Origin: a virus
Direction: 5' to 3' (one strand)
Length of the DNA stretch: 64,000 nt
Virus record (IMG/VR): IMGVR_UViG_3300027143_000001
Location: 1-64,000 of that record
A model generated the notes under the pieces. That model was given only the letters and a program-made list of their open reading frames with translations, did no database searches and was not told the origin of the DNA. Position 1 is the stretch's first letter. The number at the start of each line of letters is the position of its first letter. A program made the translations under genes and the position numbers. Below, in pieces: positions 1 to 64,000 of this stretch.

Positions 1-30
1 TAAAAGAGCGTGTGTTTGTATAACTGTAAA

Positions 31-54
31 CCCCCAGGTGTAACAGCCTGGGGG
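31..54. other. Perfect 8-bp hairpin ahead of the first gene
   Basis: CCCCCAGG (31-38) and CCTGGGGG (47-54) form a perfect stem with an 8-nt loop. No U-run follows on the plus strand. On the minus strand the stem is followed only by a short T-rich stretch. It could be the leader structure of the small membrane-protein gene at 77, or a weak terminator. The rest of 1-76 holds no gene. Confidence 0.5.
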
Positions 55-76
55 AATACTTAACCCTTGAAAAACT

Positions 77-373
77 ATGCAGGTAACTGTAAAAACTAAA
101 AAGAAAAAAATCAACGTTGGCGTTGGGATAGTTCTGTTTACTGTATTGCTGACATTGAAGTTGGCAAACATTGTCAATTGGAGTTGGTGGTGGATAGCAA
201 GTCCTCTATGGATTCCTATAGCACTTGCTGTGCTTGTTATGCTGTGGGGAACAGCCGCCATGCTTTTTGAACCTTTCAGAAAACTTGACGACTTTTTCTT
301 TCGCAATGACGCTCACCACATTGTCAGCAACAAAGGCTGGCAGGAACTTAACAAAGAACAAGATGAAGACTAA
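77..373 (+). CDS. Small two-helix membrane protein (Fragile-X-F-like)
   Basis: This 98-aa protein has a lysine-rich N terminus, then two hydrophobic segments at about residues 14-35 and 38-62 joined by a W-S-W-W-W turn, and a charged C-terminal tail. This matches the layout of small phage proteins often annotated as 'transmembrane Fragile-X-F'; that family assignment is from memory of the pattern, not a search. It should sit in the host inner membrane. Its role is unknown. The next gene, a lipoprotein, starts inside its last codons (overlap 363-373), so the two are probably translated together and may act on the envelope. Confidence 0.65.
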   Translation: MQVTVKTKKKKINVGVGIVLFTVLLTLKLANIVNWSWWWIASPLWIPIALAVLVMLWGTAAMLFEPFRKLDDFFFRNDAHHIVSNKGWQELNKEQDED

Positions 374-833
374 CCTTTTTCTTCTACTGACAATCATACT
401 CCTGTCTTCCTGCAGGGAGCACATTGATTCATACACTGAACCTCTCCTGCTAAGACAGTTGTCCAACGTGACAGAAACAAACCAAAGCAGCTCAGGTAGT
501 TTCATGCTGTTCTTTGCCAGTTACCGCAGTGAAACCACCAACGAGGACATGATCAAGGTGTTTGCAAAGGTGGACGGTTCCTACCGTTTTCTTGAGATTC
601 CCATGGAGATGGTGAAGATCAAGCTGGACAACACGGTAACGCGTCCTTATGTGCAAATATACTACGAAGAGTTCTTCTTTAAAAAACCTACAGACACCCA
701 GATCTGTGATTCCATGAACGACTACTACGTCAAAGGTCGTGGTTCAGGTATTTACACCTACATGATCGTATGCCCTGAGAAATACCTGCCTGAAGAACTG
801 CTGCCTGTCAGCATAACGCACAAAGCGATATGA
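363..833 (+). CDS. Putative lipoprotein
   Basis: This 156-aa protein starts at the ATG at 363. A longer in-frame extension back to 225 exists, but it would run through the previous gene, and only the 363 start places a signal peptide at the N terminus. The signal is M-K-T-N followed by a hydrophobic core and the lipobox L-S-S-C, with Cys17 as the predicted lipidated residue. The mature part is unrecognised. A phage-encoded lipoprotein next to a membrane protein could serve in superinfection exclusion or surface change, but that is inference from type and position only. It overlaps the next start by ATGA. Confidence 0.7.
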   Translation: MKTNLFLLLTIILLSSCREHIDSYTEPLLLRQLSNVTETNQSSSGSFMLFFASYRSETTNEDMIKVFAKVDGSYRFLEIPMEMVKIKLDNTVTRPYVQIYYEEFFFKKPTDTQICDSMNDYYVKGRGSGIYTYMIVCPEKYLPEELLPVSITHKAI

Positions 834-1192
834 TAAACATGACTGAAGACCAAAAGCACCGTGTGTTGAACGCCCTGATGTGGATGCAGGTGTCTGTTTA
901 CATGTGTGACAACACAGAGAACATCCCCTGGTTCCACGCCAAGCGGGTGAAGTATCTCTCCAAGAACCTGGTGGATGCCATCATGAAAGACCATGGGCAT
1001 ATCATCCAGTCTTTGTGGGATGATGAAGGCACCCAGATGAGTACTGTTACTCGTGTAGTGGATCAGTTTTGTGAGAAGATGCAACAGATTGACTATTGGA
1101 AAATTCCTGAAATCAATGCACTACTGGACATGTATATCCGTGGTGATTTTGATGAGCTGTTTGCTAAAACTGCAACCAATACTAAAGCATGA
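830..1192 (+). CDS. Hypothetical protein, mostly helical
   Basis: This 120-aa protein was not recognised. It starts at ATG 830, overlapping the lipoprotein stop (ATGA). A second in-frame ATG at 839 would remove three residues. The sequence looks alpha-helical, with two Cys (positions around 26 and 81) and no clear motif or membrane segment. It is translationally coupled at both ends (the next gene overlaps by ATGA at 1189-1192). Confidence 0.65.
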   Translation: MINMTEDQKHRVLNALMWMQVSVYMCDNTENIPWFHAKRVKYLSKNLVDAIMKDHGHIIQSLWDDEGTQMSTVTRVVDQFCEKMQQIDYWKIPEINALLDMYIRGDFDELFAKTATNTKA

Positions 1193-1404
1193 GTGGAACT
1201 ACTCCCACAGAAACCGTACTGCGCAATGCATTACAAGGACCACACAGCCATGGCGCACTGATGGTCGATGACAAACCTGTTCTTTACAGGATAGAGCGTG
1301 ATAAAATCGTTACGCTGCTGGAGTACGCTCCACACATTCAGGCGGCAGTGTCCCCTGAATTTTTCTACAAACACATAACAATCCTTACATCTCCTTGCCT
1401 ATGA
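1189..1404 (+). CDS. Hypothetical small protein
   Basis: This 71-aa protein was not recognised. Both its start (1189) and stop (1402-1404) overlap the neighbours by ATGA, the arrangement seen for most real genes in this block, which is the main reason to believe it. No motif is visible. Confidence 0.6.
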   Translation: MSGTTPTETVLRNALQGPHSHGALMVDDKPVLYRIERDKIVTLLEYAPHIQAAVSPEFFYKHITILTSPCL

Positions 1405-2498
1405 AAAATGCATGGCACCAATCCGGTAGCACGTTCTCAATAGACGAAGTTACCTCACAAGTTGACAAACTACCTGTAGGGGTATACAAGCTGCAGTTCA
1501 ATGAAATGATCAGCAAGTTTTACCTAACCCTGATCTCTGAGAAGTTTGAGTTTCCGTACAAATTGTACAACACTGAGACTAAGTTTGTTAACCGTGTTAA
1601 AAAGACATGGGACAACACCACCGGCAACATGGGCATCCTGCTTAACGGTATCAAGGGTACCGGTAAGACGGTGACAGCAGAGCAGATCTGCAACAACATG
1701 AACCAGCCGGTGATCATTGTGTCTCAAAACTACAAGGGGTTGACCAACTTCTTAAATGAGTTTCAGCAGGACATCACTGTATTTATTGATGAGTATGACA
1801 AGATTTTTGAACGCAGTGGCAGCTTGTTGACTGTTATGGACGGTGCGTTGAAAACCAATGCACGCATTATGTTCTTGCTTACTTCCAACGATCAGTGGAT
1901 TGAAAAAAACATGTTGCAACGCCCTAGCCGTATCCGCTACATTAAGCAGTATGGAGACTTGCCTTTGAATGCGATCATGGATGTTGTAGATGACATGCTG
2001 GTACACCCGCACCACCGCAAGCGGACCATTGAGATGATTGCCAATATGCCGATCATCACCATGGACCTGGTGAAAAGTGTGATTCAGGAAGTCAACATTC
2101 ATGATGAGGACCCACTTGTTTTCAAAGAGTTCTTCAACATTAATGGTGACAATGACGACAAGCGTTTCAATGTGTACTACCTGAATGAGCAAGGTCAGAA
2201 AGTGTTGCATACTGCAAACGCAGGCATCAACTTGCGTCAGATCAAATCTGAAATTATAGGTCATGATTTCCGCATTGAATCTGGTCGTCCTGAGAAAGGC
2301 AACAGTACTGGTTACCAGGGTGAGGTCACACAAGTGATATCTGACAACCAATTTGTAGTGGGATACTATGTTCAAGAGCGTGTCAGAACTACTGACCCGT
2401 CCATGCCTGAAGAGATGAATGAATACTTTGTAGACCGTGTGTATATCCTGGAGGAAGTTAAGAAAACCCATTCAGCATTTAATGCCTATGACTTCTAA
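1401..2498 (+). CDS. AAA-type ATPase
   Basis: This 365-aa P-loop ATPase starts at ATG 1401, inside the stop of the previous gene; an upstream TTG at 1395 is less likely. Walker A is G-I-K-G-T-G-K-T-V near residue 78. Walker B is V-F-I-D-E-Y-D-K near residue 130, followed by a sensor-1 segment L-L-T-S-N-D. This is the order expected of an AAA core. The roughly 120 C-terminal residues form a separate domain with a beta-rich pattern that I do not recognise. Single-copy AAA proteins in phages can remodel replication or DNA-protein complexes; the substrate cannot be told from the sequence. Confidence 0.8.
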   Translation: MKNAWHQSGSTFSIDEVTSQVDKLPVGVYKLQFNEMISKFYLTLISEKFEFPYKLYNTETKFVNRVKKTWDNTTGNMGILLNGIKGTGKTVTAEQICNNMNQPVIIVSQNYKGLTNFLNEFQQDITVFIDEYDKIFERSGSLLTVMDGALKTNARIMFLLTSNDQWIEKNMLQRPSRIRYIKQYGDLPLNAIMDVVDDMLVHPHHRKRTIEMIANMPIITMDLVKSVIQEVNIHDEDPLVFKEFFNINGDNDDKRFNVYYLNEQGQKVLHTANAGINLRQIKSEIIGHDFRIESGRPEKGNSTGYQGEVTQVISDNQFVVGYYVQERVRTTDPSMPEEMNEYFVDRVYILEEVKKTHSAFNAYDF

Positions 2499-2904
2499 AG
2501 AAGAAAGACAAATTGTGTACAACTCCGTGCTCTGTTTAGGGTGCGGAGCTGTGCTCGTCTCCTACCACCGTCATGACTACAAGACGTGTGAGTGTGACAA
2601 CCAGACTATGGTTGACGGAGGAACCAGCTACCTGAGATACGGTGGCAAAGACATGACAAAAGTGGTGAGTACACCCGTATTCTTTGATGAACCTTTTGAT
2701 AAGGTTCGTCATTACGCATATCGCGGTGCACGCGGAAAGAACGGTGACCAACCGTTAAAGTGGATACCCATATGCGACCTGACCAACAATCATCTCCAGG
2801 CTATCCTGGATTATGGCGGTGCTGACTGGCACCTGGCTTTGATCAAGCAAGAGATCACTTATCGTGAGTTGCATGGCATCATGATAGAAGACACAGAAGT
2901 TTAA
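2488..2904 (+). CDS. Conserved Cys-rich small protein (DUF7695-like)
   Basis: This protein has about 138 aa from ATG 2488 (a second ATG lies at 2482 in the same frame; an open frame reaches back to 2437 inside the ATPase gene). Near the N terminus it has C-L-G-C-G, then S-Y-H-R-H-D-Y and C-E-C-D, followed by V-D-G-G and Y-L-R-Y-G-G. This spacing of Cys and His suggests a small zinc-binding fold. I recall similar 'CxxC...HRHD...CxC...VDGG' proteins from phages and bacteria of unknown function (tentatively DUF7695). It overlaps the ATPase gene by 11 nt. Confidence 0.65.
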   Translation: MTSKEERQIVYNSVLCLGCGAVLVSYHRHDYKTCECDNQTMVDGGTSYLRYGGKDMTKVVSTPVFFDEPFDKVRHYAYRGARGKNGDQPLKWIPICDLTNNHLQAILDYGGADWHLALIKQEITYRELHGIMIEDTEV

Positions 2905-2922
2905 CCCAATCCTATTTAAACC

Positions 2923-3336
2923 ATGAAAGTTTCAAGAAATGATTCAGTAGTTAACTACGCAAACTTTATTCAAGAAGTGTATGACTTGACACATAAGGCA
3001 CCAACAGAAGTGTCGATGCAGCAGCTTTGCCGCAAGCACAGGGTGGCTACCACAATTTGCACAAAATTACAAGAAGGTGGTGTACTACGCAGGGGACACA
3101 GAAACACTTATCGCTGGATAGGACCCGCTCCTACTCCACAGTTCATAGCAGCAATGCGCAACGGCACCATACAGTACCACAGGGAAATGACGTATAAGCA
3201 AAGAGCTGTGGTCAAAGAGCAGTTGCAGATGAACTTGGGTGCAGAAACACGCGTCACTCCTATTGTGTCAAAGACGAAGCGCCAGGCTAAGAGAACCTTC
3301 TCTTTCTTCTGGGGCTTGATCAAGTTCAACTACTAA
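2923..3336 (+). CDS. Hypothetical basic protein, possible DNA-binding
   Basis: This 137-aa protein was not recognised as a family. Residues 1-65 are helical and end in G-G-V-L-R-R-G-H-R-N-T-Y-R-W, which resembles the helix-plus-wing of small winged-helix domains. The C terminus is strongly basic (K-T-K-R-Q-A-K-R). A DNA-binding role is a guess from charge and pattern. It starts with its own ATG 18 nt after the previous stop. Confidence 0.55.
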   Translation: MKVSRNDSVVNYANFIQEVYDLTHKAPTEVSMQQLCRKHRVATTICTKLQEGGVLRRGHRNTYRWIGPAPTPQFIAAMRNGTIQYHREMTYKQRAVVKEQLQMNLGAETRVTPIVSKTKRQAKRTFSFFWGLIKFNY

Positions 3337-3346
3337 TTACAGGCCT

Positions 3347-3865
3347 GTGAAAACCATACCCTTTGATTATGACAAATACATATCCACCTTTCCCAGACCT
3401 AAAGTGTTTACCAAGGGTGGTATTGAAGTGCTAGACTTCCACAGTCGTTCTGATAGAGAGATATGGAAATTTTGGGGAAGACTTGCCACAGGTCATACCA
3501 TGTACTGCAGCCTTTTAGGAGATGATAAACATCTTGAAGGGTGGACCATGTCTGGACAGTTTACCGTTGATAGTAGCTCAGATGAGATGAAAGCCTTCAA
3601 TGGGGGTGGCAAGTATGACCTGGTCATGAGTGATGGTAGTCCAGAAAAAGTAGTATACACACCTGGTCTTAAATTCAAAATCTACAATGTGTACCATGAT
3701 CCTGTGAGGAATACCATTTTTCTTAATGGTGGATACAATACTCCTGGTGAAGCAATGGAAAACAAAGGTATACGTAGTGATATTTATCTAGGCATGTTCT
3801 CTCTTCAGGACAACCCACAGTTTAATAATATTTTTCTGGACAACGGATTAGCAAAAATTGTATGA
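3347..3865 (+). CDS. Hypothetical protein, GTG start
   Basis: This 172-aa protein was not recognised. The start is GTG at 3347; no in-frame ATG lies near the N terminus, and using the first internal Met would lose about 50 residues. It is rich in Gly and aromatic residues with a beta-strand pattern. No catalytic motif is visible. The next gene starts just after the stop. Confidence 0.6.
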   Translation: MKTIPFDYDKYISTFPRPKVFTKGGIEVLDFHSRSDREIWKFWGRLATGHTMYCSLLGDDKHLEGWTMSGQFTVDSSSDEMKAFNGGGKYDLVMSDGSPEKVVYTPGLKFKIYNVYHDPVRNTIFLNGGYNTPGEAMENKGIRSDIYLGMFSLQDNPQFNNIFLDNGLAKIV

Positions 3866-3866
3866 T

Positions 3867-4262
3867 ATGAGTCACCCGTTACATCATGCTATTAGTTCTG
3901 TCAAAAAGTTTGGCGGAACAATAGAAGACTACCTGCCCATTCACAACTGGTTTGATGAGACCAAGCAACACTACCCTGACATGCGTCATCGTGCGTTGCG
4001 ACATCATTCAGAAGGAATCTTTTGGGCAGAGAAAGAGTTTGGTGTATACATCACCAACTCAGATGGCAAAATGGTCCCCACCCGTGCGGTGGGTGAACAA
4101 CATGTCCTGGAGGACATTGGGTTTATCCCTACAATCAAAGACTACCTGGACTGCATGGAGCAAAAAGGGTGGATGTACAAGCCCGGTGAGGGCAGAAAGG
4201 TCCTGAAAGAAATTGCTCAGGACAAATCAGATTATGTTAAATCAACAGCACAATTACCATGA
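3867..4262 (+). CDS. Hypothetical protein
   Basis: This 131-aa protein runs from ATG 3867; a TTG at 3858 in the same frame overlaps the previous stop and is less likely. It is rich in His near the N terminus (H-P-L-H-H, M-R-H-R-A-L-R-H-H) and contains a K-E-F-G-V segment followed by V-G-E-Q-H. The pattern resembles a domain found in many phages next to small nucleotide-metabolism genes, but I cannot name it. It overlaps the next gene by ATGA. Confidence 0.6.
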   Translation: MSHPLHHAISSVKKFGGTIEDYLPIHNWFDETKQHYPDMRHRALRHHSEGIFWAEKEFGVYITNSDGKMVPTRAVGEQHVLEDIGFIPTIKDYLDCMEQKGWMYKPGEGRKVLKEIAQDKSDYVKSTAQLP

Positions 4263-4948
4263 GTAGAGAAACAATTTTTACAGCACAGCAATTGATTGAC
4301 TGGTGCGACAAGATGGCCGCAGAAGGCAATAACCCCGTGATCAAATGGGAGGGTGGTGGTGACTCAGGATGGTGCTACATGGAAGATGAAGACGGAGACC
4401 GTTTGGATTCGCACCCTGAAGCAGAAGCTTTAATGGAGCACATGTATGACACCCTGGACTATGGATCATGGGCCGGTGACTTCAACGCCAGCGGTGAAGC
4501 ACCGTACAATACAAAGACCAAGTGTTTTGAAGGTACAGACTATTACAGCGAAAGTGACAATACCTCTTGCGATGCTGAGATCCGCATTGAGATCCCTGCA
4601 TTCATACCTTTTGACCGCCTGGAAATCCAAACGGAAGATCAGGAGTGTCAAGTAAGCTGTGACATTGCTTTGGACAATGGATACGTACACCCTGCTGCAC
4701 ATGATGTGATGACCAGCCTGGAACACCAGTTGACGGATGAGATTACTGCAGCTGTGGATAAGCATTATGAGAAAGGTGGTGAGCAGGAGCTTGACAGTTT
4801 CTGGCATCACTACGTCATTGACCGTAACGAATTCAAGCGTGAAGATGACATGATGGTTCATACCCTGAAGCAAGTACACTTTTCTGTACAAAACACGACT
4901 GACAAAGACATTTGCGTTGACCTAAAAGACATGTTAGAAAATGAGTAA
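4259..4948 (+). CDS. Hypothetical acidic protein
   Basis: This 229-aa, strongly acidic protein was not recognised. It starts with an ATGA overlap. An N-terminal helix (F-T-A-Q-Q-L-I-D-W-C-D-K-M) is followed by a Gly/Asp-rich segment and several long acidic helices. The acidity suggests a DNA mimic or a protein partner, but that is speculation. Confidence 0.6.
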   Translation: MSRETIFTAQQLIDWCDKMAAEGNNPVIKWEGGGDSGWCYMEDEDGDRLDSHPEAEALMEHMYDTLDYGSWAGDFNASGEAPYNTKTKCFEGTDYYSESDNTSCDAEIRIEIPAFIPFDRLEIQTEDQECQVSCDIALDNGYVHPAAHDVMTSLEHQLTDEITAAVDKHYEKGGEQELDSFWHHYVIDRNEFKREDDMMVHTLKQVHFSVQNTTDKDICVDLKDMLENE

Positions 4949-5687
4949 GACACTGACCACACCCAATTACAAAGAGCTGACGTACAATATTAACCGCATA
5001 GGGGGATTTGAGTTCCCCCTGGCGGTTAGTATCTGGAAAGCACAGCACCAAACCTTTGACAAATTTGAGCGCACCATGCGCGGTAACTATGACGGCACAG
5101 AGTTCAACGACTTCTTTGACGTGATACGTGAAGCGTGGGCTGACGCTCCTGCCCTTACCACAGAGCAGGCATTCACTGCCCCCAACATTGAACACCGCAG
5201 GGTGATTTTCAATGTGATTGGAGTAGACAAACTGATGGCCACGCTAAAACCAGAGTTGGTGGACAGCAAGACCATTAGCAGGGAGAACCTGGTGTTTGAC
5301 AAAGATGGTAACAGCAAGACAGAATTGTTGCTGGATACCTATGAGTTGTACAAGATTGACGGTGACCGCTTGTTTGAAGGAACAGGTAATGCAGATCGCT
5401 GGCAAAGAGATCGTAGCGTGTATGCTGTGAAATGCAAGGATGCTTCTACTGATAGGGAGTACTGGATCTATGTACACGCTGATGCAGCTAAGGACGGTGA
5501 TGCGTTGGAAGCCATTGCCTGGACCTACCAGATGAAGTCAGGAGTATACACTAACAGTATCTACCGCCAGGGCGAGGTGATCATTGCCAAGCACGATGGC
5601 GTTAAAGAACTAGGGCAAAACCACTGGGGTACAACCTACCAGTTGAGCAAAGAAAACTACTTAACCAACATCAAAGCACAGAGCTAA
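4941..5687 (+). CDS. Hypothetical protein (possibly DUF6745-like)
   Basis: This 248-aa protein has a start that overlaps the previous gene by 8 nt. Three segments, V-I-F-N-V-I-G-V-D-K-L, then E-Y-W-I-Y-V-H, then A-L-E-A-I-A-W-T, are reminiscent of the DUF6745 family, whose function is unknown. The resemblance is from memory and weak. No enzymatic motif or membrane segment is visible. Confidence 0.55.
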   Translation: MSKTLTTPNYKELTYNINRIGGFEFPLAVSIWKAQHQTFDKFERTMRGNYDGTEFNDFFDVIREAWADAPALTTEQAFTAPNIEHRRVIFNVIGVDKLMATLKPELVDSKTISRENLVFDKDGNSKTELLLDTYELYKIDGDRLFEGTGNADRWQRDRSVYAVKCKDASTDREYWIYVHADAAKDGDALEAIAWTYQMKSGVYTNSIYRQGEVIIAKHDGVKELGQNHWGTTYQLSKENYLTNIKAQS

Positions 5688-5965
5688 TGGAAAAAAGATA
5701 CGAAAACATCGACAACAAGCTGGCTCTTGCCATGGGCAGGACCGGCAACGGTCACGTGTTGACCAGCATGAGTGGCAAGAAGACCATTGAGTGGACTGAA
5801 ACTCAAGGCCGTAACATCAGCACGGTAGAATTCAGGCTGACAGAGAAAGCAATCCTGTTGCACCCTGAACATTCTCCCATCGTGCTGGATCCAGGCGTAT
5901 ACACCCGCACCCTGCAGGTAGAGTTCAACCCGTTTGACAACACGGTAGGCTACATTTTTGACTAA
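5687..5965 (+). CDS. Hypothetical small beta-rich protein
   Basis: This 92-aa protein was not recognised. Its ATG (5687) shares one base with the previous stop. It has alternating hydrophobic residues (V-E-F-R-L, R-T-L-Q-V-E-F) that suggest a beta sheet. It is the last gene before the tRNA region. Confidence 0.6.
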   Translation: MEKRYENIDNKLALAMGRTGNGHVLTSMSGKKTIEWTETQGRNISTVEFRLTEKAILLHPEHSPIVLDPGVYTRTLQVEFNPFDNTVGYIFD

Positions 5966-5989
5966 TTGTCAAAAAAAGTTGCTCTGGAT

Positions 5990-6048
5990 TTTGTAGACGT
6001 GCATGATCTTGTAGTAATATTGTAGACCTCTATGAACACTGTATTTTG
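5990..6048 (+). promoter_or_regulatory. Promoter region of the tRNA cluster with TTGTAGA sites
   Basis: Three copies of the recurring motif lie here: TTTGTAGAC (5990-5998), TTGTAGT (6009-6015) and TTGTAGACC (6020-6028). They are followed by GTATTTTG (6041-6048), an imperfect Bacteroidota -7 box, 25 nt before the first tRNA. The order (motif, motif, -7 box) is the same as at 19138-19179 and 27748-27790, which supports a shared regulatory role. Confidence 0.55.
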
Positions 6049-6072
6049 TGTAACAGGTGTAGCGCTACGCCC

Positions 6073-6143
6073 GCGTCCATAGTGCAACGGTAGCATGACG
6101 GTCTCCAAAACCGTTGGTCCTGGTTCGAATCCAGGTGGGCGTG
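6073..6143 (+). tRNA. tRNA-Trp (CCA)
   Basis: All four arms can be drawn. The acceptor is GCGTCCA (6073-6079) with TGGGCGT (6136-6142), with two G-U pairs. The D stem is GTGC/GCAT. The anticodon stem is ACGGT/ACCGT with loop CTCCAAA, giving anticodon CCA. The T arm is CCTGG/CCAGG with loop TTCGAAT. The discriminator base is G6143 and the 3' CCA is not encoded. Trp is a single-codon amino acid, so this gene could boost translation of the Trp-containing giant virion proteins. Confidence 0.92.
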
Positions 6144-6548
6144 CAACAACGTTCTTTGACAACAAAATTAAGGAGTGAGCATAAAAGACCACATGCAGAA
6201 CGAGACGGTTAGATTCTAGACAGCACCTATGTACCAGTATGTACATGTGCGATTGCATGCACCTCCTCAGGTTTATACATGGATAACAACAATGGTAGAG
6301 CTATACCAAAGCTGGTGTGATTAGCCAGTCGGCTCCACGTGAACGCTAAATTATAGAGATCACAGCCAGAGAGAAACGCGCCCATTGGGAGAACTAAAAG
6401 GCGTCTATCTCACGTTGCTATCCATGTACAGGCTTACCCGCAATACAGAGTGTCTGTCAGAGTAGCTACTGACAACCCCAGGTGAGGAACATCTACGTTA
6501 GTGCGCATAGACGTAGTGACCAAGAGACTGGGTTCTGTATTGCAACAT
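6144..6548 (+). ncRNA. Untranslated tRNA spacer with strong potential RNA structure
   Basis: No coding sequence is supported in these 405 nt. Several inverted repeats can form hairpins. ATGTAC/GTACAT lies at 6229-6246. GTGC/GCAC lies at 6247-6262. A long-range 10-bp pairing of 6276-6285 with 6419-6428 extends past one mismatch to 13 of 14 pairs and encloses about 130 nt. TGTCAG/CTGACA lies at 6455-6474. CTACGT/ACGTAG lies at 6493-6516. The closed 6276-6428 domain looks like a discrete structured RNA. It may be a small RNA co-transcribed with the tRNAs or a processing structure. No known RNA family was recognised. Confidence 0.45.
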
Positions 6549-6638
6549 GGCACAGTGGCAAAATTGGTTTGCACTGTAAGGTATAAACCTAAACAACGCA
6601 AGTTGGCAGAGGTACAGGTTCGATTCCTGTCTGTGCTA
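6549..6638 (+). tRNA. Abnormal tRNA-like gene, anticodon unresolved
   Basis: Acceptor GGCACAG (6549-6555) pairs with CTGTGCT (6631-6637). The D arm is GCAA/TTGC around a loop with GG. The T arm ACAGG/CCTGT with TTCGATT is canonical. The middle is not: between the D arm and T arm no standard 5-bp anticodon stem with a 7-nt loop can be drawn. CTGT (6574-6577) can pair with GCAG (6606-6609), but this encloses 28 nt, including a perfect CAAC-GCAA-GTTG tetraloop hairpin (6594-6605). An extra 17-21 nt therefore sits where the anticodon loop should be. It could be an intron-like insertion, a long variable arm in a diverged tRNA, or a decayed gene. CTGTAAG at 6574-6580 would read GTA (Tyr) if it were the loop. 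Confidence 0.55.
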
Positions 6639-6840
6639 CACGTTCTGCCACAAACAGCAGATAGTGTGTCCTACACGATGAGAAACGGGGTGATGCCCGT
6701 ATGGAATTGCTGATAGACCAAGGGTCTATTTGGGGTGACGTCCTACACAGACCGTCTATTCCTAACCTCTGCGTCTAACAGACTGCTGACTATGAGGGAC
6801 AACCGCGATACCTGTAGCTGGATAAAACAGGGTATCATTT
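6639..6840 (+). other. Untranslated spacer between tRNAs
   Basis: No gene was seen. Two compact hairpins are present: ACGGG/CCCGT (6685-6700) and ATAGACC/GGTCTAT with a 3-nt loop (6713-6729). The 9-mer GTCCTACAC occurs twice (6668-6676 and 6740-6748). The hairpins probably take part in tRNA precursor folding or processing. Confidence 0.45.
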
Positions 6841-6922
6841 GGCCATGTGGTGGAATTGGTAGACACACACGTCTCAGAAGCGTGTATCTCACGATGTGCA
6901 GGTTCGACTCCTGTCATGGTCA
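6841..6922 (+). tRNA. tRNA-Leu (CAG)
   Basis: This is an 82-nt class II tRNA. The acceptor is GGCCATG (6841-6847) with CATGGTC (6915-6921), including one G-U pair. The D arm carries the GGTAGACAC motif typical of tRNA-Leu. The anticodon stem CACGT/GCGTG encloses CTCAGAA, giving anticodon CAG. The variable arm is short (ATC/GAT). The T arm is GCAGG/CCTGT with loop TTCGACT. The discriminator base is A6922. CTG is a frequent Leu codon in the phage genes here, which fits a role in supplementing host tRNA. Confidence 0.92.
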
Positions 6923-6937
6923 CAAACCCTAATCCTT

Positions 6938-7033
6938 ATGGAAAACTTCACAGGAAGTCTAGTGATGGTTGTGCTTTCTACAGCACTGACCATTGCATTC
7001 TTTGTACTTAAACGTAAAAGCAAGAACAGATGA
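6938..7033 (+). CDS. 31-aa single-span membrane peptide
   Basis: This small open frame runs ATG 6938 to TGA 7033. It encodes M-E-N-F-T-G-S-L, then one hydrophobic helix of about 19 residues, then a basic tail K-R-K-S-K-N-R. It overlaps the next gene by ATGA, the usual coupling of this phage, which supports it being translated. The topology would place the basic tail in the cytoplasm. Function unknown. Confidence 0.55.
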   Translation: MENFTGSLVMVVLSTALTIAFFVLKRKSKNR

Positions 7034-7275
7034 AGAAGTGTTTTTACTGTGAGCGCAAGCTCCCCCTCTTTATGTTCAGTCTGAACAGAAGAGCGTACCA
7101 GCGCCCTGAAGACAAGGGTCGGTGCAAGTCTTGTCACATATGCAACTACAAGTTCTGGTCACGCGATGGCTACACGTGGTTGCTCAACCTATCTACTCAG
7201 AAATTTGAGCGGGTGGAGTTTAAATCTAAGTTGGACATAATCAAGAGAATCCTCTATGGAACCAGAAAAATTTGA
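7030..7275 (+). CDS. Small zinc-finger-like protein
   Basis: This 81-aa protein has C-F-Y-C-E-R at residues 4-9 and C-K-S-C-H-I-C-N at about residues 32-39. The two Cys pairs are placed as in a small treble-clef or HNH-type zinc knuckle, with a K-G-R-C before the second pair. The conserved order 'K-x-C-x-x-C...L-x-x-F...R.....G-R-C-x-x-C' resembles zinc-binding N termini of phage HNH-family proteins, but the nuclease part is missing. DNA or RNA binding is possible. Confidence 0.55.
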   Translation: MKKCFYCERKLPLFMFSLNRRAYQRPEDKGRCKSCHICNYKFWSRDGYTWLLNLSTQKFERVEFKSKLDIIKRILYGTRKI

Positions 7276-7897
7276 GAGTTATCTCACAGCGGAAGAGCTG
7301 GAAAACTACAAGAAAAACCTTATTGCTCGCGATTGTCCGTTGAGCTATGAACGGTTTGTAAAACAATCTACAGAAGACGTGGTTGTCGGAGGCGCGTTTC
7401 CCTGGATGGACACTCCTGAGGGGGCTGACTACTGGATTGAAATTAACAGAAGAGTTAAGTCTGATATGCCTATAACACTTCCGGTTAAAGAAGAAGTTAT
7501 GTTTGACATACCAAAGGGTGTTGATTACATGCAGTTCTTTACGGCTGAGCAGTGGGGAGAACTGACAGCAATCGCTATGGAAACCCTGGGTATAAAAGGA
7601 TATCAGGACTGGATGAACTCCCACCACGTTAGTATTGGTAGTTTTATATACAGCGCTATTCCTACCAAAAAACAATCTCGCTTTGTACAAAACATTCGCA
7701 TAGCAGACAGCTCTACCTACAGGGAAAGCCGTGGGTACAAGATCGTCCCTGGAGAATTCATGACCAAGGATTCTGCAACTACTGACCATGATCATGTTAT
7801 ATCAGTCAAACGGCCAGACGCTACTCATACCTGGTCAGAGGAATTCATGATGGAAATGACAGCAAAGGTTTACGAACAAATACAAAAGTCACTATGA
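7256..7897 (+). CDS. Hypothetical protein
   Basis: This 213-aa protein was not recognised. It starts 20 nt inside the previous gene. The first 40 residues are charged and helical (E-P-E-K-F-E-S-Y, A-E-E-L-E-N-Y-K-K). No catalytic signature is seen. It overlaps the next gene by ATGA. Confidence 0.6.
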   Translation: MEPEKFESYLTAEELENYKKNLIARDCPLSYERFVKQSTEDVVVGGAFPWMDTPEGADYWIEINRRVKSDMPITLPVKEEVMFDIPKGVDYMQFFTAEQWGELTAIAMETLGIKGYQDWMNSHHVSIGSFIYSAIPTKKQSRFVQNIRIADSSTYRESRGYKIVPGEFMTKDSATTDHDHVISVKRPDATHTWSEEFMMEMTAKVYEQIQKSL

Positions 7898-8247
7898 GAT
7901 TTGTGAAAGGAAAACTTACCAAGACTACTGACAATGAATGGGTCTTTATCACCCGCTTCACACGCAAAGATGGACACAGTGAACTAAGTGGGGTGCATTC
8001 ATACCCCATTACTCCCCTTGACCAAGAAGTTGTGCGCTTTCACGCAGATGATTTGAGAGCTACACATAACATGGAATACCGTGGTGAGGAAATCAAAGCT
8101 GAGCTTGAAGACCTATGGAGCTCACCAGACGGAAGCTATTCTGAGCTTTATCCATCAGAGGCGTTCAAGAAGTTTGCCACCAAGAAAACGTTTGCAAAAC
8201 TAATCTATAAACAAAATGAAGATACAGATCAAGAAGCTGCACATTGA
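7894..8247 (+). CDS. Hypothetical protein
   Basis: This 117-aa protein was not recognised. It starts by ATGA overlap. The N-terminal part is basic and beta-like (M-R-F-V-K-G-K-L-T-K) and the rest is mixed. The following dUTPase gene starts 32 nt inside its 3' end, so the two are coupled. Confidence 0.6.
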   Translation: MRFVKGKLTKTTDNEWVFITRFTRKDGHSELSGVHSYPITPLDQEVVRFHADDLRATHNMEYRGEEIKAELEDLWSSPDGSYSELYPSEAFKKFATKKTFAKLIYKQNEDTDQEAAH

Positions 8248-8716
8248 TGCAGTAATCCCCAGCTACGCTAAGCCGGGTGATGCAGGTATGGACCTGACCG
8301 CCATCTCTCAACGCACTGAGACAGGCACTGATGAGAACGGAGACTACCTGGAGTATGGTACAGGTCTCGCTATTGAAATTCCTGAGGGCCATGTAGGCCT
8401 GATCTTTCCCAGATCATCTGTCAGTAAGAAAGACTTGTTCCTGGCAAATGCAGTAGGTGTAATTGACTCTGGTTACAGAGGAGAGATCAAGCTTCGCTTC
8501 AAACTGGAGCAGACGTTTGACGCTTTAGATTCCTGGGTAGATGACCAACTGTACTACAAAGAAGGTGACCGCAGGTTTTACGCCAACGTATACAAAGTGG
8601 GTGACAAGATCGGCCAGTTGATGATCATCCCTTACCCACACGTAGAGTTGGTAGAGACTGAAGAACTGGGTAGTTCAGACCGTGGTGAAAGTGGATTTGG
8701 CTCAACAGGAAAGTGA
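8216..8716 (+). CDS. dut: dUTP pyrophosphatase
   Basis: This 166-aa trimeric-type dUTPase hydrolyses dUTP to dUMP and pyrophosphate, keeping uracil out of DNA and supplying dUMP. All family motifs are visible in order: P-G-D-A-G-M-D-L (residues 21-28, motif 1), F-P-R-S-S-V-S-K-K (motif 2), G-V-I-D-S-G-Y-R-G-E-I (motif 3, with the catalytic Asp and Tyr), K-V-G-D-K-I-G-Q-L (motif 4) and the Gly-rich C-terminal arm R-G-E-S-G-F-G-S-T-G (motif 5) that closes over the substrate. An insert of about 25 residues sits between motifs 3 and 4. The phage also encodes uracil-DNA glycosylase, so both defences against uracil are present. Confidence 0.95.
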   Translation: MKIQIKKLHIDAVIPSYAKPGDAGMDLTAISQRTETGTDENGDYLEYGTGLAIEIPEGHVGLIFPRSSVSKKDLFLANAVGVIDSGYRGEIKLRFKLEQTFDALDSWVDDQLYYKEGDRRFYANVYKVGDKIGQLMIIPYPHVELVETEELGSSDRGESGFGSTGK

Positions 8717-8871
8717 TGAAAGGAACTATAGGTTTTAACACAACACGCTTCGGGGTTTGTCTCTATGCCAAGAGACAGCCCCTTAGGGAGCGCTACCGCT
8801 ACAAGATTCTGGTACATGTACTGGTTCTTGAAGCAACACTTAAATTTAATCCGCCATGGAAATCAACATGA
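8716..8871 (+). CDS. 51-aa basic peptide
   Basis: This short open frame has ATG 8716 sharing a base with the dUTPase stop, and its TGA (8869-8871) overlaps an ATG at 8868 in the next gene. It is basic (Y-A-K-R-Q-P-L-R-E-R-Y-R-Y-K). Coupling at both ends suggests it is real, but it has no recognisable motif and could be chance. Confidence 0.4.
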   Translation: MKGTIGFNTTRFGVCLYAKRQPLRERYRYKILVHVLVLEATLKFNPPWKST

Positions 8872-9224
8872 ATAGCGGCCAAGTAGAGGTGATTAGCCCC
8901 TACGGTCGCATCTATTTGTATACTCATGATCATGCCGCCCGGCTGACCAATGACGTATACTCAGCCCTTGCTGCCGGTCAGCGCTGGGATGATGCAGACT
9001 ATCTTGCAAAGATTGTATTCTGTCATATGGTACCACTGGAGTGCTGGGAACAAGACAGAGGTTACGGTATTGGTACACAGTTGTACGTTGACATAAACCT
9101 GCTGATTACAGTAGACACCGTCAAGCAACAAGTCACCATTACTTCAGCCAAAGACAAGTCGTTCAGATACCAGGGCACATTCCAGGAATTTGTAGAAGAG
9201 TATACCAGAGGTGCACAATTTTAA
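8856..9224 (+). CDS. Hypothetical protein
   Basis: This 122-aa protein runs from ATG 8856. If the upstream 51-aa peptide is real, the start may be ATG 8868, coupled by ATGA. It is a beta-rich sequence with an aromatic N-terminal half. No motif was seen. It is the last gene before the attachment/integrase region. Confidence 0.6.
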   Translation: MEINMNSGQVEVISPYGRIYLYTHDHAARLTNDVYSALAAGQRWDDADYLAKIVFCHMVPLECWEQDRGYGIGTQLYVDINLLITVDTVKQQVTITSAKDKSFRYQGTFQEFVEEYTRGAQF

Positions 9225-9226
9225 AC

Positions 9227-9256
9227 TTTGAAAGTTTAAACTTTTGTATACATTTG
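9227..9256 (+). promoter_or_regulatory. Bacteroidota-type promoter
   Basis: TTTG at 9227-9230 (-33) and TACATTTG at 9249-9256 (-7, consensus TAnnTTTG) are separated by 18 nt, within the 17-23 nt expected for the Bacteroidota primary sigma factor. Transcription should begin near 9258-9262, almost exactly at the 5' end of the tRNA-Ser-like sequence, so it would make a transcript of that element and possibly the integrase mRNA. Confidence 0.6.
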
Positions 9257-9268
9257 TGGAGATACGTG
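9253..9268 (+). repeat. 16-bp direct repeat, copy 1
   Basis: TTTGTGGAGATACGTG. The second copy lies at 9412-9427 with one mismatch. The pair flanks the tRNA-Ser 3' end, so they could be arm-type integrase-binding sites. Copy 1 overlaps the promoter -7 box. Confidence 0.6.
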
Positions 9269-9342
9269 GATGATTGACCAAAAGCTTTTGAAACGCAGTG
9301 TGGTAGCGGGTTTTAACGGGGGTTCGAATCCCTCTCTCTCCG
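9258..9342 (+). other. tRNA-Ser-like sequence / putative attP core
   Basis: The 3' part is a perfect tRNA end: T arm GGGGG/CCCTC with loop TTCGAAT (9318-9334), then acceptor TCTCTCC and discriminator G (9335-9342), as in bacterial tRNA-Ser. The 5' end GGAGATA (9258-9264) pairs with the acceptor with one mismatch, and the total length of 85 nt fits tRNA-Ser. The D arm is only a 3-bp TGG/CCA, and no anticodon stem can be drawn. So the 3' third is kept while the rest is degenerate. Lying just upstream of the integrase gene, this is what a phage attachment site targeting a host tRNA-Ser gene looks like. Confidence 0.65.
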
Positions 9343-9411
9343 CTGGTTGCACCTAACTCGTTGATAATCAATGGTTTTGTCAGTGTAAAACAGGTCATAA
9401 ACAGTGATTCT

Positions 9412-9427
9412 TTTGTGGAGTTACGTG
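9412..9427 (+). repeat. 16-bp direct repeat, copy 2
   Basis: TTTGTGGAGTTACGTG, 159 bp downstream of copy 1 and identical at 15 of 16 positions. It lies about 70 bp after the tRNA 3' end and about 70 bp before the integrase gene. Confidence 0.6.
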
Positions 9428-9470
9428 TATGGTTTGAAAATCTGAAAACTGTTCAAAAGCCCTGTCCACG

Positions 9471-9502
9471 CTATCATAGGTAAAAAATAAACCATATGAT
9501 AG
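9471..9502 (+). promoter_or_regulatory. Inverted repeat over the integrase start codon
   Basis: CTATCATA (9471-9478) and TATGATAG (9495-9502) are perfect inverted repeats. GGT (9479-9481) with ACC (9491-9493) extends the stem, leaving A9494 bulged. The integrase ATG (9496-9498) lies inside the right arm. As RNA it would hide the start codon; as DNA it could be an operator. Confidence 0.5.
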
Positions 9503-10671
9503 TATACTTCTTTACAAGACCTGGCAGAAGGGAACAGCGTTACCTGTACTGCAGGCTCACTTACAAAGGTAAGAATGCGGAGTTTAAACTGAACTATGTT
9601 ATAACCCCTCTGGACAACCAGGTGGGTACGTACAAAGCTCAGGTCATGCAGGATCTGATGGAGCTGTTTAACCTACGCCTGATCAGGAACCTTACCACAG
9701 ACCCCCAGGTTATTAAGCATCTGTACCTGAACAAAACGGAGGAGCACTACCTGCTGAAGCTCTATGAGGAATTCATGGACAAGAAGATCAAACCCAAGGT
9801 AGAGAAGAATGACCTGGGTAAAGCCACGCTGGAGAAGTTCATGTGTGTATACGAACACCTCAAAGACTTTCTCAACAGCCGTGGCAAAAGCGACATCAAC
9901 CTGTTGCTGGTTACCGCTTCCTTTGTCGAAGAGTTTGATGACTTTCTCAGGCAGTTCAACGGGCATAACACCGCTATGAAAAACCTTTACAGGCTAAAGG
10001 CTGTGACTACCTATGCCTATAAAGTAAAGCGCTACATCACCGAGGACCCGTTTGCGGGTAAGCTCCTTACCCTTAAGAAAGTATCACCTGTGTACCTCAC
10101 AGAAACGGAGCTTAAGATGCTCATTGCTAAAACGATGGCGATGCCAAGACTGGAGCATGTCAAGGACTTGTTCTTGTTCCAATGCTTTACCGGCCTGGCT
10201 TACGCTGACATGCGCAATCTAAGGAGAGAGTGGATAGATCAGATGATAATCAAAACTACCAGGCAAAAAAGTGGAGAACCAACACTTGCATTTATGTATC
10301 AAACTGCACGCAACATATTGGAAAAATACCACTACAAATTGCCAATAGTTTCAAATCAGAAAATGAATGCGTATCTTAAGGAAATCGCAGACATTTGTTG
10401 CATATCTAAGAAACTCACCACGCACGTAGCACGACACACATACGCAACAACCGTAAACTTAAAAAATGGTGTATCATTGCAAACAGTTCAAAAGTTGTTG
10501 GGTCATGCGACAATCAAACAAACGGAACACTATGCACGTTTGGATGAAAATGACATACGTTTGACGTGCAAAAAGGCAAGTAAGAAAGTAAACAAGCTGT
10601 ACAATTTACCTGCACAGCTACAATTTTTTGACACACAAATTCCAGTTAATGGCAAAGAAGAAAATCAGTGA
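9496..10671 (+). CDS. int: Tyrosine recombinase / integrase
   Basis: This 391-aa site-specific recombinase would join phage and host DNA. It has an N-terminal arm-binding part, a SAM-like core-binding domain (about residues 85-190) and a C-terminal catalytic domain. Visible catalytic residues are H310 and R313 (H-V-A-R-H-T-Y), H337 (L-L-G-H-A-T) and nucleophile Y346 (E-H-Y-A-R-L). The first Arg of the family is replaced: the segment is F-T-G-L-A-Y-A-D (231-238), as in many Bacteroidota integrases of the IntDOT type. Its gene lies directly downstream of the tRNA-Ser-like sequence and direct repeats. An inverted repeat covers the start codon. The 3' end overlaps the HTH gene by 23 nt, so the two are co-expressed. 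Confidence 0.92.
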   Translation: MIVYFFTRPGRREQRYLYCRLTYKGKNAEFKLNYVITPLDNQVGTYKAQVMQDLMELFNLRLIRNLTTDPQVIKHLYLNKTEEHYLLKLYEEFMDKKIKPKVEKNDLGKATLEKFMCVYEHLKDFLNSRGKSDINLLLVTASFVEEFDDFLRQFNGHNTAMKNLYRLKAVTTYAYKVKRYITEDPFAGKLLTLKKVSPVYLTETELKMLIAKTMAMPRLEHVKDLFLFQCFTGLAYADMRNLRREWIDQMIIKTTRQKSGEPTLAFMYQTARNILEKYHYKLPIVSNQKMNAYLKEIADICCISKKLTTHVARHTYATTVNLKNGVSLQTVQKLLGHATIKQTEHYARLDENDIRLTCKKASKKVNKLYNLPAQLQFFDTQIPVNGKEENQ

Positions 10672-10987
10672 TGTTCAACTCAAAGTTCTAAAGGACATGG
10701 TTACACAAGGCATCACACCAGAAGAGATTAGTAAACATTTTGGCATTGCAGTAAGCAGTGTACACAATTACAAGCGCCAGCTAAAAGATGCCGGTGTAAG
10801 TATTCCTGACATCAGGGGTAAAAAACCTTCTGACAAAGATGGTCCCGCGGTAGAAACACTTCATGCTATTACTCCTGCCAAGAACGCCCCCGGATTTACC
10901 GTGATCATAAACGGTATCTCTATCTACGTAGCCAACTCCGCCAAGCATGTGTCTGTCGGTCCTGACACCCTTACCGTAAGCTTCTAA
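10649..10987 (+). CDS. Helix-turn-helix protein
   Basis: This 112-aa protein runs from ATG 10649; the frame is open from 10628, but M-A-K-K-K-I-S-D is the natural start. Residues about 8-45 (L-K-V-L-K-D-M-V-T-Q-G-I-T, then E-E-I-S-K-H-F-G, then S-S-V-H-N-Y-K-R) form a homeodomain- or Hin-type helix-turn-helix. The C-terminal half is beta-rich. It starts inside the integrase gene and ends 25 nt before a terminator. It could be an excisionase-like partner or a repressor; a link to the TTGTAGA sites is possible but untested. Confidence 0.75.
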   Translation: MAKKKISDVQLKVLKDMVTQGITPEEISKHFGIAVSSVHNYKRQLKDAGVSIPDIRGKKPSDKDGPAVETLHAITPAKNAPGFTVIINGISIYVANSAKHVSVGPDTLTVSF

Positions 10988-11012
10988 AGTTTTCTCTGCA
11001 TATAAATTGCAC

Positions 11013-11041
11013 AAGCCATCTCCGAAAAGGGATGGCTTTTT
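11013..11041 (+). terminator. Rho-independent terminator after the integrase operon
   Basis: AAGCCATC (11013-11020) pairs with GATGGCTT (11031-11038). An inner CC/GG continues the stem past one bulged base, with loop GAAAA. A T run follows (11037-11041). It ends transcription of the integrase and HTH genes. Confidence 0.85.
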
Positions 11042-11093
11042 GCTGTGCATAATTAATTATAGCAATGTAGTGGCAAAGATGTAGAAGTGTTCA

Positions 11094-11118
11094 TATATTT
11101 GTAGACCTACCTCTACAG
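11094..11118 (+). promoter_or_regulatory. Promoter with overlapping TTGTAGA dyad
   Basis: TATATTTG (11094-11101) is a perfect -7 box. TTGTAGAC (11099-11106) overlaps it, and CTCTACAG (11111-11118) forms an imperfect dyad with it across a 4-nt gap, covering the expected start of transcription. A bound protein here would block initiation. This promoter would drive the replication block starting at 11158. No clear -33 TTTG lies at the usual distance. Confidence 0.65.
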
Positions 11119-11157
11119 TTTTGGTATACTTTAGTGACTAGTTTTTAGACTTGCACT

Positions 11158-11442
11158 ATGTTATATCAGCTACCCAACGGTAAGTGTGTGGAATTGACCA
11201 TAGAGCAGTTCTTGCGGATGACAGATGAAGAACTGAAAGGAATGGTAGCCTTCAATGCTGGGGATGAGGTCAACGACCCGTTTGCCCTGAGTGTTTTGCG
11301 CTACGGTCCTCATCACCTGAGTGAGGATGTAGAGGACGTTGACGATTACAAAGAAGTCCCTCTTTCTGATCTTACGGAAGTTGACCTGGAAGAAAAGCTT
11401 TATGATGATGACTTCATAGACTTTGACAACCTGGAAACCTAA
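11158..11442 (+). CDS. Hypothetical acidic protein, first gene of replication block
   Basis: This 94-aa, very acidic protein has a C-terminal third that is mostly Asp, Glu and hydrophobic residues (E-D-V-E-D-V-D-D-Y, D-D-D-F-I-D-F-D). It was not recognised. As the first gene behind a regulated promoter it could be an early host-takeover or DNA-mimic protein; this is inference from charge and position. Confidence 0.6.
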   Translation: MLYQLPNGKCVELTIEQFLRMTDEELKGMVAFNAGDEVNDPFALSVLRYGPHHLSEDVEDVDDYKEVPLSDLTEVDLEEKLYDDDFIDFDNLET

Positions 11443-11502
11443 CTGTATTGCATATACGGTTAGTCACTGTAGCATTACGCTGCCTGAAAAAACTATGCAC
11501 CT

Positions 11503-11916
11503 ATGCAAGCTAAACCTAAAATGTGCGCAGGTTGCAGTGAGCTCAAGCCTATATGGAAGAACCATGAAGGTAAGAAGTACTGCAAGGACTGCTGGCACAA
11601 ACAAGATGTCGTAAAGACACCCTCCCAACGCAGGCCACTGAAGCCTGTCTCTGACAAGAAAGACGTCCTGGATGTCTTATACTCAAAAATGCGCAAGGAA
11701 TTCCTGGAGAAACCAGAGAACGCCACCTGTCGCGCCAAGCTGCCCGTATGCCAGGGTGGATTTAAACAACAACTCACCGTACATCACACCAAGGGTCGTG
11801 GCAGGTATTACCTGGACGCCACCACCTGGGTGCCGTTATGTATGGCATGCCACCGCTGGGTCGAGGAACACCATGCGGAAGCCAAAGATATGTTCCTATC
11901 ACAACACAGAAATTGA
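11503..11916 (+). CDS. HNH-type endonuclease-like protein
   Basis: This 137-aa protein has an N-terminal zinc knuckle with C8-A-G-C11 and C27-K-D-C30. The C-terminal half has H94-H95-T-K-G-R, D105, then P-L-C-M-A-C-H-R (C113, C116, H117) and a final H-H. This is the order of a ββα-metal HNH nuclease with structural zinc, similar to phage recombination nucleases of the NinG type. It probably processes branched or recombining DNA, as it lies in the replication block, but a homing role cannot be excluded. Confidence 0.7.
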   Translation: MQAKPKMCAGCSELKPIWKNHEGKKYCKDCWHKQDVVKTPSQRRPLKPVSDKKDVLDVLYSKMRKEFLEKPENATCRAKLPVCQGGFKQQLTVHHTKGRGRYYLDATTWVPLCMACHRWVEEHHAEAKDMFLSQHRN

Positions 11917-11918
11917 CT

Positions 11919-12158
11919 ATGAAAAAGTTTATTGGTTACTACATCATTGGTGCGCAAAATCAACAAGACGCACAAAGCGAAAAAGGATTGTTGTTATGGA
12001 CAACAGTTAAACCCAGCTGGTTTAAACGTACACTGAATCGTGTGCTGTTAAACATCTATTGGGTAGACAAAGAGCGCTACAGCGCTGAGAAAGAAAGTAG
12101 AAATCCTGATGTCCAGTTACATAAAGTACGCTGGAGCAAACAACCAAACGAAAAATAA
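11919..12158 (+). CDS. Hypothetical small protein
   Basis: This 79-aa protein starts at ATG 11919, 2 nt after the HNH gene. The frame is open back to 11838, but that would lie inside the nuclease gene. It has K-K-F-I-G-Y-Y-I-I-G at the N terminus and a W-F-K-R segment. Not recognised. Its stop shares a base with the helicase start. Confidence 0.55.
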   Translation: MKKFIGYYIIGAQNQQDAQSEKGLLLWTTVKPSWFKRTLNRVLLNIYWVDKERYSAEKESRNPDVQLHKVRWSKQPNEK

Positions 12159-13288
12159 TGATAAGCACAGGATCATCTAAACGTGAGATGATCCAGCAGG
12201 AGGCCCTGGCAGCCACAGTGGGTAAATACCGCTGTGGTCTTGCCGTCTCTATGGGTGTAGGTAAAACATACATTGGCTTGCAGCACATGCAGCGCGAGTA
12301 TACCTATGCTCAACAGATGGGCACTATCCCCAAGTTCCTGGTAGTGGCACCCAAGGTGGCCATATTCCAGAGCTGGAAAGACGACGCTGAAAAGTTTGGC
12401 CTCGATCACCTGCTGGAGTTCATCAATTTTACAACGTACATATCGCTGTCCAAACAGCACAATGACTATACCTGTATCTACCTGGACGAATGTCACAGTT
12501 TGTTATACAGCCATGAATTCTACCTGGGCACGTTCCCTGGTCAGATCCTGGGATTAACCGGTACACCACCGCGCTACAAAAATTCTGAAAAGGGTGAGAT
12601 GGTCAGCAAGTTCTGTCCCATTGCATACAGCTACATCACTGACGATGCAGTTGATGACAAGATCCTTAACGATTACAAGATCATTGTACACCAATTGGAA
12701 CTGTCCACTCAGAAGAACTATCCTGTCAAGACAAAGACAGGTGGGCAGTTCATGACCTCTGAGCAGGATCATTATGCATACTGGACCAATCGCATTGCAG
12801 ATACCACCAATTTTGCACAGCAAAAGATCTTTCGCATCATGCGCATGAAAGCCATGATGGAGTACAGAACCAAGGAGAACTACAGCAAGGCATTGCTTGA
12901 CATGATCCACGACAAGTGTATTGTGTTCTGTAATACTACTGAACAGGCCGACCGCATCTGCCGCGACAGCTACCACTCTAAAAATCCTGACAGTGAAGAC
13001 AATCTCATTGCGTTCAAGGATGGCCAGATTGAGCAGCTTAGCTGCGTGTTGCAACTCAGCGAAGGTGTGAACATTCCAAACCTCAAAGCAGGTATTATCC
13101 TGCATGCGTACAGCAATGAACGCAAGAGTGCACAGCGAATAGGCAGGTTGCTTCGCCTTAATCCTGATGACAAGGCTGTGATTCACATACTGATGTACCG
13201 CGGTACGCAGGATGAGCAGTGGGTGCAGGAAGCACTTAAGGATCTGGACCCTGAGAAAATAAGTTATACGTACTCTATGATTGACTGA
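12158..13288 (+). CDS. SNF2-type / superfamily 2 helicase
   Basis: This 376-aa ATP-dependent DNA translocase or helicase shows motif I as M-G-V-G-K-T (K36), motif II as D-E-C-H (110-113), motif III as L-T-G-T-P, an I-V-F-C-N segment opening the second RecA-like domain, motif V as S-E-G-V-N-I-P-N and motif VI as Q-R-I-G-R-L-L-R. Both RecA-like lobes are present and there is little else, so it is a minimal SF2 enzyme. Short SNF2-like helicases are part of the conserved crAss-like replication set. It may unwind or remodel replication and recombination intermediates. Confidence 0.88.
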   Translation: MISTGSSKREMIQQEALAATVGKYRCGLAVSMGVGKTYIGLQHMQREYTYAQQMGTIPKFLVVAPKVAIFQSWKDDAEKFGLDHLLEFINFTTYISLSKQHNDYTCIYLDECHSLLYSHEFYLGTFPGQILGLTGTPPRYKNSEKGEMVSKFCPIAYSYITDDAVDDKILNDYKIIVHQLELSTQKNYPVKTKTGGQFMTSEQDHYAYWTNRIADTTNFAQQKIFRIMRMKAMMEYRTKENYSKALLDMIHDKCIVFCNTTEQADRICRDSYHSKNPDSEDNLIAFKDGQIEQLSCVLQLSEGVNIPNLKAGIILHAYSNERKSAQRIGRLLRLNPDDKAVIHILMYRGTQDEQWVQEALKDLDPEKISYTYSMID

Positions 13289-13289
13289 T

Positions 13290-13682
13290 ATGCAGAACGC
13301 TACAGTACATTACATCAAAAAAGATGGACAGCTGGTACTTGCATCCGACCGTGATGCGGGTGCCCTCAAGCTGTTCAACATGTCTCTCAAAGAGGGCGAC
13401 ACCATTGAGGTGTATTTGACAAAAACAGACGGCAACAAGAAGACTCTTGGTCAACTGGCCAAGATCCACAAGATGATACGTGACCTGGCCAACTTTACCG
13501 GCAATGATTTTGACGATTTGAAGGATGAAGTTAAACGACGGGCAGGTCTCTATGTCATCACAGGGACAGATGAAAAAGGCACAGAACTCAAAAGCTTTGC
13601 AGAATGCTCCAAAGAAGAGATATCCTCAGCCATTGAGATCTGTGTACAGCTCGGTCACCTTGTGGGTTTCTACGCTGATTAA
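13290..13682 (+). CDS. Putative recombination-associated protein (NinB-like)
   Basis: This 130-aa protein runs from ATG 13290; a TTG at 13281 overlaps the helicase stop. The central segment (K-K-T-L-G-Q-L-A-K-I-H-K-M-I-R, then F-D-D-L-K-D-E-V-K-R-R-A-G-L-Y-V) resembles the layout of lambda NinB/Orf proteins, which bind single-stranded DNA in recombination. The match is weak and from memory. Its last 4 nt overlap the convergent gene on the other strand. Confidence 0.5.
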   Translation: MQNATVHYIKKDGQLVLASDRDAGALKLFNMSLKEGDTIEVYLTKTDGNKKTLGQLAKIHKMIRDLANFTGNDFDDLKDEVKRRAGLYVITGTDEKGTELKSFAECSKEEISSAIEICVQLGHLVGFYAD

Positions 13683-13990
13683 AGCTCAGAGTCAAGCATG
13701 TCTCGCAGTTCTTCTGCAGTGACTTGCTTGATGAATCCCTGTTCTTTTGCCATGGCTTCAAACTCTTTGCAAAGAATGAGCATGGTTTCATAGTGCTTCA
13801 CCCAGTCTTCTGTAATCGTTTGGTTACGGATCTGATCATGAGCACCGTTGATCTGTTCGGAGTTCTTGCCTTTCACAAAATGGGCAGTTGCCTCCTGAAT
13901 ACGACGATAGTAACCTGAGCTCATCTTGACGCTGACTACAGCTTCCTGCGTAATCACGTCAAAGCGTTGTTCTGATTTTGGAGTTTCCAT
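13679..13990 (-). CDS. Lone minus-strand gene, unknown function
   Basis: This 103-aa, helical, charged protein was not recognised. It is the only minus-strand gene within the plus-strand replication block and converges with the 13290 gene, with overlapping stops. It has its own well-formed promoter (14017-14050) carrying two TTGTAGA motifs. A gene expressed against its surroundings from a private regulated promoter is a reasonable candidate for a regulator, but no DNA-binding motif is obvious. Confidence 0.7.
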   Translation of the reverse strand: METPKSEQRFDVITQEAVVSVKMSSGYYRRIQEATAHFVKGKNSEQINGAHDQIRNQTITEDWVKHYETMLILCKEFEAMAKEQGFIKQVTAEELRDMLDSEL

Positions 13991-14016
13991 GTAAACTTAA
14001 GATAGATATTGTTCTA

Positions 14017-14050
14017 CAAATGTAAACGTAAATTAATCTGACTCTACAAA
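14017..14050 (-). promoter_or_regulatory. Minus-strand promoter with TTGTAGA sites
   Basis: On the minus strand, TTTG (complement of 14047-14050) is followed 22 nt later by TACATTTG (complement of 14017-14024), a full Bacteroidota promoter for the 13679-13990 gene. TTTGTAGAG covers the -33 element, and TTTGTAGAA begins in the -7 box and ends at 14012. On the plus strand an imperfect promoter for the uracil-DNA glycosylase gene (TTTG at 13977, TAGATATTG at 14003) reaches the same sites. Confidence 0.65.
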
Positions 14051-14051
14051 C

Positions 14052-14768
14052 ATGACACAAAATGTTACAGTAAATCATGAAGAGGTTGTAAAAAAGCTCT
14101 CCAGTATGCTTAAAGACTCCGGCTGGCACAATGTGCTTAAGGGTTTCCTGGTTTCTGAGGATTTCAAAAATATCCTGATGACCTTAAACACCATGGTCAA
14201 TGACGGACAGCGGTTCACACCACCGCTCAAACAGGTGTTCAGGGCATTTCAAGAGTGTCCATACGATCAGTTGCGTGTGGTTGTAGTGGGCCAGGACCCT
14301 TACCCCCAGTTGGGAGTTGCGGATGGCATTGCCTTTTCATGTGGCAACACTAAAAAACCTGAAGCATCACTACGCCACATTCTAAAAGCTGTAAATGAAA
14401 CAGTGTACAGCGGTAAACTAGACATAAAAGAAGTTGATCCTGATCTGACACGCTGGTCAAACCAGGGAGTACTTATGCTTAACACGGCTCTGACAACCGA
14501 GGTAGGCAAGATAGGTAAACACTTTGACATATGGCAACCTTTTATTGCATATCTCATAGACATGCTTAGCAAGAACGACCGCTCGCTTGTATGGGTATTC
14601 ATGGGTAAACAAGCCCAGGCACTCTCAGATATGGTGGATGATCATCATACGGTGCTTACCTGTTCACACCCTGCGTCTGCTGCATACCAAAAACAACAGC
14701 TATGGAACTGCAACGACGTATTCAACAAGGTGAACGAAGCGCTGATTCATGATCCCATTGTGTGGTAA
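14052..14768 (+). CDS. ung: Uracil-DNA glycosylase
   Basis: This 238-aa enzyme removes uracil from DNA. It carries G-Q-D-P-Y-P (80-85, with catalytic D82 and Y84), the uracil-binding L-N-T-A-L-T segment around N144, and S-H-P-A-S-A-A-Y with H206. These are the three family 1 hallmarks, and the length is normal. The family's L-S in the last motif is replaced by A-A. It lies between two regulated promoter regions. With the phage dUTPase it forms a uracil-exclusion pair, and this gene is common in crAss-like genomes. Confidence 0.93.
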   Translation: MTQNVTVNHEEVVKKLSSMLKDSGWHNVLKGFLVSEDFKNILMTLNTMVNDGQRFTPPLKQVFRAFQECPYDQLRVVVVGQDPYPQLGVADGIAFSCGNTKKPEASLRHILKAVNETVYSGKLDIKEVDPDLTRWSNQGVLMLNTALTTEVGKIGKHFDIWQPFIAYLIDMLSKNDRSLVWVFMGKQAQALSDMVDDHHTVLTCSHPASAAYQKQQLWNCNDVFNKVNEALIHDPIVW

Positions 14769-14794
14769 AAAGTTATGAACACCGCTCAATTTTT

Positions 14795-14838
14795 TTGTAG
14801 AGGTAAGTTGCAATAGCTCTACAATATGCATATCTTAG
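14795..14838 (+). promoter_or_regulatory. TTGTAGAG dyad and putative promoter before the DnaB-like gene
   Basis: TTGTAGAG (14795-14802) and CTCTACAA (14817-14824) are perfect inverted repeats with a 14-nt gap. TATCTTAG (14831-14838) is a weak -7-like box. The placement copies the other TTGTAGA loci. The downstream gene starts at 14861. Confidence 0.55.
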
Positions 14839-14860
14839 CAAACTCTTTTCCGCATATTTA

Positions 14861-15871
14861 ATGTATTCACCAACGCCTGCTGGAACCGCCAGCACCACTA
14901 AATCCGTCTCTTCAAAACCCTGGAAGAAGTACACGGAAATCATGCAACAGGGTATTGACTACATATCCTCCCGCGCAAAGGGAGAGATTAAATCCTTAAG
15001 GACTCAGTGGGAAGGGTTCAACAAGATCGGACTCAACGGTATTGAGTGGCAATCGCTTTACGTACTGGCAGCCAGACCGGGCGTAGGTAAGACATTGATT
15101 GCATCCTCACTTACCCGTGAGTTGCAACGCCTCAACAAAGACCAGGACTTTGCAGTGCTGCACTTTCAGTTTGAGATGCTGGGTCGCAACATTGCATTGC
15201 GTGAGTTGTCCAGTGCCAACCGTTTGAACATCCGTTATCTGCAAAGTTCAGGAGATGACGACATGCCACCGCTTACTGCAAGTGATATGAAAAAACTCAC
15301 TGACTATGTAGCTACGCAGGGACACCGCCAGGACTATGTCATTGACACGGCCCTTACGGTAAGCGAGATGCGCAAAGCCCTTATTGATTTTTACAAAGAC
15401 GTAAAAAAACCTTTTGTGGTTACACTGGACCATACGCTCCTGGTTAAACAAAGCGGAACAGAGACCAGTCGCCAGCAAACATTGCAGAACCTGGCAACCA
15501 TGCTGACAGAAATGAAGAACGCTCTTCCTGTTACCTTTCTGATCCTCACCCAGCTTAACCGTGAGATCGATGACCCTGAACGCCAGCGACCTGGCTCGTT
15601 GAGCAACTACCCTACAGAGGCGGACGTGTATGGCTCTGACTACCTGCTGCAATGTGCAGACGTCATGGTGGCATGGAACCGTCCTGCCAAGTACAATCTG
15701 AGTATCTATGGTCCGCTGAAGTACATCATCACTCCTGATGATAAGTTTCTGCTGGCCATGCACGTACTCAAAAATCGTTTTGGTGACACCGGTATCCAAT
15801 GGTATCGTGCAGAGTATGCACTGATGACCGTCACAGAGACCGCCACACCGCATCAACAACCTAGAAAGTAA
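14861..15871 (+). CDS. DnaB-type replicative helicase
   Basis: This 336-aa RecA-fold helicase corresponds to the C-terminal motor of DnaB, without the usual N-terminal primase-binding domain. Walker A is A-R-P-G-V-G-K-T (71-78). Walker B lies around V-V-T-L-D-H. An L-I-L-T-Q-L-N-R-E segment matches the helicase H4/DNA-binding region (S/T-Q-L-N/S-R). It probably unwinds the fork as a hexamer on the lagging strand. It is followed within 12 nt by a gene of unknown function, then the Sak4-like ATPase. Confidence 0.87.
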   Translation: MYSPTPAGTASTTKSVSSKPWKKYTEIMQQGIDYISSRAKGEIKSLRTQWEGFNKIGLNGIEWQSLYVLAARPGVGKTLIASSLTRELQRLNKDQDFAVLHFQFEMLGRNIALRELSSANRLNIRYLQSSGDDDMPPLTASDMKKLTDYVATQGHRQDYVIDTALTVSEMRKALIDFYKDVKKPFVVTLDHTLLVKQSGTETSRQQTLQNLATMLTEMKNALPVTFLILTQLNREIDDPERQRPGSLSNYPTEADVYGSDYLLQCADVMVAWNRPAKYNLSIYGPLKYIITPDDKFLLAMHVLKNRFGDTGIQWYRAEYALMTVTETATPHQQPRK

Positions 15872-15883
15872 ACAGTTACACGT

Positions 15884-16537
15884 ATGAGTTACACAAGTAC
15901 TGAATCCAAAAAACACATCACGGAAATCACCGCAGAGTGGCGCCCGTTTTGGCAAACGGTGTTTGACACACACCCCAACACCAACCCATTCTTTTCCGCC
16001 AAGCTTTGCTATATGGGCAAAGAGTTCAGCGGAGGTTCATCGCGTGAGGAATGCATTCGCTTCTTCCCCAATGAACTCAACAATGAAGACGGTGTATACT
16101 GTGAGTTGTTCAATTGGGAGCAAGGACACTACCATGAAGGCTACAGGGTGCTTTATCATCTGCCCTATGACCCGCACTGGAGAACAAGCCCTGACTACAA
16201 AGAGGTGACTACCACTGCATCCGGTGCCAAGCTGACCACACCTACCTATGTGGTAAAGCTTAGCCACCTTAAGCAAGTGAACAAGACAACCGTAAAGGCA
16301 CTCGTGCCTGAGATGACAAGTAAAGAAGCAGCGACGCCCGATCTTTTTTCAGCCAAGATTGAGGACCTGCTTGACGAAGAAAAGTACACAGAAGCGTACA
16401 GCGAGATGGATGATGATCACTACACCAAGATGACCATCCGCGACCTGTACTGCATCATGCAGAACGTTCCTTTGTCCAACAAGAAATGGCTGAATCAACT
16501 TATTCATAAAGGTAAACAATGGCAGAATCAAAAGTAG
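15884..16537 (+). CDS. Hypothetical protein
   Basis: This 217-aa protein was not recognised. It is rich in aromatic and acidic residues, with a helical C-terminal third. It ends with a TAG stop 19 nt inside the next gene. Its position between helicase and recombinase genes suggests a replication accessory role. Confidence 0.6.
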   Translation: MSYTSTESKKHITEITAEWRPFWQTVFDTHPNTNPFFSAKLCYMGKEFSGGSSREECIRFFPNELNNEDGVYCELFNWEQGHYHEGYRVLYHLPYDPHWRTSPDYKEVTTTASGAKLTTPTYVVKLSHLKQVNKTTVKALVPEMTSKEAATPDLFSAKIEDLLDEEKYTEAYSEMDDDHYTKMTIRDLYCIMQNVPLSNKKWLNQLIHKGKQWQNQK

Positions 16538-17319
16538 CAGAAAAGAAAACGGTGGTTGGAGCTGATATTCCACAACCAGAATTTGTGTTGCCCACTAAGA
16601 AAATCAAAGCTGTGTCACAGAATCCCAAGAACATGATCATTTTCAGTAAGCCCAAGGTGGGTAAGACCACATTGCTGGCCACGCTGGATGACTGTTTGAT
16701 CCTGGATTTGGAGAACGGCTCTGATTATGTGGATGCGATAAAGCTGAAAGCTCACAGTATCTCTGATATCGTGAAGATTGGTACGCTTATCATCTCACAA
16801 GGCAGACCTTACAAATACATTGCGGTAGATACCATCACCGCGCTGGAAGAAATGTGCATCCCGTATGCAGAGGAGTTGTACAGCAAGACTCCGATGGGTA
16901 AGAACTGGTTCACGGATGGTAAGACAAAGTATGGCTCGATCACTAACATGCCTAACGGTGCAGGTTACCCATATCTTCGCCAGGCGTTTGAGAAAATCAT
17001 TGCTTATATCAAGACGCTTGCTCCACATGTGATCTTGCTGGGTCACGTAAAAGACACGTTGCTGGAGAAAAACGGTACAGAGTTCAACGCACTTGACTTG
17101 CAACTTACCGGTCGCATCAAGAGCATTACGGCTGCGTATTCAGACGCCATCGGTTATCTGCACAGAAAGGGTGACAAGAACATCCTGAGTTTCAAAACAA
17201 CTGACGAAGTAAACTGCGGTGCCCGTCCTGAGCATCTGCGCAACAAAGAGATTGAGATCTCAACCATTGACAAAGACGGCAACATGACTGTTGACTGGAG
17301 TAAAATTTTCATAGACTAA
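16519..17319 (+). CDS. Sak4-like RecA-fold ATPase
   Basis: This 266-aa P-loop ATPase has a Walker A of S-K-P-K-V-G-K-T-T (43-51), followed by L-I-L-D-L-E-N-G-S, the characteristic start of phage AAA_24/Sak4 single-strand annealing proteins. The A-V-D-T-I-T segment near residue 98 fits Walker B. The N-terminal 30 residues are a charged extension. Sak4 proteins bind single-stranded DNA and promote annealing or strand exchange with a partner SSB, and a putative SSB gene follows after 21 nt. Conserved in crAss-like phages. Confidence 0.83.
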   Translation: MAESKVAEKKTVVGADIPQPEFVLPTKKIKAVSQNPKNMIIFSKPKVGKTTLLATLDDCLILDLENGSDYVDAIKLKAHSISDIVKIGTLIISQGRPYKYIAVDTITALEEMCIPYAEELYSKTPMGKNWFTDGKTKYGSITNMPNGAGYPYLRQAFEKIIAYIKTLAPHVILLGHVKDTLLEKNGTEFNALDLQLTGRIKSITAAYSDAIGYLHRKGDKNILSFKTTDEVNCGARPEHLRNKEIEISTIDKDGNMTVDWSKIFID

Positions 17320-17340
17320 AAATCATAATTAACAACGAGT

Positions 17341-18078
17341 ATGTTTAAAGCATCAAACTTCAACCCCAACGCGGGTTCTAATGTACCTAAAATCTTAACA
17401 CCAGGTACCCACTACTGTCGCATCATTGAGATGAAATTGGACACGCCTCCATATGATCCTCAGGCGTACAGCATCAACTTGCTTTTGGAAGGCACCGACC
17501 GTGGTGATGATTTCCAGGGTGTAGCTATTGACAAACACCGTCCGGAGTTAGGGACGTACCGTGGCCAAATTGCCAACGTGCGTTCAGGACGCTATCCTTT
17601 CTCAACCTATACCTACCAGGGTAAGGAAATTCAGCGCGACGAGCAGATCTTCCGTTGGGTAAACAACCTTGCCAAGCAGATGGGTATGTTGGAAAAGATG
17701 AATGCAGACGGTGTGCAGGCAGAGACCATTGAGGACTATGTATCTGCCGTTGCCAAGTATTTGACTGACCCTGAATTGTGGGCATACTTCACCGTTGGTG
17801 GCCAGGAGTATTTCACAGACGGGTATGACAAACCAAACTACCGCATGTTCTTCCCAAAGAACGAAGGCAAGTTGTTCCCATTCTCAGCATTGGAGAATGA
17901 CGACCGTCAGCCGCTGAACCTGTTACCATTTGACCGTGAGAAGCACATCATCGCAGACAAGAACCGTCCACAGGAGGGTGCTGTTGAAAGCGTGAGTGGC
18001 TTCGGTGGCCAAGCTGATCCACTTGGTGGATTAGGTTCTGCTCCTTCAGCAGGTCTTGGTGACTTACAGTTGCCATAA
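17341..18078 (+). CDS. Putative single-stranded DNA-binding protein
   Basis: This 245-aa protein has a beta-rich N-terminal domain of about 115 residues, then a helical middle and a flexible Gly/Ser/Pro-rich tail ending G-L-G-D-L-Q-L-P. The modular layout (a beta domain, then an acidic-to-flexible tail) and its place next to the Sak4-like ATPase match phage SSBs, but the sequence itself is diverged. A terminator follows 21 nt later. Confidence 0.6.
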   Translation: MFKASNFNPNAGSNVPKILTPGTHYCRIIEMKLDTPPYDPQAYSINLLLEGTDRGDDFQGVAIDKHRPELGTYRGQIANVRSGRYPFSTYTYQGKEIQRDEQIFRWVNNLAKQMGMLEKMNADGVQAETIEDYVSAVAKYLTDPELWAYFTVGGQEYFTDGYDKPNYRMFFPKNEGKLFPFSALENDDRQPLNLLPFDREKHIIADKNRPQEGAVESVSGFGGQADPLGGLGSAPSAGLGDLQLP

Positions 18079-18099
18079 TCAACTTAAGAATAACGTAAG

Positions 18100-18126
18100 G
18101 GGGAGGGTGAATGCTCTCCCCTTTTT
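18100..18126 (+). terminator. Rho-independent terminator after the SSB-like gene
   Basis: GGGGAGGG (18100-18107) pairs with CTCTCCCC (18114-18121) with one G-U pair and a 6-nt loop. Five T follow. The next gene starts 11 nt later, so this may also act as an attenuator. Confidence 0.85.
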
Positions 18127-18137
18127 ATTCTCATCAC

Positions 18138-19163
18138 ATGTTCTCAAGTAAAAGCTTTATAGATGATGTGCATGCTGTGCCTGCGCACTGGATCTTTGAG
18201 ACCTACCTGGGTCTTGAACCGCTAAGCGGCCAGCGTGTACGTATTCATAGCATGTTCAACCTTGCTGACAAAACCCCGTCCATGTTTATCTACTACAACA
18301 AGGACGCAGAAGCGTATCGCTACAAATGTTTCTCTACCGGTAAAGGTGGTAGTGCCATCGATTTGATGATGCATATGTGGAGCATGAACTTTGCCCAGGC
18401 AGCAGAGCGTATCATGACCGACTACAGCCACTATATCAAAACGGGACGACGCTGTGACACGCGCATCATTGAACATGCCAGCTGGAAGGTTGCTGATTTC
18501 ACAGAACGTAGCTGGACAACAGCTGATGCAGAGTTCTGGAGCCCGTACAATATCTCCAGTCAGTTGCTGGAGCGCTATAACGTACGTCCACTGGAACGAT
18601 ATGTCATGAGCAAAACCATGGATGATGGTATCCAGGTACAGGAGTTTGTGGTAACCAACCGCAACATCTATGGTTACTTCACCGCAGACGGTGTGCTGTA
18701 CAAGATTTATCAGCCTAAGAACAGAGAGCGCAAGTTCATCAAGATCTGTGATTACCTGCAAGGTGAAGACCAGTTGCAGGGTCACCGTTACCTGGTGATT
18801 GCCTCCGGTCTTAAAGACTGCATGAGTTTGCAAAGCCTGCCGCTGCTCAAAGTGGACGTAATCGCCCCTGACTCTGAGAACACAATGATTTCAGAGGATA
18901 GGATCCTGGAGTTCAAAGAACGTTACAGTGCAGTGGTGACCATGCTTGATTCTGATCAGGCGGGTATTACCAGCATGCATAAATACAAAGAACTCTACGG
19001 CCTTCCTTATGTATACCTGCCTAAGGAAAAGGATGTGAGCGATATCATCAAAGTGCACGGTGCACGCAACGCGCTGCACTATATTGTCCCTATACTGGAC
19101 CGTGCGGTAAATAGTTATCAAGGTTTACAAAATAATTTTGTAGACCAGGAACACACATTGTAG
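18138..19163 (+). CDS. DnaG-type primase with degenerate zinc motif
   Basis: This 341-aa protein runs from ATG 18138. The frame opens at 18111, but that would start inside the terminator stem. The CHC2-like segment reads I-H-S-M-F-N-L-A-D-K-T-P-S (36-48) and Y-K-C-F-S-T-G-K-G-G (62-71). In DnaG primases this is C-P-F-H...P-S and Y-x-C-F-S-C-G, so only C64 of the four zinc ligands remains. The Toprim domain follows: I-A-S-G-L-K-D-C-M-S (221-230, the usual Glu replaced by S223, D227 kept) and M-L-D-S-D-Q-A-G (269-276, with D271 and D273). It should make primers for replication. Stop is TAG. Confidence 0.85.
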   Translation: MFSSKSFIDDVHAVPAHWIFETYLGLEPLSGQRVRIHSMFNLADKTPSMFIYYNKDAEAYRYKCFSTGKGGSAIDLMMHMWSMNFAQAAERIMTDYSHYIKTGRRCDTRIIEHASWKVADFTERSWTTADAEFWSPYNISSQLLERYNVRPLERYVMSKTMDDGIQVQEFVVTNRNIYGYFTADGVLYKIYQPKNRERKFIKICDYLQGEDQLQGHRYLVIASGLKDCMSLQSLPLLKVDVIAPDSENTMISEDRILEFKERYSAVVTMLDSDQAGITSMHKYKELYGLPYVYLPKEKDVSDIIKVHGARNALHYIVPILDRAVNSYQGLQNNFVDQEHTL

Positions 19164-19179
19164 AGGTTGATTATATTTG
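19138..19179 (+). promoter_or_regulatory. Promoter with two TTGTAGA sites
   Basis: TATATTTG (19172-19179) is a perfect -7 box. TTGTAGAC (19138-19145) and TTGTAGAG (19158-19165) precede it as a direct repeat, partly inside the 3' end of the primase gene. The spacing is close to that before the ribonucleotide reductase. It drives the GIY-YIG and nuclease genes. Confidence 0.65.
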
Positions 19180-19195
19180 TACACGCTTATCCCCT

Positions 19196-19648
19196 ATGAA
19201 CAACTGGATTTATGTACCCTCTGGTGATGAGATTACCAAGGTGCACCAACTGCCTAATCATGAAGCCACTGTTGGCTTTGTCTACAAAATTACTAACCTG
19301 AAAACAGGTAAGTTCTACATAGGCCAGAAGAGCCTATACCATTCACGCAAGAAAAAGATATCTGCCACTGAGAAGCGTCTCACCGGAACCCGCAAAAAGT
19401 TCCGCATAGAGATCAAAGAATCAGACTGGTTGCTGTATCACGGGTCCTCCAAGGATCTCAGTGAAGACATCAGTAAGCTGGGCAATAAGTATTTCAAGCG
19501 TGAAATCCTGGAGCTGTGTTGCTCCAAAAAATATCTGTCCTACTGCGAGCTCAGTTGGCAGGTCAAGCTTGACGTCTTGAAAAAAGAAAGCTACAACGGT
19601 AACATCCTGGGCCGTTACTTCAACCGGGATATGGAAAACTGCAATTAA
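19196..19648 (+). CDS. GIY-YIG family nuclease-like protein
   Basis: This 150-aa protein has V-G-F-V-Y-K-I-T-N (about 26-34) and K-F-Y-I-G-Q-K (about 39-45), which match the GIY and YIG halves of that nuclease fold, followed by basic segments and an E-L-S-W-Q helix with a plausible catalytic Glu. Free-standing GIY-YIG proteins in phages are often homing endonucleases, while others are recombination nucleases. Its own promoter suggests an independently expressed unit. Confidence 0.65.
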   Translation: MNNWIYVPSGDEITKVHQLPNHEATVGFVYKITNLKTGKFYIGQKSLYHSRKKKISATEKRLTGTRKKFRIEIKESDWLLYHGSSKDLSEDISKLGNKYFKREILELCCSKKYLSYCELSWQVKLDVLKKESYNGNILGRYFNRDMENCN

Positions 19649-19650
19649 CT

Positions 19651-20706
19651 ATGGCATCATCGCTAACCAAGTCCTTTGTAGCGCCACCTCCTGTGAGCGA
19701 GCGCTATCAGAAAGAAGATGAGTTCTTCAATAAGCCATTCCTGATGTCTTACTCTGGACTCAACAGACTACTATACAGCCCTGCGCTGTTTTACCAGCAC
19801 TATGTGCTGAAGCAACGAGATGATACCACCGACCAGAATATGATTGAGGGTAGCCTCATTCACTGTCTGCTCCTTCATCCTGACAATTTTGACAACCAGT
19901 TTGTGTTGTCTGTACAAGATCCACCCAGCGATAATCCACGCAAGGTTCTTGACACCTTGCTTGTACATCATAAAGAACTTAAGGCACATGGTGACACGCG
20001 CATTGAACTTTCTGAGTTTGGTGACGCCATCCTGGACATCCTGCGTGACATGAACTTGTATCAGTCTTTGAAAACAGATGCACAGCGCCTGGAGAAAATG
20101 ATCACACCAAGACATGACGAGTACTGGAAGTATCTTACAACCATGGAAGGCAAGATCGTTGTAGGCCAGGAGACCTATGAGTTCTGTAAAGCCGTGGTAG
20201 AAAAGATCACCGCCAATCCTACAGTGATGGACCGCATGGGTTACTTTGGTGACAGCTTCAACGGCATTACCAAAGAGAACGAGAAGGAAATCATCAGCTT
20301 TCCTGAAGGTTTGCCTTTTGGCTTGCGTGGTTTTGTTGACAACCTGGTGTTTGATCCGCAGAACAAAGTCATCCGCGTCAACGACGTAAAAAAGACCAGC
20401 AAGGATCTCAACAGTTTTTCTGACAGCATTGAATACTTCCGCTACTGGTTACAGGCAGCAATGTACGCAATGCTTGTAGAAGACCAGTACTTGTCCAAGC
20501 CGGAGTATACAGGGTGGAGCGTTGAGTTCAGGTTTATCGTCATTGACCCTTACATGCAAATCGCGCCTGTTAAAGTGAGCGAAGAAAAGTTGAACCAATG
20601 GATCAGTGATACCAAGGAGAAGTTGAATGAAGCTGCTTACCATTTCAGTAAGCGTGACTTTAGCTTACCCTTCCAGTACCTGATTCATGAAGAGGTAACA
20701 CTATGA
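19651..20706 (+). CDS. PD-(D/E)XK exonuclease
   Basis: This 351-aa nuclease is similar in pattern to phage Cas4/RecE-like exonucleases. G-S-L-I-H-C-L-L-L-H (near 66-75) supplies the helix-borne His. F-V-D-N-L-V-F-D then R-V-N-D-V-K-K-T (near 229-250) supplies the D...D-x-K catalytic core. Y-W-L-Q-A-A-M-Y (near 268) is the conserved Q-x-x-x-Y helix. It likely makes 3' single strands for the Sak4/SSB recombination pair. It starts 2 nt after the GIY-YIG gene and overlaps the next by ATGA. Confidence 0.82.
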   Translation: MASSLTKSFVAPPPVSERYQKEDEFFNKPFLMSYSGLNRLLYSPALFYQHYVLKQRDDTTDQNMIEGSLIHCLLLHPDNFDNQFVLSVQDPPSDNPRKVLDTLLVHHKELKAHGDTRIELSEFGDAILDILRDMNLYQSLKTDAQRLEKMITPRHDEYWKYLTTMEGKIVVGQETYEFCKAVVEKITANPTVMDRMGYFGDSFNGITKENEKEIISFPEGLPFGLRGFVDNLVFDPQNKVIRVNDVKKTSKDLNSFSDSIEYFRYWLQAAMYAMLVEDQYLSKPEYTGWSVEFRFIVIDPYMQIAPVKVSEEKLNQWISDTKEKLNEAAYHFSKRDFSLPFQYLIHEEVTL

Positions 20707-21254
20707 TATCTGAGATCTATAGAAAGTATTTTCAAAAGTCCTACACATTTTTGTACCCGCTACTTGGATTCCACAAAACTAAGCACCCCAAGCCTGACCA
20801 AACCTTTGTGTCATGGACTGGGGTGTTTGGCACTGGTGATCGCAAGTTGATCTGCGTATTTGAAAAAGAGGACACGGATGCATGGCGCAAGTTTGAAAGT
20901 GAGGTATTGATTACCCACAAGTTCCTTGACCACTGCACACCCATTGATGACAAGAATATTGCATATGTGTTTGACTTAAACAGCATTGCAGAAGATTACG
21001 ACAACTTCATAAAAGGCAAGTACTCTCGCATGAGCGCAGAGGCCAAGAAGATACTTACTGACTATTATGGTGTACACACTCCAGAGTGGGTGTACATCGA
21101 GAGCTTCCTGTTTCCAGAGAAGTACTACAAACAATACGCTGACATACTGGCCATCGAGGAAGAACTCCTCCGTGAAGTGGGTGAGCTTTGTGAGATGTAC
21201 GACCCTGTACAGGAAGACTATGCTAACTCTGAATTAATAACCAACAATCCTTAA
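20703..21254 (+). CDS. Hypothetical protein
   Basis: This 183-aa protein was not recognised. It has an N-terminal aromatic, beta-like half and a helical acidic C terminus (E-E-E-L-L-R-E-V-G-E-L-C-E-M). It is coupled to the nuclease gene by an ATGA overlap, which suggests a shared role in recombination. Confidence 0.6.
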   Translation: MISEIYRKYFQKSYTFLYPLLGFHKTKHPKPDQTFVSWTGVFGTGDRKLICVFEKEDTDAWRKFESEVLITHKFLDHCTPIDDKNIAYVFDLNSIAEDYDNFIKGKYSRMSAEAKKILTDYYGVHTPEWVYIESFLFPEKYYKQYADILAIEEELLREVGELCEMYDPVQEDYANSELITNNP

Positions 21255-21259
21255 CAGCT

Positions 21260-21661
21260 ATGCAAAACATGCTTGCTTACAGTACCGACTGGTACGGACA
21301 CAAGACGTTCCGTCTTATGCCAATCACTAACGACTGCCCATTTGTAGAGGCAATCTATGACCCATCTACTAAGGTGCTTGCCATCATTGGTAAGACCAAC
21401 GTGGAAAAACCACTGATGCTCCCTAAGCTAAACGACAAGGGGCAAACCATGCCTATCAAAGGTGCTGAGCCCGGACGCGTAGTAGAAGAGCGTCGCATCA
21501 TGAACACGTTCACAGAGTACTACATGGACAACATGGGTGATATCACCTCGTTCATTGAGCGCTTTGTAGTAAACAAAGATGCTGAAGTAATCAGTGAAAC
21601 ATTGTTTCCAAGTCCTCAACAAGCCGTAGAGTCTATCCAGCAACCTGAACAAGCGCAGTAA
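21260..21661 (+). CDS. Hypothetical protein
   Basis: This 133-aa protein was not recognised. It has a beta-rich core and a Gln/Pro-rich tail (P-S-P-Q-Q, Q-Q-P-E-Q-A-Q) that could be a flexible linker to a partner. It sits 2 nt before the DNA polymerase gene, so it is probably a replication factor. Confidence 0.6.
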   Translation: MQNMLAYSTDWYGHKTFRLMPITNDCPFVEAIYDPSTKVLAIIGKTNVEKPLMLPKLNDKGQTMPIKGAEPGRVVEERRIMNTFTEYYMDNMGDITSFIERFVVNKDAEVISETLFPSPQQAVESIQQPEQAQ

Positions 21662-21663
21662 TT

Positions 21664-23643
21664 ATGAGACAGCGAAAGTTCTGGGTAATGGACTATGAGA
21701 CCATTGTCAATTCTTTCATCGCTGTGTTTGAGGATGTCTTCAGTGAGGAGCGTAAAGTCTTTGTGGTAGGCCCCTATCAGAATGATATGCGCTCCTTCAC
21801 GGAGTTCCTCATTGAATCACGCGTGAGTGGAGACTGGCACTTTGGTTTCAACAACCTTGCGTTTGACGCGCAGATAACGGAATACATACTGGCAAACCAG
21901 GAAATGTTCTGCCGCAAAGATATAGATGCGGATACATATACGACGGTGATATACCAGTACGCTCAATCTGTCATTGAGAAATCCAGAAACGGTGAGTTCC
22001 TCGACTACCCAGAATTCAAACTGTCCATACCCTGTGTGGATATCTTTAAGCTTAACCACTGGGACAACCGCGCCAAGAGCAGCAGTCTGAAGTGGATACA
22101 GTTCTCTATGGACTGGCACAATGTGGAGGAGATGCCTCATCCACACTATGAAGTTGTCCGCGATCTTAGGACAACTGAAATGATTGTCAGCTATTGTATC
22201 AATGACGTGCAAAGCACCAAGTCGATCTTCAACAGGACCAGCCCCAAGGGTGAGAAGGTCATGTTCTCCCAGATCAACCTGCGTGCAGAGCTCAGCAAAC
22301 GATACAACATCAAGCTGTACAGTGCATCTGAGCCACGGATATCCAAGGAGATCTTCCTGTATTTCCTAAGCGATAAGCTTGGAAAAGACAAGAAAGTGAT
22401 ACGCAACATGCGCACCCACCGTGACCAGGTGGTGGTTCGTGACATCCTGCTACCCTATATCAAGTTTGAGACACCCGAATTCATCGCGGTGCACAACTGG
22501 TTCAAAGCCCTTACCATTGACACTACGGTGGACATGGATGAGCTGGAGAAGAAGAAGGGTCCCAAGTACAGGATGAACTACCGCAAGGTCCCCACCGATT
22601 ACGCACTGGGTGGTCTGCATGGTTGTATTGCATCAGGCATATATGAAGCAAAAGATGGTAAAAAGATCATGTCTGCGGACGTAACCAGCTTCTATCCTAA
22701 CCTGGCCATCAGAAACAAATGGTCGCCAGCACATCTGCCTAAGCATGAATTCTGTGAACTGTATGAATGGTTCTTTGAGGAACGTAAAAAGTATGACAAG
22801 AAAGATCCGCTCAACTACCTGTTCAAGATTATCCTGAACGCCACCTACGGCCTGAGCAAGGACAAGCACTCGTTTTTGTATGACCCGGAGTTTACCTTCC
22901 GCATTACCATCAACGGTCAGCTCCTGCTCAGCATGCTCTATGAGATGCTTGCCACCCGGATACCTGGGGCGCAACCGCTCATGCAAAACACCGATGGTTT
23001 GGAGTTCATGATAGATGAGGAACACGAGGAGCTGTTCTATCAAATATGCAGGGAGTGGGAAACCATGACCAACCTGCAACTGGAGACAGTCGAATACAGC
23101 AAGATGATCATTGGCGATGTCAACAACTACATTGCTGTATTCAAAGATGGCAAGACCAAGTGCAAGGGTCGCTTTGAGTTTGATGAGCTCGCCCTGCATA
23201 AAAACAAAAGCATGCTTATCATTCCCAAAGCGTGGTATGCATACTTCATACACGGCACAGATCCCAAAGAGTTTGTACAAAACAACAGGGACATTCATGA
23301 CTACTGTGCAGGTGCTAAACTAAAAGGCGACTGGTTCTTCATACGTCAGTTTGTGGAAGACGGTCTGTATAAGGAGGAGACACTCAAGAAACTGGTGCGC
23401 TACTACAACTCCCGCAAGGGATCCAAATTGCTGAAAGCCAACCCTGACGGTCGGTCTATGCAGTTGGAAAGTGGCAGCATACACCAGACCATTTTCAACA
23501 AGTTTCAGGAGAAAACCTGGGAGGAGTATGATGTGGATGAGAAGTACTACCTGGACAAGATCTATGACGAGATCGCCAAGATAGAAAAACAAGCATCTGT
23601 GTTACCCGCACATTTAGTAAATCAACAATTAAGTCTGTTTTAA
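21664..23643 (+). CDS. Family B DNA polymerase
   Basis: This 659-aa replicative polymerase has a 3'-5' exonuclease and a polymerase domain. The exonuclease motifs are D10-Y-E12, G-F-N-N-L-A-F-D68 and Y177-C-I-N-D181. A Gly-rich A-L-G-G-L-H-G (314-320) marks the entry to the palm. Motif A is S-A-D339-V-T-S-F-Y-P. Motif B is F-K388-I-I-L-N-A-T-Y395-G. Motif C is Q-N442-T-D444-G, where the family norm is D-T-D, so the first Asp is Asn while the main metal ligand remains. It is shorter than most family B enzymes (about 800-900 aa), mainly because the N-terminal domain is small. Confidence 0.92.
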   Translation: MRQRKFWVMDYETIVNSFIAVFEDVFSEERKVFVVGPYQNDMRSFTEFLIESRVSGDWHFGFNNLAFDAQITEYILANQEMFCRKDIDADTYTTVIYQYAQSVIEKSRNGEFLDYPEFKLSIPCVDIFKLNHWDNRAKSSSLKWIQFSMDWHNVEEMPHPHYEVVRDLRTTEMIVSYCINDVQSTKSIFNRTSPKGEKVMFSQINLRAELSKRYNIKLYSASEPRISKEIFLYFLSDKLGKDKKVIRNMRTHRDQVVVRDILLPYIKFETPEFIAVHNWFKALTIDTTVDMDELEKKKGPKYRMNYRKVPTDYALGGLHGCIASGIYEAKDGKKIMSADVTSFYPNLAIRNKWSPAHLPKHEFCELYEWFFEERKKYDKKDPLNYLFKIILNATYGLSKDKHSFLYDPEFTFRITINGQLLLSMLYEMLATRIPGAQPLMQNTDGLEFMIDEEHEELFYQICREWETMTNLQLETVEYSKMIIGDVNNYIAVFKDGKTKCKGRFEFDELALHKNKSMLIIPKAWYAYFIHGTDPKEFVQNNRDIHDYCAGAKLKGDWFFIRQFVEDGLYKEETLKKLVRYYNSRKGSKLLKANPDGRSMQLESGSIHQTIFNKFQEKTWEEYDVDEKYYLDKIYDEIAKIEKQASVLPAHLVNQQLSLF

Positions 23644-23647
23644 CATT

Positions 23648-24457
23648 ATGAAAAGGACAATCAAAGGCATGCCAGCGTATGCTACCATCATAGGCGCTCC
23701 GCTGCCTGAGCGTACAAAATCTTATACACCCATATCTCACACACAGGTTATCAACCGTGTGAGAAGCGAGATCACCAACGCTGGGTTTGTCATTACTGGT
23801 GAAGACTATCGTTGTTCCAACAACGGTGACATTGCTACTGGTTCATTCCGCATCAACTACAAAGAAGACATGGATATTGAACTGGCGGCCAACTTTATGA
23901 ATTCTTACAACAAGCAGTATGCCTTCAGGTTCAACCTGGGCGGCATGGTGAAGGTCTGTATGAACGGCATGATGATTAACAACAGCAAGTTCGGTGCGTA
24001 CCGCAGGGTGCACACCGGCACTGCTGATGTGTTGGCTGAAGGCCACATCGCGGAGTACATCCGCCAATCTGACGAATACTGGCGTACCCTGGTGCGTCAC
24101 AAGGACAACATGCGTGATCGCAACTTGACCAGGACAGACCGTCATCACATCCTGGGTACACTCTTCTTTGAAGAAAATGTACTCAACGGGATGCAGATGG
24201 GTATTGTCAAGAGTGAGATGAACAAACCCAGCTTTGATTACAAAGTAGACCCTGAGTCTGCATGGGCACTGTACAACCACATTACTTTGGCACTAAAAGA
24301 AGGTCACCCTGCTGACTGGATGAATGACCAGGGCAAAGTACACCAGGTGTTTGACAACCTCTTATACCTGGAGCCTAAGACTGCGGTTCTGCCTACAGGC
24401 GAATCACTATTGCTGATCCCAAGAGTTGAAGAACTGGCGGCTGAAGCTGGATTTTAA
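23648..24457 (+). CDS. DUF932-like conserved phage protein
   Basis: This 269-aa protein has the layout of DUF932 proteins: Y-T-P-I-S-H-T-Q-V near residue 30, F-R-I-N-Y near 63, and a core segment V-K-V-C-M-N-G-M-M followed by Y-R-R-V-H-T-G-T. The family is widespread in plasmids and phages near replication genes; its biochemical role is not known to me. It is followed by a hairpin that may end the polymerase transcript. Confidence 0.6.
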   Translation: MKRTIKGMPAYATIIGAPLPERTKSYTPISHTQVINRVRSEITNAGFVITGEDYRCSNNGDIATGSFRINYKEDMDIELAANFMNSYNKQYAFRFNLGGMVKVCMNGMMINNSKFGAYRRVHTGTADVLAEGHIAEYIRQSDEYWRTLVRHKDNMRDRNLTRTDRHHILGTLFFEENVLNGMQMGIVKSEMNKPSFDYKVDPESAWALYNHITLALKEGHPADWMNDQGKVHQVFDNLLYLEPKTAVLPTGESLLLIPRVEELAAEAGF

Positions 24458-24473
24458 ATACAAATCAGAGATG

Positions 24474-24504
24474 CCGGTTACAGATGGTTACAATTTGTAA
24501 CCGG
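24474..24504 (+). terminator. Hairpin with alternative pairings
   Basis: CCGGTTACA (24474-24482) pairs perfectly with TGTAACCGG (24496-24504). The loop holds a second GGTTACA (24486-24492) that can pair instead with TGTAACC. A modest T-rich stretch (TTGTCTCTTT) follows. It could be a terminator or an attenuator before the 52-aa gene. Confidence 0.6.
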
Positions 24505-24525
24505 TTGTCTCTTTATCTACTACCT

Positions 24526-24684
24526 ATGAAAGAAGACGTAATCTATGAGGAGTTCTGCAAGGTAGCAGAGCGACCCTCCCGCACCAACAAAGTGTACTTA
24601 CTTATGCGATACCTCAGGCTGAAGTATCGCATTACGATTGACAAATACAGCCTGGTTAAACGCATTAAGACTTACAACAAATGA
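24526..24684 (+). CDS. Small basic protein
   Basis: This 52-aa protein runs from ATG 24526; the frame is open back to 24484, but that would begin inside the hairpin. It is basic and helical (R-Y-L-R-L-K-Y-R-I, K-R-I-K-T-Y-N-K). It overlaps the kinase start by ATGA. Possibly nucleic-acid binding; not recognised. Confidence 0.55.
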   Translation: MKEDVIYEEFCKVAERPSRTNKVYLLMRYLRLKYRITIDKYSLVKRIKTYNK

Positions 24685-25472
24685 ACACCAACCTCATTGG
24701 CATCTCTGGCAAAATTGGCAGTGGTAAGGATACCGTTGCCCGCATCATACAGTACCTCAGTTTAGAACCTGAGATATACAGTATGACCAACGGTGATATT
24801 ATCGCTGACCTTGAGCACAACGGCTATGTAGCACGTGGCTCTCATTACAAAATCAAAAAGTTTGCAGGTAAGCTTAAGCAAACTGCTTCTTTATTGACTG
24901 GCATTCCTGTAGAAAAGTTTGAAGACCAGGAGTTCAAGAAAGAATACCTGGGCCCTGAATGGAACTACTACACCGTTTCTCTTATCATGAACGGTCAACT
25001 CATACAACAGTCCGGTCGCTTTGTGAAAAAAGAAGAAGCAGAAGCAGCTGTTGCTATCATGAAAGAATCTTTTGGTACATTGAATATCGAGTATGTGGTT
25101 GGTATGCAGCGGATGACAGTGCGCCAACTGTTGCAGGAACTGGGTACAGAAGCCATGCGCAAAGGATTGCACGAGAACGTGTGGGTTAATGCACTGATGG
25201 CAGACTACAGGTTTCCTAAACTGTCACAGTATAACCCCAGCTATTGGATCGTTACAGACGTGCGTTTTCCCAACGAAGCTGAAGCAATCAAAAATCATAA
25301 CGGATTACTATTGCGCATAGATCGTCCTGAACGTAAACAAGATGATCATCCTTCTGAGACAGCTCTTGATGATTATCCATTCACACACGTAATCGTCAAC
25401 GACGGTGACCTGAACGACCTGATCAACAAGGTCAGAAAACTAACGACAGAACTTAACATCATTGAACAATGA
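24681..25472 (+). CDS. Deoxynucleoside monophosphate kinase
   Basis: This 263-aa kinase is related in pattern to T4 gp1-type dNMP kinases. Its P-loop is G-I-S-G-K-I-G-S-G-K-D-T near residues 7-18. V-T-D-V-R-F-P-N-E-A-E-A (near 192) and H-P-S-E-T-A-L-D (near 222) are the other hallmark segments of this family. It would phosphorylate dNMPs to dNDPs for DNA synthesis, fitting with the ribonucleotide reductase and dUTPase encoded nearby. A 40-residue insert lies between the P-loop and the lid. Confidence 0.82.
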   Translation: MNTNLIGISGKIGSGKDTVARIIQYLSLEPEIYSMTNGDIIADLEHNGYVARGSHYKIKKFAGKLKQTASLLTGIPVEKFEDQEFKKEYLGPEWNYYTVSLIMNGQLIQQSGRFVKKEEAEAAVAIMKESFGTLNIEYVVGMQRMTVRQLLQELGTEAMRKGLHENVWVNALMADYRFPKLSQYNPSYWIVTDVRFPNEAEAIKNHNGLLLRIDRPERKQDDHPSETALDDYPFTHVIVNDGDLNDLINKVRKLTTELNIIEQ

Positions 25473-25795
25473 GACATTACATTTTAGATACCACTGATGA
25501 CAGCATCAAGTATTACGTAGACGAACTTATTGATGACCAGACAGGCTTGGACGTATGTCGCCTAAGTTACAGCAACAGCAACGACTGGAGCGAACATGTC
25601 AGAGGTCTGACCATTCTGACAGTGACCAATGACGGTAACGGGTTCAAGATCAAATGGGAGGAAAAGCCTAAGAAGAACTACCTGGATTACAGCCAGATGC
25701 GTGAACTTCAACTGGTGCTTTCCTTTATACAGCACATAGATCCTGTTGACAACAACGTCATGATTCTGAAGCACGAGGAACTGACACGTCTATGA
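25469..25795 (+). CDS. Hypothetical protein, end of plus block
   Basis: This 108-aa acidic protein was not recognised. It overlaps the kinase by ATGA and is the last plus-strand gene before the lysis cassette on the other strand. Confidence 0.6.
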   Translation: MRHYILDTTDDSIKYYVDELIDDQTGLDVCRLSYSNSNDWSEHVRGLTILTVTNDGNGFKIKWEEKPKKNYLDYSQMRELQLVLSFIQHIDPVDNNVMILKHEELTRL

Positions 25796-25802
25796 ACACA
25801 AA

Positions 25803-25871
25803 GCCCCCACCGTTGTGAGGGCCTTGCGGAAGAAACCAACTATAAATAAACTACTGAAGTAGTCTTTTTTT
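25803..25871 (+). terminator. Terminators between convergent gene blocks
   Basis: Two hairpins lie here. GCCC-C-CAC/GTG-A-GGGC (25803-25822, one mismatch) has no T run. ACTACT/AGTAGT (25850-25863) is followed by seven T (25865-25871). The second ends plus-strand transcription; its T run overlaps the amidase stop codon. Confidence 0.65.
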
Positions 25872-26526
25872 AAATGCTTTTGAGCATCTCTACCATCTTA
25901 GGATGAGGATAGATGTCTATCTTATCTTTTCTGACAGAGTTGTGGGTAAACACTCCTGCCTCTCCTTTGAGAGCGCGGGGTGTTACGTCCCATATGTCCT
26001 CATCATAAGTCAGAGGTATGCCGTATTTGTTTTTCCACAACAACAACAGTTGCTTTACAGATTCAATCTGTTTATCCGTGTAGTTGTGAAAGTACTTATT
26101 TCCTTTGTATGGAGTAGCTAATTCACATACCTCATCCGCAGGAACTTCCTTACCTACATAGTTATAAAATTTACCTTTCTTAAGTGTAAGCTGTCCCCAG
26201 TTGCAAATCTCTATGCCAATGCTGATTTTGTCCAATGCTTTATACGGCACCTTGTAGTCTTTGAATACTTGTTCCTTGACGCCCAGGTGGTACGCCCAGA
26301 ACTTAGAAGGAAAGCCTTGCACGATTTGACCGTCCAGTTCAGGTTTACCCTTGAGTTTACCAGTGATGGTAACGCAGGTTGCGATACGTTCAGGATTGTT
26401 AGCCCAGCTTTTAAACACCGCTTCACCATCTGCATTGCCTGCCGTGTGGTGAATATAGATCTGGCGCTTAGGATGTTCCTCCTGCAAATACTGCGTGGCA
26501 GGGAATTCAACTTGTTTGAGGTTCAT
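25870..26526 (-). CDS. N-acetylmuramoyl-L-alanine amidase (endolysin)
   Basis: This 218-aa Amidase_2-type endolysin cleaves the bond between MurNAc and L-alanine in peptidoglycan. Candidate zinc ligands are the H-H-T-A-G His residues (26-27), A-Y-H-L-G (H80) and the C-terminal Y-P-H-P (near 208). There is no signal peptide, so it depends on the holin encoded upstream. It is the last gene of the minus-strand lysis cassette (holin, candidate spanin, amidase). Confidence 0.9.
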   Translation of the reverse strand: MNLKQVEFPATQYLQEEHPKRQIYIHHTAGNADGEAVFKSWANNPERIATCVTITGKLKGKPELDGQIVQGFPSKFWAYHLGVKEQVFKDYKVPYKALDKISIGIEICNWGQLTLKKGKFYNYVGKEVPADEVCELATPYKGNKYFHNYTDKQIESVKQLLLLWKNKYGIPLTYDEDIWDVTPRALKGEAGVFTHNSVRKDKIDIYPHPKMVEMLKSI

Positions 26527-26530
26527 AGGG

Positions 26531-27151
26531 TTAGCGTTTAAAGGATATCTTCCAGTAAGATGACAGCGAGTACGTCATGACACCTCTTGTGTCAAGGCCT
26601 ACGCTTAAGCCAAACACCTGGTCTTTTTTATTCTTGAACAACATCCCTGCCTGCACACTGGATATAGCAACAGGATAGGTGGCACCAATGGCACCACCCA
26701 CAAACACCTGTCGCTTAGGTGGTAGAGGAATAGTCTTAGTGATAGTAATCGTAGGGATCTTGTAATTATGGATATACATACGTTCTGCAAGCATGTTCTT
26801 GCGGACGGTATCTGTCAATACCAGTGTGCCTATAGAGTCAATGTATATGGTGTCACGATAGATGTTTTTGACAGCGTATCGATTGACAAGCTGTTCAAAC
26901 TGTTTTTTAAGTGTTGCATAGTTTGTGTCAGGAACCATCCACGGTTCTTTGACATACTGTATGTCTGTTTTGTATACAGGTACGCGTTGCACCTCTGTCT
27001 TAACAACTTCCTTGTACAAGGTGTCCACATGGACACTTGGCTCAGGGGTGGACACTTCCTCACACTTAGGCGTGCACGCACGTTGTAAGAGAATAATAAA
27101 AACCAGGACCAGAATGATCCCGGTGTAGAAGCTGGTTTTACGGTCTATCAT
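26531..27151 (-). CDS. Candidate spanin-like membrane protein
   Basis: This 206-aa protein has a short charged N terminus, one transmembrane helix (about 8-26) and a long charged periplasmic stretch with a coiled-coil-like middle. It ends in a C-terminal region of alternating hydrophobic residues with repeated Gly (V-F-V-G-G-A-I-G-A, then F-G-L-S-V-G-L) that looks like beta strands of an outer-membrane module. It lies between holin and amidase genes, where Rz-type spanins are found. An inner-membrane anchor plus outer-membrane-type C terminus suggests a one-piece spanin; this is inference. Confidence 0.55.
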   Translation of the reverse strand: MIDRKTSFYTGIILVLVFIILLQRACTPKCEEVSTPEPSVHVDTLYKEVVKTEVQRVPVYKTDIQYVKEPWMVPDTNYATLKKQFEQLVNRYAVKNIYRDTIYIDSIGTLVLTDTVRKNMLAERMYIHNYKIPTITITKTIPLPPKRQVFVGGAIGATYPVAISSVQAGMLFKNKKDQVFGLSVGLDTRGVMTYSLSSYWKISFKR

Positions 27152-27156
27152 AGGGG

Positions 27157-27630
27157 TTAGATATCAGGCGTCGCCTCTTGTTTTTTGGCGGCCTTGGTTT
27201 TTGGCTTAGGCTCAGAGTCTTCTCCCATAGCGTCAACAAGGTCATCGCTCTTGCGTCCAATCAAAGACTTGATTCGACTCCATATGTCCTGCTTAGTTAC
27301 CGCTTCAATGCTTTCAATGATGCTCTTGAATTCTATAATGGCAATCACGGTGCCTACCAGTTTAGCTATGGGTAACATTTCTGTGATGACATACTTCTCA
27401 ATGAGAAAAGAGGAGATGATTGCCAATTGATACAGCAAAAGCTTGGTGACTGTGTCACTCATTCGTCTTGAGCGAATGCGTTGTTTGAGCTTCATGGCTT
27501 TCCATAAACCAACCACCAGGTCAGCGAATACTAGGAAACCTATGGTCAGCATCAGTTCTTTGATCGGTAGTAAAACGGACAGTGACGCCAATAACCAGAT
27601 CTTGGTTTTCATAAGAAATGCAAAGTTCAT
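27157..27630 (-). CDS. Holin
   Basis: This 157-aa protein starts at ATG 27630 (another in-frame ATG lies at 27612; an open frame to 27699 runs through the promoter). It has three hydrophobic segments: about 10-25, 30-50 (G-F-L-V-F-A-D-L-V-V-G-L-W-K, the signature of the phage_holin_4 family) and 70-95. A charged C-terminal tail with K-P-K-T-K-A-A-K-K follows. It should form membrane holes that release the amidase. First gene of the lysis cassette. Confidence 0.82.
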   Translation of the reverse strand: MNFAFLMKTKIWLLASLSVLLPIKELMLTIGFLVFADLVVGLWKAMKLKQRIRSRRMSDTVTKLLLYQLAIISSFLIEKYVITEMLPIAKLVGTVIAIIEFKSIIESIEAVTKQDIWSRIKSLIGRKSDDLVDAMGEDSEPKPKTKAAKKQEATPDI

Positions 27631-27631
27631 A

Positions 27632-27675
27632 TTGTAGAGATAAGAAGTACTTCTCCACCACCCTCTACAAGAATA
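27632..27675 (-). promoter_or_regulatory. Lysis cassette promoter with TTGTAGAG dyad
   Basis: On the minus strand, TATTCTTG (complement of 27668-27675) is a near-consensus -7 box overlapping TTGTAGAG. A second, inverted copy (27632-27639 with 27663-27670, 23-nt gap) lies right before the holin ATG. The palindrome AGAAGTACTTCT (27643-27654) sits between them. Confidence 0.6.
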
Positions 27676-27747
27676 TACGGAATTATGGTGACACAGCACG
27701 CACTTTAAAAAACTTAATTAATATGTGCAGATTGTCTGGAAATTATT

Positions 27748-27790
27748 TTGTAGACTATATGTGCAGGTCTACAATATGCTGTTATATTTG
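27748..27790 (+). promoter_or_regulatory. Ribonucleotide reductase promoter with perfect TTGTAGAC dyad
   Basis: TTGTAGAC (27748-27755) and GTCTACAA (27767-27774) are perfect 8-bp inverted repeats with an 11-nt gap, followed by the -7 box TATATTTG (27783-27790). It lies 45 nt before the RNR start codon, back to back with the lysis promoter, so both units could be controlled by the same protein. Confidence 0.7.
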
Positions 27791-27834
27791 CAGCCCTCAA
27801 TTAAGTACACACACTAATTTTTAATCCCAACCTT

Positions 27835-29754
27835 ATGGCAGAAACACCACTCAGCCCAGGGGACTTGTCGTCTTCAACACCCTGGGGACCAGTAGGTTAC
27901 GTAACCTACAAGCGCACCTATTCGCGCCCAACAAAGAATGGAAAGACAGAAGAATGGCATGATACCATTGACCGCGTGGTTAAGGCTTGCCGCGAGCAGT
28001 TGAACGTAGGCTTTACGCCATCGGAGGAAGCTGCGGTTCGTCATATGATGATGAACCTAAAAGGTACTGTGGCAGGACGATTCCTGTGGCAGTTAGGTAC
28101 AAAAACGGTAGACCGTTTAGGTTTGCCTTCATTACAAAACTGTGCGTTTGTTGTCGTAGACGCACCAATCAGACCCTTCACCTGGACATTTGAAATGCTG
28201 ATGTTAGGTTCTGGTGTTGGATTTAACATCCAACGCGAGCACGTATATCAGATTCCCAAGGTACTGAAGAAAGTAAAGATTGAGCGCAAAGATGTAAACG
28301 ACGCAGACTTCATCGTACCAGACTCAAGAGAAGGCTGGGTAGAGTTATTGCAGCGTGTATTGGAAGCATCATTTGTTACAGGTAAAGGCTTCAGCTTTGC
28401 CACTCATCTGATCCGCTCCAAGGGTTCACCCATCAAAGGATTTGGCGGGGTAGCTTCTGGACCGGAGGATCTGGTCTGGGGCATGACTGCAATCAATGAT
28501 TTGCTGAACACTCGTGCTGGCAAACGCCTACGCCCTATTGATTGCCTGGACATCATGAACATTATTGGCCGCATTGTCGTTGCCGGTAACGTAAGACGCT
28601 CAGCCCAGATTGCCCTGGGTGACTATGACGATTTTGAATTCCTGCGTGCAAAACGCTGGGACCTGGGTGGCATTCCCAACTGGAGAGCGATGAGTAACAA
28701 CTCCGTGATCTGTGATGATGTGACCAAGTTACCAGAAGAGTTTTGGGAAGGATACAAAGGTAATGGTGAACCATATGGCCTCATCAACCTGGAGGCAGCC
28801 CGTCGCATGGGTCGCACCGGGGAGATCCAGTATCCAGACCACGACGTGATGGGATTCAATCCATGCGCAGAGCAGTCCCTGGCAAACTATGAGACTTGCT
28901 GTTTGGCAGAGATATACCTGCCCAACATCACCAGTGTAACTGAATTGTATGAGGTAGCAAGATTGCTGTATCGTATCAACAAACATTCCCTGGCAATTAA
29001 GTGCGCGGTACAGGAAACGGAAGACATCGTACACAAAAATATGCGTATGGGTATTGGAGTGACAGGGTACTTACAAGCTACTGAAGAACAAAAGAGCTGG
29101 TTATCATACTGTTACAAATACCTGAGAGCCTATGACGAGGAGTACAGCAAAGCCAAAGGATTTAATCCTTCTATCAAACTGACTACCGTGAAGCCTTCTG
29201 GTACATTGAGCTTACTGGCCGGTGTGACTTCAGGCGCTCATCCAGGTTATTCGCAGCACTACATCCGTCGTATCCGCATGGCTTCTGACAGCCCGATTGT
29301 ACCTGTGTGCAAAAGTCACGGTTACCATGTAGAGTTCCAACGCAACTTTGATGGAACTGAAGATCACTCAACGGTAGTGGTATCGTTCCCATGTAAGTTT
29401 CCTGAAGGAACTATGTTGGCTAATGACATGACTGCACTGGATCAGTTGGAAGTAATCAAACGCTTACAAGCCGAATGGTCTGACAACGCAGTATCAGTCA
29501 CCATCTACTACCGCAAGGAAGAGTTGGAAACGATCCGTCAGTGGTTGGCTGAGAACTACATCAATGTGAAGAGTGTATCCTTTCTGTTACACAACGAGCA
29601 CGGTTTTGACCAGGCTCCACTGGAAGAGATCACAGAAGAAAAGTACCTTGAACTATCTGCAGGTGTAAAGACCATCTCCAGTTTTGATGACACCATCAAC
29701 CTGAATGACATGGACATCTCAGATTGTGAAGGAGGTGCTTGCCCTGTACGCTAA
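27835..29754 (+). CDS. nrdJ: Adenosylcobalamin-dependent (class II) ribonucleotide reductase
   Basis: This 639-aa monomeric class II enzyme makes deoxynucleotides from ribonucleotides using vitamin B12. Key cysteines are visible: C103 (S-L-Q-N-C-A-F-V), C344 in N-P-C-A-E-Q (the thiyl radical site) and a C-terminal redox pair C631-E-G-G-A-C636, with the same five-residue spacing as the Lactobacillus leichmannii enzyme. It needs no separate radical subunit and works with or without oxygen, which suits a gut anaerobe host, but needs host cobalamin. It has its own promoter and a strong terminator. Confidence 0.9.
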   Translation: MAETPLSPGDLSSSTPWGPVGYVTYKRTYSRPTKNGKTEEWHDTIDRVVKACREQLNVGFTPSEEAAVRHMMMNLKGTVAGRFLWQLGTKTVDRLGLPSLQNCAFVVVDAPIRPFTWTFEMLMLGSGVGFNIQREHVYQIPKVLKKVKIERKDVNDADFIVPDSREGWVELLQRVLEASFVTGKGFSFATHLIRSKGSPIKGFGGVASGPEDLVWGMTAINDLLNTRAGKRLRPIDCLDIMNIIGRIVVAGNVRRSAQIALGDYDDFEFLRAKRWDLGGIPNWRAMSNNSVICDDVTKLPEEFWEGYKGNGEPYGLINLEAARRMGRTGEIQYPDHDVMGFNPCAEQSLANYETCCLAEIYLPNITSVTELYEVARLLYRINKHSLAIKCAVQETEDIVHKNMRMGIGVTGYLQATEEQKSWLSYCYKYLRAYDEEYSKAKGFNPSIKLTTVKPSGTLSLLAGVTSGAHPGYSQHYIRRIRMASDSPIVPVCKSHGYHVEFQRNFDGTEDHSTVVVSFPCKFPEGTMLANDMTALDQLEVIKRLQAEWSDNAVSVTIYYRKEELETIRQWLAENYINVKSVSFLLHNEHGFDQAPLEEITEEKYLELSAGVKTISSFDDTINLNDMDISDCEGGACPVR

Positions 29755-29759
29755 TCAGA

Positions 29760-29793
29760 AAGGGGCTGTAATTTGTGCAGCCCCTTCTTTTTT
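29760..29793 (+). terminator. Rho-independent terminator after RNR
   Basis: AAGGGGCTG (29760-29768) pairs with CAGCCCCTT (29778-29786), 9 bp, followed by C and six T. Confidence 0.9.
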
Positions 29794-29804
29794 AAACCAA
29801 CACT

Positions 29805-30431
29805 ATGAAAGAGTTATATGATTACCTGGTGCGTGAAAAGATCACTCCCAATGGATTGTTCATCCTGCACGCCACCTATCATAATTACATGTACACGGGG
29901 TTTGTCAACTTCAAGCATGAACAGTACAGGCTCAGCCTGACCGGTCATCTGCAAGAACTCAAGACAGATCAGATGCTGTCACCCACGTACAAAATCACTG
30001 ACAAAGGCCTGCACGTTATCAGAGAAGCTGAGAATACCCTTGGCAAAATCAAACGTGCAAAGAAGACCGACGTACCTTTCTCTGAGTGGGAAGCCTATAT
30101 TGAAAAGTATAACAGCTTTTTTCCCAAGGGTAAGAAAGAAGGTTCATCGGTTAGTTTCAGAACCAATCCCAAAGATCTGTTTGAACGGTTCAGATGGTTC
30201 TTCAAAGAGTACCCAGACTACAGCTGGGAGGATGTGCTGGATGCCACGGAAAAGTATGTCCGTGTGTATGAGGAAGCATCAGACTTTACCTTCATGCAGA
30301 CCAGCAAATATTTTATCAAAAAAGAAGACAAGAGCAAAACCACAACCTCAACGCTGGCAGACCTTTGTTACAACATAAAGTCTGGCAACAATGATGATGT
30401 GAGCTCAGGTTTTCACTACTTTGGTCCTTAA
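29805..30431 (+). CDS. Hypothetical protein
   Basis: This 208-aa protein was not recognised. Its N-terminal half contains a helical segment with L-T-G-H-L-Q-E-L and I-T-D-K-G-L, patterns seen in winged-helix domains of phage replication proteins. The C-terminal half is rich in Phe, Trp and Lys. A DNA-binding role is possible but unproven. Confidence 0.6.
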   Translation: MKELYDYLVREKITPNGLFILHATYHNYMYTGFVNFKHEQYRLSLTGHLQELKTDQMLSPTYKITDKGLHVIREAENTLGKIKRAKKTDVPFSEWEAYIEKYNSFFPKGKKEGSSVSFRTNPKDLFERFRWFFKEYPDYSWEDVLDATEKYVRVYEEASDFTFMQTSKYFIKKEDKSKTTTSTLADLCYNIKSGNNDDVSSGFHYFGP

Positions 30432-30432
30432 T

Positions 30433-30813
30433 ATGAAATCAATTTACATTGACACGGCAACCCAGTTTGTTGGTCAAGTGGATGTGGAAACGACCGCGGA
30501 TATCGATGTGTATCTGCGGTCTTCTACATTCAGAACCAAACACTGTGCGTTCAACGGTATACCTGTGATGGTATACGTCCCTGATGGGATTGCGTTTATG
30601 CCTGCTGAGAAAGTAGGTGACGCTTTTACTTTGGCATTCCTGCCAGATGTGGTTATCTTCAACAGTGCGTTACTGTTCACCAATGACGGCACCAATCACC
30701 GCAGCGATTGCACGGTGAGCGCGGTCGAGATTGCTGAACACTTGCGCATTCTTACAGAAGAAGAAAGAACCAAGGTGTACGACAAGATCTTAAATCCTGA
30801 AGTACCCTTCTAG
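30433..30813 (+). CDS. Hypothetical beta-rich protein
   Basis: This 126-aa protein runs from ATG 30433 (an earlier in-frame start at 30421 lies in the previous gene). It has alternating hydrophobic residues throughout and no motif. Last plus-strand gene before the virion block; TAG stop. Confidence 0.55.
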   Translation: MKSIYIDTATQFVGQVDVETTADIDVYLRSSTFRTKHCAFNGIPVMVYVPDGIAFMPAEKVGDAFTLAFLPDVVIFNSALLFTNDGTNHRSDCTVSAVEIAEHLRILTEEERTKVYDKILNPEVPF

Positions 30814-30822
30814 TATAAAGAG

Positions 30823-30893
30823 ATAAGCCTGCTCTGGCTTATATTTAGGGGTGAAGTTGTGAGGGGACTGTGATGAGGTCCCCTTGCACTTCA
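30823..30893. terminator. Convergent hairpins (possible bidirectional terminator)
   Basis: ATAAGCC/GGCTTAT (30823-30842) and a nested stem GGGGAC/GTCCCC (30863-30883), enclosed by TGAAGT/ACTTCA (30852-30893), lie between two convergent genes. Neither has a long T run, so termination is probable but may be weak or bidirectional. Confidence 0.5.
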
Positions 30894-30894
30894 A

Positions 30895-31302
30895 TTATAA
30901 ACCCAGCAGTTTGAAGAACACAGGGTAGAATCCCTCTGTCTCTACTGCACTGAAATCCTCAATGTTGAAGGCGGGATGTTCAATCTCCTCTTCCACTTTC
31001 AGGAGTTCATTCACTGCGTCACGAAGTGTGATGTAGTCCTCATTGACCTTACCATCGACAAACTCAGGTACGCTGATCGCGCCTGTTTCATCTGCTGCAC
31101 CCAGCTCCTTGATCTTTTCGTTGCGCACCGTCTCAAAATTACTTTTGTGTTCAGCGCAGACCTTGGCCAGCTTAGTCAAATAAAACTTAGTGGTTAGAGA
31201 AAGTTTCTGAGAAAGCAGGGCAGCTTGTGTTTCCGTGCCTGTCAGTTCTCCGTGCAGCGCCCATAGTTCTGCTACACTCAGTTTGGTTTTGGTGTTTTCC
31301 AT
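30895..31302 (-). CDS. Hypothetical helical protein
   Basis: This 135-aa, mostly helical acidic protein has heptad-like Leu spacing and long charged stretches. Not recognised. Last gene of the virion block. It could be a tail assembly chaperone-like protein, but nothing confirms this. Confidence 0.6.
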   Translation of the reverse strand: MENTKTKLSVAELWALHGELTGTETQAALLSQKLSLTTKFYLTKLAKVCAEHKSNFETVRNEKIKELGAADETGAISVPEFVDGKVNEDYITLRDAVNELLKVEEEIEHPAFNIEDFSAVETEGFYPVFFKLLGL

Positions 31303-31307
31303 AGGTG

Positions 31308-31445
31308 TTATCCCTGTCCGTTGTAAAGTTTTTTGTAGTTCTTAGAGCCTTTCAACTGAGAGGCTTTAGTCTTTGCGTGCACGCCCGGACGTTTGCGACG
31401 TGGCTTGGGTGCAAAGTTATTCGAAGTTCCTTTTGCTTTTGCCAT
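31308..31445 (-). CDS. 45-aa strongly basic peptide
   Basis: An open frame runs from ATG (31445) to TAA (31308-31310). The composition is extreme: K-P-R-R-K-R-P-G-V-H-A-K near the N terminus and K-N-Y-K-K-L-Y-N-G-Q-G at the C terminus. I recall similar short basic proteins with 'KRPGxHxK' and 'YKKxYxGQG' in phages of Bacteroidota. The basic content suggests binding to nucleic acid, for example inside the virion. Confidence 0.6.
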   Translation of the reverse strand: MAKAKGTSNNFAPKPRRKRPGVHAKTKASQLKGSKNYKKLYNGQG

Positions 31446-31462
31446 AATTATAGAGAAAAAAA

Positions 31463-33478
31463 TTAGTCTGTTAAGTCAAGTACGTCTGCCACCTGCAGGT
31501 AATCCAGGTCAGGCGTAGTGCTGTAAGCATAAGTTTGCATGTTGCTACCTTCCATACTGTAAGACGGATAACGTTGCCAGGTTTCCCCAGTATCCAACAA
31601 GAACATCATCTTGTATTTGGTACCAAAAGGCTGTTTTATCAGCGGGTTGATAATCTCTGTGTTGTAGAATGCATCCACAAACTTAAAGTGCGTGGTCATG
31701 CCATTCACATAGAAAATGCTTGTTCCACGGTTGCCAGGATCATGAGAGTAACACGCGTTCAGTACGGTAGCTTCATTGGCAAAATCAAACGCACTGTTGT
31801 TGTTGCGGTAGTACATGCGCTGGATCAACTCTTCTCCGTCATTCCAACCGGTATGAAACTGAACAGGCAACGTTGCATGCTGGTATACAGGTGTGTCAAT
31901 GTTGGGTTTGTTACCCAGCAATGTCCACAAGGGTGCATCGTTTGCATCCACGCTTCCGGTGTCAGGCACACAGTAGTTTGTTTGAGGGTCGCACGTAAAA
32001 CCTTGAGGGCAATCTGCATCAATAGCACATGGGCAACCCGAATTACCATTAGGGTTGAGAATAGACTTAAGCCTTCTTCCTAAAGGTCCTCCAGTTCTAC
32101 GCGGAGACCTTGTTCCAAATTTTACATACCCATAATCTTCTGTTTCTAAGACACCATACACGCGCAGTTCTTCTCTTTGATCCCATCCGGTGTGGAACTC
32201 TATGCCGCCATTACCATTAGGATCGTGCATCTGAGAGCCTGGGCCGCGGTAGATCTCACCTCCAGAAGGTTTAGCACCGACTTTCTGCCATTGGTTAGTG
32301 TTATTGATATCAACAACAGAAAGACCCTCAACACACTTGAAACCTTCAGGGCAATCCCCATTTTCCGTGCATTCAAATCGAGTGTAACTAGTACTTACCT
32401 GCAACTGTCGTACTTGCTTGCCTTCAATACAGGTATATCCATAACGTGTTGTCTGAGCGTCACCACCGCAGAAATCATAATTCTGCTGTCCATATACCAG
32501 GTAACTGCTGCCGTCAAACGCAAACTGGTGTAAGGGTCCTACGTCATCTATGGTAAAGGTCATGGGTACGTTTACTGTTACCCTGTAGTTATACGGCTGT
32601 CGACCACGGTCGATGTTGTTCTCTGCTCCACAGGTAGACAATGTTACAGACTTAGTGGAACGCAAAAAGAATCCCAGTCCTGACAGCTTTGTCAGACAGC
32701 TTTCCAGTGTGGTGTATTGTTCTTCTTTAATGTGAAATCCTGCAAGCTTGCACAACTCCGCACGACAAGACTCAATGATGTTGCTCTTACCGCCATCCAT
32801 CATGTATCCATGACCACCAGCGTTAAGCACCGTGCAGTTCTTCAATGCTGAACTGCGTGCACCCAGCATGTAAATGCCATGGTTACGCGCGCCATCCACC
32901 AGCACATTGCTCAGCACTACATCATCAATGAATTCAGTACTGGAAAACGGGCTGCCTTTGATGATGTGCAAACCACCAGCGCCTGTTCTTGTGTATACAG
33001 TGCTCTCGTTGTCATCGTCCACCTCAATCAAAGATGCAAGTCCTTTAAGTTCTATGTCATGCAGTTCAAACCCGTGGCGTGATACCCAGCTCTGTGTTTC
33101 TGCCATCTCAGCGGTAGCACCCACAAAAATGTGGTAGCCTGCGCCCTGCGTGGTCATAAACAAACGGGTCACGCTTTGATCCGTAGTACTTACACCTGCG
33201 CGGCTGACACCCTTGATTTTTACATTGGGTGCGTACACATTGAACATGTTGGTGTTCCCTGCCCCTGTATAACCCAGGGTGATGTTACCAAAAAGCAATG
33301 TGACAGAACGAGTAATGTTAATGGGTGTTCTGAAATTGACACGTCCTGCGTAAGACGTGCAGTCAATGACAGTACCAGGCGCTGCGTTGTTCACAGCGTT
33401 TTGCAGTTTAGCAACAAAGTTCGTTGCTGATACTTGCGGTGTACCAGGAGCAAAGGTTTCAAGTTTTATAGTGGCCAT
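31463..33478 (-). CDS. Receptor-binding / tail spike-like protein with beta-helix
   Basis: This 671-aa protein has residues 20-330 in a right-handed beta-helix pattern (short repeats of hydrophobic residues with N-G-G-H-G-Y, S-S-A-L-K-N-C), as in phage tailspikes and polysaccharide-degrading enzymes. The C-terminal half has two related modules. Each contains a cysteine cluster (C-P-E-G-F-K-C; C-P-Q-G-F-T-C) and a W-x-x-(V/L)-G-x-K-P and F-H-T-G-W segment, so it was built by internal duplication. It probably binds or cuts a surface polysaccharide of the host. It is next to the fibre gene in the virion block. Confidence 0.7.
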   Translation of the reverse strand: MATIKLETFAPGTPQVSATNFVAKLQNAVNNAAPGTVIDCTSYAGRVNFRTPINITRSVTLLFGNITLGYTGAGNTNMFNVYAPNVKIKGVSRAGVSTTDQSVTRLFMTTQGAGYHIFVGATAEMAETQSWVSRHGFELHDIELKGLASLIEVDDDNESTVYTRTGAGGLHIIKGSPFSSTEFIDDVVLSNVLVDGARNHGIYMLGARSSALKNCTVLNAGGHGYMMDGGKSNIIESCRAELCKLAGFHIKEEQYTTLESCLTKLSGLGFFLRSTKSVTLSTCGAENNIDRGRQPYNYRVTVNVPMTFTIDDVGPLHQFAFDGSSYLVYGQQNYDFCGGDAQTTRYGYTCIEGKQVRQLQVSTSYTRFECTENGDCPEGFKCVEGLSVVDINNTNQWQKVGAKPSGGEIYRGPGSQMHDPNGNGGIEFHTGWDQREELRVYGVLETEDYGYVKFGTRSPRRTGGPLGRRLKSILNPNGNSGCPCAIDADCPQGFTCDPQTNYCVPDTGSVDANDAPLWTLLGNKPNIDTPVYQHATLPVQFHTGWNDGEELIQRMYYRNNNSAFDFANEATVLNACYSHDPGNRGTSIFYVNGMTTHFKFVDAFYNTEIINPLIKQPFGTKYKMMFLLDTGETWQRYPSYSMEGSNMQTYAYSTTPDLDYLQVADVLDLTD

Positions 33479-33479
33479 A

Positions 33480-33752
33480 TTACGATAGAGTTAAATTCAG
33501 TTGGTCAGCTGCCCAGATAAACGCTTCTGGTGTTGCATTAGCACCGGTGTTCCAGGTGGTATATGCGGCACCGCTCAGCGTAAGATTACCATTGGTGACA
33601 ATATCGTCATCTGTGGTACGCAGCTCATAATAGAACACGGCCTGACTGTACAGGTCGTCTGCTATTACCCGCAGTAAAAGTTTAGTAGCTGATTGTGTGA
33701 TTCCGTCCTTCCAGATGTTTACCGGAGAGATGTCATTGATCATGTCATTCAT
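33480..33752 (-). CDS. Small virion-associated protein
   Basis: This 90-aa, beta-rich protein has many Thr/Asn residues and ends T-L-S. It lies 1 nt before the tail spike gene in transcription order. Probably a small tail or fibre accessory protein; not recognised. Confidence 0.55.
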   Translation of the reverse strand: MNDMINDISPVNIWKDGITQSATKLLLRVIADDLYSQAVFYYELRTTDDDIVTNGNLTLSGAAYTTWNTGANATPEAFIWAADQLNLTLS

Positions 33753-33780
33753 TTATACTTGTGAAAAAATAAGGTTGGAC

Positions 33781-33912
33781 TTATGGTGCTGGGTCTGGGT
33801 CAGGTACTTCCTCCCAGATCTCTACATAGTTGCCGTGAGCCTGGGCCTCCTCCAGACTTAGCGTTTCAATATACCCGTTGTCAAATAGCATCCTGTACTT
33901 ATGCATGATCAT
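33781..33912 (-). CDS. 43-aa acidic peptide
   Basis: An open frame runs from ATG (33912-33910), overlapping the fibre stop codon (TAATG), to TAA (33781-33783). It encodes M-I-M-H-K-Y-R-M-L and ends in an acidic Pro-rich tail (E-E-V-P-D-P-D-P). Translational coupling supports it. Confidence 0.5.
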   Translation of the reverse strand: MIMHKYRMLFDNGYIETLSLEEAQAHGNYVEIWEEVPDPDPAP

Positions 33913-36900
33913 TATTTGGTATTTGTGTATGTCTGCCTATAGTAGAGATAATCAGCGAAGAAAGTACGTGACGTGGTACCAACAGCTTTTGCAATATTTA
34001 GTTTTGCAACTATTGTTTGTGATGCACCCGTTGGTATGTTAGTACTATGCGTTGCCACAGCCACAGCCATGTCGTTAATAAAGTATTGTGCAGAATTACC
34101 TGCAGCATTGATGACGACCTTTAGTTTTACCCATGCACTGTTTGACACTGCCACCGCCGTAGTAGTCTGTGTTCTCACAGAGTTTGCGACGGAAAGGCAC
34201 TGCCAGTTGGCAGAAGCGACCGATCCATTGAGTGTGCCACCCTCATCATAAGTAAAAAATACACCATTGGTTTCTGCGGAATTGGTGGCAACACTACCAT
34301 ACCCTATAACAATACGGTACCTCTCAGTAGCGGTACTCAGAATTGGTATAAAAACCGATGTTTCATACACCATCTCGCCACCACCAGTAATCAAAAAATT
34401 AGATGCAGTGGTTGTGCCAAAAATACCAGAAACACCGGTAGCAGTTGTACCTGTAGCAGGCTGAATAAACCCTTGTTGGTTGGTAGCCCTAACAGTAGGA
34501 ACCGAACTTGGTACAACGGTCGCGCCAGCACCGCTCCAAAAAGCTGTATGACCTGAACCATCAGTACCGCCTGATGTAGAAACCGTAGTTAAAAAATCAT
34601 TGAAAAATTCGTAACCGTATTTTGAACGGTCACCATCAAACACAAGTTCATTGCCTGATCCCAATAGCGTATCACCGTGTATACTTTTGATGTTGGTACC
34701 AGATACCAGTGCAGCCTGTTTACCATTGAACGTGTTCCAGTGTGCAGCAGACAAGTAACCGTCAGTTGTGGTAGTGGCTTGCGTAATGCTGAATACCCCT
34801 GTGGTGTTGTTATACTGAACAGGTGCTGTTGCTGACAAGTCTGTCAGTGCAATGCCGCCACCAGGTGCCGTCTGGAATTCAACTTCACCAGATGCGGGAT
34901 CAACCAGCGTCAGCACGTCTCCCGTAGAAGCAGATGAGTAGTTTAGCGTTTTGATATATATACCCGTAGGCATTACATCAATACCTGCAGCTCCACTGGC
35001 ACCTGATGCAATCAGTGTAATATAAGCGTCTCCTCCACCAAACACAGAGACCATGAGACGAGCTTGTTGCACACTATCGTCTACGTTTATATCCACAAAC
35101 TTGGTGGAATTGAACGAGTATTTACCAACGTTATCCCAAAAAAAGTCATATCCTGCCACATCAATGTTGTTGATCTGGTTGAGTAATGCATTGTTAGTTA
35201 TTACATCCTGCAAACCATACTGAGGCATTTCAGGTATTGATTGAGTAGACAATACACCTGCACTATCTGCAACCACCATTCTGGTATCTATTCCTGCAAG
35301 CACACGAAATTTTACCAACCCTGTTACCAGGTCCATGGCATAATGTGTCAGACCTGTTGTTGCAGTAACTGTAGGGTTGTAGTAAAACCCTGTGAACGTT
35401 GAAGTACCTGTTGTGTAGTTCAACGTTGGCATCAGGTTTATTCCATAGTTGTCAAGACCTGTAGTATTAACTGTGTTACCAATTGCATCACCTGTAAAGA
35501 TTTTAATCAGTGACTGTCCTCCAGTGTGTATGGTACCGTTGTTACTATAGGTAGCATTAAATGCAAATACAGATTTGATAGCAGCACTTGATGCAAATCG
35601 TAAGTCTCCTATAAAAGTCAGAGCATGCGCCCCTGCAGCATTATATGCACTTTGTCTGGTGAATCCATCGGCAGTATGCGATATATGCATCTGATCACGA
35701 AAAGAGTGTGCACCAGTTCTAATGTCTATACCGTAGAAAATACCTTGTGCTCTGACAGATCCGTTGACATCCAGTTTGTAACCGGCATCTGTTGGTGATG
35801 AGGATCCGATGACTACATTTCCATTGGCAAATATCTGCTGCCTTATAATATCCTGTGTTCTGAGCTCTAAGTTTCCTGTGCTGTATTCATTTGACAACAC
35901 CACGTTGAGTGTAGCGTTGTTGTAACCCAGGTACGATTTAGCAGAAGGAGAAAGTGTTGTCTGGTTTATGTAAAACTTCATAAACCCGCTGCTGGACTCC
36001 CTTTCAAATACCAGGTTGTTTGCTTCTGTTCTTAGTCTGGTCGCTGTACCTGCATATATAGTACTGGTAACACCTGTTGCAGTTATACCACCTACAGTAA
36101 TTGTGTTTAAGGTAGTGTTTCCCCTGGTTGTTACACTATTCAGCGTGTCTGCCTCTGCTGTAATATAACCAGCAGTACTGTGATCACCCCATCCGTAAGC
36201 TGTATTCCAGTTTGTAATATCTGTAGATGATATTGCTGCAGCAGCACTTGCCGTAAAAATCGGGTCTGTCTCTGTAAATGAAGTGATAAATCCAGCATCA
36301 TTGGTAAACTGACTAAGTGCTGTAGGTTTGTTCAGAATTTGTGCTTCACCTGTAGTAGCATTCCAGTCAGAAAGAATCTGGCGCAAACGATTACCTACGC
36401 CCAGATCTGTCCAATAAGCATTGCCACCTATAACAGGTGGTACACCATCGTTGTTAGCAAGTGCCGAGTATATATGACCCTGGTAGTACACCAGGTCACC
36501 TACTTCATACTGTGTTCCGTAACCGCTAAAGTGATAGCTGTCCAATTGTGTGGCAACTTTAAGTGGTGCGGATGCATTTTCCAGATTAGTAACACGACCA
36601 TCAATATCTGATGTCTGGCCATAAATGGTTACAATATCACCCTGTATCCCGGTTACAGCAGTTTCCAAGATGCTTACACTACCCTGCAGGTTAATGATAT
36701 CTGCTAGGATAATATCAATGCTGCCATAGATACTAGTGACATCCCCCTGTAAGGTGGTGATGTCGCCCTGTATATCAATGATGACCTGGCAGTTTAATAG
36801 CTCTGTGCAATCAATGCCACCGCCACCTGTTGTCTGAATGACCAGTTCACCACCTGTATAAGTTGCAGTACCGGTGACGTCACCTACTAATTTTAACGTG

Positions 36901-37151
36901 CTCAAGCTGCGCTGTATCTTTTCAATCGCACCAAGCACCGTGTCAGAAGCCATTACAGGATTTGCGTAACGGTCTACTTCTGTAAAACCGTCAAGCGGTC
37001 GCTGCAATACCAAATCAGTTTCCTCAATGCCTGTATGCTTTGTCCACCAACCATGTTTAATATAGGCGAGCACAAAACCAGGATCCGCTGTACTTACAGG
37101 GACTCCTTGATAATCAGGCAGTTCAAAAGGTACAAGAAACTTAGATGGCAT
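33912..37151 (-). CDS. Long tail fibre
   Basis: This 1079-aa protein has an N-terminal domain of about 110 residues that should attach to the tail. A trimeric coiled-coil region follows with repeated I-x-x-L-x-x-x segments (about 120-200). Next is a long Thr/Asn/Gly-rich shaft with S-Q-F-T-N-D-A-G-F and G-W-G-D-H-S-T-A-G-Y repeats typical of Bacteroidota phage fibres. The C-terminal 200 residues (from about Y-G-Y-E-F-F-N-D-F) look like a lectin-type jelly-roll domain. It is AT-richer than the giant genes, so it may have been exchanged by recombination. It likely recognises the host surface. Confidence 0.75.
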   Translation of the reverse strand: MPSKFLVPFELPDYQGVPVSTADPGFVLAYIKHGWWTKHTGIEETDLVLQRPLDGFTEVDRYANPVMASDTVLGAIEKIQRSLSTLKLVGDVTGTATYTGGELVIQTTGGGGIDCTELLNCQVIIDIQGDITTLQGDVTSIYGSIDIILADIINLQGSVSILETAVTGIQGDIVTIYGQTSDIDGRVTNLENASAPLKVATQLDSYHFSGYGTQYEVGDLVYYQGHIYSALANNDGVPPVIGGNAYWTDLGVGNRLRQILSDWNATTGEAQILNKPTALSQFTNDAGFITSFTETDPIFTASAAAAISSTDITNWNTAYGWGDHSTAGYITAEADTLNSVTTRGNTTLNTITVGGITATGVTSTIYAGTATRLRTEANNLVFERESSSGFMKFYINQTTLSPSAKSYLGYNNATLNVVLSNEYSTGNLELRTQDIIRQQIFANGNVVIGSSSPTDAGYKLDVNGSVRAQGIFYGIDIRTGAHSFRDQMHISHTADGFTRQSAYNAAGAHALTFIGDLRFASSAAIKSVFAFNATYSNNGTIHTGGQSLIKIFTGDAIGNTVNTTGLDNYGINLMPTLNYTTGTSTFTGFYYNPTVTATTGLTHYAMDLVTGLVKFRVLAGIDTRMVVADSAGVLSTQSIPEMPQYGLQDVITNNALLNQINNIDVAGYDFFWDNVGKYSFNSTKFVDINVDDSVQQARLMVSVFGGGDAYITLIASGASGAAGIDVMPTGIYIKTLNYSSASTGDVLTLVDPASGEVEFQTAPGGGIALTDLSATAPVQYNNTTGVFSITQATTTTDGYLSAAHWNTFNGKQAALVSGTNIKSIHGDTLLGSGNELVFDGDRSKYGYEFFNDFLTTVSTSGGTDGSGHTAFWSGAGATVVPSSVPTVRATNQQGFIQPATGTTATGVSGIFGTTTASNFLITGGGEMVYETSVFIPILSTATERYRIVIGYGSVATNSAETNGVFFTYDEGGTLNGSVASANWQCLSVANSVRTQTTTAVAVSNSAWVKLKVVINAAGNSAQYFINDMAVAVATHSTNIPTGASQTIVAKLNIAKAVGTTSRTFFADYLYYRQTYTNTK

Positions 37152-37159
37152 ACGTAGAT

Positions 37160-37191
37160 TATAGGAGAAGGCAGTGATACCTCCTCCTATA
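37160..37191 (-). other. Intercistronic hairpin before the fibre gene
   Basis: TATAGGAG (37160-37167) and CTCCTATA (37184-37191) pair perfectly. In the minus-strand transcript the stem extends to 12 bp through a G-U pair and AGG/CCT. It lies 8 nt before the fibre start codon. There is no T run, so it is more likely a processing or stability structure than a terminator. Confidence 0.5.
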
Positions 37192-37206
37192 TAATATACT
37201 CAATTC

Positions 37207-40200
37207 TTACTGATTTTTCTTCATCTGTTGCACTCTGTCTTCAGGGTCAAAGAAGTCGCGGAAGTTGCGGATACCAGTGAGATCTTCAATGTCTTTGACG
37301 ATCTTGGCATCACCCTCTTCAAAGCGTCCTGCCTTGCGGGTATAGAACGCATCTTTCCATATCTGGTAAGCTACATCCCCGTCATATTCAGGGTCTGGTT
37401 CTTCTCCACCGTTGTACATCATAGCCATGATATAGTTTAAACCATGGGAGCCAAAGCGCTTGATTGCGTTCAACTCTCGTGTATACACTGTCAGTGAAGT
37501 AAAGTTCCTGATGTACTCATCAGATCCCCCACCTAGCGGGAACATGGATGTGGTCTCCCCTTTCACACCCCACAGGACGCGCAGCATGTTTCCTTCCAGC
37601 ATGCTAATCTCTTCATCGTCATCATCCTTTCTTCTCAAATAACTCATGGCTGCCATAGACAACATACTCATAATGGCCATCATGATCATATCACGGCGGG
37701 CCTGCGCAATCTTGCGGGAGTAGAAATCCCCCTGGCGTTCTGAAGTCTGACCTGTGTCCTTGTCCATCACGTCAATCAGGTCCATGTTGCTGCCGAACTT
37801 TCTGGCAAGCTTGTCGCCCAGTACCAAGTGCTTCAGTGTATTTGCAGGACCGTAGTATTGCCATGCCATGGACACTGCTCTCCAGTAACCCACCGCTACC
37901 TCACCTGCCTCCCAGTTAGGTCTCAGGTATCCAAAGCGATTAAGTACTTGAGGAATAAGGTATTTACGGTAGAAAAACATCAGCTTACCCAGTACAGTTT
38001 GTTCAAACTTAGCTTGGTCAGACTGTGCGTAGTTACCCTGTGCACGACGAATCTCTGAGTAGATAATGTTTCTCAGGCGGTTCTCATCTTCTTCACTGTA
38101 CTCAACCATGGGATTACGCGTCAACATACCTGAGCTGTCCTTGTAATACGCCTCGTGTGCAGGGACCAATACATCGTTTCCTTCAGCATCCTTCTCATAC
38201 ACTGCTTTACCGCTGGCATCAAAGCTTGCGATCTTCTTGAACCTGTACTTGTTCATCACAGCATACATCACGGTCAAACCGATTTCTGTATCTCCTTTGT
38301 CCTGGATCATGTTACCCATCTCCTGGATGTTCATGACCTTACCCATCACACGGCGAGTGCTGCCTCCGGTTACGTCGCTGACATACTTGGTATAGTCTTT
38401 CTGCAATGGGTTAATCATGCGGTACAACATAGTGCTTTCGGTCAAGTCGCTGACCTTACCCCAGTCTTTGAAGTAGTTAGCCAAAAATCCGTCATATCCA
38501 TAGATCTTACCCTTGGCCCACATAAAGTCGCCCTGGCTAAAGTGGTCACTCTTGAAGTTACCTGCAGCAATCCAGGTCTGTACGTTACCAGAGATGTAGT
38601 TTTTCATCTGGTTAGCTACGTCAAAACCCATACGGATGAACGCCGTGTACGCCATTACCTGCTTAAGTCGCTTTCTCAGTACGCGTGCCTTGGAGTCTTC
38701 GTTCTCCTCCTGGCCGTATGCAAACTTCTTACGTTCAAACTTCAGCTGGTCAATGATCTTATCCAGCTCACGCTGGCGCACAGACATGTCTACCGGTTTG
38801 CGTTCTCCTGTTACAGGATCTGTCACATAAGTGGCACCAGCTTCAATCTCTCTTTTCAAACGACCGGACATCATCTCCAGATAAGTAATTGCGTTGTCTG
38901 CCATAGGCACAGCGTCTTGCATAGCAATGTTGAAGTTAGCCTCCAACACATACTTGATCATCGCACCGATGGCGTCCTGTGTCTGGATGTTAGGGTCAAG
39001 CTGCTCGGTAAAGCGCATGCGAATACGTCCTCCCAAATCTCCATACACGTTGGATACACGCTCTTGCTCTCCTACTGCTCTCACACTTTTATCCACAAAC
39101 TTGCTCCACTCTTTTTTCAGTCCACCCATGATTCCTTCTTCTGCCAGGTTCTCAATAAGGGACGCAGCATAACCGGGTACCATATATCCAACCTTGCGAC
39201 CCTCCACCTTTTTTTGCAGCTCAAAGAACATGTCCATCATCTTGTTGTAAAACGTCATGACCTTTGGGTCAGCCATCAACTTCTTATAGTTGTCATTGAT
39301 GTTTGGACTATTCTCATAACCAGGCATAATCTGGTAGTGGCCGTTGGCGTCTACTGTTATACCTTTAGGCATAGGGATACCGTCAGGGCTTTGCAAAAAC
39401 GCAGGGTTCTTGGCGCTCTCTCTGATACGCTTGATGCTATACTTTGGATGCGGTAACTCCGTATCCATGTATTGATCATACACAGATGGGTTTACCACCA
39501 CCTCTTCGTTAAATGTCTTTGGTGTTACGTTACCACGCACGTCATAACCTTTCGCAATAGACTGGTAAGGCTGATAGTGGTTCATATTATACCACTGCTC
39601 AAAGTCTGTTTCCACTACGTCAAACTGTACGGTGTAGAAACGCAAGTCTTTCTGCGCTTTCTTGATAACATCAGGATCACCCTTTGCACGTGCTGTGGCA
39701 AGATCATTCTCCGCGTTGATCATATTGCGGTATGCGCTGTCCAGCATGCGGTACTTATCGTCAAATAGTTCTGTGTAGTACTTACTCAACTGACGCATGC
39801 TCAGCATTTCCAGCGTTGCGTTTATTGCGCTTAGCTCCTGCTTTTCATCTTGTGTAAGTTTAGGGGCTGTCTTATCCTCCTGGCGCTCTGCTATGATATC
39901 CTGTATCTCTCCCTCAATTCTATCAAGCTCCTCAATCTCTTCAGCCTGCATGTACTTAGGATTGAACCTTCCTGCTGCATCTTTGTGTGGACGCATAATG
40001 GAACGTTTTTCCTCCATAAGTTTTTGGATACGATCGTCTGTACCAAATATGGCAGCACGCGCCTCATACAGTTCAGCCATCTTCTCATACCACTCAGCCT
40101 TTGGACGGTTAATGGTATTCTCTTTCAACCACTTGGCCCACATGTCAGGGTCATCAGCGTATCTGTTGAATGCGTTATCATACATACGCTTGAACAAACC

Positions 40201-43200
40201 TTCATTGGGTATAAACTCAAACAGTTTGTCAAACTCCTGCATGTAACGCGCATAGTCTGGGTTACGCTTCTTGGCCTCTGCCTTCAGCTTCTTGATCTCT
40301 ACATTGATCTCTTTTACACGGTCCAGGTCAGACTCCTCCAGCAACACTTCGTTGCGGGCACCTACCTGGTGCATGATCACCTGGATCTCCAGATACTTCT
40401 TCTGCATCTCGTCGCGGATGTCCTGAGGCAGAAGCTGCTGTAACTTATAGTAAGAATCTACATAAGGTAAGCTGGCATTCTTTTGCAGCCATGTCATGTA
40501 GTTGTCTACTTCCTTTTCACGCTCGCGCTTTTTATCCAAGTACGTTTTCTCCAGCGTTTTCATATCACGCTCTTTTTCACGCATCTCCTTTTCCAACTTA
40601 GTGTTGGTAGGATCTGCAGCCAGTGCTTTGGCAGCTTTGCTGTACACACTGAATGAAGCAATGTAATTGCGGTTGGCATCATACACCTGCTTATTCATCT
40701 CACGCATATTTGTAGAATACGCACGGTATGTCTGCTCGTATGCCTCACTCATGGGTTTGGTAAAGTTGAGCACACGTTTTTCTATTGTCTTACCGCTTTT
40801 TGAATCCACCCATTGTACTGTTCTCCATTCGCTTACAAGCTTGTTAAGATCGCCAATACTCATGGATTTCAGTAGCTCATCACGTGCGTTGTCAAAATCA
40901 AGGTTAACCATATTACGCATGGCTTCACGCTGGGCGTTGGCCTGGGCGCGCTTGAACATCTGTACATATGCACTAACAATCATGTTACTGTCACTCACAC
41001 CTGCAATCAGCTCTCCACCGGATACAATGTTACCAAGACCTGCAAACGCGCTGTTGTTGAAAATATCTTTAGACGCCATGTGAAAATCACTGTTGGGGTC
41101 TGTGACACCCTCGATGAACTTTCTCAAGTCTGCATCATCAAATGACACACCTGTCTCCAGGTATTGCTCTAGGTTCTTGATCTGTATTTCCAGTGATGTC
41201 ATCTCGCCTACCAGGCTGTTACCATTGGCACCCAGCTTCTCCGCAATCTTCTCCTTATACTCTTTACTCAAAAACGACAATGTTGTATTCTTTAGCCAAG
41301 GCATCACACCCGCAAACTCGCCTTTTTGTAACTTGGCAAGCTTGGCTTTCAGGGCATTGATCTTGGGTATCAAACTTTCTTCTGACTGACGTTTGACTCC
41401 CTCAAAGGTTTTCTCTCCCATCATCTTCGCAATCTCTACCAGGTTCTCTAGTCCAGCCTCAGAAAAGTTTCCTTCAATGCGGGCATTAGCCAGCTCCATA
41501 GATTGCAACTTCTTGCTGATCTCAGAGTCCAACCCCAGCTTTTCTTTATTGGCAGGATTACGACGGCCCTCATCCACTATCTCTTTCAGTGCCATGATTA
41601 CACTCCACATCCCGCGGGACTTGTTGTACACCATACCTATCTGAGACTTGTGACGGTTCTTCTCCTTCTGGTTGGTTGCGTTCTTTAGTCCAGCAATAGC
41701 CACGTCACTGGATTCTTCCAGCTGGATCAAGTCGTTTTGCAGGTAGTCCAATACCAGGGAAAAGTTTACACTGGCTGAAGCGTCCTGTCTGGCCAGGATA
41801 TCATCAAAGCTGCGCAGTGTTTCTCTGCGGTCAGCCAATACCTTTCTGCGCTCCGGGTCTTTGTTTTCAGACTTCTCCAGGTCCGCAATCTGTTTGATGA
41901 TGTCATCCAGTTCTCTTTTTACTGCGTTCTTCAACGCGGCCATCAAACGCTCCATGCCTGCCTTTGAAGGTTCAAAGTCAAAAATGTTAGCTTTCTTCTT
42001 AGCCTCCTCTGTCTTAGCAGAACCAGGATAAGGTACTTCCTCATCAATGATACGACGCATGTCTGCAATACGCTGGTCACTGGTGCTAAGTTTGGTCTCT
42101 AACTCATAGTTAGTACCGGGCTGCAGTACACCGCGGGCGTAATCGTAGTAGTTATCCTTGTTAAATATGTGCAGGTTAGCTGCACGGTAACTTCCGCTGT
42201 CCTGATCTGTCTCATACAACAATGCTACAATCTGGCTTTTGATGGTGTTGATACCATGCTGGGCCAGAATGTTTTCATACGTCTTCAGCTGCAAGGTCCA
42301 TGTGTCATACGCTGTACGGTATTGTTTCTTTAGTAATCTCAGCGTACCTGCTTTACCATCAACCTTCATGTTTTTATGTGCCAGATGCAACATCACAGCA
42401 GCCTTATCCATGTACGTTTCTCCTGTAACAGGGTCAGTCACGGTAGTACCGCTCACTTTCTTTGTCTTAAAGTCAAAGATCTCTACGTTACCATCAGAGT
42501 CAATAAGCAACATGTCTAGTCGACCAATCACCATGCTACCACTCTTGGTCATACCGGTAACGGTAATCTCTGGCAGGATCATGTAGTTTTCGTCTGCTTT
42601 GGCAGTTACCTGGATCGCAATACGCGTAGCCAGGTTAAACATCATGTCTTTAGGAAAATCCTTTACTTCTTTTTTCTTGCCCTCTACGTAGAACTTCTCA
42701 TAGCGCTTCTCAAAGAAATCACGTGTCAGTACCTGAGAGATGTTACGACCGGTGCTTAGTGCATCCTGCTGTGCAAGTTCAATCACTTCATGCATAAAGA
42801 TTCCAAACTCTTTGAACTCCTCATACTTGCTGGGATCACCCTTGAAGTCTGCGGAACCGAGCAGGTTGGATACGCTTACGGTCTTTACAGTCTGCTCACC
42901 ACGAGCTGCCTTATCAATGTTATCCTCAAGGAATCTCTGATAAGAACGGTTCATATTGATGAGCGTCTGCAGTTGTGCATTCTGTGCATCTGTACCGCGG
43001 AGCATCATGTTCTCCAGGTGCTTCTCCTGCTGCTTGGCACGTATGAGTTTAAACTCATCGCTGGACAGTGAGATCTGTTCATCTTTCTCCTGGGTAGGCA
43101 GACTTTGCAAAAGTTTGTGTGCGGTGGCTACATCAGGCACCTCAAAGTTGTTCATTTTGTAGACCGCTAGTGCATCACCCTCGCTGCCAAGTGCGGCAAC

Positions 43201-43245
43201 AAGGGATTTCCATGCGGGGTCGTTAGGGTTTGGGCAAGAGCTCAT
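37207..43245 (-). CDS. Giant virion protein with N-terminal PD-(D/E)XK nuclease domain
   Basis: This 2012-aa protein has, at residues 148-262, the RecB/Cas4-type nuclease core: M-H152-E-V-I-E, then L-P-E226-I-T-V, then G-R-L-D244-M-L-L, then F-D258-F-K260-T-K, and a W-T-L-Q-L-K-T-Y helix near residue 318 that fits the Q-x-x-x-Y motif. The rest is long helical and coiled-coil sequence. A near-hydrophobic stretch of Met/Ala sits around M-M-A-I-M-S-M-L-S-M near the C terminus. Its place next to the RNA polymerase gene suggests it is virion cargo delivered with the DNA; the nuclease could act on host or phage DNA at entry. Confidence 0.75.
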   Translation of the reverse strand: MSSCPNPNDPAWKSLVAALGSEGDALAVYKMNNFEVPDVATAHKLLQSLPTQEKDEQISLSSDEFKLIRAKQQEKHLENMMLRGTDAQNAQLQTLINMNRSYQRFLEDNIDKAARGEQTVKTVSVSNLLGSADFKGDPSKYEEFKEFGIFMHEVIELAQQDALSTGRNISQVLTRDFFEKRYEKFYVEGKKKEVKDFPKDMMFNLATRIAIQVTAKADENYMILPEITVTGMTKSGSMVIGRLDMLLIDSDGNVEIFDFKTKKVSGTTVTDPVTGETYMDKAAVMLHLAHKNMKVDGKAGTLRLLKKQYRTAYDTWTLQLKTYENILAQHGINTIKSQIVALLYETDQDSGSYRAANLHIFNKDNYYDYARGVLQPGTNYELETKLSTSDQRIADMRRIIDEEVPYPGSAKTEEAKKKANIFDFEPSKAGMERLMAALKNAVKRELDDIIKQIADLEKSENKDPERRKVLADRRETLRSFDDILARQDASASVNFSLVLDYLQNDLIQLEESSDVAIAGLKNATNQKEKNRHKSQIGMVYNKSRGMWSVIMALKEIVDEGRRNPANKEKLGLDSEISKKLQSMELANARIEGNFSEAGLENLVEIAKMMGEKTFEGVKRQSEESLIPKINALKAKLAKLQKGEFAGVMPWLKNTTLSFLSKEYKEKIAEKLGANGNSLVGEMTSLEIQIKNLEQYLETGVSFDDADLRKFIEGVTDPNSDFHMASKDIFNNSAFAGLGNIVSGGELIAGVSDSNMIVSAYVQMFKRAQANAQREAMRNMVNLDFDNARDELLKSMSIGDLNKLVSEWRTVQWVDSKSGKTIEKRVLNFTKPMSEAYEQTYRAYSTNMREMNKQVYDANRNYIASFSVYSKAAKALAADPTNTKLEKEMREKERDMKTLEKTYLDKKREREKEVDNYMTWLQKNASLPYVDSYYKLQQLLPQDIRDEMQKKYLEIQVIMHQVGARNEVLLEESDLDRVKEINVEIKKLKAEAKKRNPDYARYMQEFDKLFEFIPNEGLFKRMYDNAFNRYADDPDMWAKWLKENTINRPKAEWYEKMAELYEARAAIFGTDDRIQKLMEEKRSIMRPHKDAAGRFNPKYMQAEEIEELDRIEGEIQDIIAERQEDKTAPKLTQDEKQELSAINATLEMLSMRQLSKYYTELFDDKYRMLDSAYRNMINAENDLATARAKGDPDVIKKAQKDLRFYTVQFDVVETDFEQWYNMNHYQPYQSIAKGYDVRGNVTPKTFNEEVVVNPSVYDQYMDTELPHPKYSIKRIRESAKNPAFLQSPDGIPMPKGITVDANGHYQIMPGYENSPNINDNYKKLMADPKVMTFYNKMMDMFFELQKKVEGRKVGYMVPGYAASLIENLAEEGIMGGLKKEWSKFVDKSVRAVGEQERVSNVYGDLGGRIRMRFTEQLDPNIQTQDAIGAMIKYVLEANFNIAMQDAVPMADNAITYLEMMSGRLKREIEAGATYVTDPVTGERKPVDMSVRQRELDKIIDQLKFERKKFAYGQEENEDSKARVLRKRLKQVMAYTAFIRMGFDVANQMKNYISGNVQTWIAAGNFKSDHFSQGDFMWAKGKIYGYDGFLANYFKDWGKVSDLTESTMLYRMINPLQKDYTKYVSDVTGGSTRRVMGKVMNIQEMGNMIQDKGDTEIGLTVMYAVMNKYRFKKIASFDASGKAVYEKDAEGNDVLVPAHEAYYKDSSGMLTRNPMVEYSEEDENRLRNIIYSEIRRAQGNYAQSDQAKFEQTVLGKLMFFYRKYLIPQVLNRFGYLRPNWEAGEVAVGYWRAVSMAWQYYGPANTLKHLVLGDKLARKFGSNMDLIDVMDKDTGQTSERQGDFYSRKIAQARRDMIMMAIMSMLSMAAMSYLRRKDDDDEEISMLEGNMLRVLWGVKGETTSMFPLGGGSDEYIRNFTSLTVYTRELNAIKRFGSHGLNYIMAMMYNGGEEPDPEYDGDVAYQIWKDAFYTRKAGRFEEGDAKIVKDIEDLTGIRNFRDFFDPEDRVQQMKKNQ

Positions 43246-43248
43246 AGG

Positions 43249-46200
43249 TTAGAGACAGGTAATATCTTCAATTATATCTTCAGTGAATTTCACGCCACGC
43301 GTCTTATCAACATATCGTTTTGCTTCCTCAGCAAATTTGTCAAACGGCATACGTTGGCTACTATTCTGGTACAAATATCGTAAAGCTTTGTCCGTCATGT
43401 TCAGGTCAACCAAATCTTTTTCAAGTGAGGCTTCCAGATTTCCATCTTCATCCTCAAACATGTCAGGCTGTAAGTCTTGCTGTTGCTGGGTTTGCGCAGG
43501 TTGTGCAACAAGAGCCATAATCGCCTTGCGGTTACCATCATTCTCTGCCCAGTTCATTTGTTTGAACGTTGCCATAGAGATGATGTTTCCTTTTGGTGTG
43601 ACCATGTACTGCTTGTCATTATACGTTACAATCTTTGCAGTCTGCGGTTGTGCGGTAAGGTTACGCTCTGCTACGGACACTTTAGAACCAGCTCCTTCTT
43701 TCGTTGGATTATAGATCTGTATGGTTCCGTTAGCGTTGATCTTTGTCACAATATAGACAGCATCATTAAACTTGACGTAGCGTCCAGGCTCGATGGTAAG
43801 TGTTGTTTCTTCAGCTTCTTCTACGGGCGCTTGCTCTTCAGTTTTCTCAGCTGGCTTTTGAGCAGGCTCACTAACTGTGATACCGCGTTTCTTCGCCAGG
43901 ATTCTAGCAGCCATACCCAGGTCACCAGAAATACCAGCACCCTCCGTCTCATCGACTTCTTCTTGTTCATCATTAGTTTCAATAACTTCTTCTTTTTCAG
44001 GAGTAGCTCTCAAGGTTTGTGTTGCTCTAAAATCTGTAGGGATGTAGTTTTCAAAATCATCATAGCTTACTTCCTCTACTTTCTCTACGCTCATCTCAGC
44101 AAATCTGTTGATCTCATCTGCATCAAAACCAAGTGGAGAGATGTTATTGCTCATCAGATTACCAGGTACAAGCGTGTAACGCGCAGTATCTCCAACCGTG
44201 TTGAAACCACCTTTCTTACCAGAAAGCGTGTCATACACACTCTGACCGATGGTGTTGCTTGTATCACTTCCTGCTCCCTGTAGCATGTATACAGAACCAT
44301 CCTGGAACTTAATCACCATGGGAAACATCCAGTTGTTCTCATCTCCCGGAGTAATGCCATAAGACATGGCAATACGCTGGATAGCAACATTGTTCAATCC
44401 ATAGATACCAAGTTTTTCACTAGACAAATCTAATATAAACTCAGGGCCCAGTTCTTTTTCACCCAATGGAAGTACGGTGTTACCACGCTGGCTGGTAGGT
44501 ACAATCTCACCGGCTTTACCAAACATGGCGTTCACCACATTGGTAACGGCTGCACGTTTCTCATCATCGCTCATGTCTACAGAAACCGGTAGGGTCTGCA
44601 TCAGGCGTTTGTTACCGCTGACGTTCAGGTTGTATCGGGTCTTGATGCGGGTGTTGTTGGGTTCTTTGATTGCGTTGTACACCATGTTGGTAAACAGCAT
44701 ATCAAAAGCATCATACACCGCGTCGTTGTCTGTTGCTCCAAAGTATTTCTGGATCATAGACTGGAACGCCTCTGGATCGTTGTGCGTGGTTTTCAGGGTG
44801 TCAACAAACATATCAATGTTGTTGCTTAGTTCTTTTCTGAATACGCGTGGCAGGAAGTTGTAGAACATGTTCTTCTTGTGCCCCATGCCTGCACGTGCAA
44901 GCTCATGGTAGAACAGTTTCTTTAGGAACAACTTACCTTCCTGGTCATTCATCAAACTCAATGCGTCATTGTATACGCCACTGGCCTCGTCGCTTTTCAG
45001 CTTTACCGTGTTGATCATCTTTATGAAACGCATAGGCAACTGCTCGTCACCCACCTGTGCAAGCTCAGATTCTACCACCTCTTCTTTAAGGAAGTTGAGG
45101 AACTTGTTGTTGGGGTACTTGGTCTGGAAGCTGCGAAGCTCCTCACCCAGCGTGTTTGTAAACCAGAACTCTGCGGTAAACGTATCTTGCAACGCTTTGT
45201 CTTCACGATCAATCAAACTCTGGATGTACTTATCACTTGACTTTCTGCTACCTGGTAACGTATCTCTCAAACGCTTGATAGCCACATAACCTACAATCGT
45301 CTTAGCAATCTGACTCTTGTCGTTGAACAACTCTTTAAACACGCGGTTGATCTCGCGGAAGAATGGTCCACGCTCCAGGAACAGGTTGGATGACTGTTGA
45401 TCCAGGTCGTTTGCCATCCTGTACAGCTGATTCCACACCTGATCGTTAATCATAGGTGCCATAGACTCTTCTGTAAAGATGCTCTCTGCCGTCATCATGG
45501 ATGACATGTTTTTGTAAATTGTATCAAAACTTGCAAAGTCAGGGTTAAGTGACTTGAGCATGTTGATCATGGAGCCTGCCGTTGAAATATCAAATGACTG
45601 AGCGGCTTGTTGTTCATACATAAACAACAGCACAAACTTCTTTGCTTCTTCTGACAAAACAGCTTTGCTCTTTAGTGCAGAAACATTGAATCCGATTTCG
45701 CCAATGCTGAGCTCATTATTCATCATGCGCTCGTCGTTGAGCATCTCACCACGATCTTTTGGTGTGGTAAACTCGATGACCAACTGGCTCTTGTTGAGCA
45801 TAGGCTCAAACATGGTAGAGTTTTCGTTCAATAAACCTGCCTCTTCCAGCTCCTGGTACACCTCTTCTGTCAATACAGCACTGGCTGCTTTTCTCACTTC
45901 TGAGGACAGTGATGCAAATTGCTGGTTGGTAGTAGAACGTAACGCGCGCTGTGTAGCAATTACATTTGCAGTTGCCTTGGCTATCTCAGGGATAAAGTTA
46001 AACCCAATGGCAAACTCAGGACGCAGACCCACACCGATCATGGCTAGGGTGACACCTGTGTTCACGTCGTTCATCTTCAGCGCAGATGGAATAGGCTCCT
46101 TAACACCATCAGCAAACATACCTAGTACGTTTCCTATCAGTGCAATTACACGCTGGTTCTCACCATTGATACTACCAAACTTGTTCAGACGATTCCAGTT

Positions 46201-49200
46201 CTTTCCGTCTGCTGTGGCATGGAACTGCCATACAGGCTTAGCCAACTCCAGCTGATACCAGCTAGCCATTGCCAAAAACTTGTTCATGTTGGCAGTGATA
46301 CCGATACCGTCCTTGAAGATACCATTGTCCGCCTTGGAGCGAATGATAGAACTGATGGTATAGTGGTTGGTCTTAAGACCTGAACGTTTCAGGTCAATGC
46401 CAAATTCTTTAGCAAGCTGTTTGAAACGATCCACGCTGGAACGCTCACGCTTGTACAGGTAGTTAAAGATATACTCGTTACCCAACATTGCCTGGCGTGC
46501 ATTCAGGTTCTGGTTCTGAAACTTATCCGCCACCAGGTCTTTCATGAACTCATGCTTCTCAAAAGCTTCAATGCTGATTGGGATATCAAACTTGCTAAAC
46601 ACATCAAACATGGCTTTTATCTTAGCAGCGCTGTACATAAACTTCTCTGCTGTAGATGCAGCCTCCCAAGACTCTTCCTGTAACGGACGGATGTTCTTGA
46701 TGGTGTCAAACAACTGTTGCTTTACGCCACGGATTTCTTCAATGGCTTTTCTGCGTCGCTCCTTGATATCCTTTATGCTGTTAGCACGCTTCTTGCCTTT
46801 CATCTTGGTCTCACCCAGCGCAATCTGATCTTTCAGATCATCCAGGTAATTTCCCAATTCATCACGCTGCTCAGAAAGTGCGTCAATATCTGATTGCATT
46901 TCATCCAGGCGTGCGCGAATCTGACCAAGGTTGACTGTTTTTACAAAGTCATCCTCAGTAAATCCAAGCATCTCCATGTAGCGGAAGATCTCTGAATCTG
47001 AGTCCATGTCAAATGAACCCTCTTCCATGATCTCACGCATGCGGTTAGCAATCAAATCACTAAACTCTTCTTTCTTGCTCATGAAGTGCATGAACTCTAC
47101 AAATTGTCCCTCACGTTCGTTACGGTAATTCTTGTAGTCTCCATACTTTACAAACTTGCCCATCATATTCTTGTAGTAAGAATACGCCTGTGCATACAAA
47201 GTGTCCACGTCAAAGTCAGAACCTGCTAGCAAGTGCACCATGTAAGGCACTACAATACCATTCAGGTTAGATGAGTCCATGTAGTCTACAGCTTTGAGGA
47301 TTACCATAGAACGCTTGTCCTCCGTAGGGATACGGGTAGCAAACATGCGGGTCAACTCCTGCTCAAAGAACTCTTTGAACTCAGGGTTGTCGCGGAATGG
47401 TTCTGGCAGAATACACTCTACCATGTAGATAGTACGACCGGTAGGATTACCGTCTTTGTCTAACTCTGCTTCCTGGGTTACGCCCAGTTTGCGGGTACCT
47501 ACATTGGTATACAGTTTTGGGTTCTTAGCATAGTCCGCAGTCTTGATCACCTTGCCGGTGGTCTTATCATAGAGTACGTCGTATCCAAACTGGCTGATGT
47601 GGATGTATTTACCTCCTGCTCCTTTCTCGTCAGTGACGTGCTTGGAATATTGAGAGAAGAAATAGTACTCCAGCATGCTGCGGATCTCCGGCATGTTGGG
47701 GCTATACAATGGTTTACCTGAAGCATCCAGTTCAAAGAGCTCCAGCATTTGCTGAGGCGCACCTTGTACAGACAAGTTCTCACGGATCATATCGTAGATC
47801 TTGCTGATCTTAAAGTTACCCGCTTCTACAATGTCGTTTACAATGCTCTCCGCCTGTTCTGCAATCTCTTTAGATACGCTGCTGTCATTGTTTAATGCGT
47901 CCAGTATCAAACGCGCATTTTGCTTATGGCGTTCTGTAACTGCTTTCTTACCCTTGAAGTCATTGATGACCACTGCCAGTTGACTGATCTGTGCTGCTGC
48001 ATCTGCAGATACATTCTCTGCTGCTGCGTTCTTAGAAAGTTCTTTCTGGCGGGCCGATGCATCTGAAGGCACCATGCCTCTCATAACATTAGTCAGGTAC
48101 AACAAGCGTGAACGTGTTGCGTCACGCAGCGAATCTTCATAGTCTTTTACAAGTCTCTCAGACAAATCGTCCAGGAACTTACGCTCTTTAGCATCCAACT
48201 TGCGATTGTCTGCAATCTCAATGAGGTCAGCCAGCATGTTAATGTCAGCTGGCAACAGCATCTTGGCTTGTACGGAAAGCTTGGCTTTATCTTTTACTCC
48301 TGAGGTTTCCACCTGCAGGAACTTAAATCGGTTGTCTACCTCCACCGCAATGAAATCAAGGTTCATGTAACCTTCTTTCTGTGGTGCAGTAAATACGCTG
48401 ATTGGCAACTTGGTTGTGTTCTTAGACGCCTCGTTATCCATCAACTGGTCAATCTGGAAGTACTCCATGGCATTGAGCATATCGTGCGCCATCTTACGGT
48501 GGGGCAATGGCTCATAGAATTCATGGATCATCTTTACAGTATCCTGGATCTGTCTAAATGTGCTGGCAGCGTCTTCACCATTAAGTCGCTGTGACTGGTA
48601 TACTTTACGCAAGTCATAGACTTTACTCCACATTGTGTGTAGCACATCATATACGTCCTGCTCTGTTTCAGCAGTACCGTCAAAGTACTCATCCTTGATG
48701 CGGCTGGTATCCAGACGGTCAAACAAGTTTTCAGATTGTTTGTGGTATGCATTGCGCGCTCCTACTACTGTCTTCTTAGCATTGTTCACCACCTTCATGG
48801 CCTGCAACGTCATGATCTCAGACTCTGTCAGTTTACGGTAGTGCTTTGCAATCAACAAATCGAGCACCTTGGACGTCAGACGACCCAGTTGTTCGTGCAT
48901 ATCTATCTGGTGCATAAGCAACGATATTGACTGACCGTCAAATATCTTTTGCAACATGCCTGCATACTTGCCACCAAAATCGTTTTCACCACTTTCTTCT
49001 GCAATGGCTTTCTTGTAATCATCCATCAGGATCTGCTTTACTTCAGCAGATGGTAATGGGTCATTCACAATCTCCTGTTCTGTAAAGTAAGGTCCATACT
49101 CAGGATAATCCTCGTGTATAAATCCTTTAATAGTTTCCAGCACAGCTGCGCGGTGATAACCTTCTTTCATGTTGTCACCACTGGCCAGGTATTTCTTGGC

Positions 49201-52200
49201 ACGCTTAACCATATCCTGCGCGTTCTTTACGTTCATCGCAGGGTTGCCGTCAAACACGTCGTTGAAATGCAGGGCGTTGGTCCAGTTGTTATAGAAGTAA
49301 TCTGCCAGGATATTCTCCCAGTTCATGCGGCTTACCGGTGAACCTTTCACCACGCCGTATTGCTCCATCAAACCAACAGGTTTCTGATAACCTATTTTCA
49401 GCTTGGATGGTAACATGGTGCTGGTGATGAATTCTACTTCAGCATCACCCGCAGCATTCTTTTCTTTTTTGCGCTCAATGATGTTGTTGAACTCCAGTAC
49501 TTTCAAGTACGTTTCAAACTGCTTCTTGGCATACTCTTCCAACAATAGTGGAAGACCGCCCAAATCAATCTCTTCAAACTCCAGTCCCTCTTCTGCTGAC
49601 TCTGCAAACACATCCTGGATAGCAGGGTTGGCTGCAAAGAAATCTTCAAGCTTGTGGAACTTGTATGCTTTCAGCGGATTACCATTGGCATCGGTGAACT
49701 GCACCTTGCCATTGGAATCACGACGACCGTTAAAGTCTTTGACAATGTTGTTGGCAGTATAAGACTCGTATTCTTTTTTCAGAGCATCACGACGGGCAAA
49801 CTCCTTACGCATGCTCATATACTCCTGGCGGATAACGCCTACCAGGTCTTCTACTACAGCAAGCACAGGTTTAGCCACACCATCCATCTTCACAGTTTTC
49901 ATACCGTCCTTGTTCGCAAACTCGCGGTATAGCGCTGATACTAAAAAGTTAGTGTTGGATGACTCCAGCTGATGAAACGTGCGTCGGTAAGTTTGTATGG
50001 TTACTTTACCATCTTTGGCATTGGAGGTTTCCTCCATGCGACTCAGAAATGATGTAAAGTTCAGGATGTGTAAAGCGTATTCATCCAGGTCCTTGAACGT
50101 CTTACCGTCCAGCACCGTGTCTCCCACCTTACCCTGCACACCACCAAACATCTCTACACGCAGGTTATTCAGCATAAGCTTGACCATCTTGGTCATCTCA
50201 TCGTCCTTACCCTGCATCACGCCACCCAACAAGTGGTTGTTGGCAATATAATCTTTCAGGTATGCCTCATAGTATGGGTCTTCCTGCAACATGCCATCCA
50301 GTCCTTTCTGGCGCACGTCTTCTGCAGTAATCACCATTGGTGAGTACTTCACATACTCATAGATTGGTTTACCTTCTGCATTGTACACCACCGAGCTGAA
50401 TGCTGTTGGGTCATACTTAACCATGAACTTGGCAGACTTACGCAGGATGCTATTGAAGCTTTTTACTTCAGTAGATGCTGTGTTCTCATCGTCCAGCATG
50501 TTCTCAAACATCTTACCGGGTGCTGTCTCAGAACCTGCAGCAGCTTCCAGTATGTTCTTCAGGTTGGTGAAGAATGTTTTCTCCAGGTATTCTTTCTCGT
50601 TGGCAAACGGACGGTCAAGCTCGTACTTGGCAAGGGTGTCTTCACTCAGTTTGCTGATGGTCTTCTCATTCTCCATCTCCTGGATAGCAATCAATGAAAA
50701 GCGCAACATGGATTTAGGAATCTGCAGACCAATAGCCCACATGTTCTTGTGCAAACTGTCTACCAGGTTGTCTAGTGTTTTCTGACTCTTGTCACCGGTA
50801 AACAGCGTCTCAGAAGAATCCACTTTGCTCATCAGTTTGATGAGTGCCAGCATAGCCTTGCGGTATTCTGGATTGTCCTTCTCAGACTTCTGTGTCAGGA
50901 TCATGCGTTCAACAAGCTTGTTTTTCTTGTTGTTGATGTCCTTGTATTGTATCTTGTCTGATATGCTGAAGCGAGGCGTGGTATCCTTTTGGATATCTTC
51001 ATCGCTCATCATGTCAATATCAACTGCTTCAGTGTACTGCATGTTGAACATCACATATCCAATGCGTGTTCCGTGCAGCACGTTCAGTATCATCTTGTAC
51101 ATCTGCACATTGGCCATAGGCATAGAGCCGTTGTCCAATAATGTCAGTTTCTTAATCTCATTGTATACCGCCTCCAGGTCCATGGCTTCGTTGATAAGAC
51201 CATCGTCATACCAGCGCTCATATACCATTTTCAAAGTAGGCAGGATTTGTTGTGGCTCTTTGTTAGCAGCAATCTTTAAAAGCGTAGGGGACATCTTGCG
51301 TCCGTCTACAATCGCTGGAACCAGGATGCCATACACAGGGTGAATATAGTCCCTGCGGATGGTGCTCAAGAACTTCTTGAATTCTGCAGGAAGAGAGTCC
51401 ATGCGGTTCAACTCATTGATGGATGCTTCAAAGTCACCAGACTCAGGATTCTCCTCACGGTTCTCTGCGTTCTCATCATGTGGTTTGACCGCTGCGTTCA
51501 TTGCATCTTCCAGGTTCTGCGTATTCAATGGATTGGTAGAGCTTACGTTGAACTCATTCAAACGCTTGCGCACCAGTGCCATCAATGCGGCCATAGATTC
51601 TTCACCATAGGTGTTGGTACCGTTGTCCAATACCATGGCATCATTGGTGTCTATGCCTGTGGTATTAATATCATACACATCTGTTTGCTTACCTGCTTTG
51701 TTATCACGCAGGCGCTGACCCAGGACAAAACGCATCTGGTTATACTTAGGCAAGAACTCCTTTTTGATGTCCGCGTGGAACTTAGGATCTGCCTGGCGCA
51801 GCAACATGTCTATGTTATACACTTCATTCAGCAGCACAGTAGCTGCGTCCTGAAACTTCTCTTCAAACTTTTTCTTGGTGTTGTCTGCCAGCATTTGGCG
51901 TACAACCATGTTAACCGCTTCTTTCTCCAGGTCATCCAGCAATATAGTAGGTCCACTCATCACACGACCCGTAGGTGTAGTGACCAGCTTTCTCAGACCC
52001 TTGATTTCAAAGGCTGCCTTGCCATCATATGCTTTTCCAGAGATAATACTTTCTTTGTACTTGCCAGTAGCGATGTCACTATATGTTTGTTCAATGACGT
52101 CACGGTTGGCTTTGAACATACCAATCAGTTTCTTGAGCAATTCAAACAACTTGCCTATCAGTCCTTTAGGGGCTGTGGCACGCTTGGCACGCATATAACG

Positions 52201-55200
52201 CTGGAACCCATCAGCTAGAATCTCTTCTGCTACCAGGTCCATCATCTCCGCTTTGTTGTACACAAAGTTGCGCACACGGGCAAACTCAATCAGGTTCTCA
52301 TCTCTGAACTGCTCTGCGTATTTAGGATTGCCAATAACCTCATTCAGCAACTCCCTGCGTTGCATGTCTGTCATCAGGTAGCGGAACACACCATGAAATG
52401 CTTCATGGAATACAATCCCTTTGCTCAGCATGGCTGCGTTGAGGTGCAATACGCGATCCTTAAACATACCCAACACTGTACCATCAATACGCATCAGGTC
52501 TGCAATGCTTTGCATGTCAGAAACCTCGATACCAAACTGACCCAATGCTTCCTTGAACCATGCAATCTCGCTCTTGATATCCTGCATGGATGCAGCTTCA
52601 TACTCGTCTGCAATCTTAAACGCCTCATCCTCCATACGGGGGATGTCAGGGAATGAACTTGGATTCTCTGCACTCTTAGCATCGCTTGCCATCATCTCAT
52701 TGACAATGCGCATTGCTTCTTCCATAGAAGGAACGTACTCTGCCACAACACCCTCCTCTTCGTGCTGGATGTCATAGCTGTCATTGATCTTCAAGATGGT
52801 GTAAGGACCCACCACCGCACTGTTGGCAGCAGGGTTGACCATGGCATCAATAGCATTAGATAACTCATCATACATCTGATTGAGGATGCTATCCAGTACA
52901 GCATTGACCACATCATCAGGTTGACCTTCCATTTGATCAGCCATCATTTCCATGCGACCCATAAAGTCGTTGTAGATCATGCTGTAGGTAGGATTGTTAA
53001 CCAGTTCCTGTTGTTGTGCGTTCAGCTCTTTAAGCGGAATACCATCTGCCAACATCTCAAATGCTTCAACAATTACATCTGCATTTACTACAGCTGCATC
53101 ATCGGTAAGCGTTGATGAGGGTTCTACAATATTCACAGGCGGTGCTGTGATAGACGTACCTTCACCAGACGGTGACGTAGGATTTACAATTACTTCTGTG
53201 GCAGGTGCTGTTGCAGTACTTGCCTTGGAGGTGATCAGGGTTTCTGCACGGTTGGAGTGCTTAACCGTAAAACGTTTAGCATTGCGATAGAACGATGGGG
53301 TGCCCGCTTCTTTTTTACGGTTCAGTCCCACGTGCGGCCACTTGTTACCTTCATTGTCTTTGTCTACTACCAGGTACTCCAGGTTAAACCCTTCGTTAGG
53401 GAATGTATAGGTACTGCGCAATGCAGCTTCTACCTCAGGGTGTTCACCCATTCTCTCTTGCAGCGGCTTAATCACCAAGTCAATCAGGAATTGTGCAAAC
53501 TTCTCACGGGTATCATTAAGATATTGTACAAGCTCTTGTGCAGATTCAGTCAGACTGTTGCTTTCTTCCATTACGCTTAGTGCACTGTAGAATGCCATAC
53601 GACCTTCTGCGGTACTAAGGTCATAGGATTTTAGTGATGGATTGTCAGCAATCGCTGCTTTAACCATCTTACCGTTAGGACCTAACTCATCTGCAAGACT
53701 AACCAGTCTGGCTTTGAATGCTTCTGAAAATGGAAACTGGAACGCGCTGCGATCCTGTAACATGACTCTCAGTGGACTGGTACTTGTTTTATCTTTAGGT
53801 ACAAGCTCAAACTTAAGCTTACCATTAAAGTATTCCAGGTTTAGGTAGAACGGTCCGCGTGCACCACTAAAACGGTACATAGCGTTAAACGCCTGGGCAG
53901 CTTTAGTGGGCTGTCCTTTACCAGTACGTTCCTTAGTGCTGACCATCTCTGACACCATGTTGATGAAATCCACAAACCCTTCATTTGTTTGCATGGGTTT
54001 CTGGTCTTCTAGTGTCAGGTAGCTGGAGGGTTGTCCGTCTTTGAAGCGTACTACAATCAGCGTATTCTTCTGGCTGTATTTGTTATCGCTAAATAATTCT
54101 TCTTTGATGAATGCATCAACATCTGTGATTCCCAGCTCATACTCAAAGTATTCAGCCTCATTGTATAAAGAGTCTCCAACCTTGATGCGCTCATTGGCAG
54201 CCAATACAGAGTTAGGCATAAAGAATGATGTCTCACGGTTACCAGTGCGATAAAATACAAAAGGCACTTTACGCTTGGTGGTGCTGATCACGTTCTCATC
54301 ATCGTCAATGGTAGCCACTTCCAGCTCCAGGCTCAGTGATGAATCCACGTTCATGAATTCCTCCAGGCTTGGGTTTTCCCTGGTGCGGCCTTGAGACATG
54401 TCAAAGCTCTCAAAGAACTCCTCTGTGAAATCCACAGAGTTTACGCCTTTGGAGAACATGTCATCCAGCATGTCAGCATGCTTTGCCTTAAACTGTTGCA
54501 ACTGGTTATAAGATTGCATCAGTGTAGACATGTCAGACTCGGTCAACTCCACCGGTCCCGCAGATCCGTTTAACAACGCCAGGCGCTGGAACTTCTCACG
54601 GTGTGCCGCATTATTGAAATCTACTTTCTCAGTAGTGTTGTTGTCGTATACAAATACGTAGTTGTCCAGAGTCCACAGGTTGAACAGGATGTTCTTTCCG
54701 TCTTCCATGGTGATCTCCCCTATCAGCTGAAACTTTTGCTCCTCCTGGCTAGGACGTGCCACAGACAATACCACACCACCTGGTGTGTTCTTCAGGAAGT
54801 TGATCTGTCCGGTGCTCTCAAATGTTTCATGCTTGCGATTGGCCAGTCCTGCCATCTCTGGATTTGATGCAGCCAGTTCCTGGATACGCTCCATACGGGC
54901 AGCAGCAATGCCTGGTCTTACCGCGTGGATTTTCACACGGCTCATGGGATTCTCCATGGCAGCCAGTTCATTTTTCAATCGCTCTCTGTCTTCTTCAAAC
55001 GCTGCCTGGATCTTCATCGCAGAGTGCAACATGGTTACAGGTACGCGCTCCTCTGAGGAATTACTCTCAAATGGTGCAGGTCTACCTGCTTTGTAGTTGC
55101 GGATGTCTTCTTTGCTTAACGCCACGGTCTCCCCTGTCTCGTCTATCATATACAGGATGCCGTCCTGGATGAATCCTTCTACCAGCTCGCGGTTGTTCAA

Positions 55201-55845
55201 GGATATCAGTACGTTGTTTAGCTCTGTTTCTGCAGGAAGTTCGTTCAGGTTAATATAACCTGTGTTCTGTAACAAGTCATCAAGCGCTGCACCCAGGTAC
55301 TTGCGCATGCTTGCGTTGTACGCAGTGTCTTCTGTATAGCTGTCGATGATATCGGTTACGCTTTTGCGGACCATGTCCACATAGCTGTCACGATCCTTTC
55401 CAGTGATACCGTTGGCGGTAAAGAATTGTCTGAGCAGGGTAATGATACCCTTGTCACCAAACAAATCACGGCCACGCTCAAACTCAGTTTGGCTGGCCAT
55501 CGCATCAATGCGGTCCTCAATGGTCTTGGCTGTAACAGCAGGCGCGGCTTTCTTGCCATACAAACCGTTCATGAACTTCATGTACGCTTTTGTGTCAGCA
55601 AGCAAGTGCACAGCACCCTTTACATCTGCAGCTTTACCAGGCTCGTAGAACTTAGCGTCTACACCGGCAAGCCCTTCATAAATGTAGGCCAGTTGATGGA
55701 TGGATAATTTTTTCTGCTCAGGAGTTAGGTCGCTGTCCATCACAAAGCGGACGGCATTGTCATAACTGCGGAAAGCAGCGGGATCATACTTGATCAGTTT
55801 TTGTACAAAAGAAATGTACTTGCCAGTTAGAATATCACAGGCCAT
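43249..55845 (-). CDS. Giant virion RNA polymerase with embedded metallopeptidase-like motif
   Basis: This 4198-aa protein contains the segment A-G-S-D2877-F-D2879-V-D2881-T-L-Y, the D-x-D-x-D metal-binding signature of the double-psi beta-barrel RNA polymerases of crAss-like phages (known example: phi14:2 gp66). Around residue 1147 it also has V-F-H1147-E1148-A-F-H1151-G with a later A-E-E-I-L-A-D-G-F-Q, the zinc peptidase pattern. It is twice as long as known crAss-like polymerases, so it is likely a fusion of polymerase and other cargo proteins. A Glu-rich linker with E-E-V-D-E-T-E-G starts near residue 3962. It should be packaged in the virion and transcribe early phage genes after entry. 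Confidence 0.82.
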   Translation of the reverse strand: MACDILTGKYISFVQKLIKYDPAAFRSYDNAVRFVMDSDLTPEQKKLSIHQLAYIYEGLAGVDAKFYEPGKAADVKGAVHLLADTKAYMKFMNGLYGKKAAPAVTAKTIEDRIDAMASQTEFERGRDLFGDKGIITLLRQFFTANGITGKDRDSYVDMVRKSVTDIIDSYTEDTAYNASMRKYLGAALDDLLQNTGYINLNELPAETELNNVLISLNNRELVEGFIQDGILYMIDETGETVALSKEDIRNYKAGRPAPFESNSSEERVPVTMLHSAMKIQAAFEEDRERLKNELAAMENPMSRVKIHAVRPGIAAARMERIQELAASNPEMAGLANRKHETFESTGQINFLKNTPGGVVLSVARPSQEEQKFQLIGEITMEDGKNILFNLWTLDNYVFVYDNNTTEKVDFNNAAHREKFQRLALLNGSAGPVELTESDMSTLMQSYNQLQQFKAKHADMLDDMFSKGVNSVDFTEEFFESFDMSQGRTRENPSLEEFMNVDSSLSLELEVATIDDDENVISTTKRKVPFVFYRTGNRETSFFMPNSVLAANERIKVGDSLYNEAEYFEYELGITDVDAFIKEELFSDNKYSQKNTLIVVRFKDGQPSSYLTLEDQKPMQTNEGFVDFINMVSEMVSTKERTGKGQPTKAAQAFNAMYRFSGARGPFYLNLEYFNGKLKFELVPKDKTSTSPLRVMLQDRSAFQFPFSEAFKARLVSLADELGPNGKMVKAAIADNPSLKSYDLSTAEGRMAFYSALSVMEESNSLTESAQELVQYLNDTREKFAQFLIDLVIKPLQERMGEHPEVEAALRSTYTFPNEGFNLEYLVVDKDNEGNKWPHVGLNRKKEAGTPSFYRNAKRFTVKHSNRAETLITSKASTATAPATEVIVNPTSPSGEGTSITAPPVNIVEPSSTLTDDAAVVNADVIVEAFEMLADGIPLKELNAQQQELVNNPTYSMIYNDFMGRMEMMADQMEGQPDDVVNAVLDSILNQMYDELSNAIDAMVNPAANSAVVGPYTILKINDSYDIQHEEEGVVAEYVPSMEEAMRIVNEMMASDAKSAENPSSFPDIPRMEDEAFKIADEYEAASMQDIKSEIAWFKEALGQFGIEVSDMQSIADLMRIDGTVLGMFKDRVLHLNAAMLSKGIVFHEAFHGVFRYLMTDMQRRELLNEVIGNPKYAEQFRDENLIEFARVRNFVYNKAEMMDLVAEEILADGFQRYMRAKRATAPKGLIGKLFELLKKLIGMFKANRDVIEQTYSDIATGKYKESIISGKAYDGKAAFEIKGLRKLVTTPTGRVMSGPTILLDDLEKEAVNMVVRQMLADNTKKKFEEKFQDAATVLLNEVYNIDMLLRQADPKFHADIKKEFLPKYNQMRFVLGQRLRDNKAGKQTDVYDINTTGIDTNDAMVLDNGTNTYGEESMAALMALVRKRLNEFNVSSTNPLNTQNLEDAMNAAVKPHDENAENREENPESGDFEASINELNRMDSLPAEFKKFLSTIRRDYIHPVYGILVPAIVDGRKMSPTLLKIAANKEPQQILPTLKMVYERWYDDGLINEAMDLEAVYNEIKKLTLLDNGSMPMANVQMYKMILNVLHGTRIGYVMFNMQYTEAVDIDMMSDEDIQKDTTPRFSISDKIQYKDINNKKNKLVERMILTQKSEKDNPEYRKAMLALIKLMSKVDSSETLFTGDKSQKTLDNLVDSLHKNMWAIGLQIPKSMLRFSLIAIQEMENEKTISKLSEDTLAKYELDRPFANEKEYLEKTFFTNLKNILEAAAGSETAPGKMFENMLDDENTASTEVKSFNSILRKSAKFMVKYDPTAFSSVVYNAEGKPIYEYVKYSPMVITAEDVRQKGLDGMLQEDPYYEAYLKDYIANNHLLGGVMQGKDDEMTKMVKLMLNNLRVEMFGGVQGKVGDTVLDGKTFKDLDEYALHILNFTSFLSRMEETSNAKDGKVTIQTYRRTFHQLESSNTNFLVSALYREFANKDGMKTVKMDGVAKPVLAVVEDLVGVIRQEYMSMRKEFARRDALKKEYESYTANNIVKDFNGRRDSNGKVQFTDANGNPLKAYKFHKLEDFFAANPAIQDVFAESAEEGLEFEEIDLGGLPLLLEEYAKKQFETYLKVLEFNNIIERKKEKNAAGDAEVEFITSTMLPSKLKIGYQKPVGLMEQYGVVKGSPVSRMNWENILADYFYNNWTNALHFNDVFDGNPAMNVKNAQDMVKRAKKYLASGDNMKEGYHRAAVLETIKGFIHEDYPEYGPYFTEQEIVNDPLPSAEVKQILMDDYKKAIAEESGENDFGGKYAGMLQKIFDGQSISLLMHQIDMHEQLGRLTSKVLDLLIAKHYRKLTESEIMTLQAMKVVNNAKKTVVGARNAYHKQSENLFDRLDTSRIKDEYFDGTAETEQDVYDVLHTMWSKVYDLRKVYQSQRLNGEDAASTFRQIQDTVKMIHEFYEPLPHRKMAHDMLNAMEYFQIDQLMDNEASKNTTKLPISVFTAPQKEGYMNLDFIAVEVDNRFKFLQVETSGVKDKAKLSVQAKMLLPADINMLADLIEIADNRKLDAKERKFLDDLSERLVKDYEDSLRDATRSRLLYLTNVMRGMVPSDASARQKELSKNAAAENVSADAAAQISQLAVVINDFKGKKAVTERHKQNARLILDALNNDSSVSKEIAEQAESIVNDIVEAGNFKISKIYDMIRENLSVQGAPQQMLELFELDASGKPLYSPNMPEIRSMLEYYFFSQYSKHVTDEKGAGGKYIHISQFGYDVLYDKTTGKVIKTADYAKNPKLYTNVGTRKLGVTQEAELDKDGNPTGRTIYMVECILPEPFRDNPEFKEFFEQELTRMFATRIPTEDKRSMVILKAVDYMDSSNLNGIVVPYMVHLLAGSDFDVDTLYAQAYSYYKNMMGKFVKYGDYKNYRNEREGQFVEFMHFMSKKEEFSDLIANRMREIMEEGSFDMDSDSEIFRYMEMLGFTEDDFVKTVNLGQIRARLDEMQSDIDALSEQRDELGNYLDDLKDQIALGETKMKGKKRANSIKDIKERRRKAIEEIRGVKQQLFDTIKNIRPLQEESWEAASTAEKFMYSAAKIKAMFDVFSKFDIPISIEAFEKHEFMKDLVADKFQNQNLNARQAMLGNEYIFNYLYKRERSSVDRFKQLAKEFGIDLKRSGLKTNHYTISSIIRSKADNGIFKDGIGITANMNKFLAMASWYQLELAKPVWQFHATADGKNWNRLNKFGSINGENQRVIALIGNVLGMFADGVKEPIPSALKMNDVNTGVTLAMIGVGLRPEFAIGFNFIPEIAKATANVIATQRALRSTTNQQFASLSSEVRKAASAVLTEEVYQELEEAGLLNENSTMFEPMLNKSQLVIEFTTPKDRGEMLNDERMMNNELSIGEIGFNVSALKSKAVLSEEAKKFVLLFMYEQQAAQSFDISTAGSMINMLKSLNPDFASFDTIYKNMSSMMTAESIFTEESMAPMINDQVWNQLYRMANDLDQQSSNLFLERGPFFREINRVFKELFNDKSQIAKTIVGYVAIKRLRDTLPGSRKSSDKYIQSLIDREDKALQDTFTAEFWFTNTLGEELRSFQTKYPNNKFLNFLKEEVVESELAQVGDEQLPMRFIKMINTVKLKSDEASGVYNDALSLMNDQEGKLFLKKLFYHELARAGMGHKKNMFYNFLPRVFRKELSNNIDMFVDTLKTTHNDPEAFQSMIQKYFGATDNDAVYDAFDMLFTNMVYNAIKEPNNTRIKTRYNLNVSGNKRLMQTLPVSVDMSDDEKRAAVTNVVNAMFGKAGEIVPTSQRGNTVLPLGEKELGPEFILDLSSEKLGIYGLNNVAIQRIAMSYGITPGDENNWMFPMVIKFQDGSVYMLQGAGSDTSNTIGQSVYDTLSGKKGGFNTVGDTARYTLVPGNLMSNNISPLGFDADEINRFAEMSVEKVEEVSYDDFENYIPTDFRATQTLRATPEKEEVIETNDEQEEVDETEGAGISGDLGMAARILAKKRGITVSEPAQKPAEKTEEQAPVEEAEETTLTIEPGRYVKFNDAVYIVTKINANGTIQIYNPTKEGAGSKVSVAERNLTAQPQTAKIVTYNDKQYMVTPKGNIISMATFKQMNWAENDGNRKAIMALVAQPAQTQQQQDLQPDMFEDEDGNLEASLEKDLVDLNMTDKALRYLYQNSSQRMPFDKFAEEAKRYVDKTRGVKFTEDIIEDITCL

Positions 55846-55877
55846 AACAGGTTAGCGTATTATCAGAGGGTACTGGA

Positions 55878-58800
55878 TTAGAAGCATGCATGTATATCGC
55901 GGAGGATATTTACAAGGTCTGTCTTCGTCACCGGTGCCTCAGTTTTTGTAGATGTGTCCTCCTCTACAAATTTACTAATTTCCTGTGTATCTTGGTTAGC
56001 TTTAGCTTTAAATTCTGCAAGTTTTTCGTCAAGCTCTACAAAATCTTCAAAAGTTAAACTTGCTGCATTCGCTGTGGTAGTTGTCTCAAACAGTGGTACA
56101 TCCTCGCCTGCAGGGCTTTCCACTACCACCGGAGCGTCTGCCGCTTCCTGTGTAGTTCCCTTTTTCAGAATACGTGTGGCAATTCCTTTCAAGGTACTTT
56201 TTCCCTTAGGGGTTTTGCTAAACTCTTCCAGGCTTGAAAACGGTGTATCACGTTTAGCGTTAGCTCTTGCCAGTGCCTCCAGTGCTTTGGAGTGGAACTC
56301 ATTCTTCTGTGTAAGCGTTGCACCCGTCATGTAGTTGTACACCACATCCAGTTCACTGCGCGTGCGGTCCAGCGATTGCTGTAGTTCATCTGCCTGTTCT
56401 TCTGTCAGGGGTTGGTCATTTACAGGTGTACCGTTATTGTCCACCACGTTCATACCATTGCCCTGCTGTTCTGTATGAAAATTATCACCGCTTTCTTCAC
56501 GTGCAGCCTGCTGACGTTGTTGGCGCTTGTTCCTTAATAACTGGGCAGCACTCATGGCTCCTGACTCTCCTACACCTTCTGTTTCATCTACCTCTTCAGG
56601 TTCCGTTTGCTCAGGTTTAACAACTGGTGCATACTGTTCTAAAGCAGCTAGTTCTGCGTTATATTCAGCAATAATATCAAAAGCTTGTTTTGGTGCATTA
56701 AGTTTATCAGCAACCGCATAACCAATAGGATTAGCTTTTTGTAACCAACTAATATAAGTACCTTTTGATAAATCTTCGGTAAACTTGGGTATGCCTAATA
56801 CTTCTGCATAATAATCAAGAAGCATTTGAGTTACAGGGGTTCTAGTATTAGATTGTGTATCTGGAAAATCTTCTCTTTTATATTTAGCTTCTGTATCAGC
56901 TTTAGCATCTGTAGCAGAATCTTGACCTTCTTGTGAAGATTGTCCTGAATTTTCTGAAGATGCCTTTGCAACAATACGGTGTGGCTCTTGCATGACTTGG
57001 ATATCCAGATCAGGATATTTGTCAGACACTGCCTGGATAGCGTCCAGGATAGCCTGACGGTCTTCTGGTGAAGCGTTCTGTAAACCGGTAGCAATGTGTA
57101 CACCCCCGTTGAGGATGTCCTCCTCAATCTGCTGTACCATTACTTCATTGCCTTCTTCTACTTGTTCCGGTGTGGCATTCACTGCCTGGCCACCGTTGAG
57201 CTCAGCCAACTTGGCTTCTGCCTCACTGCGGTTCTTGGTCCAAAACGATTGACCGTTCTCATCATACCAGTAGTCGTTGATCGTGGAATCCAGAATGCTA
57301 AAACCAAGATACTTGTCTTCAGCCAGGATATACTTTGGACCTGCCGCTGCAGCAGGTTGTTCCTCTTCCTCTTCTTCTTCTGTTTGCTGAGGTGTTGCGC
57401 CTGCTGGTGCAGGAGCAGGTGAAGGACCTGTAGGGTTCTGTGGTGTAGCAGCCGGTGCAGGATTTTCTGTATCGTCCACCCTGGTTTCTGTCTGTGGTGT
57501 TGCTTCTACTTCTGCTGCTTTGTAATCGTTTACCACCTCATCAATGTCAGTGGTGTATTTATCATACACTTCCTGTTCACGGCTTGTCAGTGGGATTTCA
57601 TCAAATAACTTATTGGCAATGCGCACCATAACCTGAAACGACGGGCGCATGTCTTTCTTAAAATTCTCATACTGCTCATCACTTAGGTCAGCATAACCTT
57701 CCATACTGATGTTTCTGCGGTAGATCTTAGCCATGACAGCTTTAAGGTTGCTGCTGATCTTTTCCACCTGCTCTTGTGCATACTTGTTCATCTGCACACC
57801 AGCGTTAGGATCAAGCACAATAGTCTCCAGGTTTCTGTACTCTTCACTCTTAAATGTAGCAGCTGCAATCTCCTCACGAATACGGTCACGCTCAGCTTTC
57901 TCAGAGTCGCTGTCCCCAAAGATCTTAAGGTTCATCACCGCAACCATCCATTGTTTCTGTGCAAGTTCTTCTACACTATCCAAATACTGCATTACCAGGT
58001 ACTTGAAATTACCGTCCGTCATGCGGTACAGCATCATCTCAAAGTTCTCTGGGTTAAACAATACGTCTACTGCTTTCATGTACTCCTTAGCGTCCTTATC
58101 CAGGCGCATGTAGTCAATGATCTTTTGGAAAGGCTCCTGGTACGGAAAGGTCATGTTCATGTCCACGTCCAGTCCAGCCTGTTTGTTTTTGAGTTGCATC
58201 AGTCGCGCAAAGTTGGTAAACACCTCTGGGTCGTGCATGTCAAACTCATCATCTTCCTCTACGGTAGATGTTTCTGTAAGTGTGGTACCGTCTGCTTGTG
58301 TACGTTCACCACTCATGGTGCGATAGGTCTTGCGACCAGGCTTGCGCTTTCCAATGAATGATTCCAAATCGTCTTCTTCAATCTCTTCCTCCATCTCCTG
58401 ACCCTGGTCATTGGTCACCGTGTTCTTGGTTGTACGCATACTCCACCACGATGTCCACGTATCAAGCTCTTGCAGTTCACTTTTCTTATCAGCAATTTGT
58501 TGCTCCAGATCTTTCTTTTGCTCAGGGGTAAGACCCTCCGCCTGCATGTTCTGCATCAGGATGTTGATGTCTGCTGATATGTTACCAATCTCCGCTTTCA
58601 GGGCATTAGGGTTTGTCAGAATGCGCAGTGCATAATCTGCAGAGTCTGCAATTCCTGCAATAGAGCGGATGTCATTGGATAATTGTTGTACACGCTTAAC
58701 AGTCATCTCCCCTTTGATTGCATTGTATGCAATTACAGAGATTGCCTCGTCTTGTACCTGGCGCATTACAGCAGCCACGTAGCGGTCACGTGAACCTTCC

Positions 58801-61148
58801 TGGTATCTGAATGGGTCAGCTAACTGCCCTACCTTTCTTTTTACACCCTCAATGACCTCAGAGTATTTCTTGACATCACGGGCTACAGAGTCACTAAACT
58901 CAGCTGCACTAGAGTACTTGGTGTCTTCAATGTTAACACCCATCATCTTACTGAACTCCTCGTTGGACATTTCCATGCCCATGTTACGGATTGCACTCTC
59001 AAATGCTTTAACAGAGTTGGTACGCTGTGCTGCTAATACAGCATGTAGCAACGCGTTATCCTTACCGTTCTGAAATTCATACTGCTTACCTTGCGCAGCA
59101 GCCGCGGTCATTTCCTGGGCAGCTTCTGTTTGGGCAGCAAAGTTGAACATTTTGTGGCTCATGTTGTCCCCAGAGCTTAGCTGACGAAACGCTGCATTTA
59201 GTGTTTTCAAATCGTTGTCAAGTGCTTTCTCAGCTTGCTTGACGGGATCTGCAGCAGGGTCGTTTTTATACTGCATGCTGGTAGCAGCATTGCTCATCTT
59301 CTCCAGCAAACGTGATGTGGCAGCAGTGGGGATGCGTATCACCGATCCTGTCACAGCCCCCATCAAAAATGTCTTGAATCCCTGTTTGGTAAACTGCTCT
59401 TGAAATCCTTCACCAAACGCTTCTGTTAAACTCTTTTCTGCATTTTGCGCTTTGGCCATGTAGTATTCCTGCCATGACTTGGAACTCATTTCCTGCAAGT
59501 TTTCCTGCAAACCTTCTGTTACCTCCATGCGCAGCATGTCCTTGGTCAATGCTTTACCTACCTGGTATGCAGCTTCTTTCTTTCCAAAGTCCTTGGATAT
59601 CTGGCCCAGTACACCGTACGTGCCAAAGAATCCTTTCTTATAACCCTGAGTAAGTAATTTCTTAGTTGCAATATCACGTCCTTCCACAAACAGCATACGC
59701 TCTGCACCTTCTTCCAACAGGTCCTTGATTACTTTGTTGGCTGGTGTAAATCGGTTGAACAGGTTACCAAACTGTAACTTGTTGGTTACCATCAGGATAG
59801 CCAGGTTTGTATTGTAGTTAGATGCACTGGTATCTGTAGCAGCCTGCTTGAATTTTTCAAACTCTTCTTCAGGAGGTAGCAAGCCGTTGTTTCTGTCTTT
59901 ATAATCTTTGACAAGTTTGTCCAGGGTATCACCATATGACGTCACCGCTTCAAACGATGCCTCTGTTGCACTCATATTAAACTCCTGAGCCAGTCTTCTG
60001 ACACCCTGGAGTCCCATACCTGTTAACTCAAAAGCATTCTTTCCCGCCTTGGCTCCCGCTACAATCTTTTCCCCATAGCGCACGCCTGTACCTAACAAAG
60101 GTACACCACGCACAAACTGTCCTGCAAACTCACTGAAGTTCTTACTGCGCCACATACCACCAATATTGTTGGAGTACATGGTAAACGTATCAGCAATCGT
60201 ATCCTGCATGCGTGCAGAGAAAGAACGTCCTGTTGCAGCAGCCACCTCAGCAGCTTCATCTGCCTTACCGGCTACTTTAGCAGAAGCACGGATAGCATCT
60301 ACACTTTGATTGGCTTCAGTGAAACCTCTACCAATATCTGAAATAGCATCTGTAAACCTGAAGCCTGATTTGACTCCAGCCTCCACGCCTTCTTTAGCAA
60401 GCTTCTTGACTCCCATCTTGGCACCCAGCCTGGCAAAGGTGGCACCAAAGGATGCAATGCCTCCACCTGCGGTCAGTGCTGTGATAGCAGCATCTGCAGC
60501 CAGCTCGACGCCTAACGCACCAAATGTACCCAGGGCAAACCCGGAGTTGGAGATCAGGTCAGCTGCAAACTTCTTGTTGAATATACCTTCCTCATCTTCC
60601 TTGGACGCAAACACAAAGTTGCGGTTCATGTCAAGCTGGTCCTGGTAGTACTGATCAATCAGTGTCTGTTCGTCTGGGCGCAACTTGTCCCAGTCCATGG
60701 ACAATAATGCATCACCCATGCGACCATAGTCTTTCCACCAGTCCGTAAAAGTGTTACCAAATCTATAACCTGCTGAGTCAAATGCTTTGCCCATAGCAGT
60801 GCCCCATGTTTCATTATCAATGGCACGTTGGGTGTTATAGGCATCGCCAGGTGAAAATGCGTCACCTTTGAAATTTTCCTGTTGAATAAACTTATCAACC
60901 TGCTCTGCATTCCAGTATTCTGTACCAGGAGATTCAGCAGTGGTCAGGCTTTCCAAGAGACTCATCTTGGGAGGAGCAAAGTTTTCCTGCGCATACTGGT
61001 TGGCAGATTGCTCCATACTTGTTTTAAAAGAAGATGCAGGTCCTGAAGCGCCAGTTAACTGTCCGCTTTGGAATGCATCTGCTATTTGTCCAATGGTAGG
61101 TGGATCACCTCCACCTTCCTGCATATTCAAATCTAGTTCCTCCGCCAT
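55878..61148 (-). CDS. Large virion/cargo protein
   Basis: This 1756-aa protein has a hydrophobic segment at about 195-240 (alternating Ala, Gly, Leu, Val) that could insert in a membrane. It continues with long coiled-coil helices in the middle, a Pro/Ala/Glu-rich linker (P-A-P-A-P-A-G-A, then E-E-E-E-E-E-E), a small folded domain, and an acidic motif E-E-V-D-E-T-E-G near residue 1517 shared with the RNA-polymerase protein. No catalytic motif was seen. By position it is one of the crAss-like ejected or cargo proteins. Confidence 0.65.
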   Translation of the reverse strand: MAEELDLNMQEGGGDPPTIGQIADAFQSGQLTGASGPASSFKTSMEQSANQYAQENFAPPKMSLLESLTTAESPGTEYWNAEQVDKFIQQENFKGDAFSPGDAYNTQRAIDNETWGTAMGKAFDSAGYRFGNTFTDWWKDYGRMGDALLSMDWDKLRPDEQTLIDQYYQDQLDMNRNFVFASKEDEEGIFNKKFAADLISNSGFALGTFGALGVELAADAAITALTAGGGIASFGATFARLGAKMGVKKLAKEGVEAGVKSGFRFTDAISDIGRGFTEANQSVDAIRASAKVAGKADEAAEVAAATGRSFSARMQDTIADTFTMYSNNIGGMWRSKNFSEFAGQFVRGVPLLGTGVRYGEKIVAGAKAGKNAFELTGMGLQGVRRLAQEFNMSATEASFEAVTSYGDTLDKLVKDYKDRNNGLLPPEEEFEKFKQAATDTSASNYNTNLAILMVTNKLQFGNLFNRFTPANKVIKDLLEEGAERMLFVEGRDIATKKLLTQGYKKGFFGTYGVLGQISKDFGKKEAAYQVGKALTKDMLRMEVTEGLQENLQEMSSKSWQEYYMAKAQNAEKSLTEAFGEGFQEQFTKQGFKTFLMGAVTGSVIRIPTAATSRLLEKMSNAATSMQYKNDPAADPVKQAEKALDNDLKTLNAAFRQLSSGDNMSHKMFNFAAQTEAAQEMTAAAAQGKQYEFQNGKDNALLHAVLAAQRTNSVKAFESAIRNMGMEMSNEEFSKMMGVNIEDTKYSSAAEFSDSVARDVKKYSEVIEGVKRKVGQLADPFRYQEGSRDRYVAAVMRQVQDEAISVIAYNAIKGEMTVKRVQQLSNDIRSIAGIADSADYALRILTNPNALKAEIGNISADINILMQNMQAEGLTPEQKKDLEQQIADKKSELQELDTWTSWWSMRTTKNTVTNDQGQEMEEEIEEDDLESFIGKRKPGRKTYRTMSGERTQADGTTLTETSTVEEDDEFDMHDPEVFTNFARLMQLKNKQAGLDVDMNMTFPYQEPFQKIIDYMRLDKDAKEYMKAVDVLFNPENFEMMLYRMTDGNFKYLVMQYLDSVEELAQKQWMVAVMNLKIFGDSDSEKAERDRIREEIAAATFKSEEYRNLETIVLDPNAGVQMNKYAQEQVEKISSNLKAVMAKIYRRNISMEGYADLSDEQYENFKKDMRPSFQVMVRIANKLFDEIPLTSREQEVYDKYTTDIDEVVNDYKAAEVEATPQTETRVDDTENPAPAATPQNPTGPSPAPAPAGATPQQTEEEEEEEQPAAAAGPKYILAEDKYLGFSILDSTINDYWYDENGQSFWTKNRSEAEAKLAELNGGQAVNATPEQVEEGNEVMVQQIEEDILNGGVHIATGLQNASPEDRQAILDAIQAVSDKYPDLDIQVMQEPHRIVAKASSENSGQSSQEGQDSATDAKADTEAKYKREDFPDTQSNTRTPVTQMLLDYYAEVLGIPKFTEDLSKGTYISWLQKANPIGYAVADKLNAPKQAFDIIAEYNAELAALEQYAPVVKPEQTEPEEVDETEGVGESGAMSAAQLLRNKRQQRQQAAREESGDNFHTEQQGNGMNVVDNNGTPVNDQPLTEEQADELQQSLDRTRSELDVVYNYMTGATLTQKNEFHSKALEALARANAKRDTPFSSLEEFSKTPKGKSTLKGIATRILKKGTTQEAADAPVVVESPAGEDVPLFETTTTANAASLTFEDFVELDEKLAEFKAKANQDTQEISKFVEEDTSTKTEAPVTKTDLVNILRDIHACF

Positions 61149-61153
61149 ATCAA

Positions 61154-63817
61154 TTACTTGCCGCTTTCTGCGACTTTTCTGTTGGTTACATATTTTTCAA
61201 ACATATCCGTTACATAGGTTCCAGCACTCAGATACGAGGTAGGGTCATTTGGATTGTCAATCTTCTGAAATTTGTACAGCTTCTCGTTACGCTTTGTGCT
61301 AGGGTCAAAATACTGGAAAGTGATACCCAAGCCAAATGCACCAGAGACGTCACGCACACCAGCAGCGGTGTAATCAAAACCAACAGCGTTCATATAGCCA
61401 GGAGCTGTCACAATGGTGTTGGGATCAGCTGCAAATGCTGAGAAAGATCCTAGGTCAGTAGAGTTCACCGTATTCTTAGCCAGATACTTGTTGAAGCGTT
61501 CCAGCGGTAATGCGTTCTCACGGATGGTAGAATAAGGAAGTGTTACTGTTACAGTTTCTCCCTGCTTAAAACCTAAAGTTTTTGCAGCACTGGAATTAAT
61601 ATCAACCTTGAACTTTACCTTTACCTTCTCTCCCTGCGCATCATATGATACCGTGGCTGAATTACCCATCAGTTCTTTGATACTTACAGGAGACATGGAT
61701 GCTAACTTTTCAGGTGCAATCTTAGCACCGGTCTCTGCTACTTCTACAGAAGCAGCCGTATTTCCTGAAGCAGCGCCATCAATCAGCTGATACAATTCTG
61801 CGGAAGTAATCCCACTAAACTCAAATGTATCACCTGTTACACGCGCACGGTCATTGTATTGTGCGTCTACACGTTGGCTTAAATAAGATTGCTGAGCATC
61901 ACTTAGTCCGCTCAAATCATATACCGGTGTTCCGTCTTCTAATCTGTACAACAACTTAGCGCTTTCATATCCAGACTTAAGGTTGCCATATCCATCAGTA
62001 ATTTCTTTACTGATGTTTTTGGCATTACGTAGCAAGCTCTCGCGCTGTGTCATCAGTATGTTCATACTCGATAGCGACTTGCTGAACATATCCAACATCT
62101 TTGTGATTTCTTCTGTTTTCTTAATACCTGCATAGTCAGCAACAATCTCACGACCACGTGTATAAGTTGCTGCAGTAAACCCATCCAGCAATGATTGAGC
62201 TGCCTGCGGATTATTATTAGGATCTACAACTTTGGTATGTGTTTTCTTACCGTACTCTTTTAAGATTTCCTTGTCAGCATCTGTCAGCTGAATCCTGGTA
62301 TCACCATTGGCAATCTGCTGTACTTTATACATAATGTTATAGTACTTGCCATGTTCTGCCTCACCCACCACCAGGTTCATCAAACCGTTACCGGCTCCAA
62401 ACGTAGTGTTGAACAAATTATCGCGGTTCTTGGCCATACCATCCATCAATACATCTACCCCTGTAAAGACCTGTTGTCCAGCAGCATTACGTCCTAAGTA
62501 AGATTCAGACGGAAGATCGCCTTTACCTTGTGCAATTTTAACATCCAGAGCATACTCGCGATCCTTGTTCGCCTGCTCCTGGTTCATCTCCATGATCTTA
62601 AGCTCGCGATCCTGTTTCATCTTGGCGTAGGTTAGCTCTCTATCCTGTGCCATTTTCCATCTGGTAAGAACTACATCGTCAGACTTGATATCTACAGATG
62701 CTGTAGCATCGCTGTATCCTTTGGCCCACATCTTTGCAGTCTGGCTTTTAGCTTGTTGTGCAAAAATACCATGGATGTTTTGTGCTATAAAGTTTGCACC
62801 CTCTTCATCAAGTTTACTTGACAGAGATGATGCACCATCACGCTGGTTAATGTATGCGTCTTTTTCGTTGAGCGCATTGATGTACTTTTCTTTTACATCT
62901 GGATCCTCAATGCCATCAGGATATTTTTCTTCAATAAGCTTGATGCGTGATTCTATTTTCTCTAGCTCTGTGTCAGCTGTAGTAGTTTCTTCTGCGGTAT
63001 CAGTTTGCAATTGTTTTGCAAGCTGACCAGATACCATTTGTAACGCCTGCTCACGGGATACACCCTGAGATTGCTGAATGTTACGAATAGCGCTCTCTGC
63101 CTGCACCCAGCCTTGTTGCTGTAACTGACGGTCAAAGCGATTGCCCATCTGTGCCTGCGCCCAGTTGGTAAATGCTGCGTAAGACATCTTACCATTACCA
63201 TAAGTAACAATGTAAGGATTCTTACCATCTGCCGTAGCTACCTTAACGCCAATGTTTTGCTGCTTTGCTGCATCATTTAAGAATGTTGCAATATCATCCA
63301 TAGGCACAAACTCCTGCGGGCGAATCTTCTGAATAGACCCGTCACCACGTTTAGAGCTACGTAAATCTTCTTCTGCAAACCCAATAGCCTGACGACTAAA
63401 GTCATTATACTGCGCACGCATTTTAGGATCAGTACTGTTTTTGTACTGCTCCATACGTTGCTTTTGCTTTTGGTGAAACGAGGTAACCTGCATATCATAT
63501 GCGAGCTCCTGGTCCCTGGAGATTGGATTAAAGATTTCCTGCGCCTGCATTACGTTGGTAGGATTGGACAAGTCCACCCCTGCCAGACTCTTAATAGAGT
63601 TCTGCAGTTTCTTCATAACCTCCTGACGGTAGAGTTCGTTGGACTCACTGGTCAGGGGATTGTTAAGCGCAGAGTTATAGATACTCTTGACCATGTTAAA
63701 ACCACGGTCGTACTCCTGCTGACGCTGGCCATAGATCTCAGTCAAAAACTGGTAATCTGGCTTGTACACCTCAGCAGGTGTAATGTTGTCTGTTATACCT
63801 TGTATGAATGTTGACAT
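61154..63817 (-). CDS. Large virion structural/cargo protein
   Basis: This 887-aa protein has a helical N-terminal half with many Gln, Lys and Glu residues (D-R-G-F-N-M-V-K, Q-K-Q-K-Q-R-M-E-Q-Y), then a coiled-coil region, then a beta-rich C-terminal third (K-V-K-F-K-V-D-I, V-T-V-T-L-P-Y). The start is TAATG-coupled to the upstream gene and it is followed after 5 nt by the 1756-aa gene. Likely a head or ejection protein; not recognised. Confidence 0.65.
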   Translation of the reverse strand: MSTFIQGITDNITPAEVYKPDYQFLTEIYGQRQQEYDRGFNMVKSIYNSALNNPLTSESNELYRQEVMKKLQNSIKSLAGVDLSNPTNVMQAQEIFNPISRDQELAYDMQVTSFHQKQKQRMEQYKNSTDPKMRAQYNDFSRQAIGFAEEDLRSSKRGDGSIQKIRPQEFVPMDDIATFLNDAAKQQNIGVKVATADGKNPYIVTYGNGKMSYAAFTNWAQAQMGNRFDRQLQQQGWVQAESAIRNIQQSQGVSREQALQMVSGQLAKQLQTDTAEETTTADTELEKIESRIKLIEEKYPDGIEDPDVKEKYINALNEKDAYINQRDGASSLSSKLDEEGANFIAQNIHGIFAQQAKSQTAKMWAKGYSDATASVDIKSDDVVLTRWKMAQDRELTYAKMKQDRELKIMEMNQEQANKDREYALDVKIAQGKGDLPSESYLGRNAAGQQVFTGVDVLMDGMAKNRDNLFNTTFGAGNGLMNLVVGEAEHGKYYNIMYKVQQIANGDTRIQLTDADKEILKEYGKKTHTKVVDPNNNPQAAQSLLDGFTAATYTRGREIVADYAGIKKTEEITKMLDMFSKSLSSMNILMTQRESLLRNAKNISKEITDGYGNLKSGYESAKLLYRLEDGTPVYDLSGLSDAQQSYLSQRVDAQYNDRARVTGDTFEFSGITSAELYQLIDGAASGNTAASVEVAETGAKIAPEKLASMSPVSIKELMGNSATVSYDAQGEKVKVKFKVDINSSAAKTLGFKQGETVTVTLPYSTIRENALPLERFNKYLAKNTVNSTDLGSFSAFAADPNTIVTAPGYMNAVGFDYTAAGVRDVSGAFGLGITFQYFDPSTKRNEKLYKFQKIDNPNDPTSYLSAGTYVTDMFEKYVTNRKVAESGK

Positions 63818-64000
63818 TATCTTCCTGTCTTACGCTTGATTAATATTCTGAACATCTCGTCTGGTGTAACCACCGCTCCGCCCGTAGCAAAACCTCGTAC
63901 GCCACTCATGCCTGCAATGTCATAACCTGAATAGTTTGAATACCCTGCATAGGGATCTGCATACAACGCTGCTGCAGGATTACTTCTCAGAAGTGCATTG
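63817..64000 (-). CDS. C-terminal part of a virion gene, cut by the window edge
   Basis: About 61 codons are visible, ending T-G-R and a TAA (63817-63819) that overlaps the next start as TAATG. The visible end is Gly/Tyr-rich (A-D-P-Y-A-G-Y-S-N-Y-S-G-Y) with a basic tail (I-K-R-K-T-G-R). The start lies outside the window, so the product cannot be named. Confidence 0.65.
   Translation of the reverse strand, partial: NALLRSNPAAALYADPYAGYSNYSGYDIAGMSGVRGFATGGAVVTPDEMFRILIKRKTGR

Follow-up and report, generated by a model that had tools for sequence, protein, structure and literature searches.

A TTGTAGA(C/G) element conserved at transcription-unit starts of a marine crAss-like phage is probably the landing site of one regulatory protein

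The crAss-like phages are among the most abundant phages known, and our literature search turned up neither a published promoter or operator motif for them nor a published consensus for promoters of a crAss-like virion RNA polymerase. Several systems in other organisms offer points of comparison. In phage N4, promoters form compact hairpins whose loop is very short and whose orientation is always the same. In phage T4, MotA boxes are centred at -30, lie 12 +/- 1 bp from the -10 box and replace the -35 element (PMC2988021). The omega protein of pSM19035 binds short half-sites, in direct or inverted order, as a cooperative dimer-of-dimers (PMC9499535), and NrdR sites are pairs of 16-bp palindromes spaced 15-16 or 25-26 bp apart (PMC12051234). 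Housekeeping promoters of Bacteroidota carry TTTG near -33 and TAnnTTTG at -7 (PMC7366714). For phage phi14:2, a review attributes rifampicin-resistant transcription of regulatory and replication genes in vivo to the virion RNA polymerase, and late genes are thought to be read by the host polymerase (PMC10136315).

The element described here, TTGTAGA(C/G), resembles T4 middle promoters in that a phage-specific element keeps a defined distance to a core box of host type, ahead of replication and nucleotide genes. It differs from the single oriented MotA box that replaces the upstream promoter element, since the sites come in pairs, point either way and lie at several offsets, and the DnaB promoter retains its -33 box. 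Like the heptads of pSM19035 omega (ParB) and ribbon-helix-helix operators, it is made of short half-sites in direct or inverted repeats; omega heptads are contiguous, whereas the half-sites here are 2-3 turns apart. Helically phased site pairs before a ribonucleotide reductase (RNR) gene recall NrdR boxes, but here the half-sites are 8 bp long and serve mostly genes other than RNR. Inverted repeats ahead of genes, in a phage that probably has a virion RNA polymerase, recall N4 promoters, but the gaps here are 11-23 bp, many repeats are direct, and the geometry is neither compact nor constant.

The window, by which we mean the whole 64,000-base stretch that was analysed, comprises bases 1-64000 of a 109,118-base virus record with a GC content of 45%. 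TTGTAGA[CG], or TTGTAGAS, is the top-enriched non-coding 8-mer of the record, and CTCTACAA ranks first among non-coding 8-mers when no motif is chosen beforehand. The window holds 20 copies where 5.2 are expected, a number reached in none of 100 shuffles. A preliminary description of the window had proposed a regulatory element that should be commoner in intergenic than in coding DNA, and this is the case: half of the copies in the record (17 of 34) are non-coding, in 8.3% of the sequence (binomial p 2e-10), with gene calls taken from a simple heuristic caller and the copies at 103615 and 19158 (at a gene end) borderline as non-coding. Shuffling the non-coding DNA alone gave 0.78 +/- 0.84 copies (n=300, maximum 4) against the 17 observed. 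Non-coding copies also exceed shuffled counts in three relatives, at 11 versus 1.3 in the sister genome G001, 8 versus 0.9 in G011, and 6 versus 1.5 in G013, where the enrichment by itself is weak (p 0.075).

The tag TTGTAGAC or TTGTAGAG marks the starts of replication, tRNA, nucleotide and lysis gene blocks (Table 1). Copies previously listed at 5991, 6020, 11099, 14042, 14795/14817, 19138/19158, 27632/27663 and 27748/27767 are all present; the one at 14012 reads TTGTAGAA. The dyad at the RNR promoter is perfect, as described, and has no second copy in the record. Outside the window there are further sites at 107169/107203, 67501/67514, 91136/91164 and 108293. The statement that most sites are paired with TAnnTTTG held in part: the exact box stands beside only three of the seven (the 13679 promoter, 19158 and RNR), the -7 boxes of DnaB (TATCTTAG) and 11158 (TATACTTT) are near matches, and matches at the tRNA and lysis sites are poor. 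Downstream of the tRNA site, approximately 900 bases of the window (6144-7030) contain two tRNAs and no convincing gene.

Table 1. Motif-bearing promoters and associated genes, in window coordinates
Feature	Position	Strand	Sites and remarks
tRNA-Trp block, upstream	5991-6027	+	Two direct half-sites TTGTAGAC, 29 bp apart
Replication block (11158) promoter	11080-11118	+	ATGTAGAA, TTGTAGAC (11099) and CTCTACAG (11111-11118); TATACTTT 6 bp downstream
13679/ung divergent region	14012-14049	-	TTGTAGAG (14042-14049); TTGTAGAA (14012-14018) overlaps the -7 box TACATTTG of the 13679 gene
DnaB-like helicase promoter	14795-14824	+	TTGTAGAG ... CTCTACAA, starts 22 bp apart; second half-site within a TTG-N20-TATCTTAG core
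GIY-YIG/nuclease promoter	19138-19165	+	Direct repeat TTGTAGAC, TTGTAGAG, 20 bp apart; TATATTTG 6 bp downstream
Lysis (holin) promoter	27632-27670	-	Inverted pair, the outer half-site next to TATATTCT and the inner one abutting the start codon
RNR promoter	27748-27774	+	Perfect dyad TTGTAGAC-N11-GTCTACAA; TATATTTG 8 bp downstream
HTH protein	10649-10987	+	Beside integrase gene (9496-10671); weak HTH_23 and D5-like matches
103-aa protein divergent from ung	13679-13990	-	AF2 model pLDDT 90, four helices
4198-aa protein	43249-55845	-	SDFDVDT at residue 2877

Absence of the motif from related phages would have spoken against a regulatory role; instead, it is present at the same promoters in G001 and in more distant relatives. 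G001 (125,760 bases; proteins mostly 50-98% identical) carries sites at the tRNA, 11158, 13679/ung, DnaB, GIY-YIG, lysis and RNR promoters. Between the record and G001, 132 of 144 motif bases are identical (92%) as against 679 of 865 flanking bases (78%; Fisher p 1e-4, with orthologous sites not independent of one another). Both tRNA half-sites are found in G001 (15/16 bases) despite a diverged flank, and the -7-like box is not retained there. The 11158 sites are retained in G001, and TTGTAGAC...CTCTACAA stands at the same place in L126 and L130. At 13679/ung, 16/16 motif bases are unchanged in G001 and the layout is identical in L139, L170, L194, L197 and L207. The GIY-YIG direct repeat measures 20 bp in L195, L197 and L151 and 19 bp in L127, and the RNR promoter is conserved in L003, L006, L018, L223 and L229. 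The DnaB-promoter dyad persists in L126-L130, at 85-87% DnaB identity, and in L136-L140, L151, L170, L194 and L195, at 65-72%. Placed on the DnaB tree, the motif at this promoter is conserved in clades A and B, after 'motif' labels that came from over-long search windows or coding matches (L141, L147, L161, L165, L198, L201 and L143) were discarded. Every motif base of the holin promoter is the same in G001, and of the two arms L005 has lost one and kept the other. An RNA hairpin at the holin leader was rejected because the broken arm of L005 has no compensating change. GAGAGTA, considered as a substitute operator in motif-less lineages, proved not to be a regulon.

Half-sites occur in every orientation and are mostly paired approximately 2 or 3 helical turns apart. 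Pairs are direct, inverted or everted; their spacings range from 13 to 49 bp, fall mostly at 19-23 and 28-34 bp, and are in helical phase (resultant 0.58, p 0.009 versus uniform), a statistic that is indicative because the 16 hand-merged pairs are not fully independent. Across seven motif-bearing sequences, offsets from the TAnnTTTG box cluster at +5, -14 to -16, -23 to -25, -35 to -38 and -44. The +5 class (20 cases) reads TAnnTTTGTAGA, the -14 to -16 class (14 cases) includes both orientations, and half-sites upstream of the box in general are found in either. TAnnTTTG is followed by TAGA at 20 of 91 boxes in motif genomes versus 1 of 101 in motif-less genomes. The DnaB promoter is of the Bacteroidota type, with TTG 19-21 bp upstream of TAnnTTTG; the core TTG-N19-21-TAnnTT[TAC]G is present in 13 of the 14 distinct sequences that bear the motif and in 22 of the 39 that lack it, over a background of 8%. 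L124, whose site differs from that of the window by one base, was placed in neither group, and its inclusion would make the latter 23/40. Several other promoters show a -7 box only.

Free orientation together with helical phasing is expected of a protein that binds separate half-sites and ill suits a polymerase element or a hairpin. The motif is probably the landing site of one regulatory protein. Since the host-type core is also found where the motif is missing, and half-sites fall within it or overlap it, we prefer a repressor. Our leading interpretation, to which we assign about an even chance, is that TTGTAGA(C/G) is a half-site of one protein and acts as an operator over host-type promoters, most likely repressing them. 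One sequence-specific DNA-binding protein would control about ten transcription-unit starts of the phage, comprising the 11158 block, DnaB, GIY-YIG/nuclease, 13679/ung, tRNA, RNR and lysis genes and the 106.8-107.2-kb divergence. It would bind half-site pairs on one helix face, about 2 or 3 turns apart and in any relative orientation, at sites overlying a host-type core like that of Bacteroidota (TTG some 20 bp ahead of TAnnTTTG), whether in the core spacer, just upstream of the core, or across the -7/start region. Judged only from where the sites lie, repression, by blocking host RNA polymerase, would be the most likely effect, and replication, nucleotide and lysis genes would be timed together. 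The original proposal of a phage regulon element is supported by the enrichment of the motif, by its conservation at orthologous promoters, and by the way half-sites are paired, helically phased and set at fixed offsets from the -7 box.

We saw no TTG at -33 in the RNR promoter or in the window's GIY-YIG promoter, and this keeps an activator under consideration. A MotA-like phage protein would bind TTGTAGAS upstream of the -7 box and recruit host RNA polymerase to middle promoters. Seven unrelated promoters (DnaB, 11158, GIY-YIG, RNR, 107217 and two in G011) do have a half-site 6-9 bp ahead of the -7 box, and the replication and nucleotide genes among the targets are the usual middle class. 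However, the -33 box is intact at DnaB, orientation is free, and twenty sites lie over the -7/start region, an odd position for an activator. Among the proteins scanned, which are part of the phage's gene complement, none had a named match to MotA or AsiA. We consider an activator unlikely.

The phage is a marine relative of the gut crAss phages. Its large terminase is homologous to those of Crassvirales, at approximately 25% identity, and Cellulophaga and Flavobacterium phages were also matched. The 4198-aa protein, which had no PDB, PHROG or family match, is probably the virion RNA polymerase, judging from a DFDVD sequence that we take to resemble the catalytic motif of crAss virion polymerases. 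This protein and the crAss-like terminase lend some weight to the earlier suggestion that TTGTAGA(C/G) is a promoter element read by the virion polymerase, as does phi14:2, where rifampicin-resistant transcription by that enzyme spans regulatory and replication genes (PMC10136315). We do not favour the suggestion. Orientation and offset vary, pairs may be direct, inverted or everted, the same promoters carry host-type -33/-7 cores, the motif is also on lysis promoters, and orthologues of the 4198-aa protein are found in genomes with no intergenic copy of the motif. That the phi14:2 replication module is read by the virion polymerase nonetheless fits poorly with host-type promoters at such genes (PMC10136315). 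In the present phage replication promoters are host-like in appearance and late promoters are not, and in view of this conflict with phi14:2 we leave reading by the virion polymerase a small probability.

The motif is distributed along a sharp divide in base composition. In the DnaB-region loci (L123-L202) of 76 relatives, the 16 with the motif have genome GC contents of 0.372-0.471 and the 60 without it 0.279-0.356, with no overlap. Since motif-less lineages lie between the two motif clades, motif and GC must have changed together at least twice. The split hints at a host link, and either a host-linked regulator or host-driven rewiring could be its cause. An operator of a host-encoded regulator, exploited by phages of one host group, would account for the tracking of GC and for the two separate clades on the DnaB tree, and we found no phage gene distributed like the motif. 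Nevertheless, a search of 84,980 bacterial and archaeal genomes found the perfect dyad 35 times, about the number expected by chance and with no clear Bacteroidota signal, and lysis and phage-specific genes are among the targets; a host regulator seems to us rather improbable. The RNR genes at 30 Bacteroidota loci have no copy of it ahead of them either, and host NrdR was rejected on this result. Two of the 35 matches place TTGTAGAC-N11-GTCTACAA upstream of the RNR large-subunit gene in Chlamydiia genomes (L259 5382 and L267 664), which may be coincidence.

Two proteins of the window had been put forward as regulators. The HTH protein at 10649 is present in G011 and absent from the motif-bearing G001 and from G013, and this absence excludes it as a necessary reader of the motif. 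With the adjoining integrase gene (9496-10987 together) it forms a mobile pair, found here and in G011 and missing from G001 and G013, within a phage group thought to be lytic. The 13679 protein is a possible candidate for an autoregulated regulator, as in several lineages the promoter of its gene carries the motif, but it is equally conserved in motif-less relatives. A Foldseek search with its model returned nothing from the PDB. A ribbon-helix-helix fold, suspected from a strand-helix-helix pattern, was set aside on this result and because the residues that would face DNA vary among motif-bearing lineages. Four small genes that a profile search had picked out as restricted to motif genomes (DUF7695 at 2437, 25469, 30895 and 108318) were discarded when they were also found in motif-less G020 and/or G021.

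The site at 91136 lies at the end of TTTTGTAAATTCTTATTGTAGAG and belongs to a separate late-promoter class, TTTTGTAAATTCT-N3-TGTAGRG. All four occurrences of GTAAATTCT in the record are non-coding and precede structural genes (67467, 84047, 91146 and 98112; G000; L082/L083). Among 2.9 million viral contigs, TTTTGTAAATTCTNNNTGTAGRG was found in 8 stretches, two of them from G001; the other six are all non-coding and lie beside homologues of the same structural genes. None of the 18 TTGTAGAS copies in G020 and none of the 9 in G021 is non-coding, and both genomes retain the late promoter, which makes the late element independent of the regulon.

Other recurrent sequences were observed around gene starts. 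A promoter type AAACTTTTG-N2-4-TAnATTTG, possibly an early class, occurs at 9238-9262 of the window and at 107165-107140 (minus) of the record, the latter copy being retained in most relatives, with the motif or without. In G007 (38120-42148; L111, L112), CCAAACACCC (GGGTGTTTG on the opposite strand) is repeated eight times in the leaders of a small-gene array and is nearly absent from coding DNA, which makes it a candidate element of early genes in that lineage. Around start codons we saw enrichment of ACCCTATGA, perhaps as translation-start context, and ACCCTATG has 7 non-coding versus 2 coding copies.

Taken together, the analysis provides a concrete, conserved cis-regulatory element, lists its target genes, and adds a consensus for a separate class of late promoters. 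If the motif were a specificity element of the phage's own transcription machinery, be it the virion polymerase or a phage-modified host polymerase, which we hold to be quite unlikely, then TTGTAGA(C/G) and TTTTGTAAATTCT-N3-TGTAGRG would form the first readable promoter code of crAss-like phages, one rewired at each change to a host of different GC. The element bears on the question of which polymerase reads which genes.
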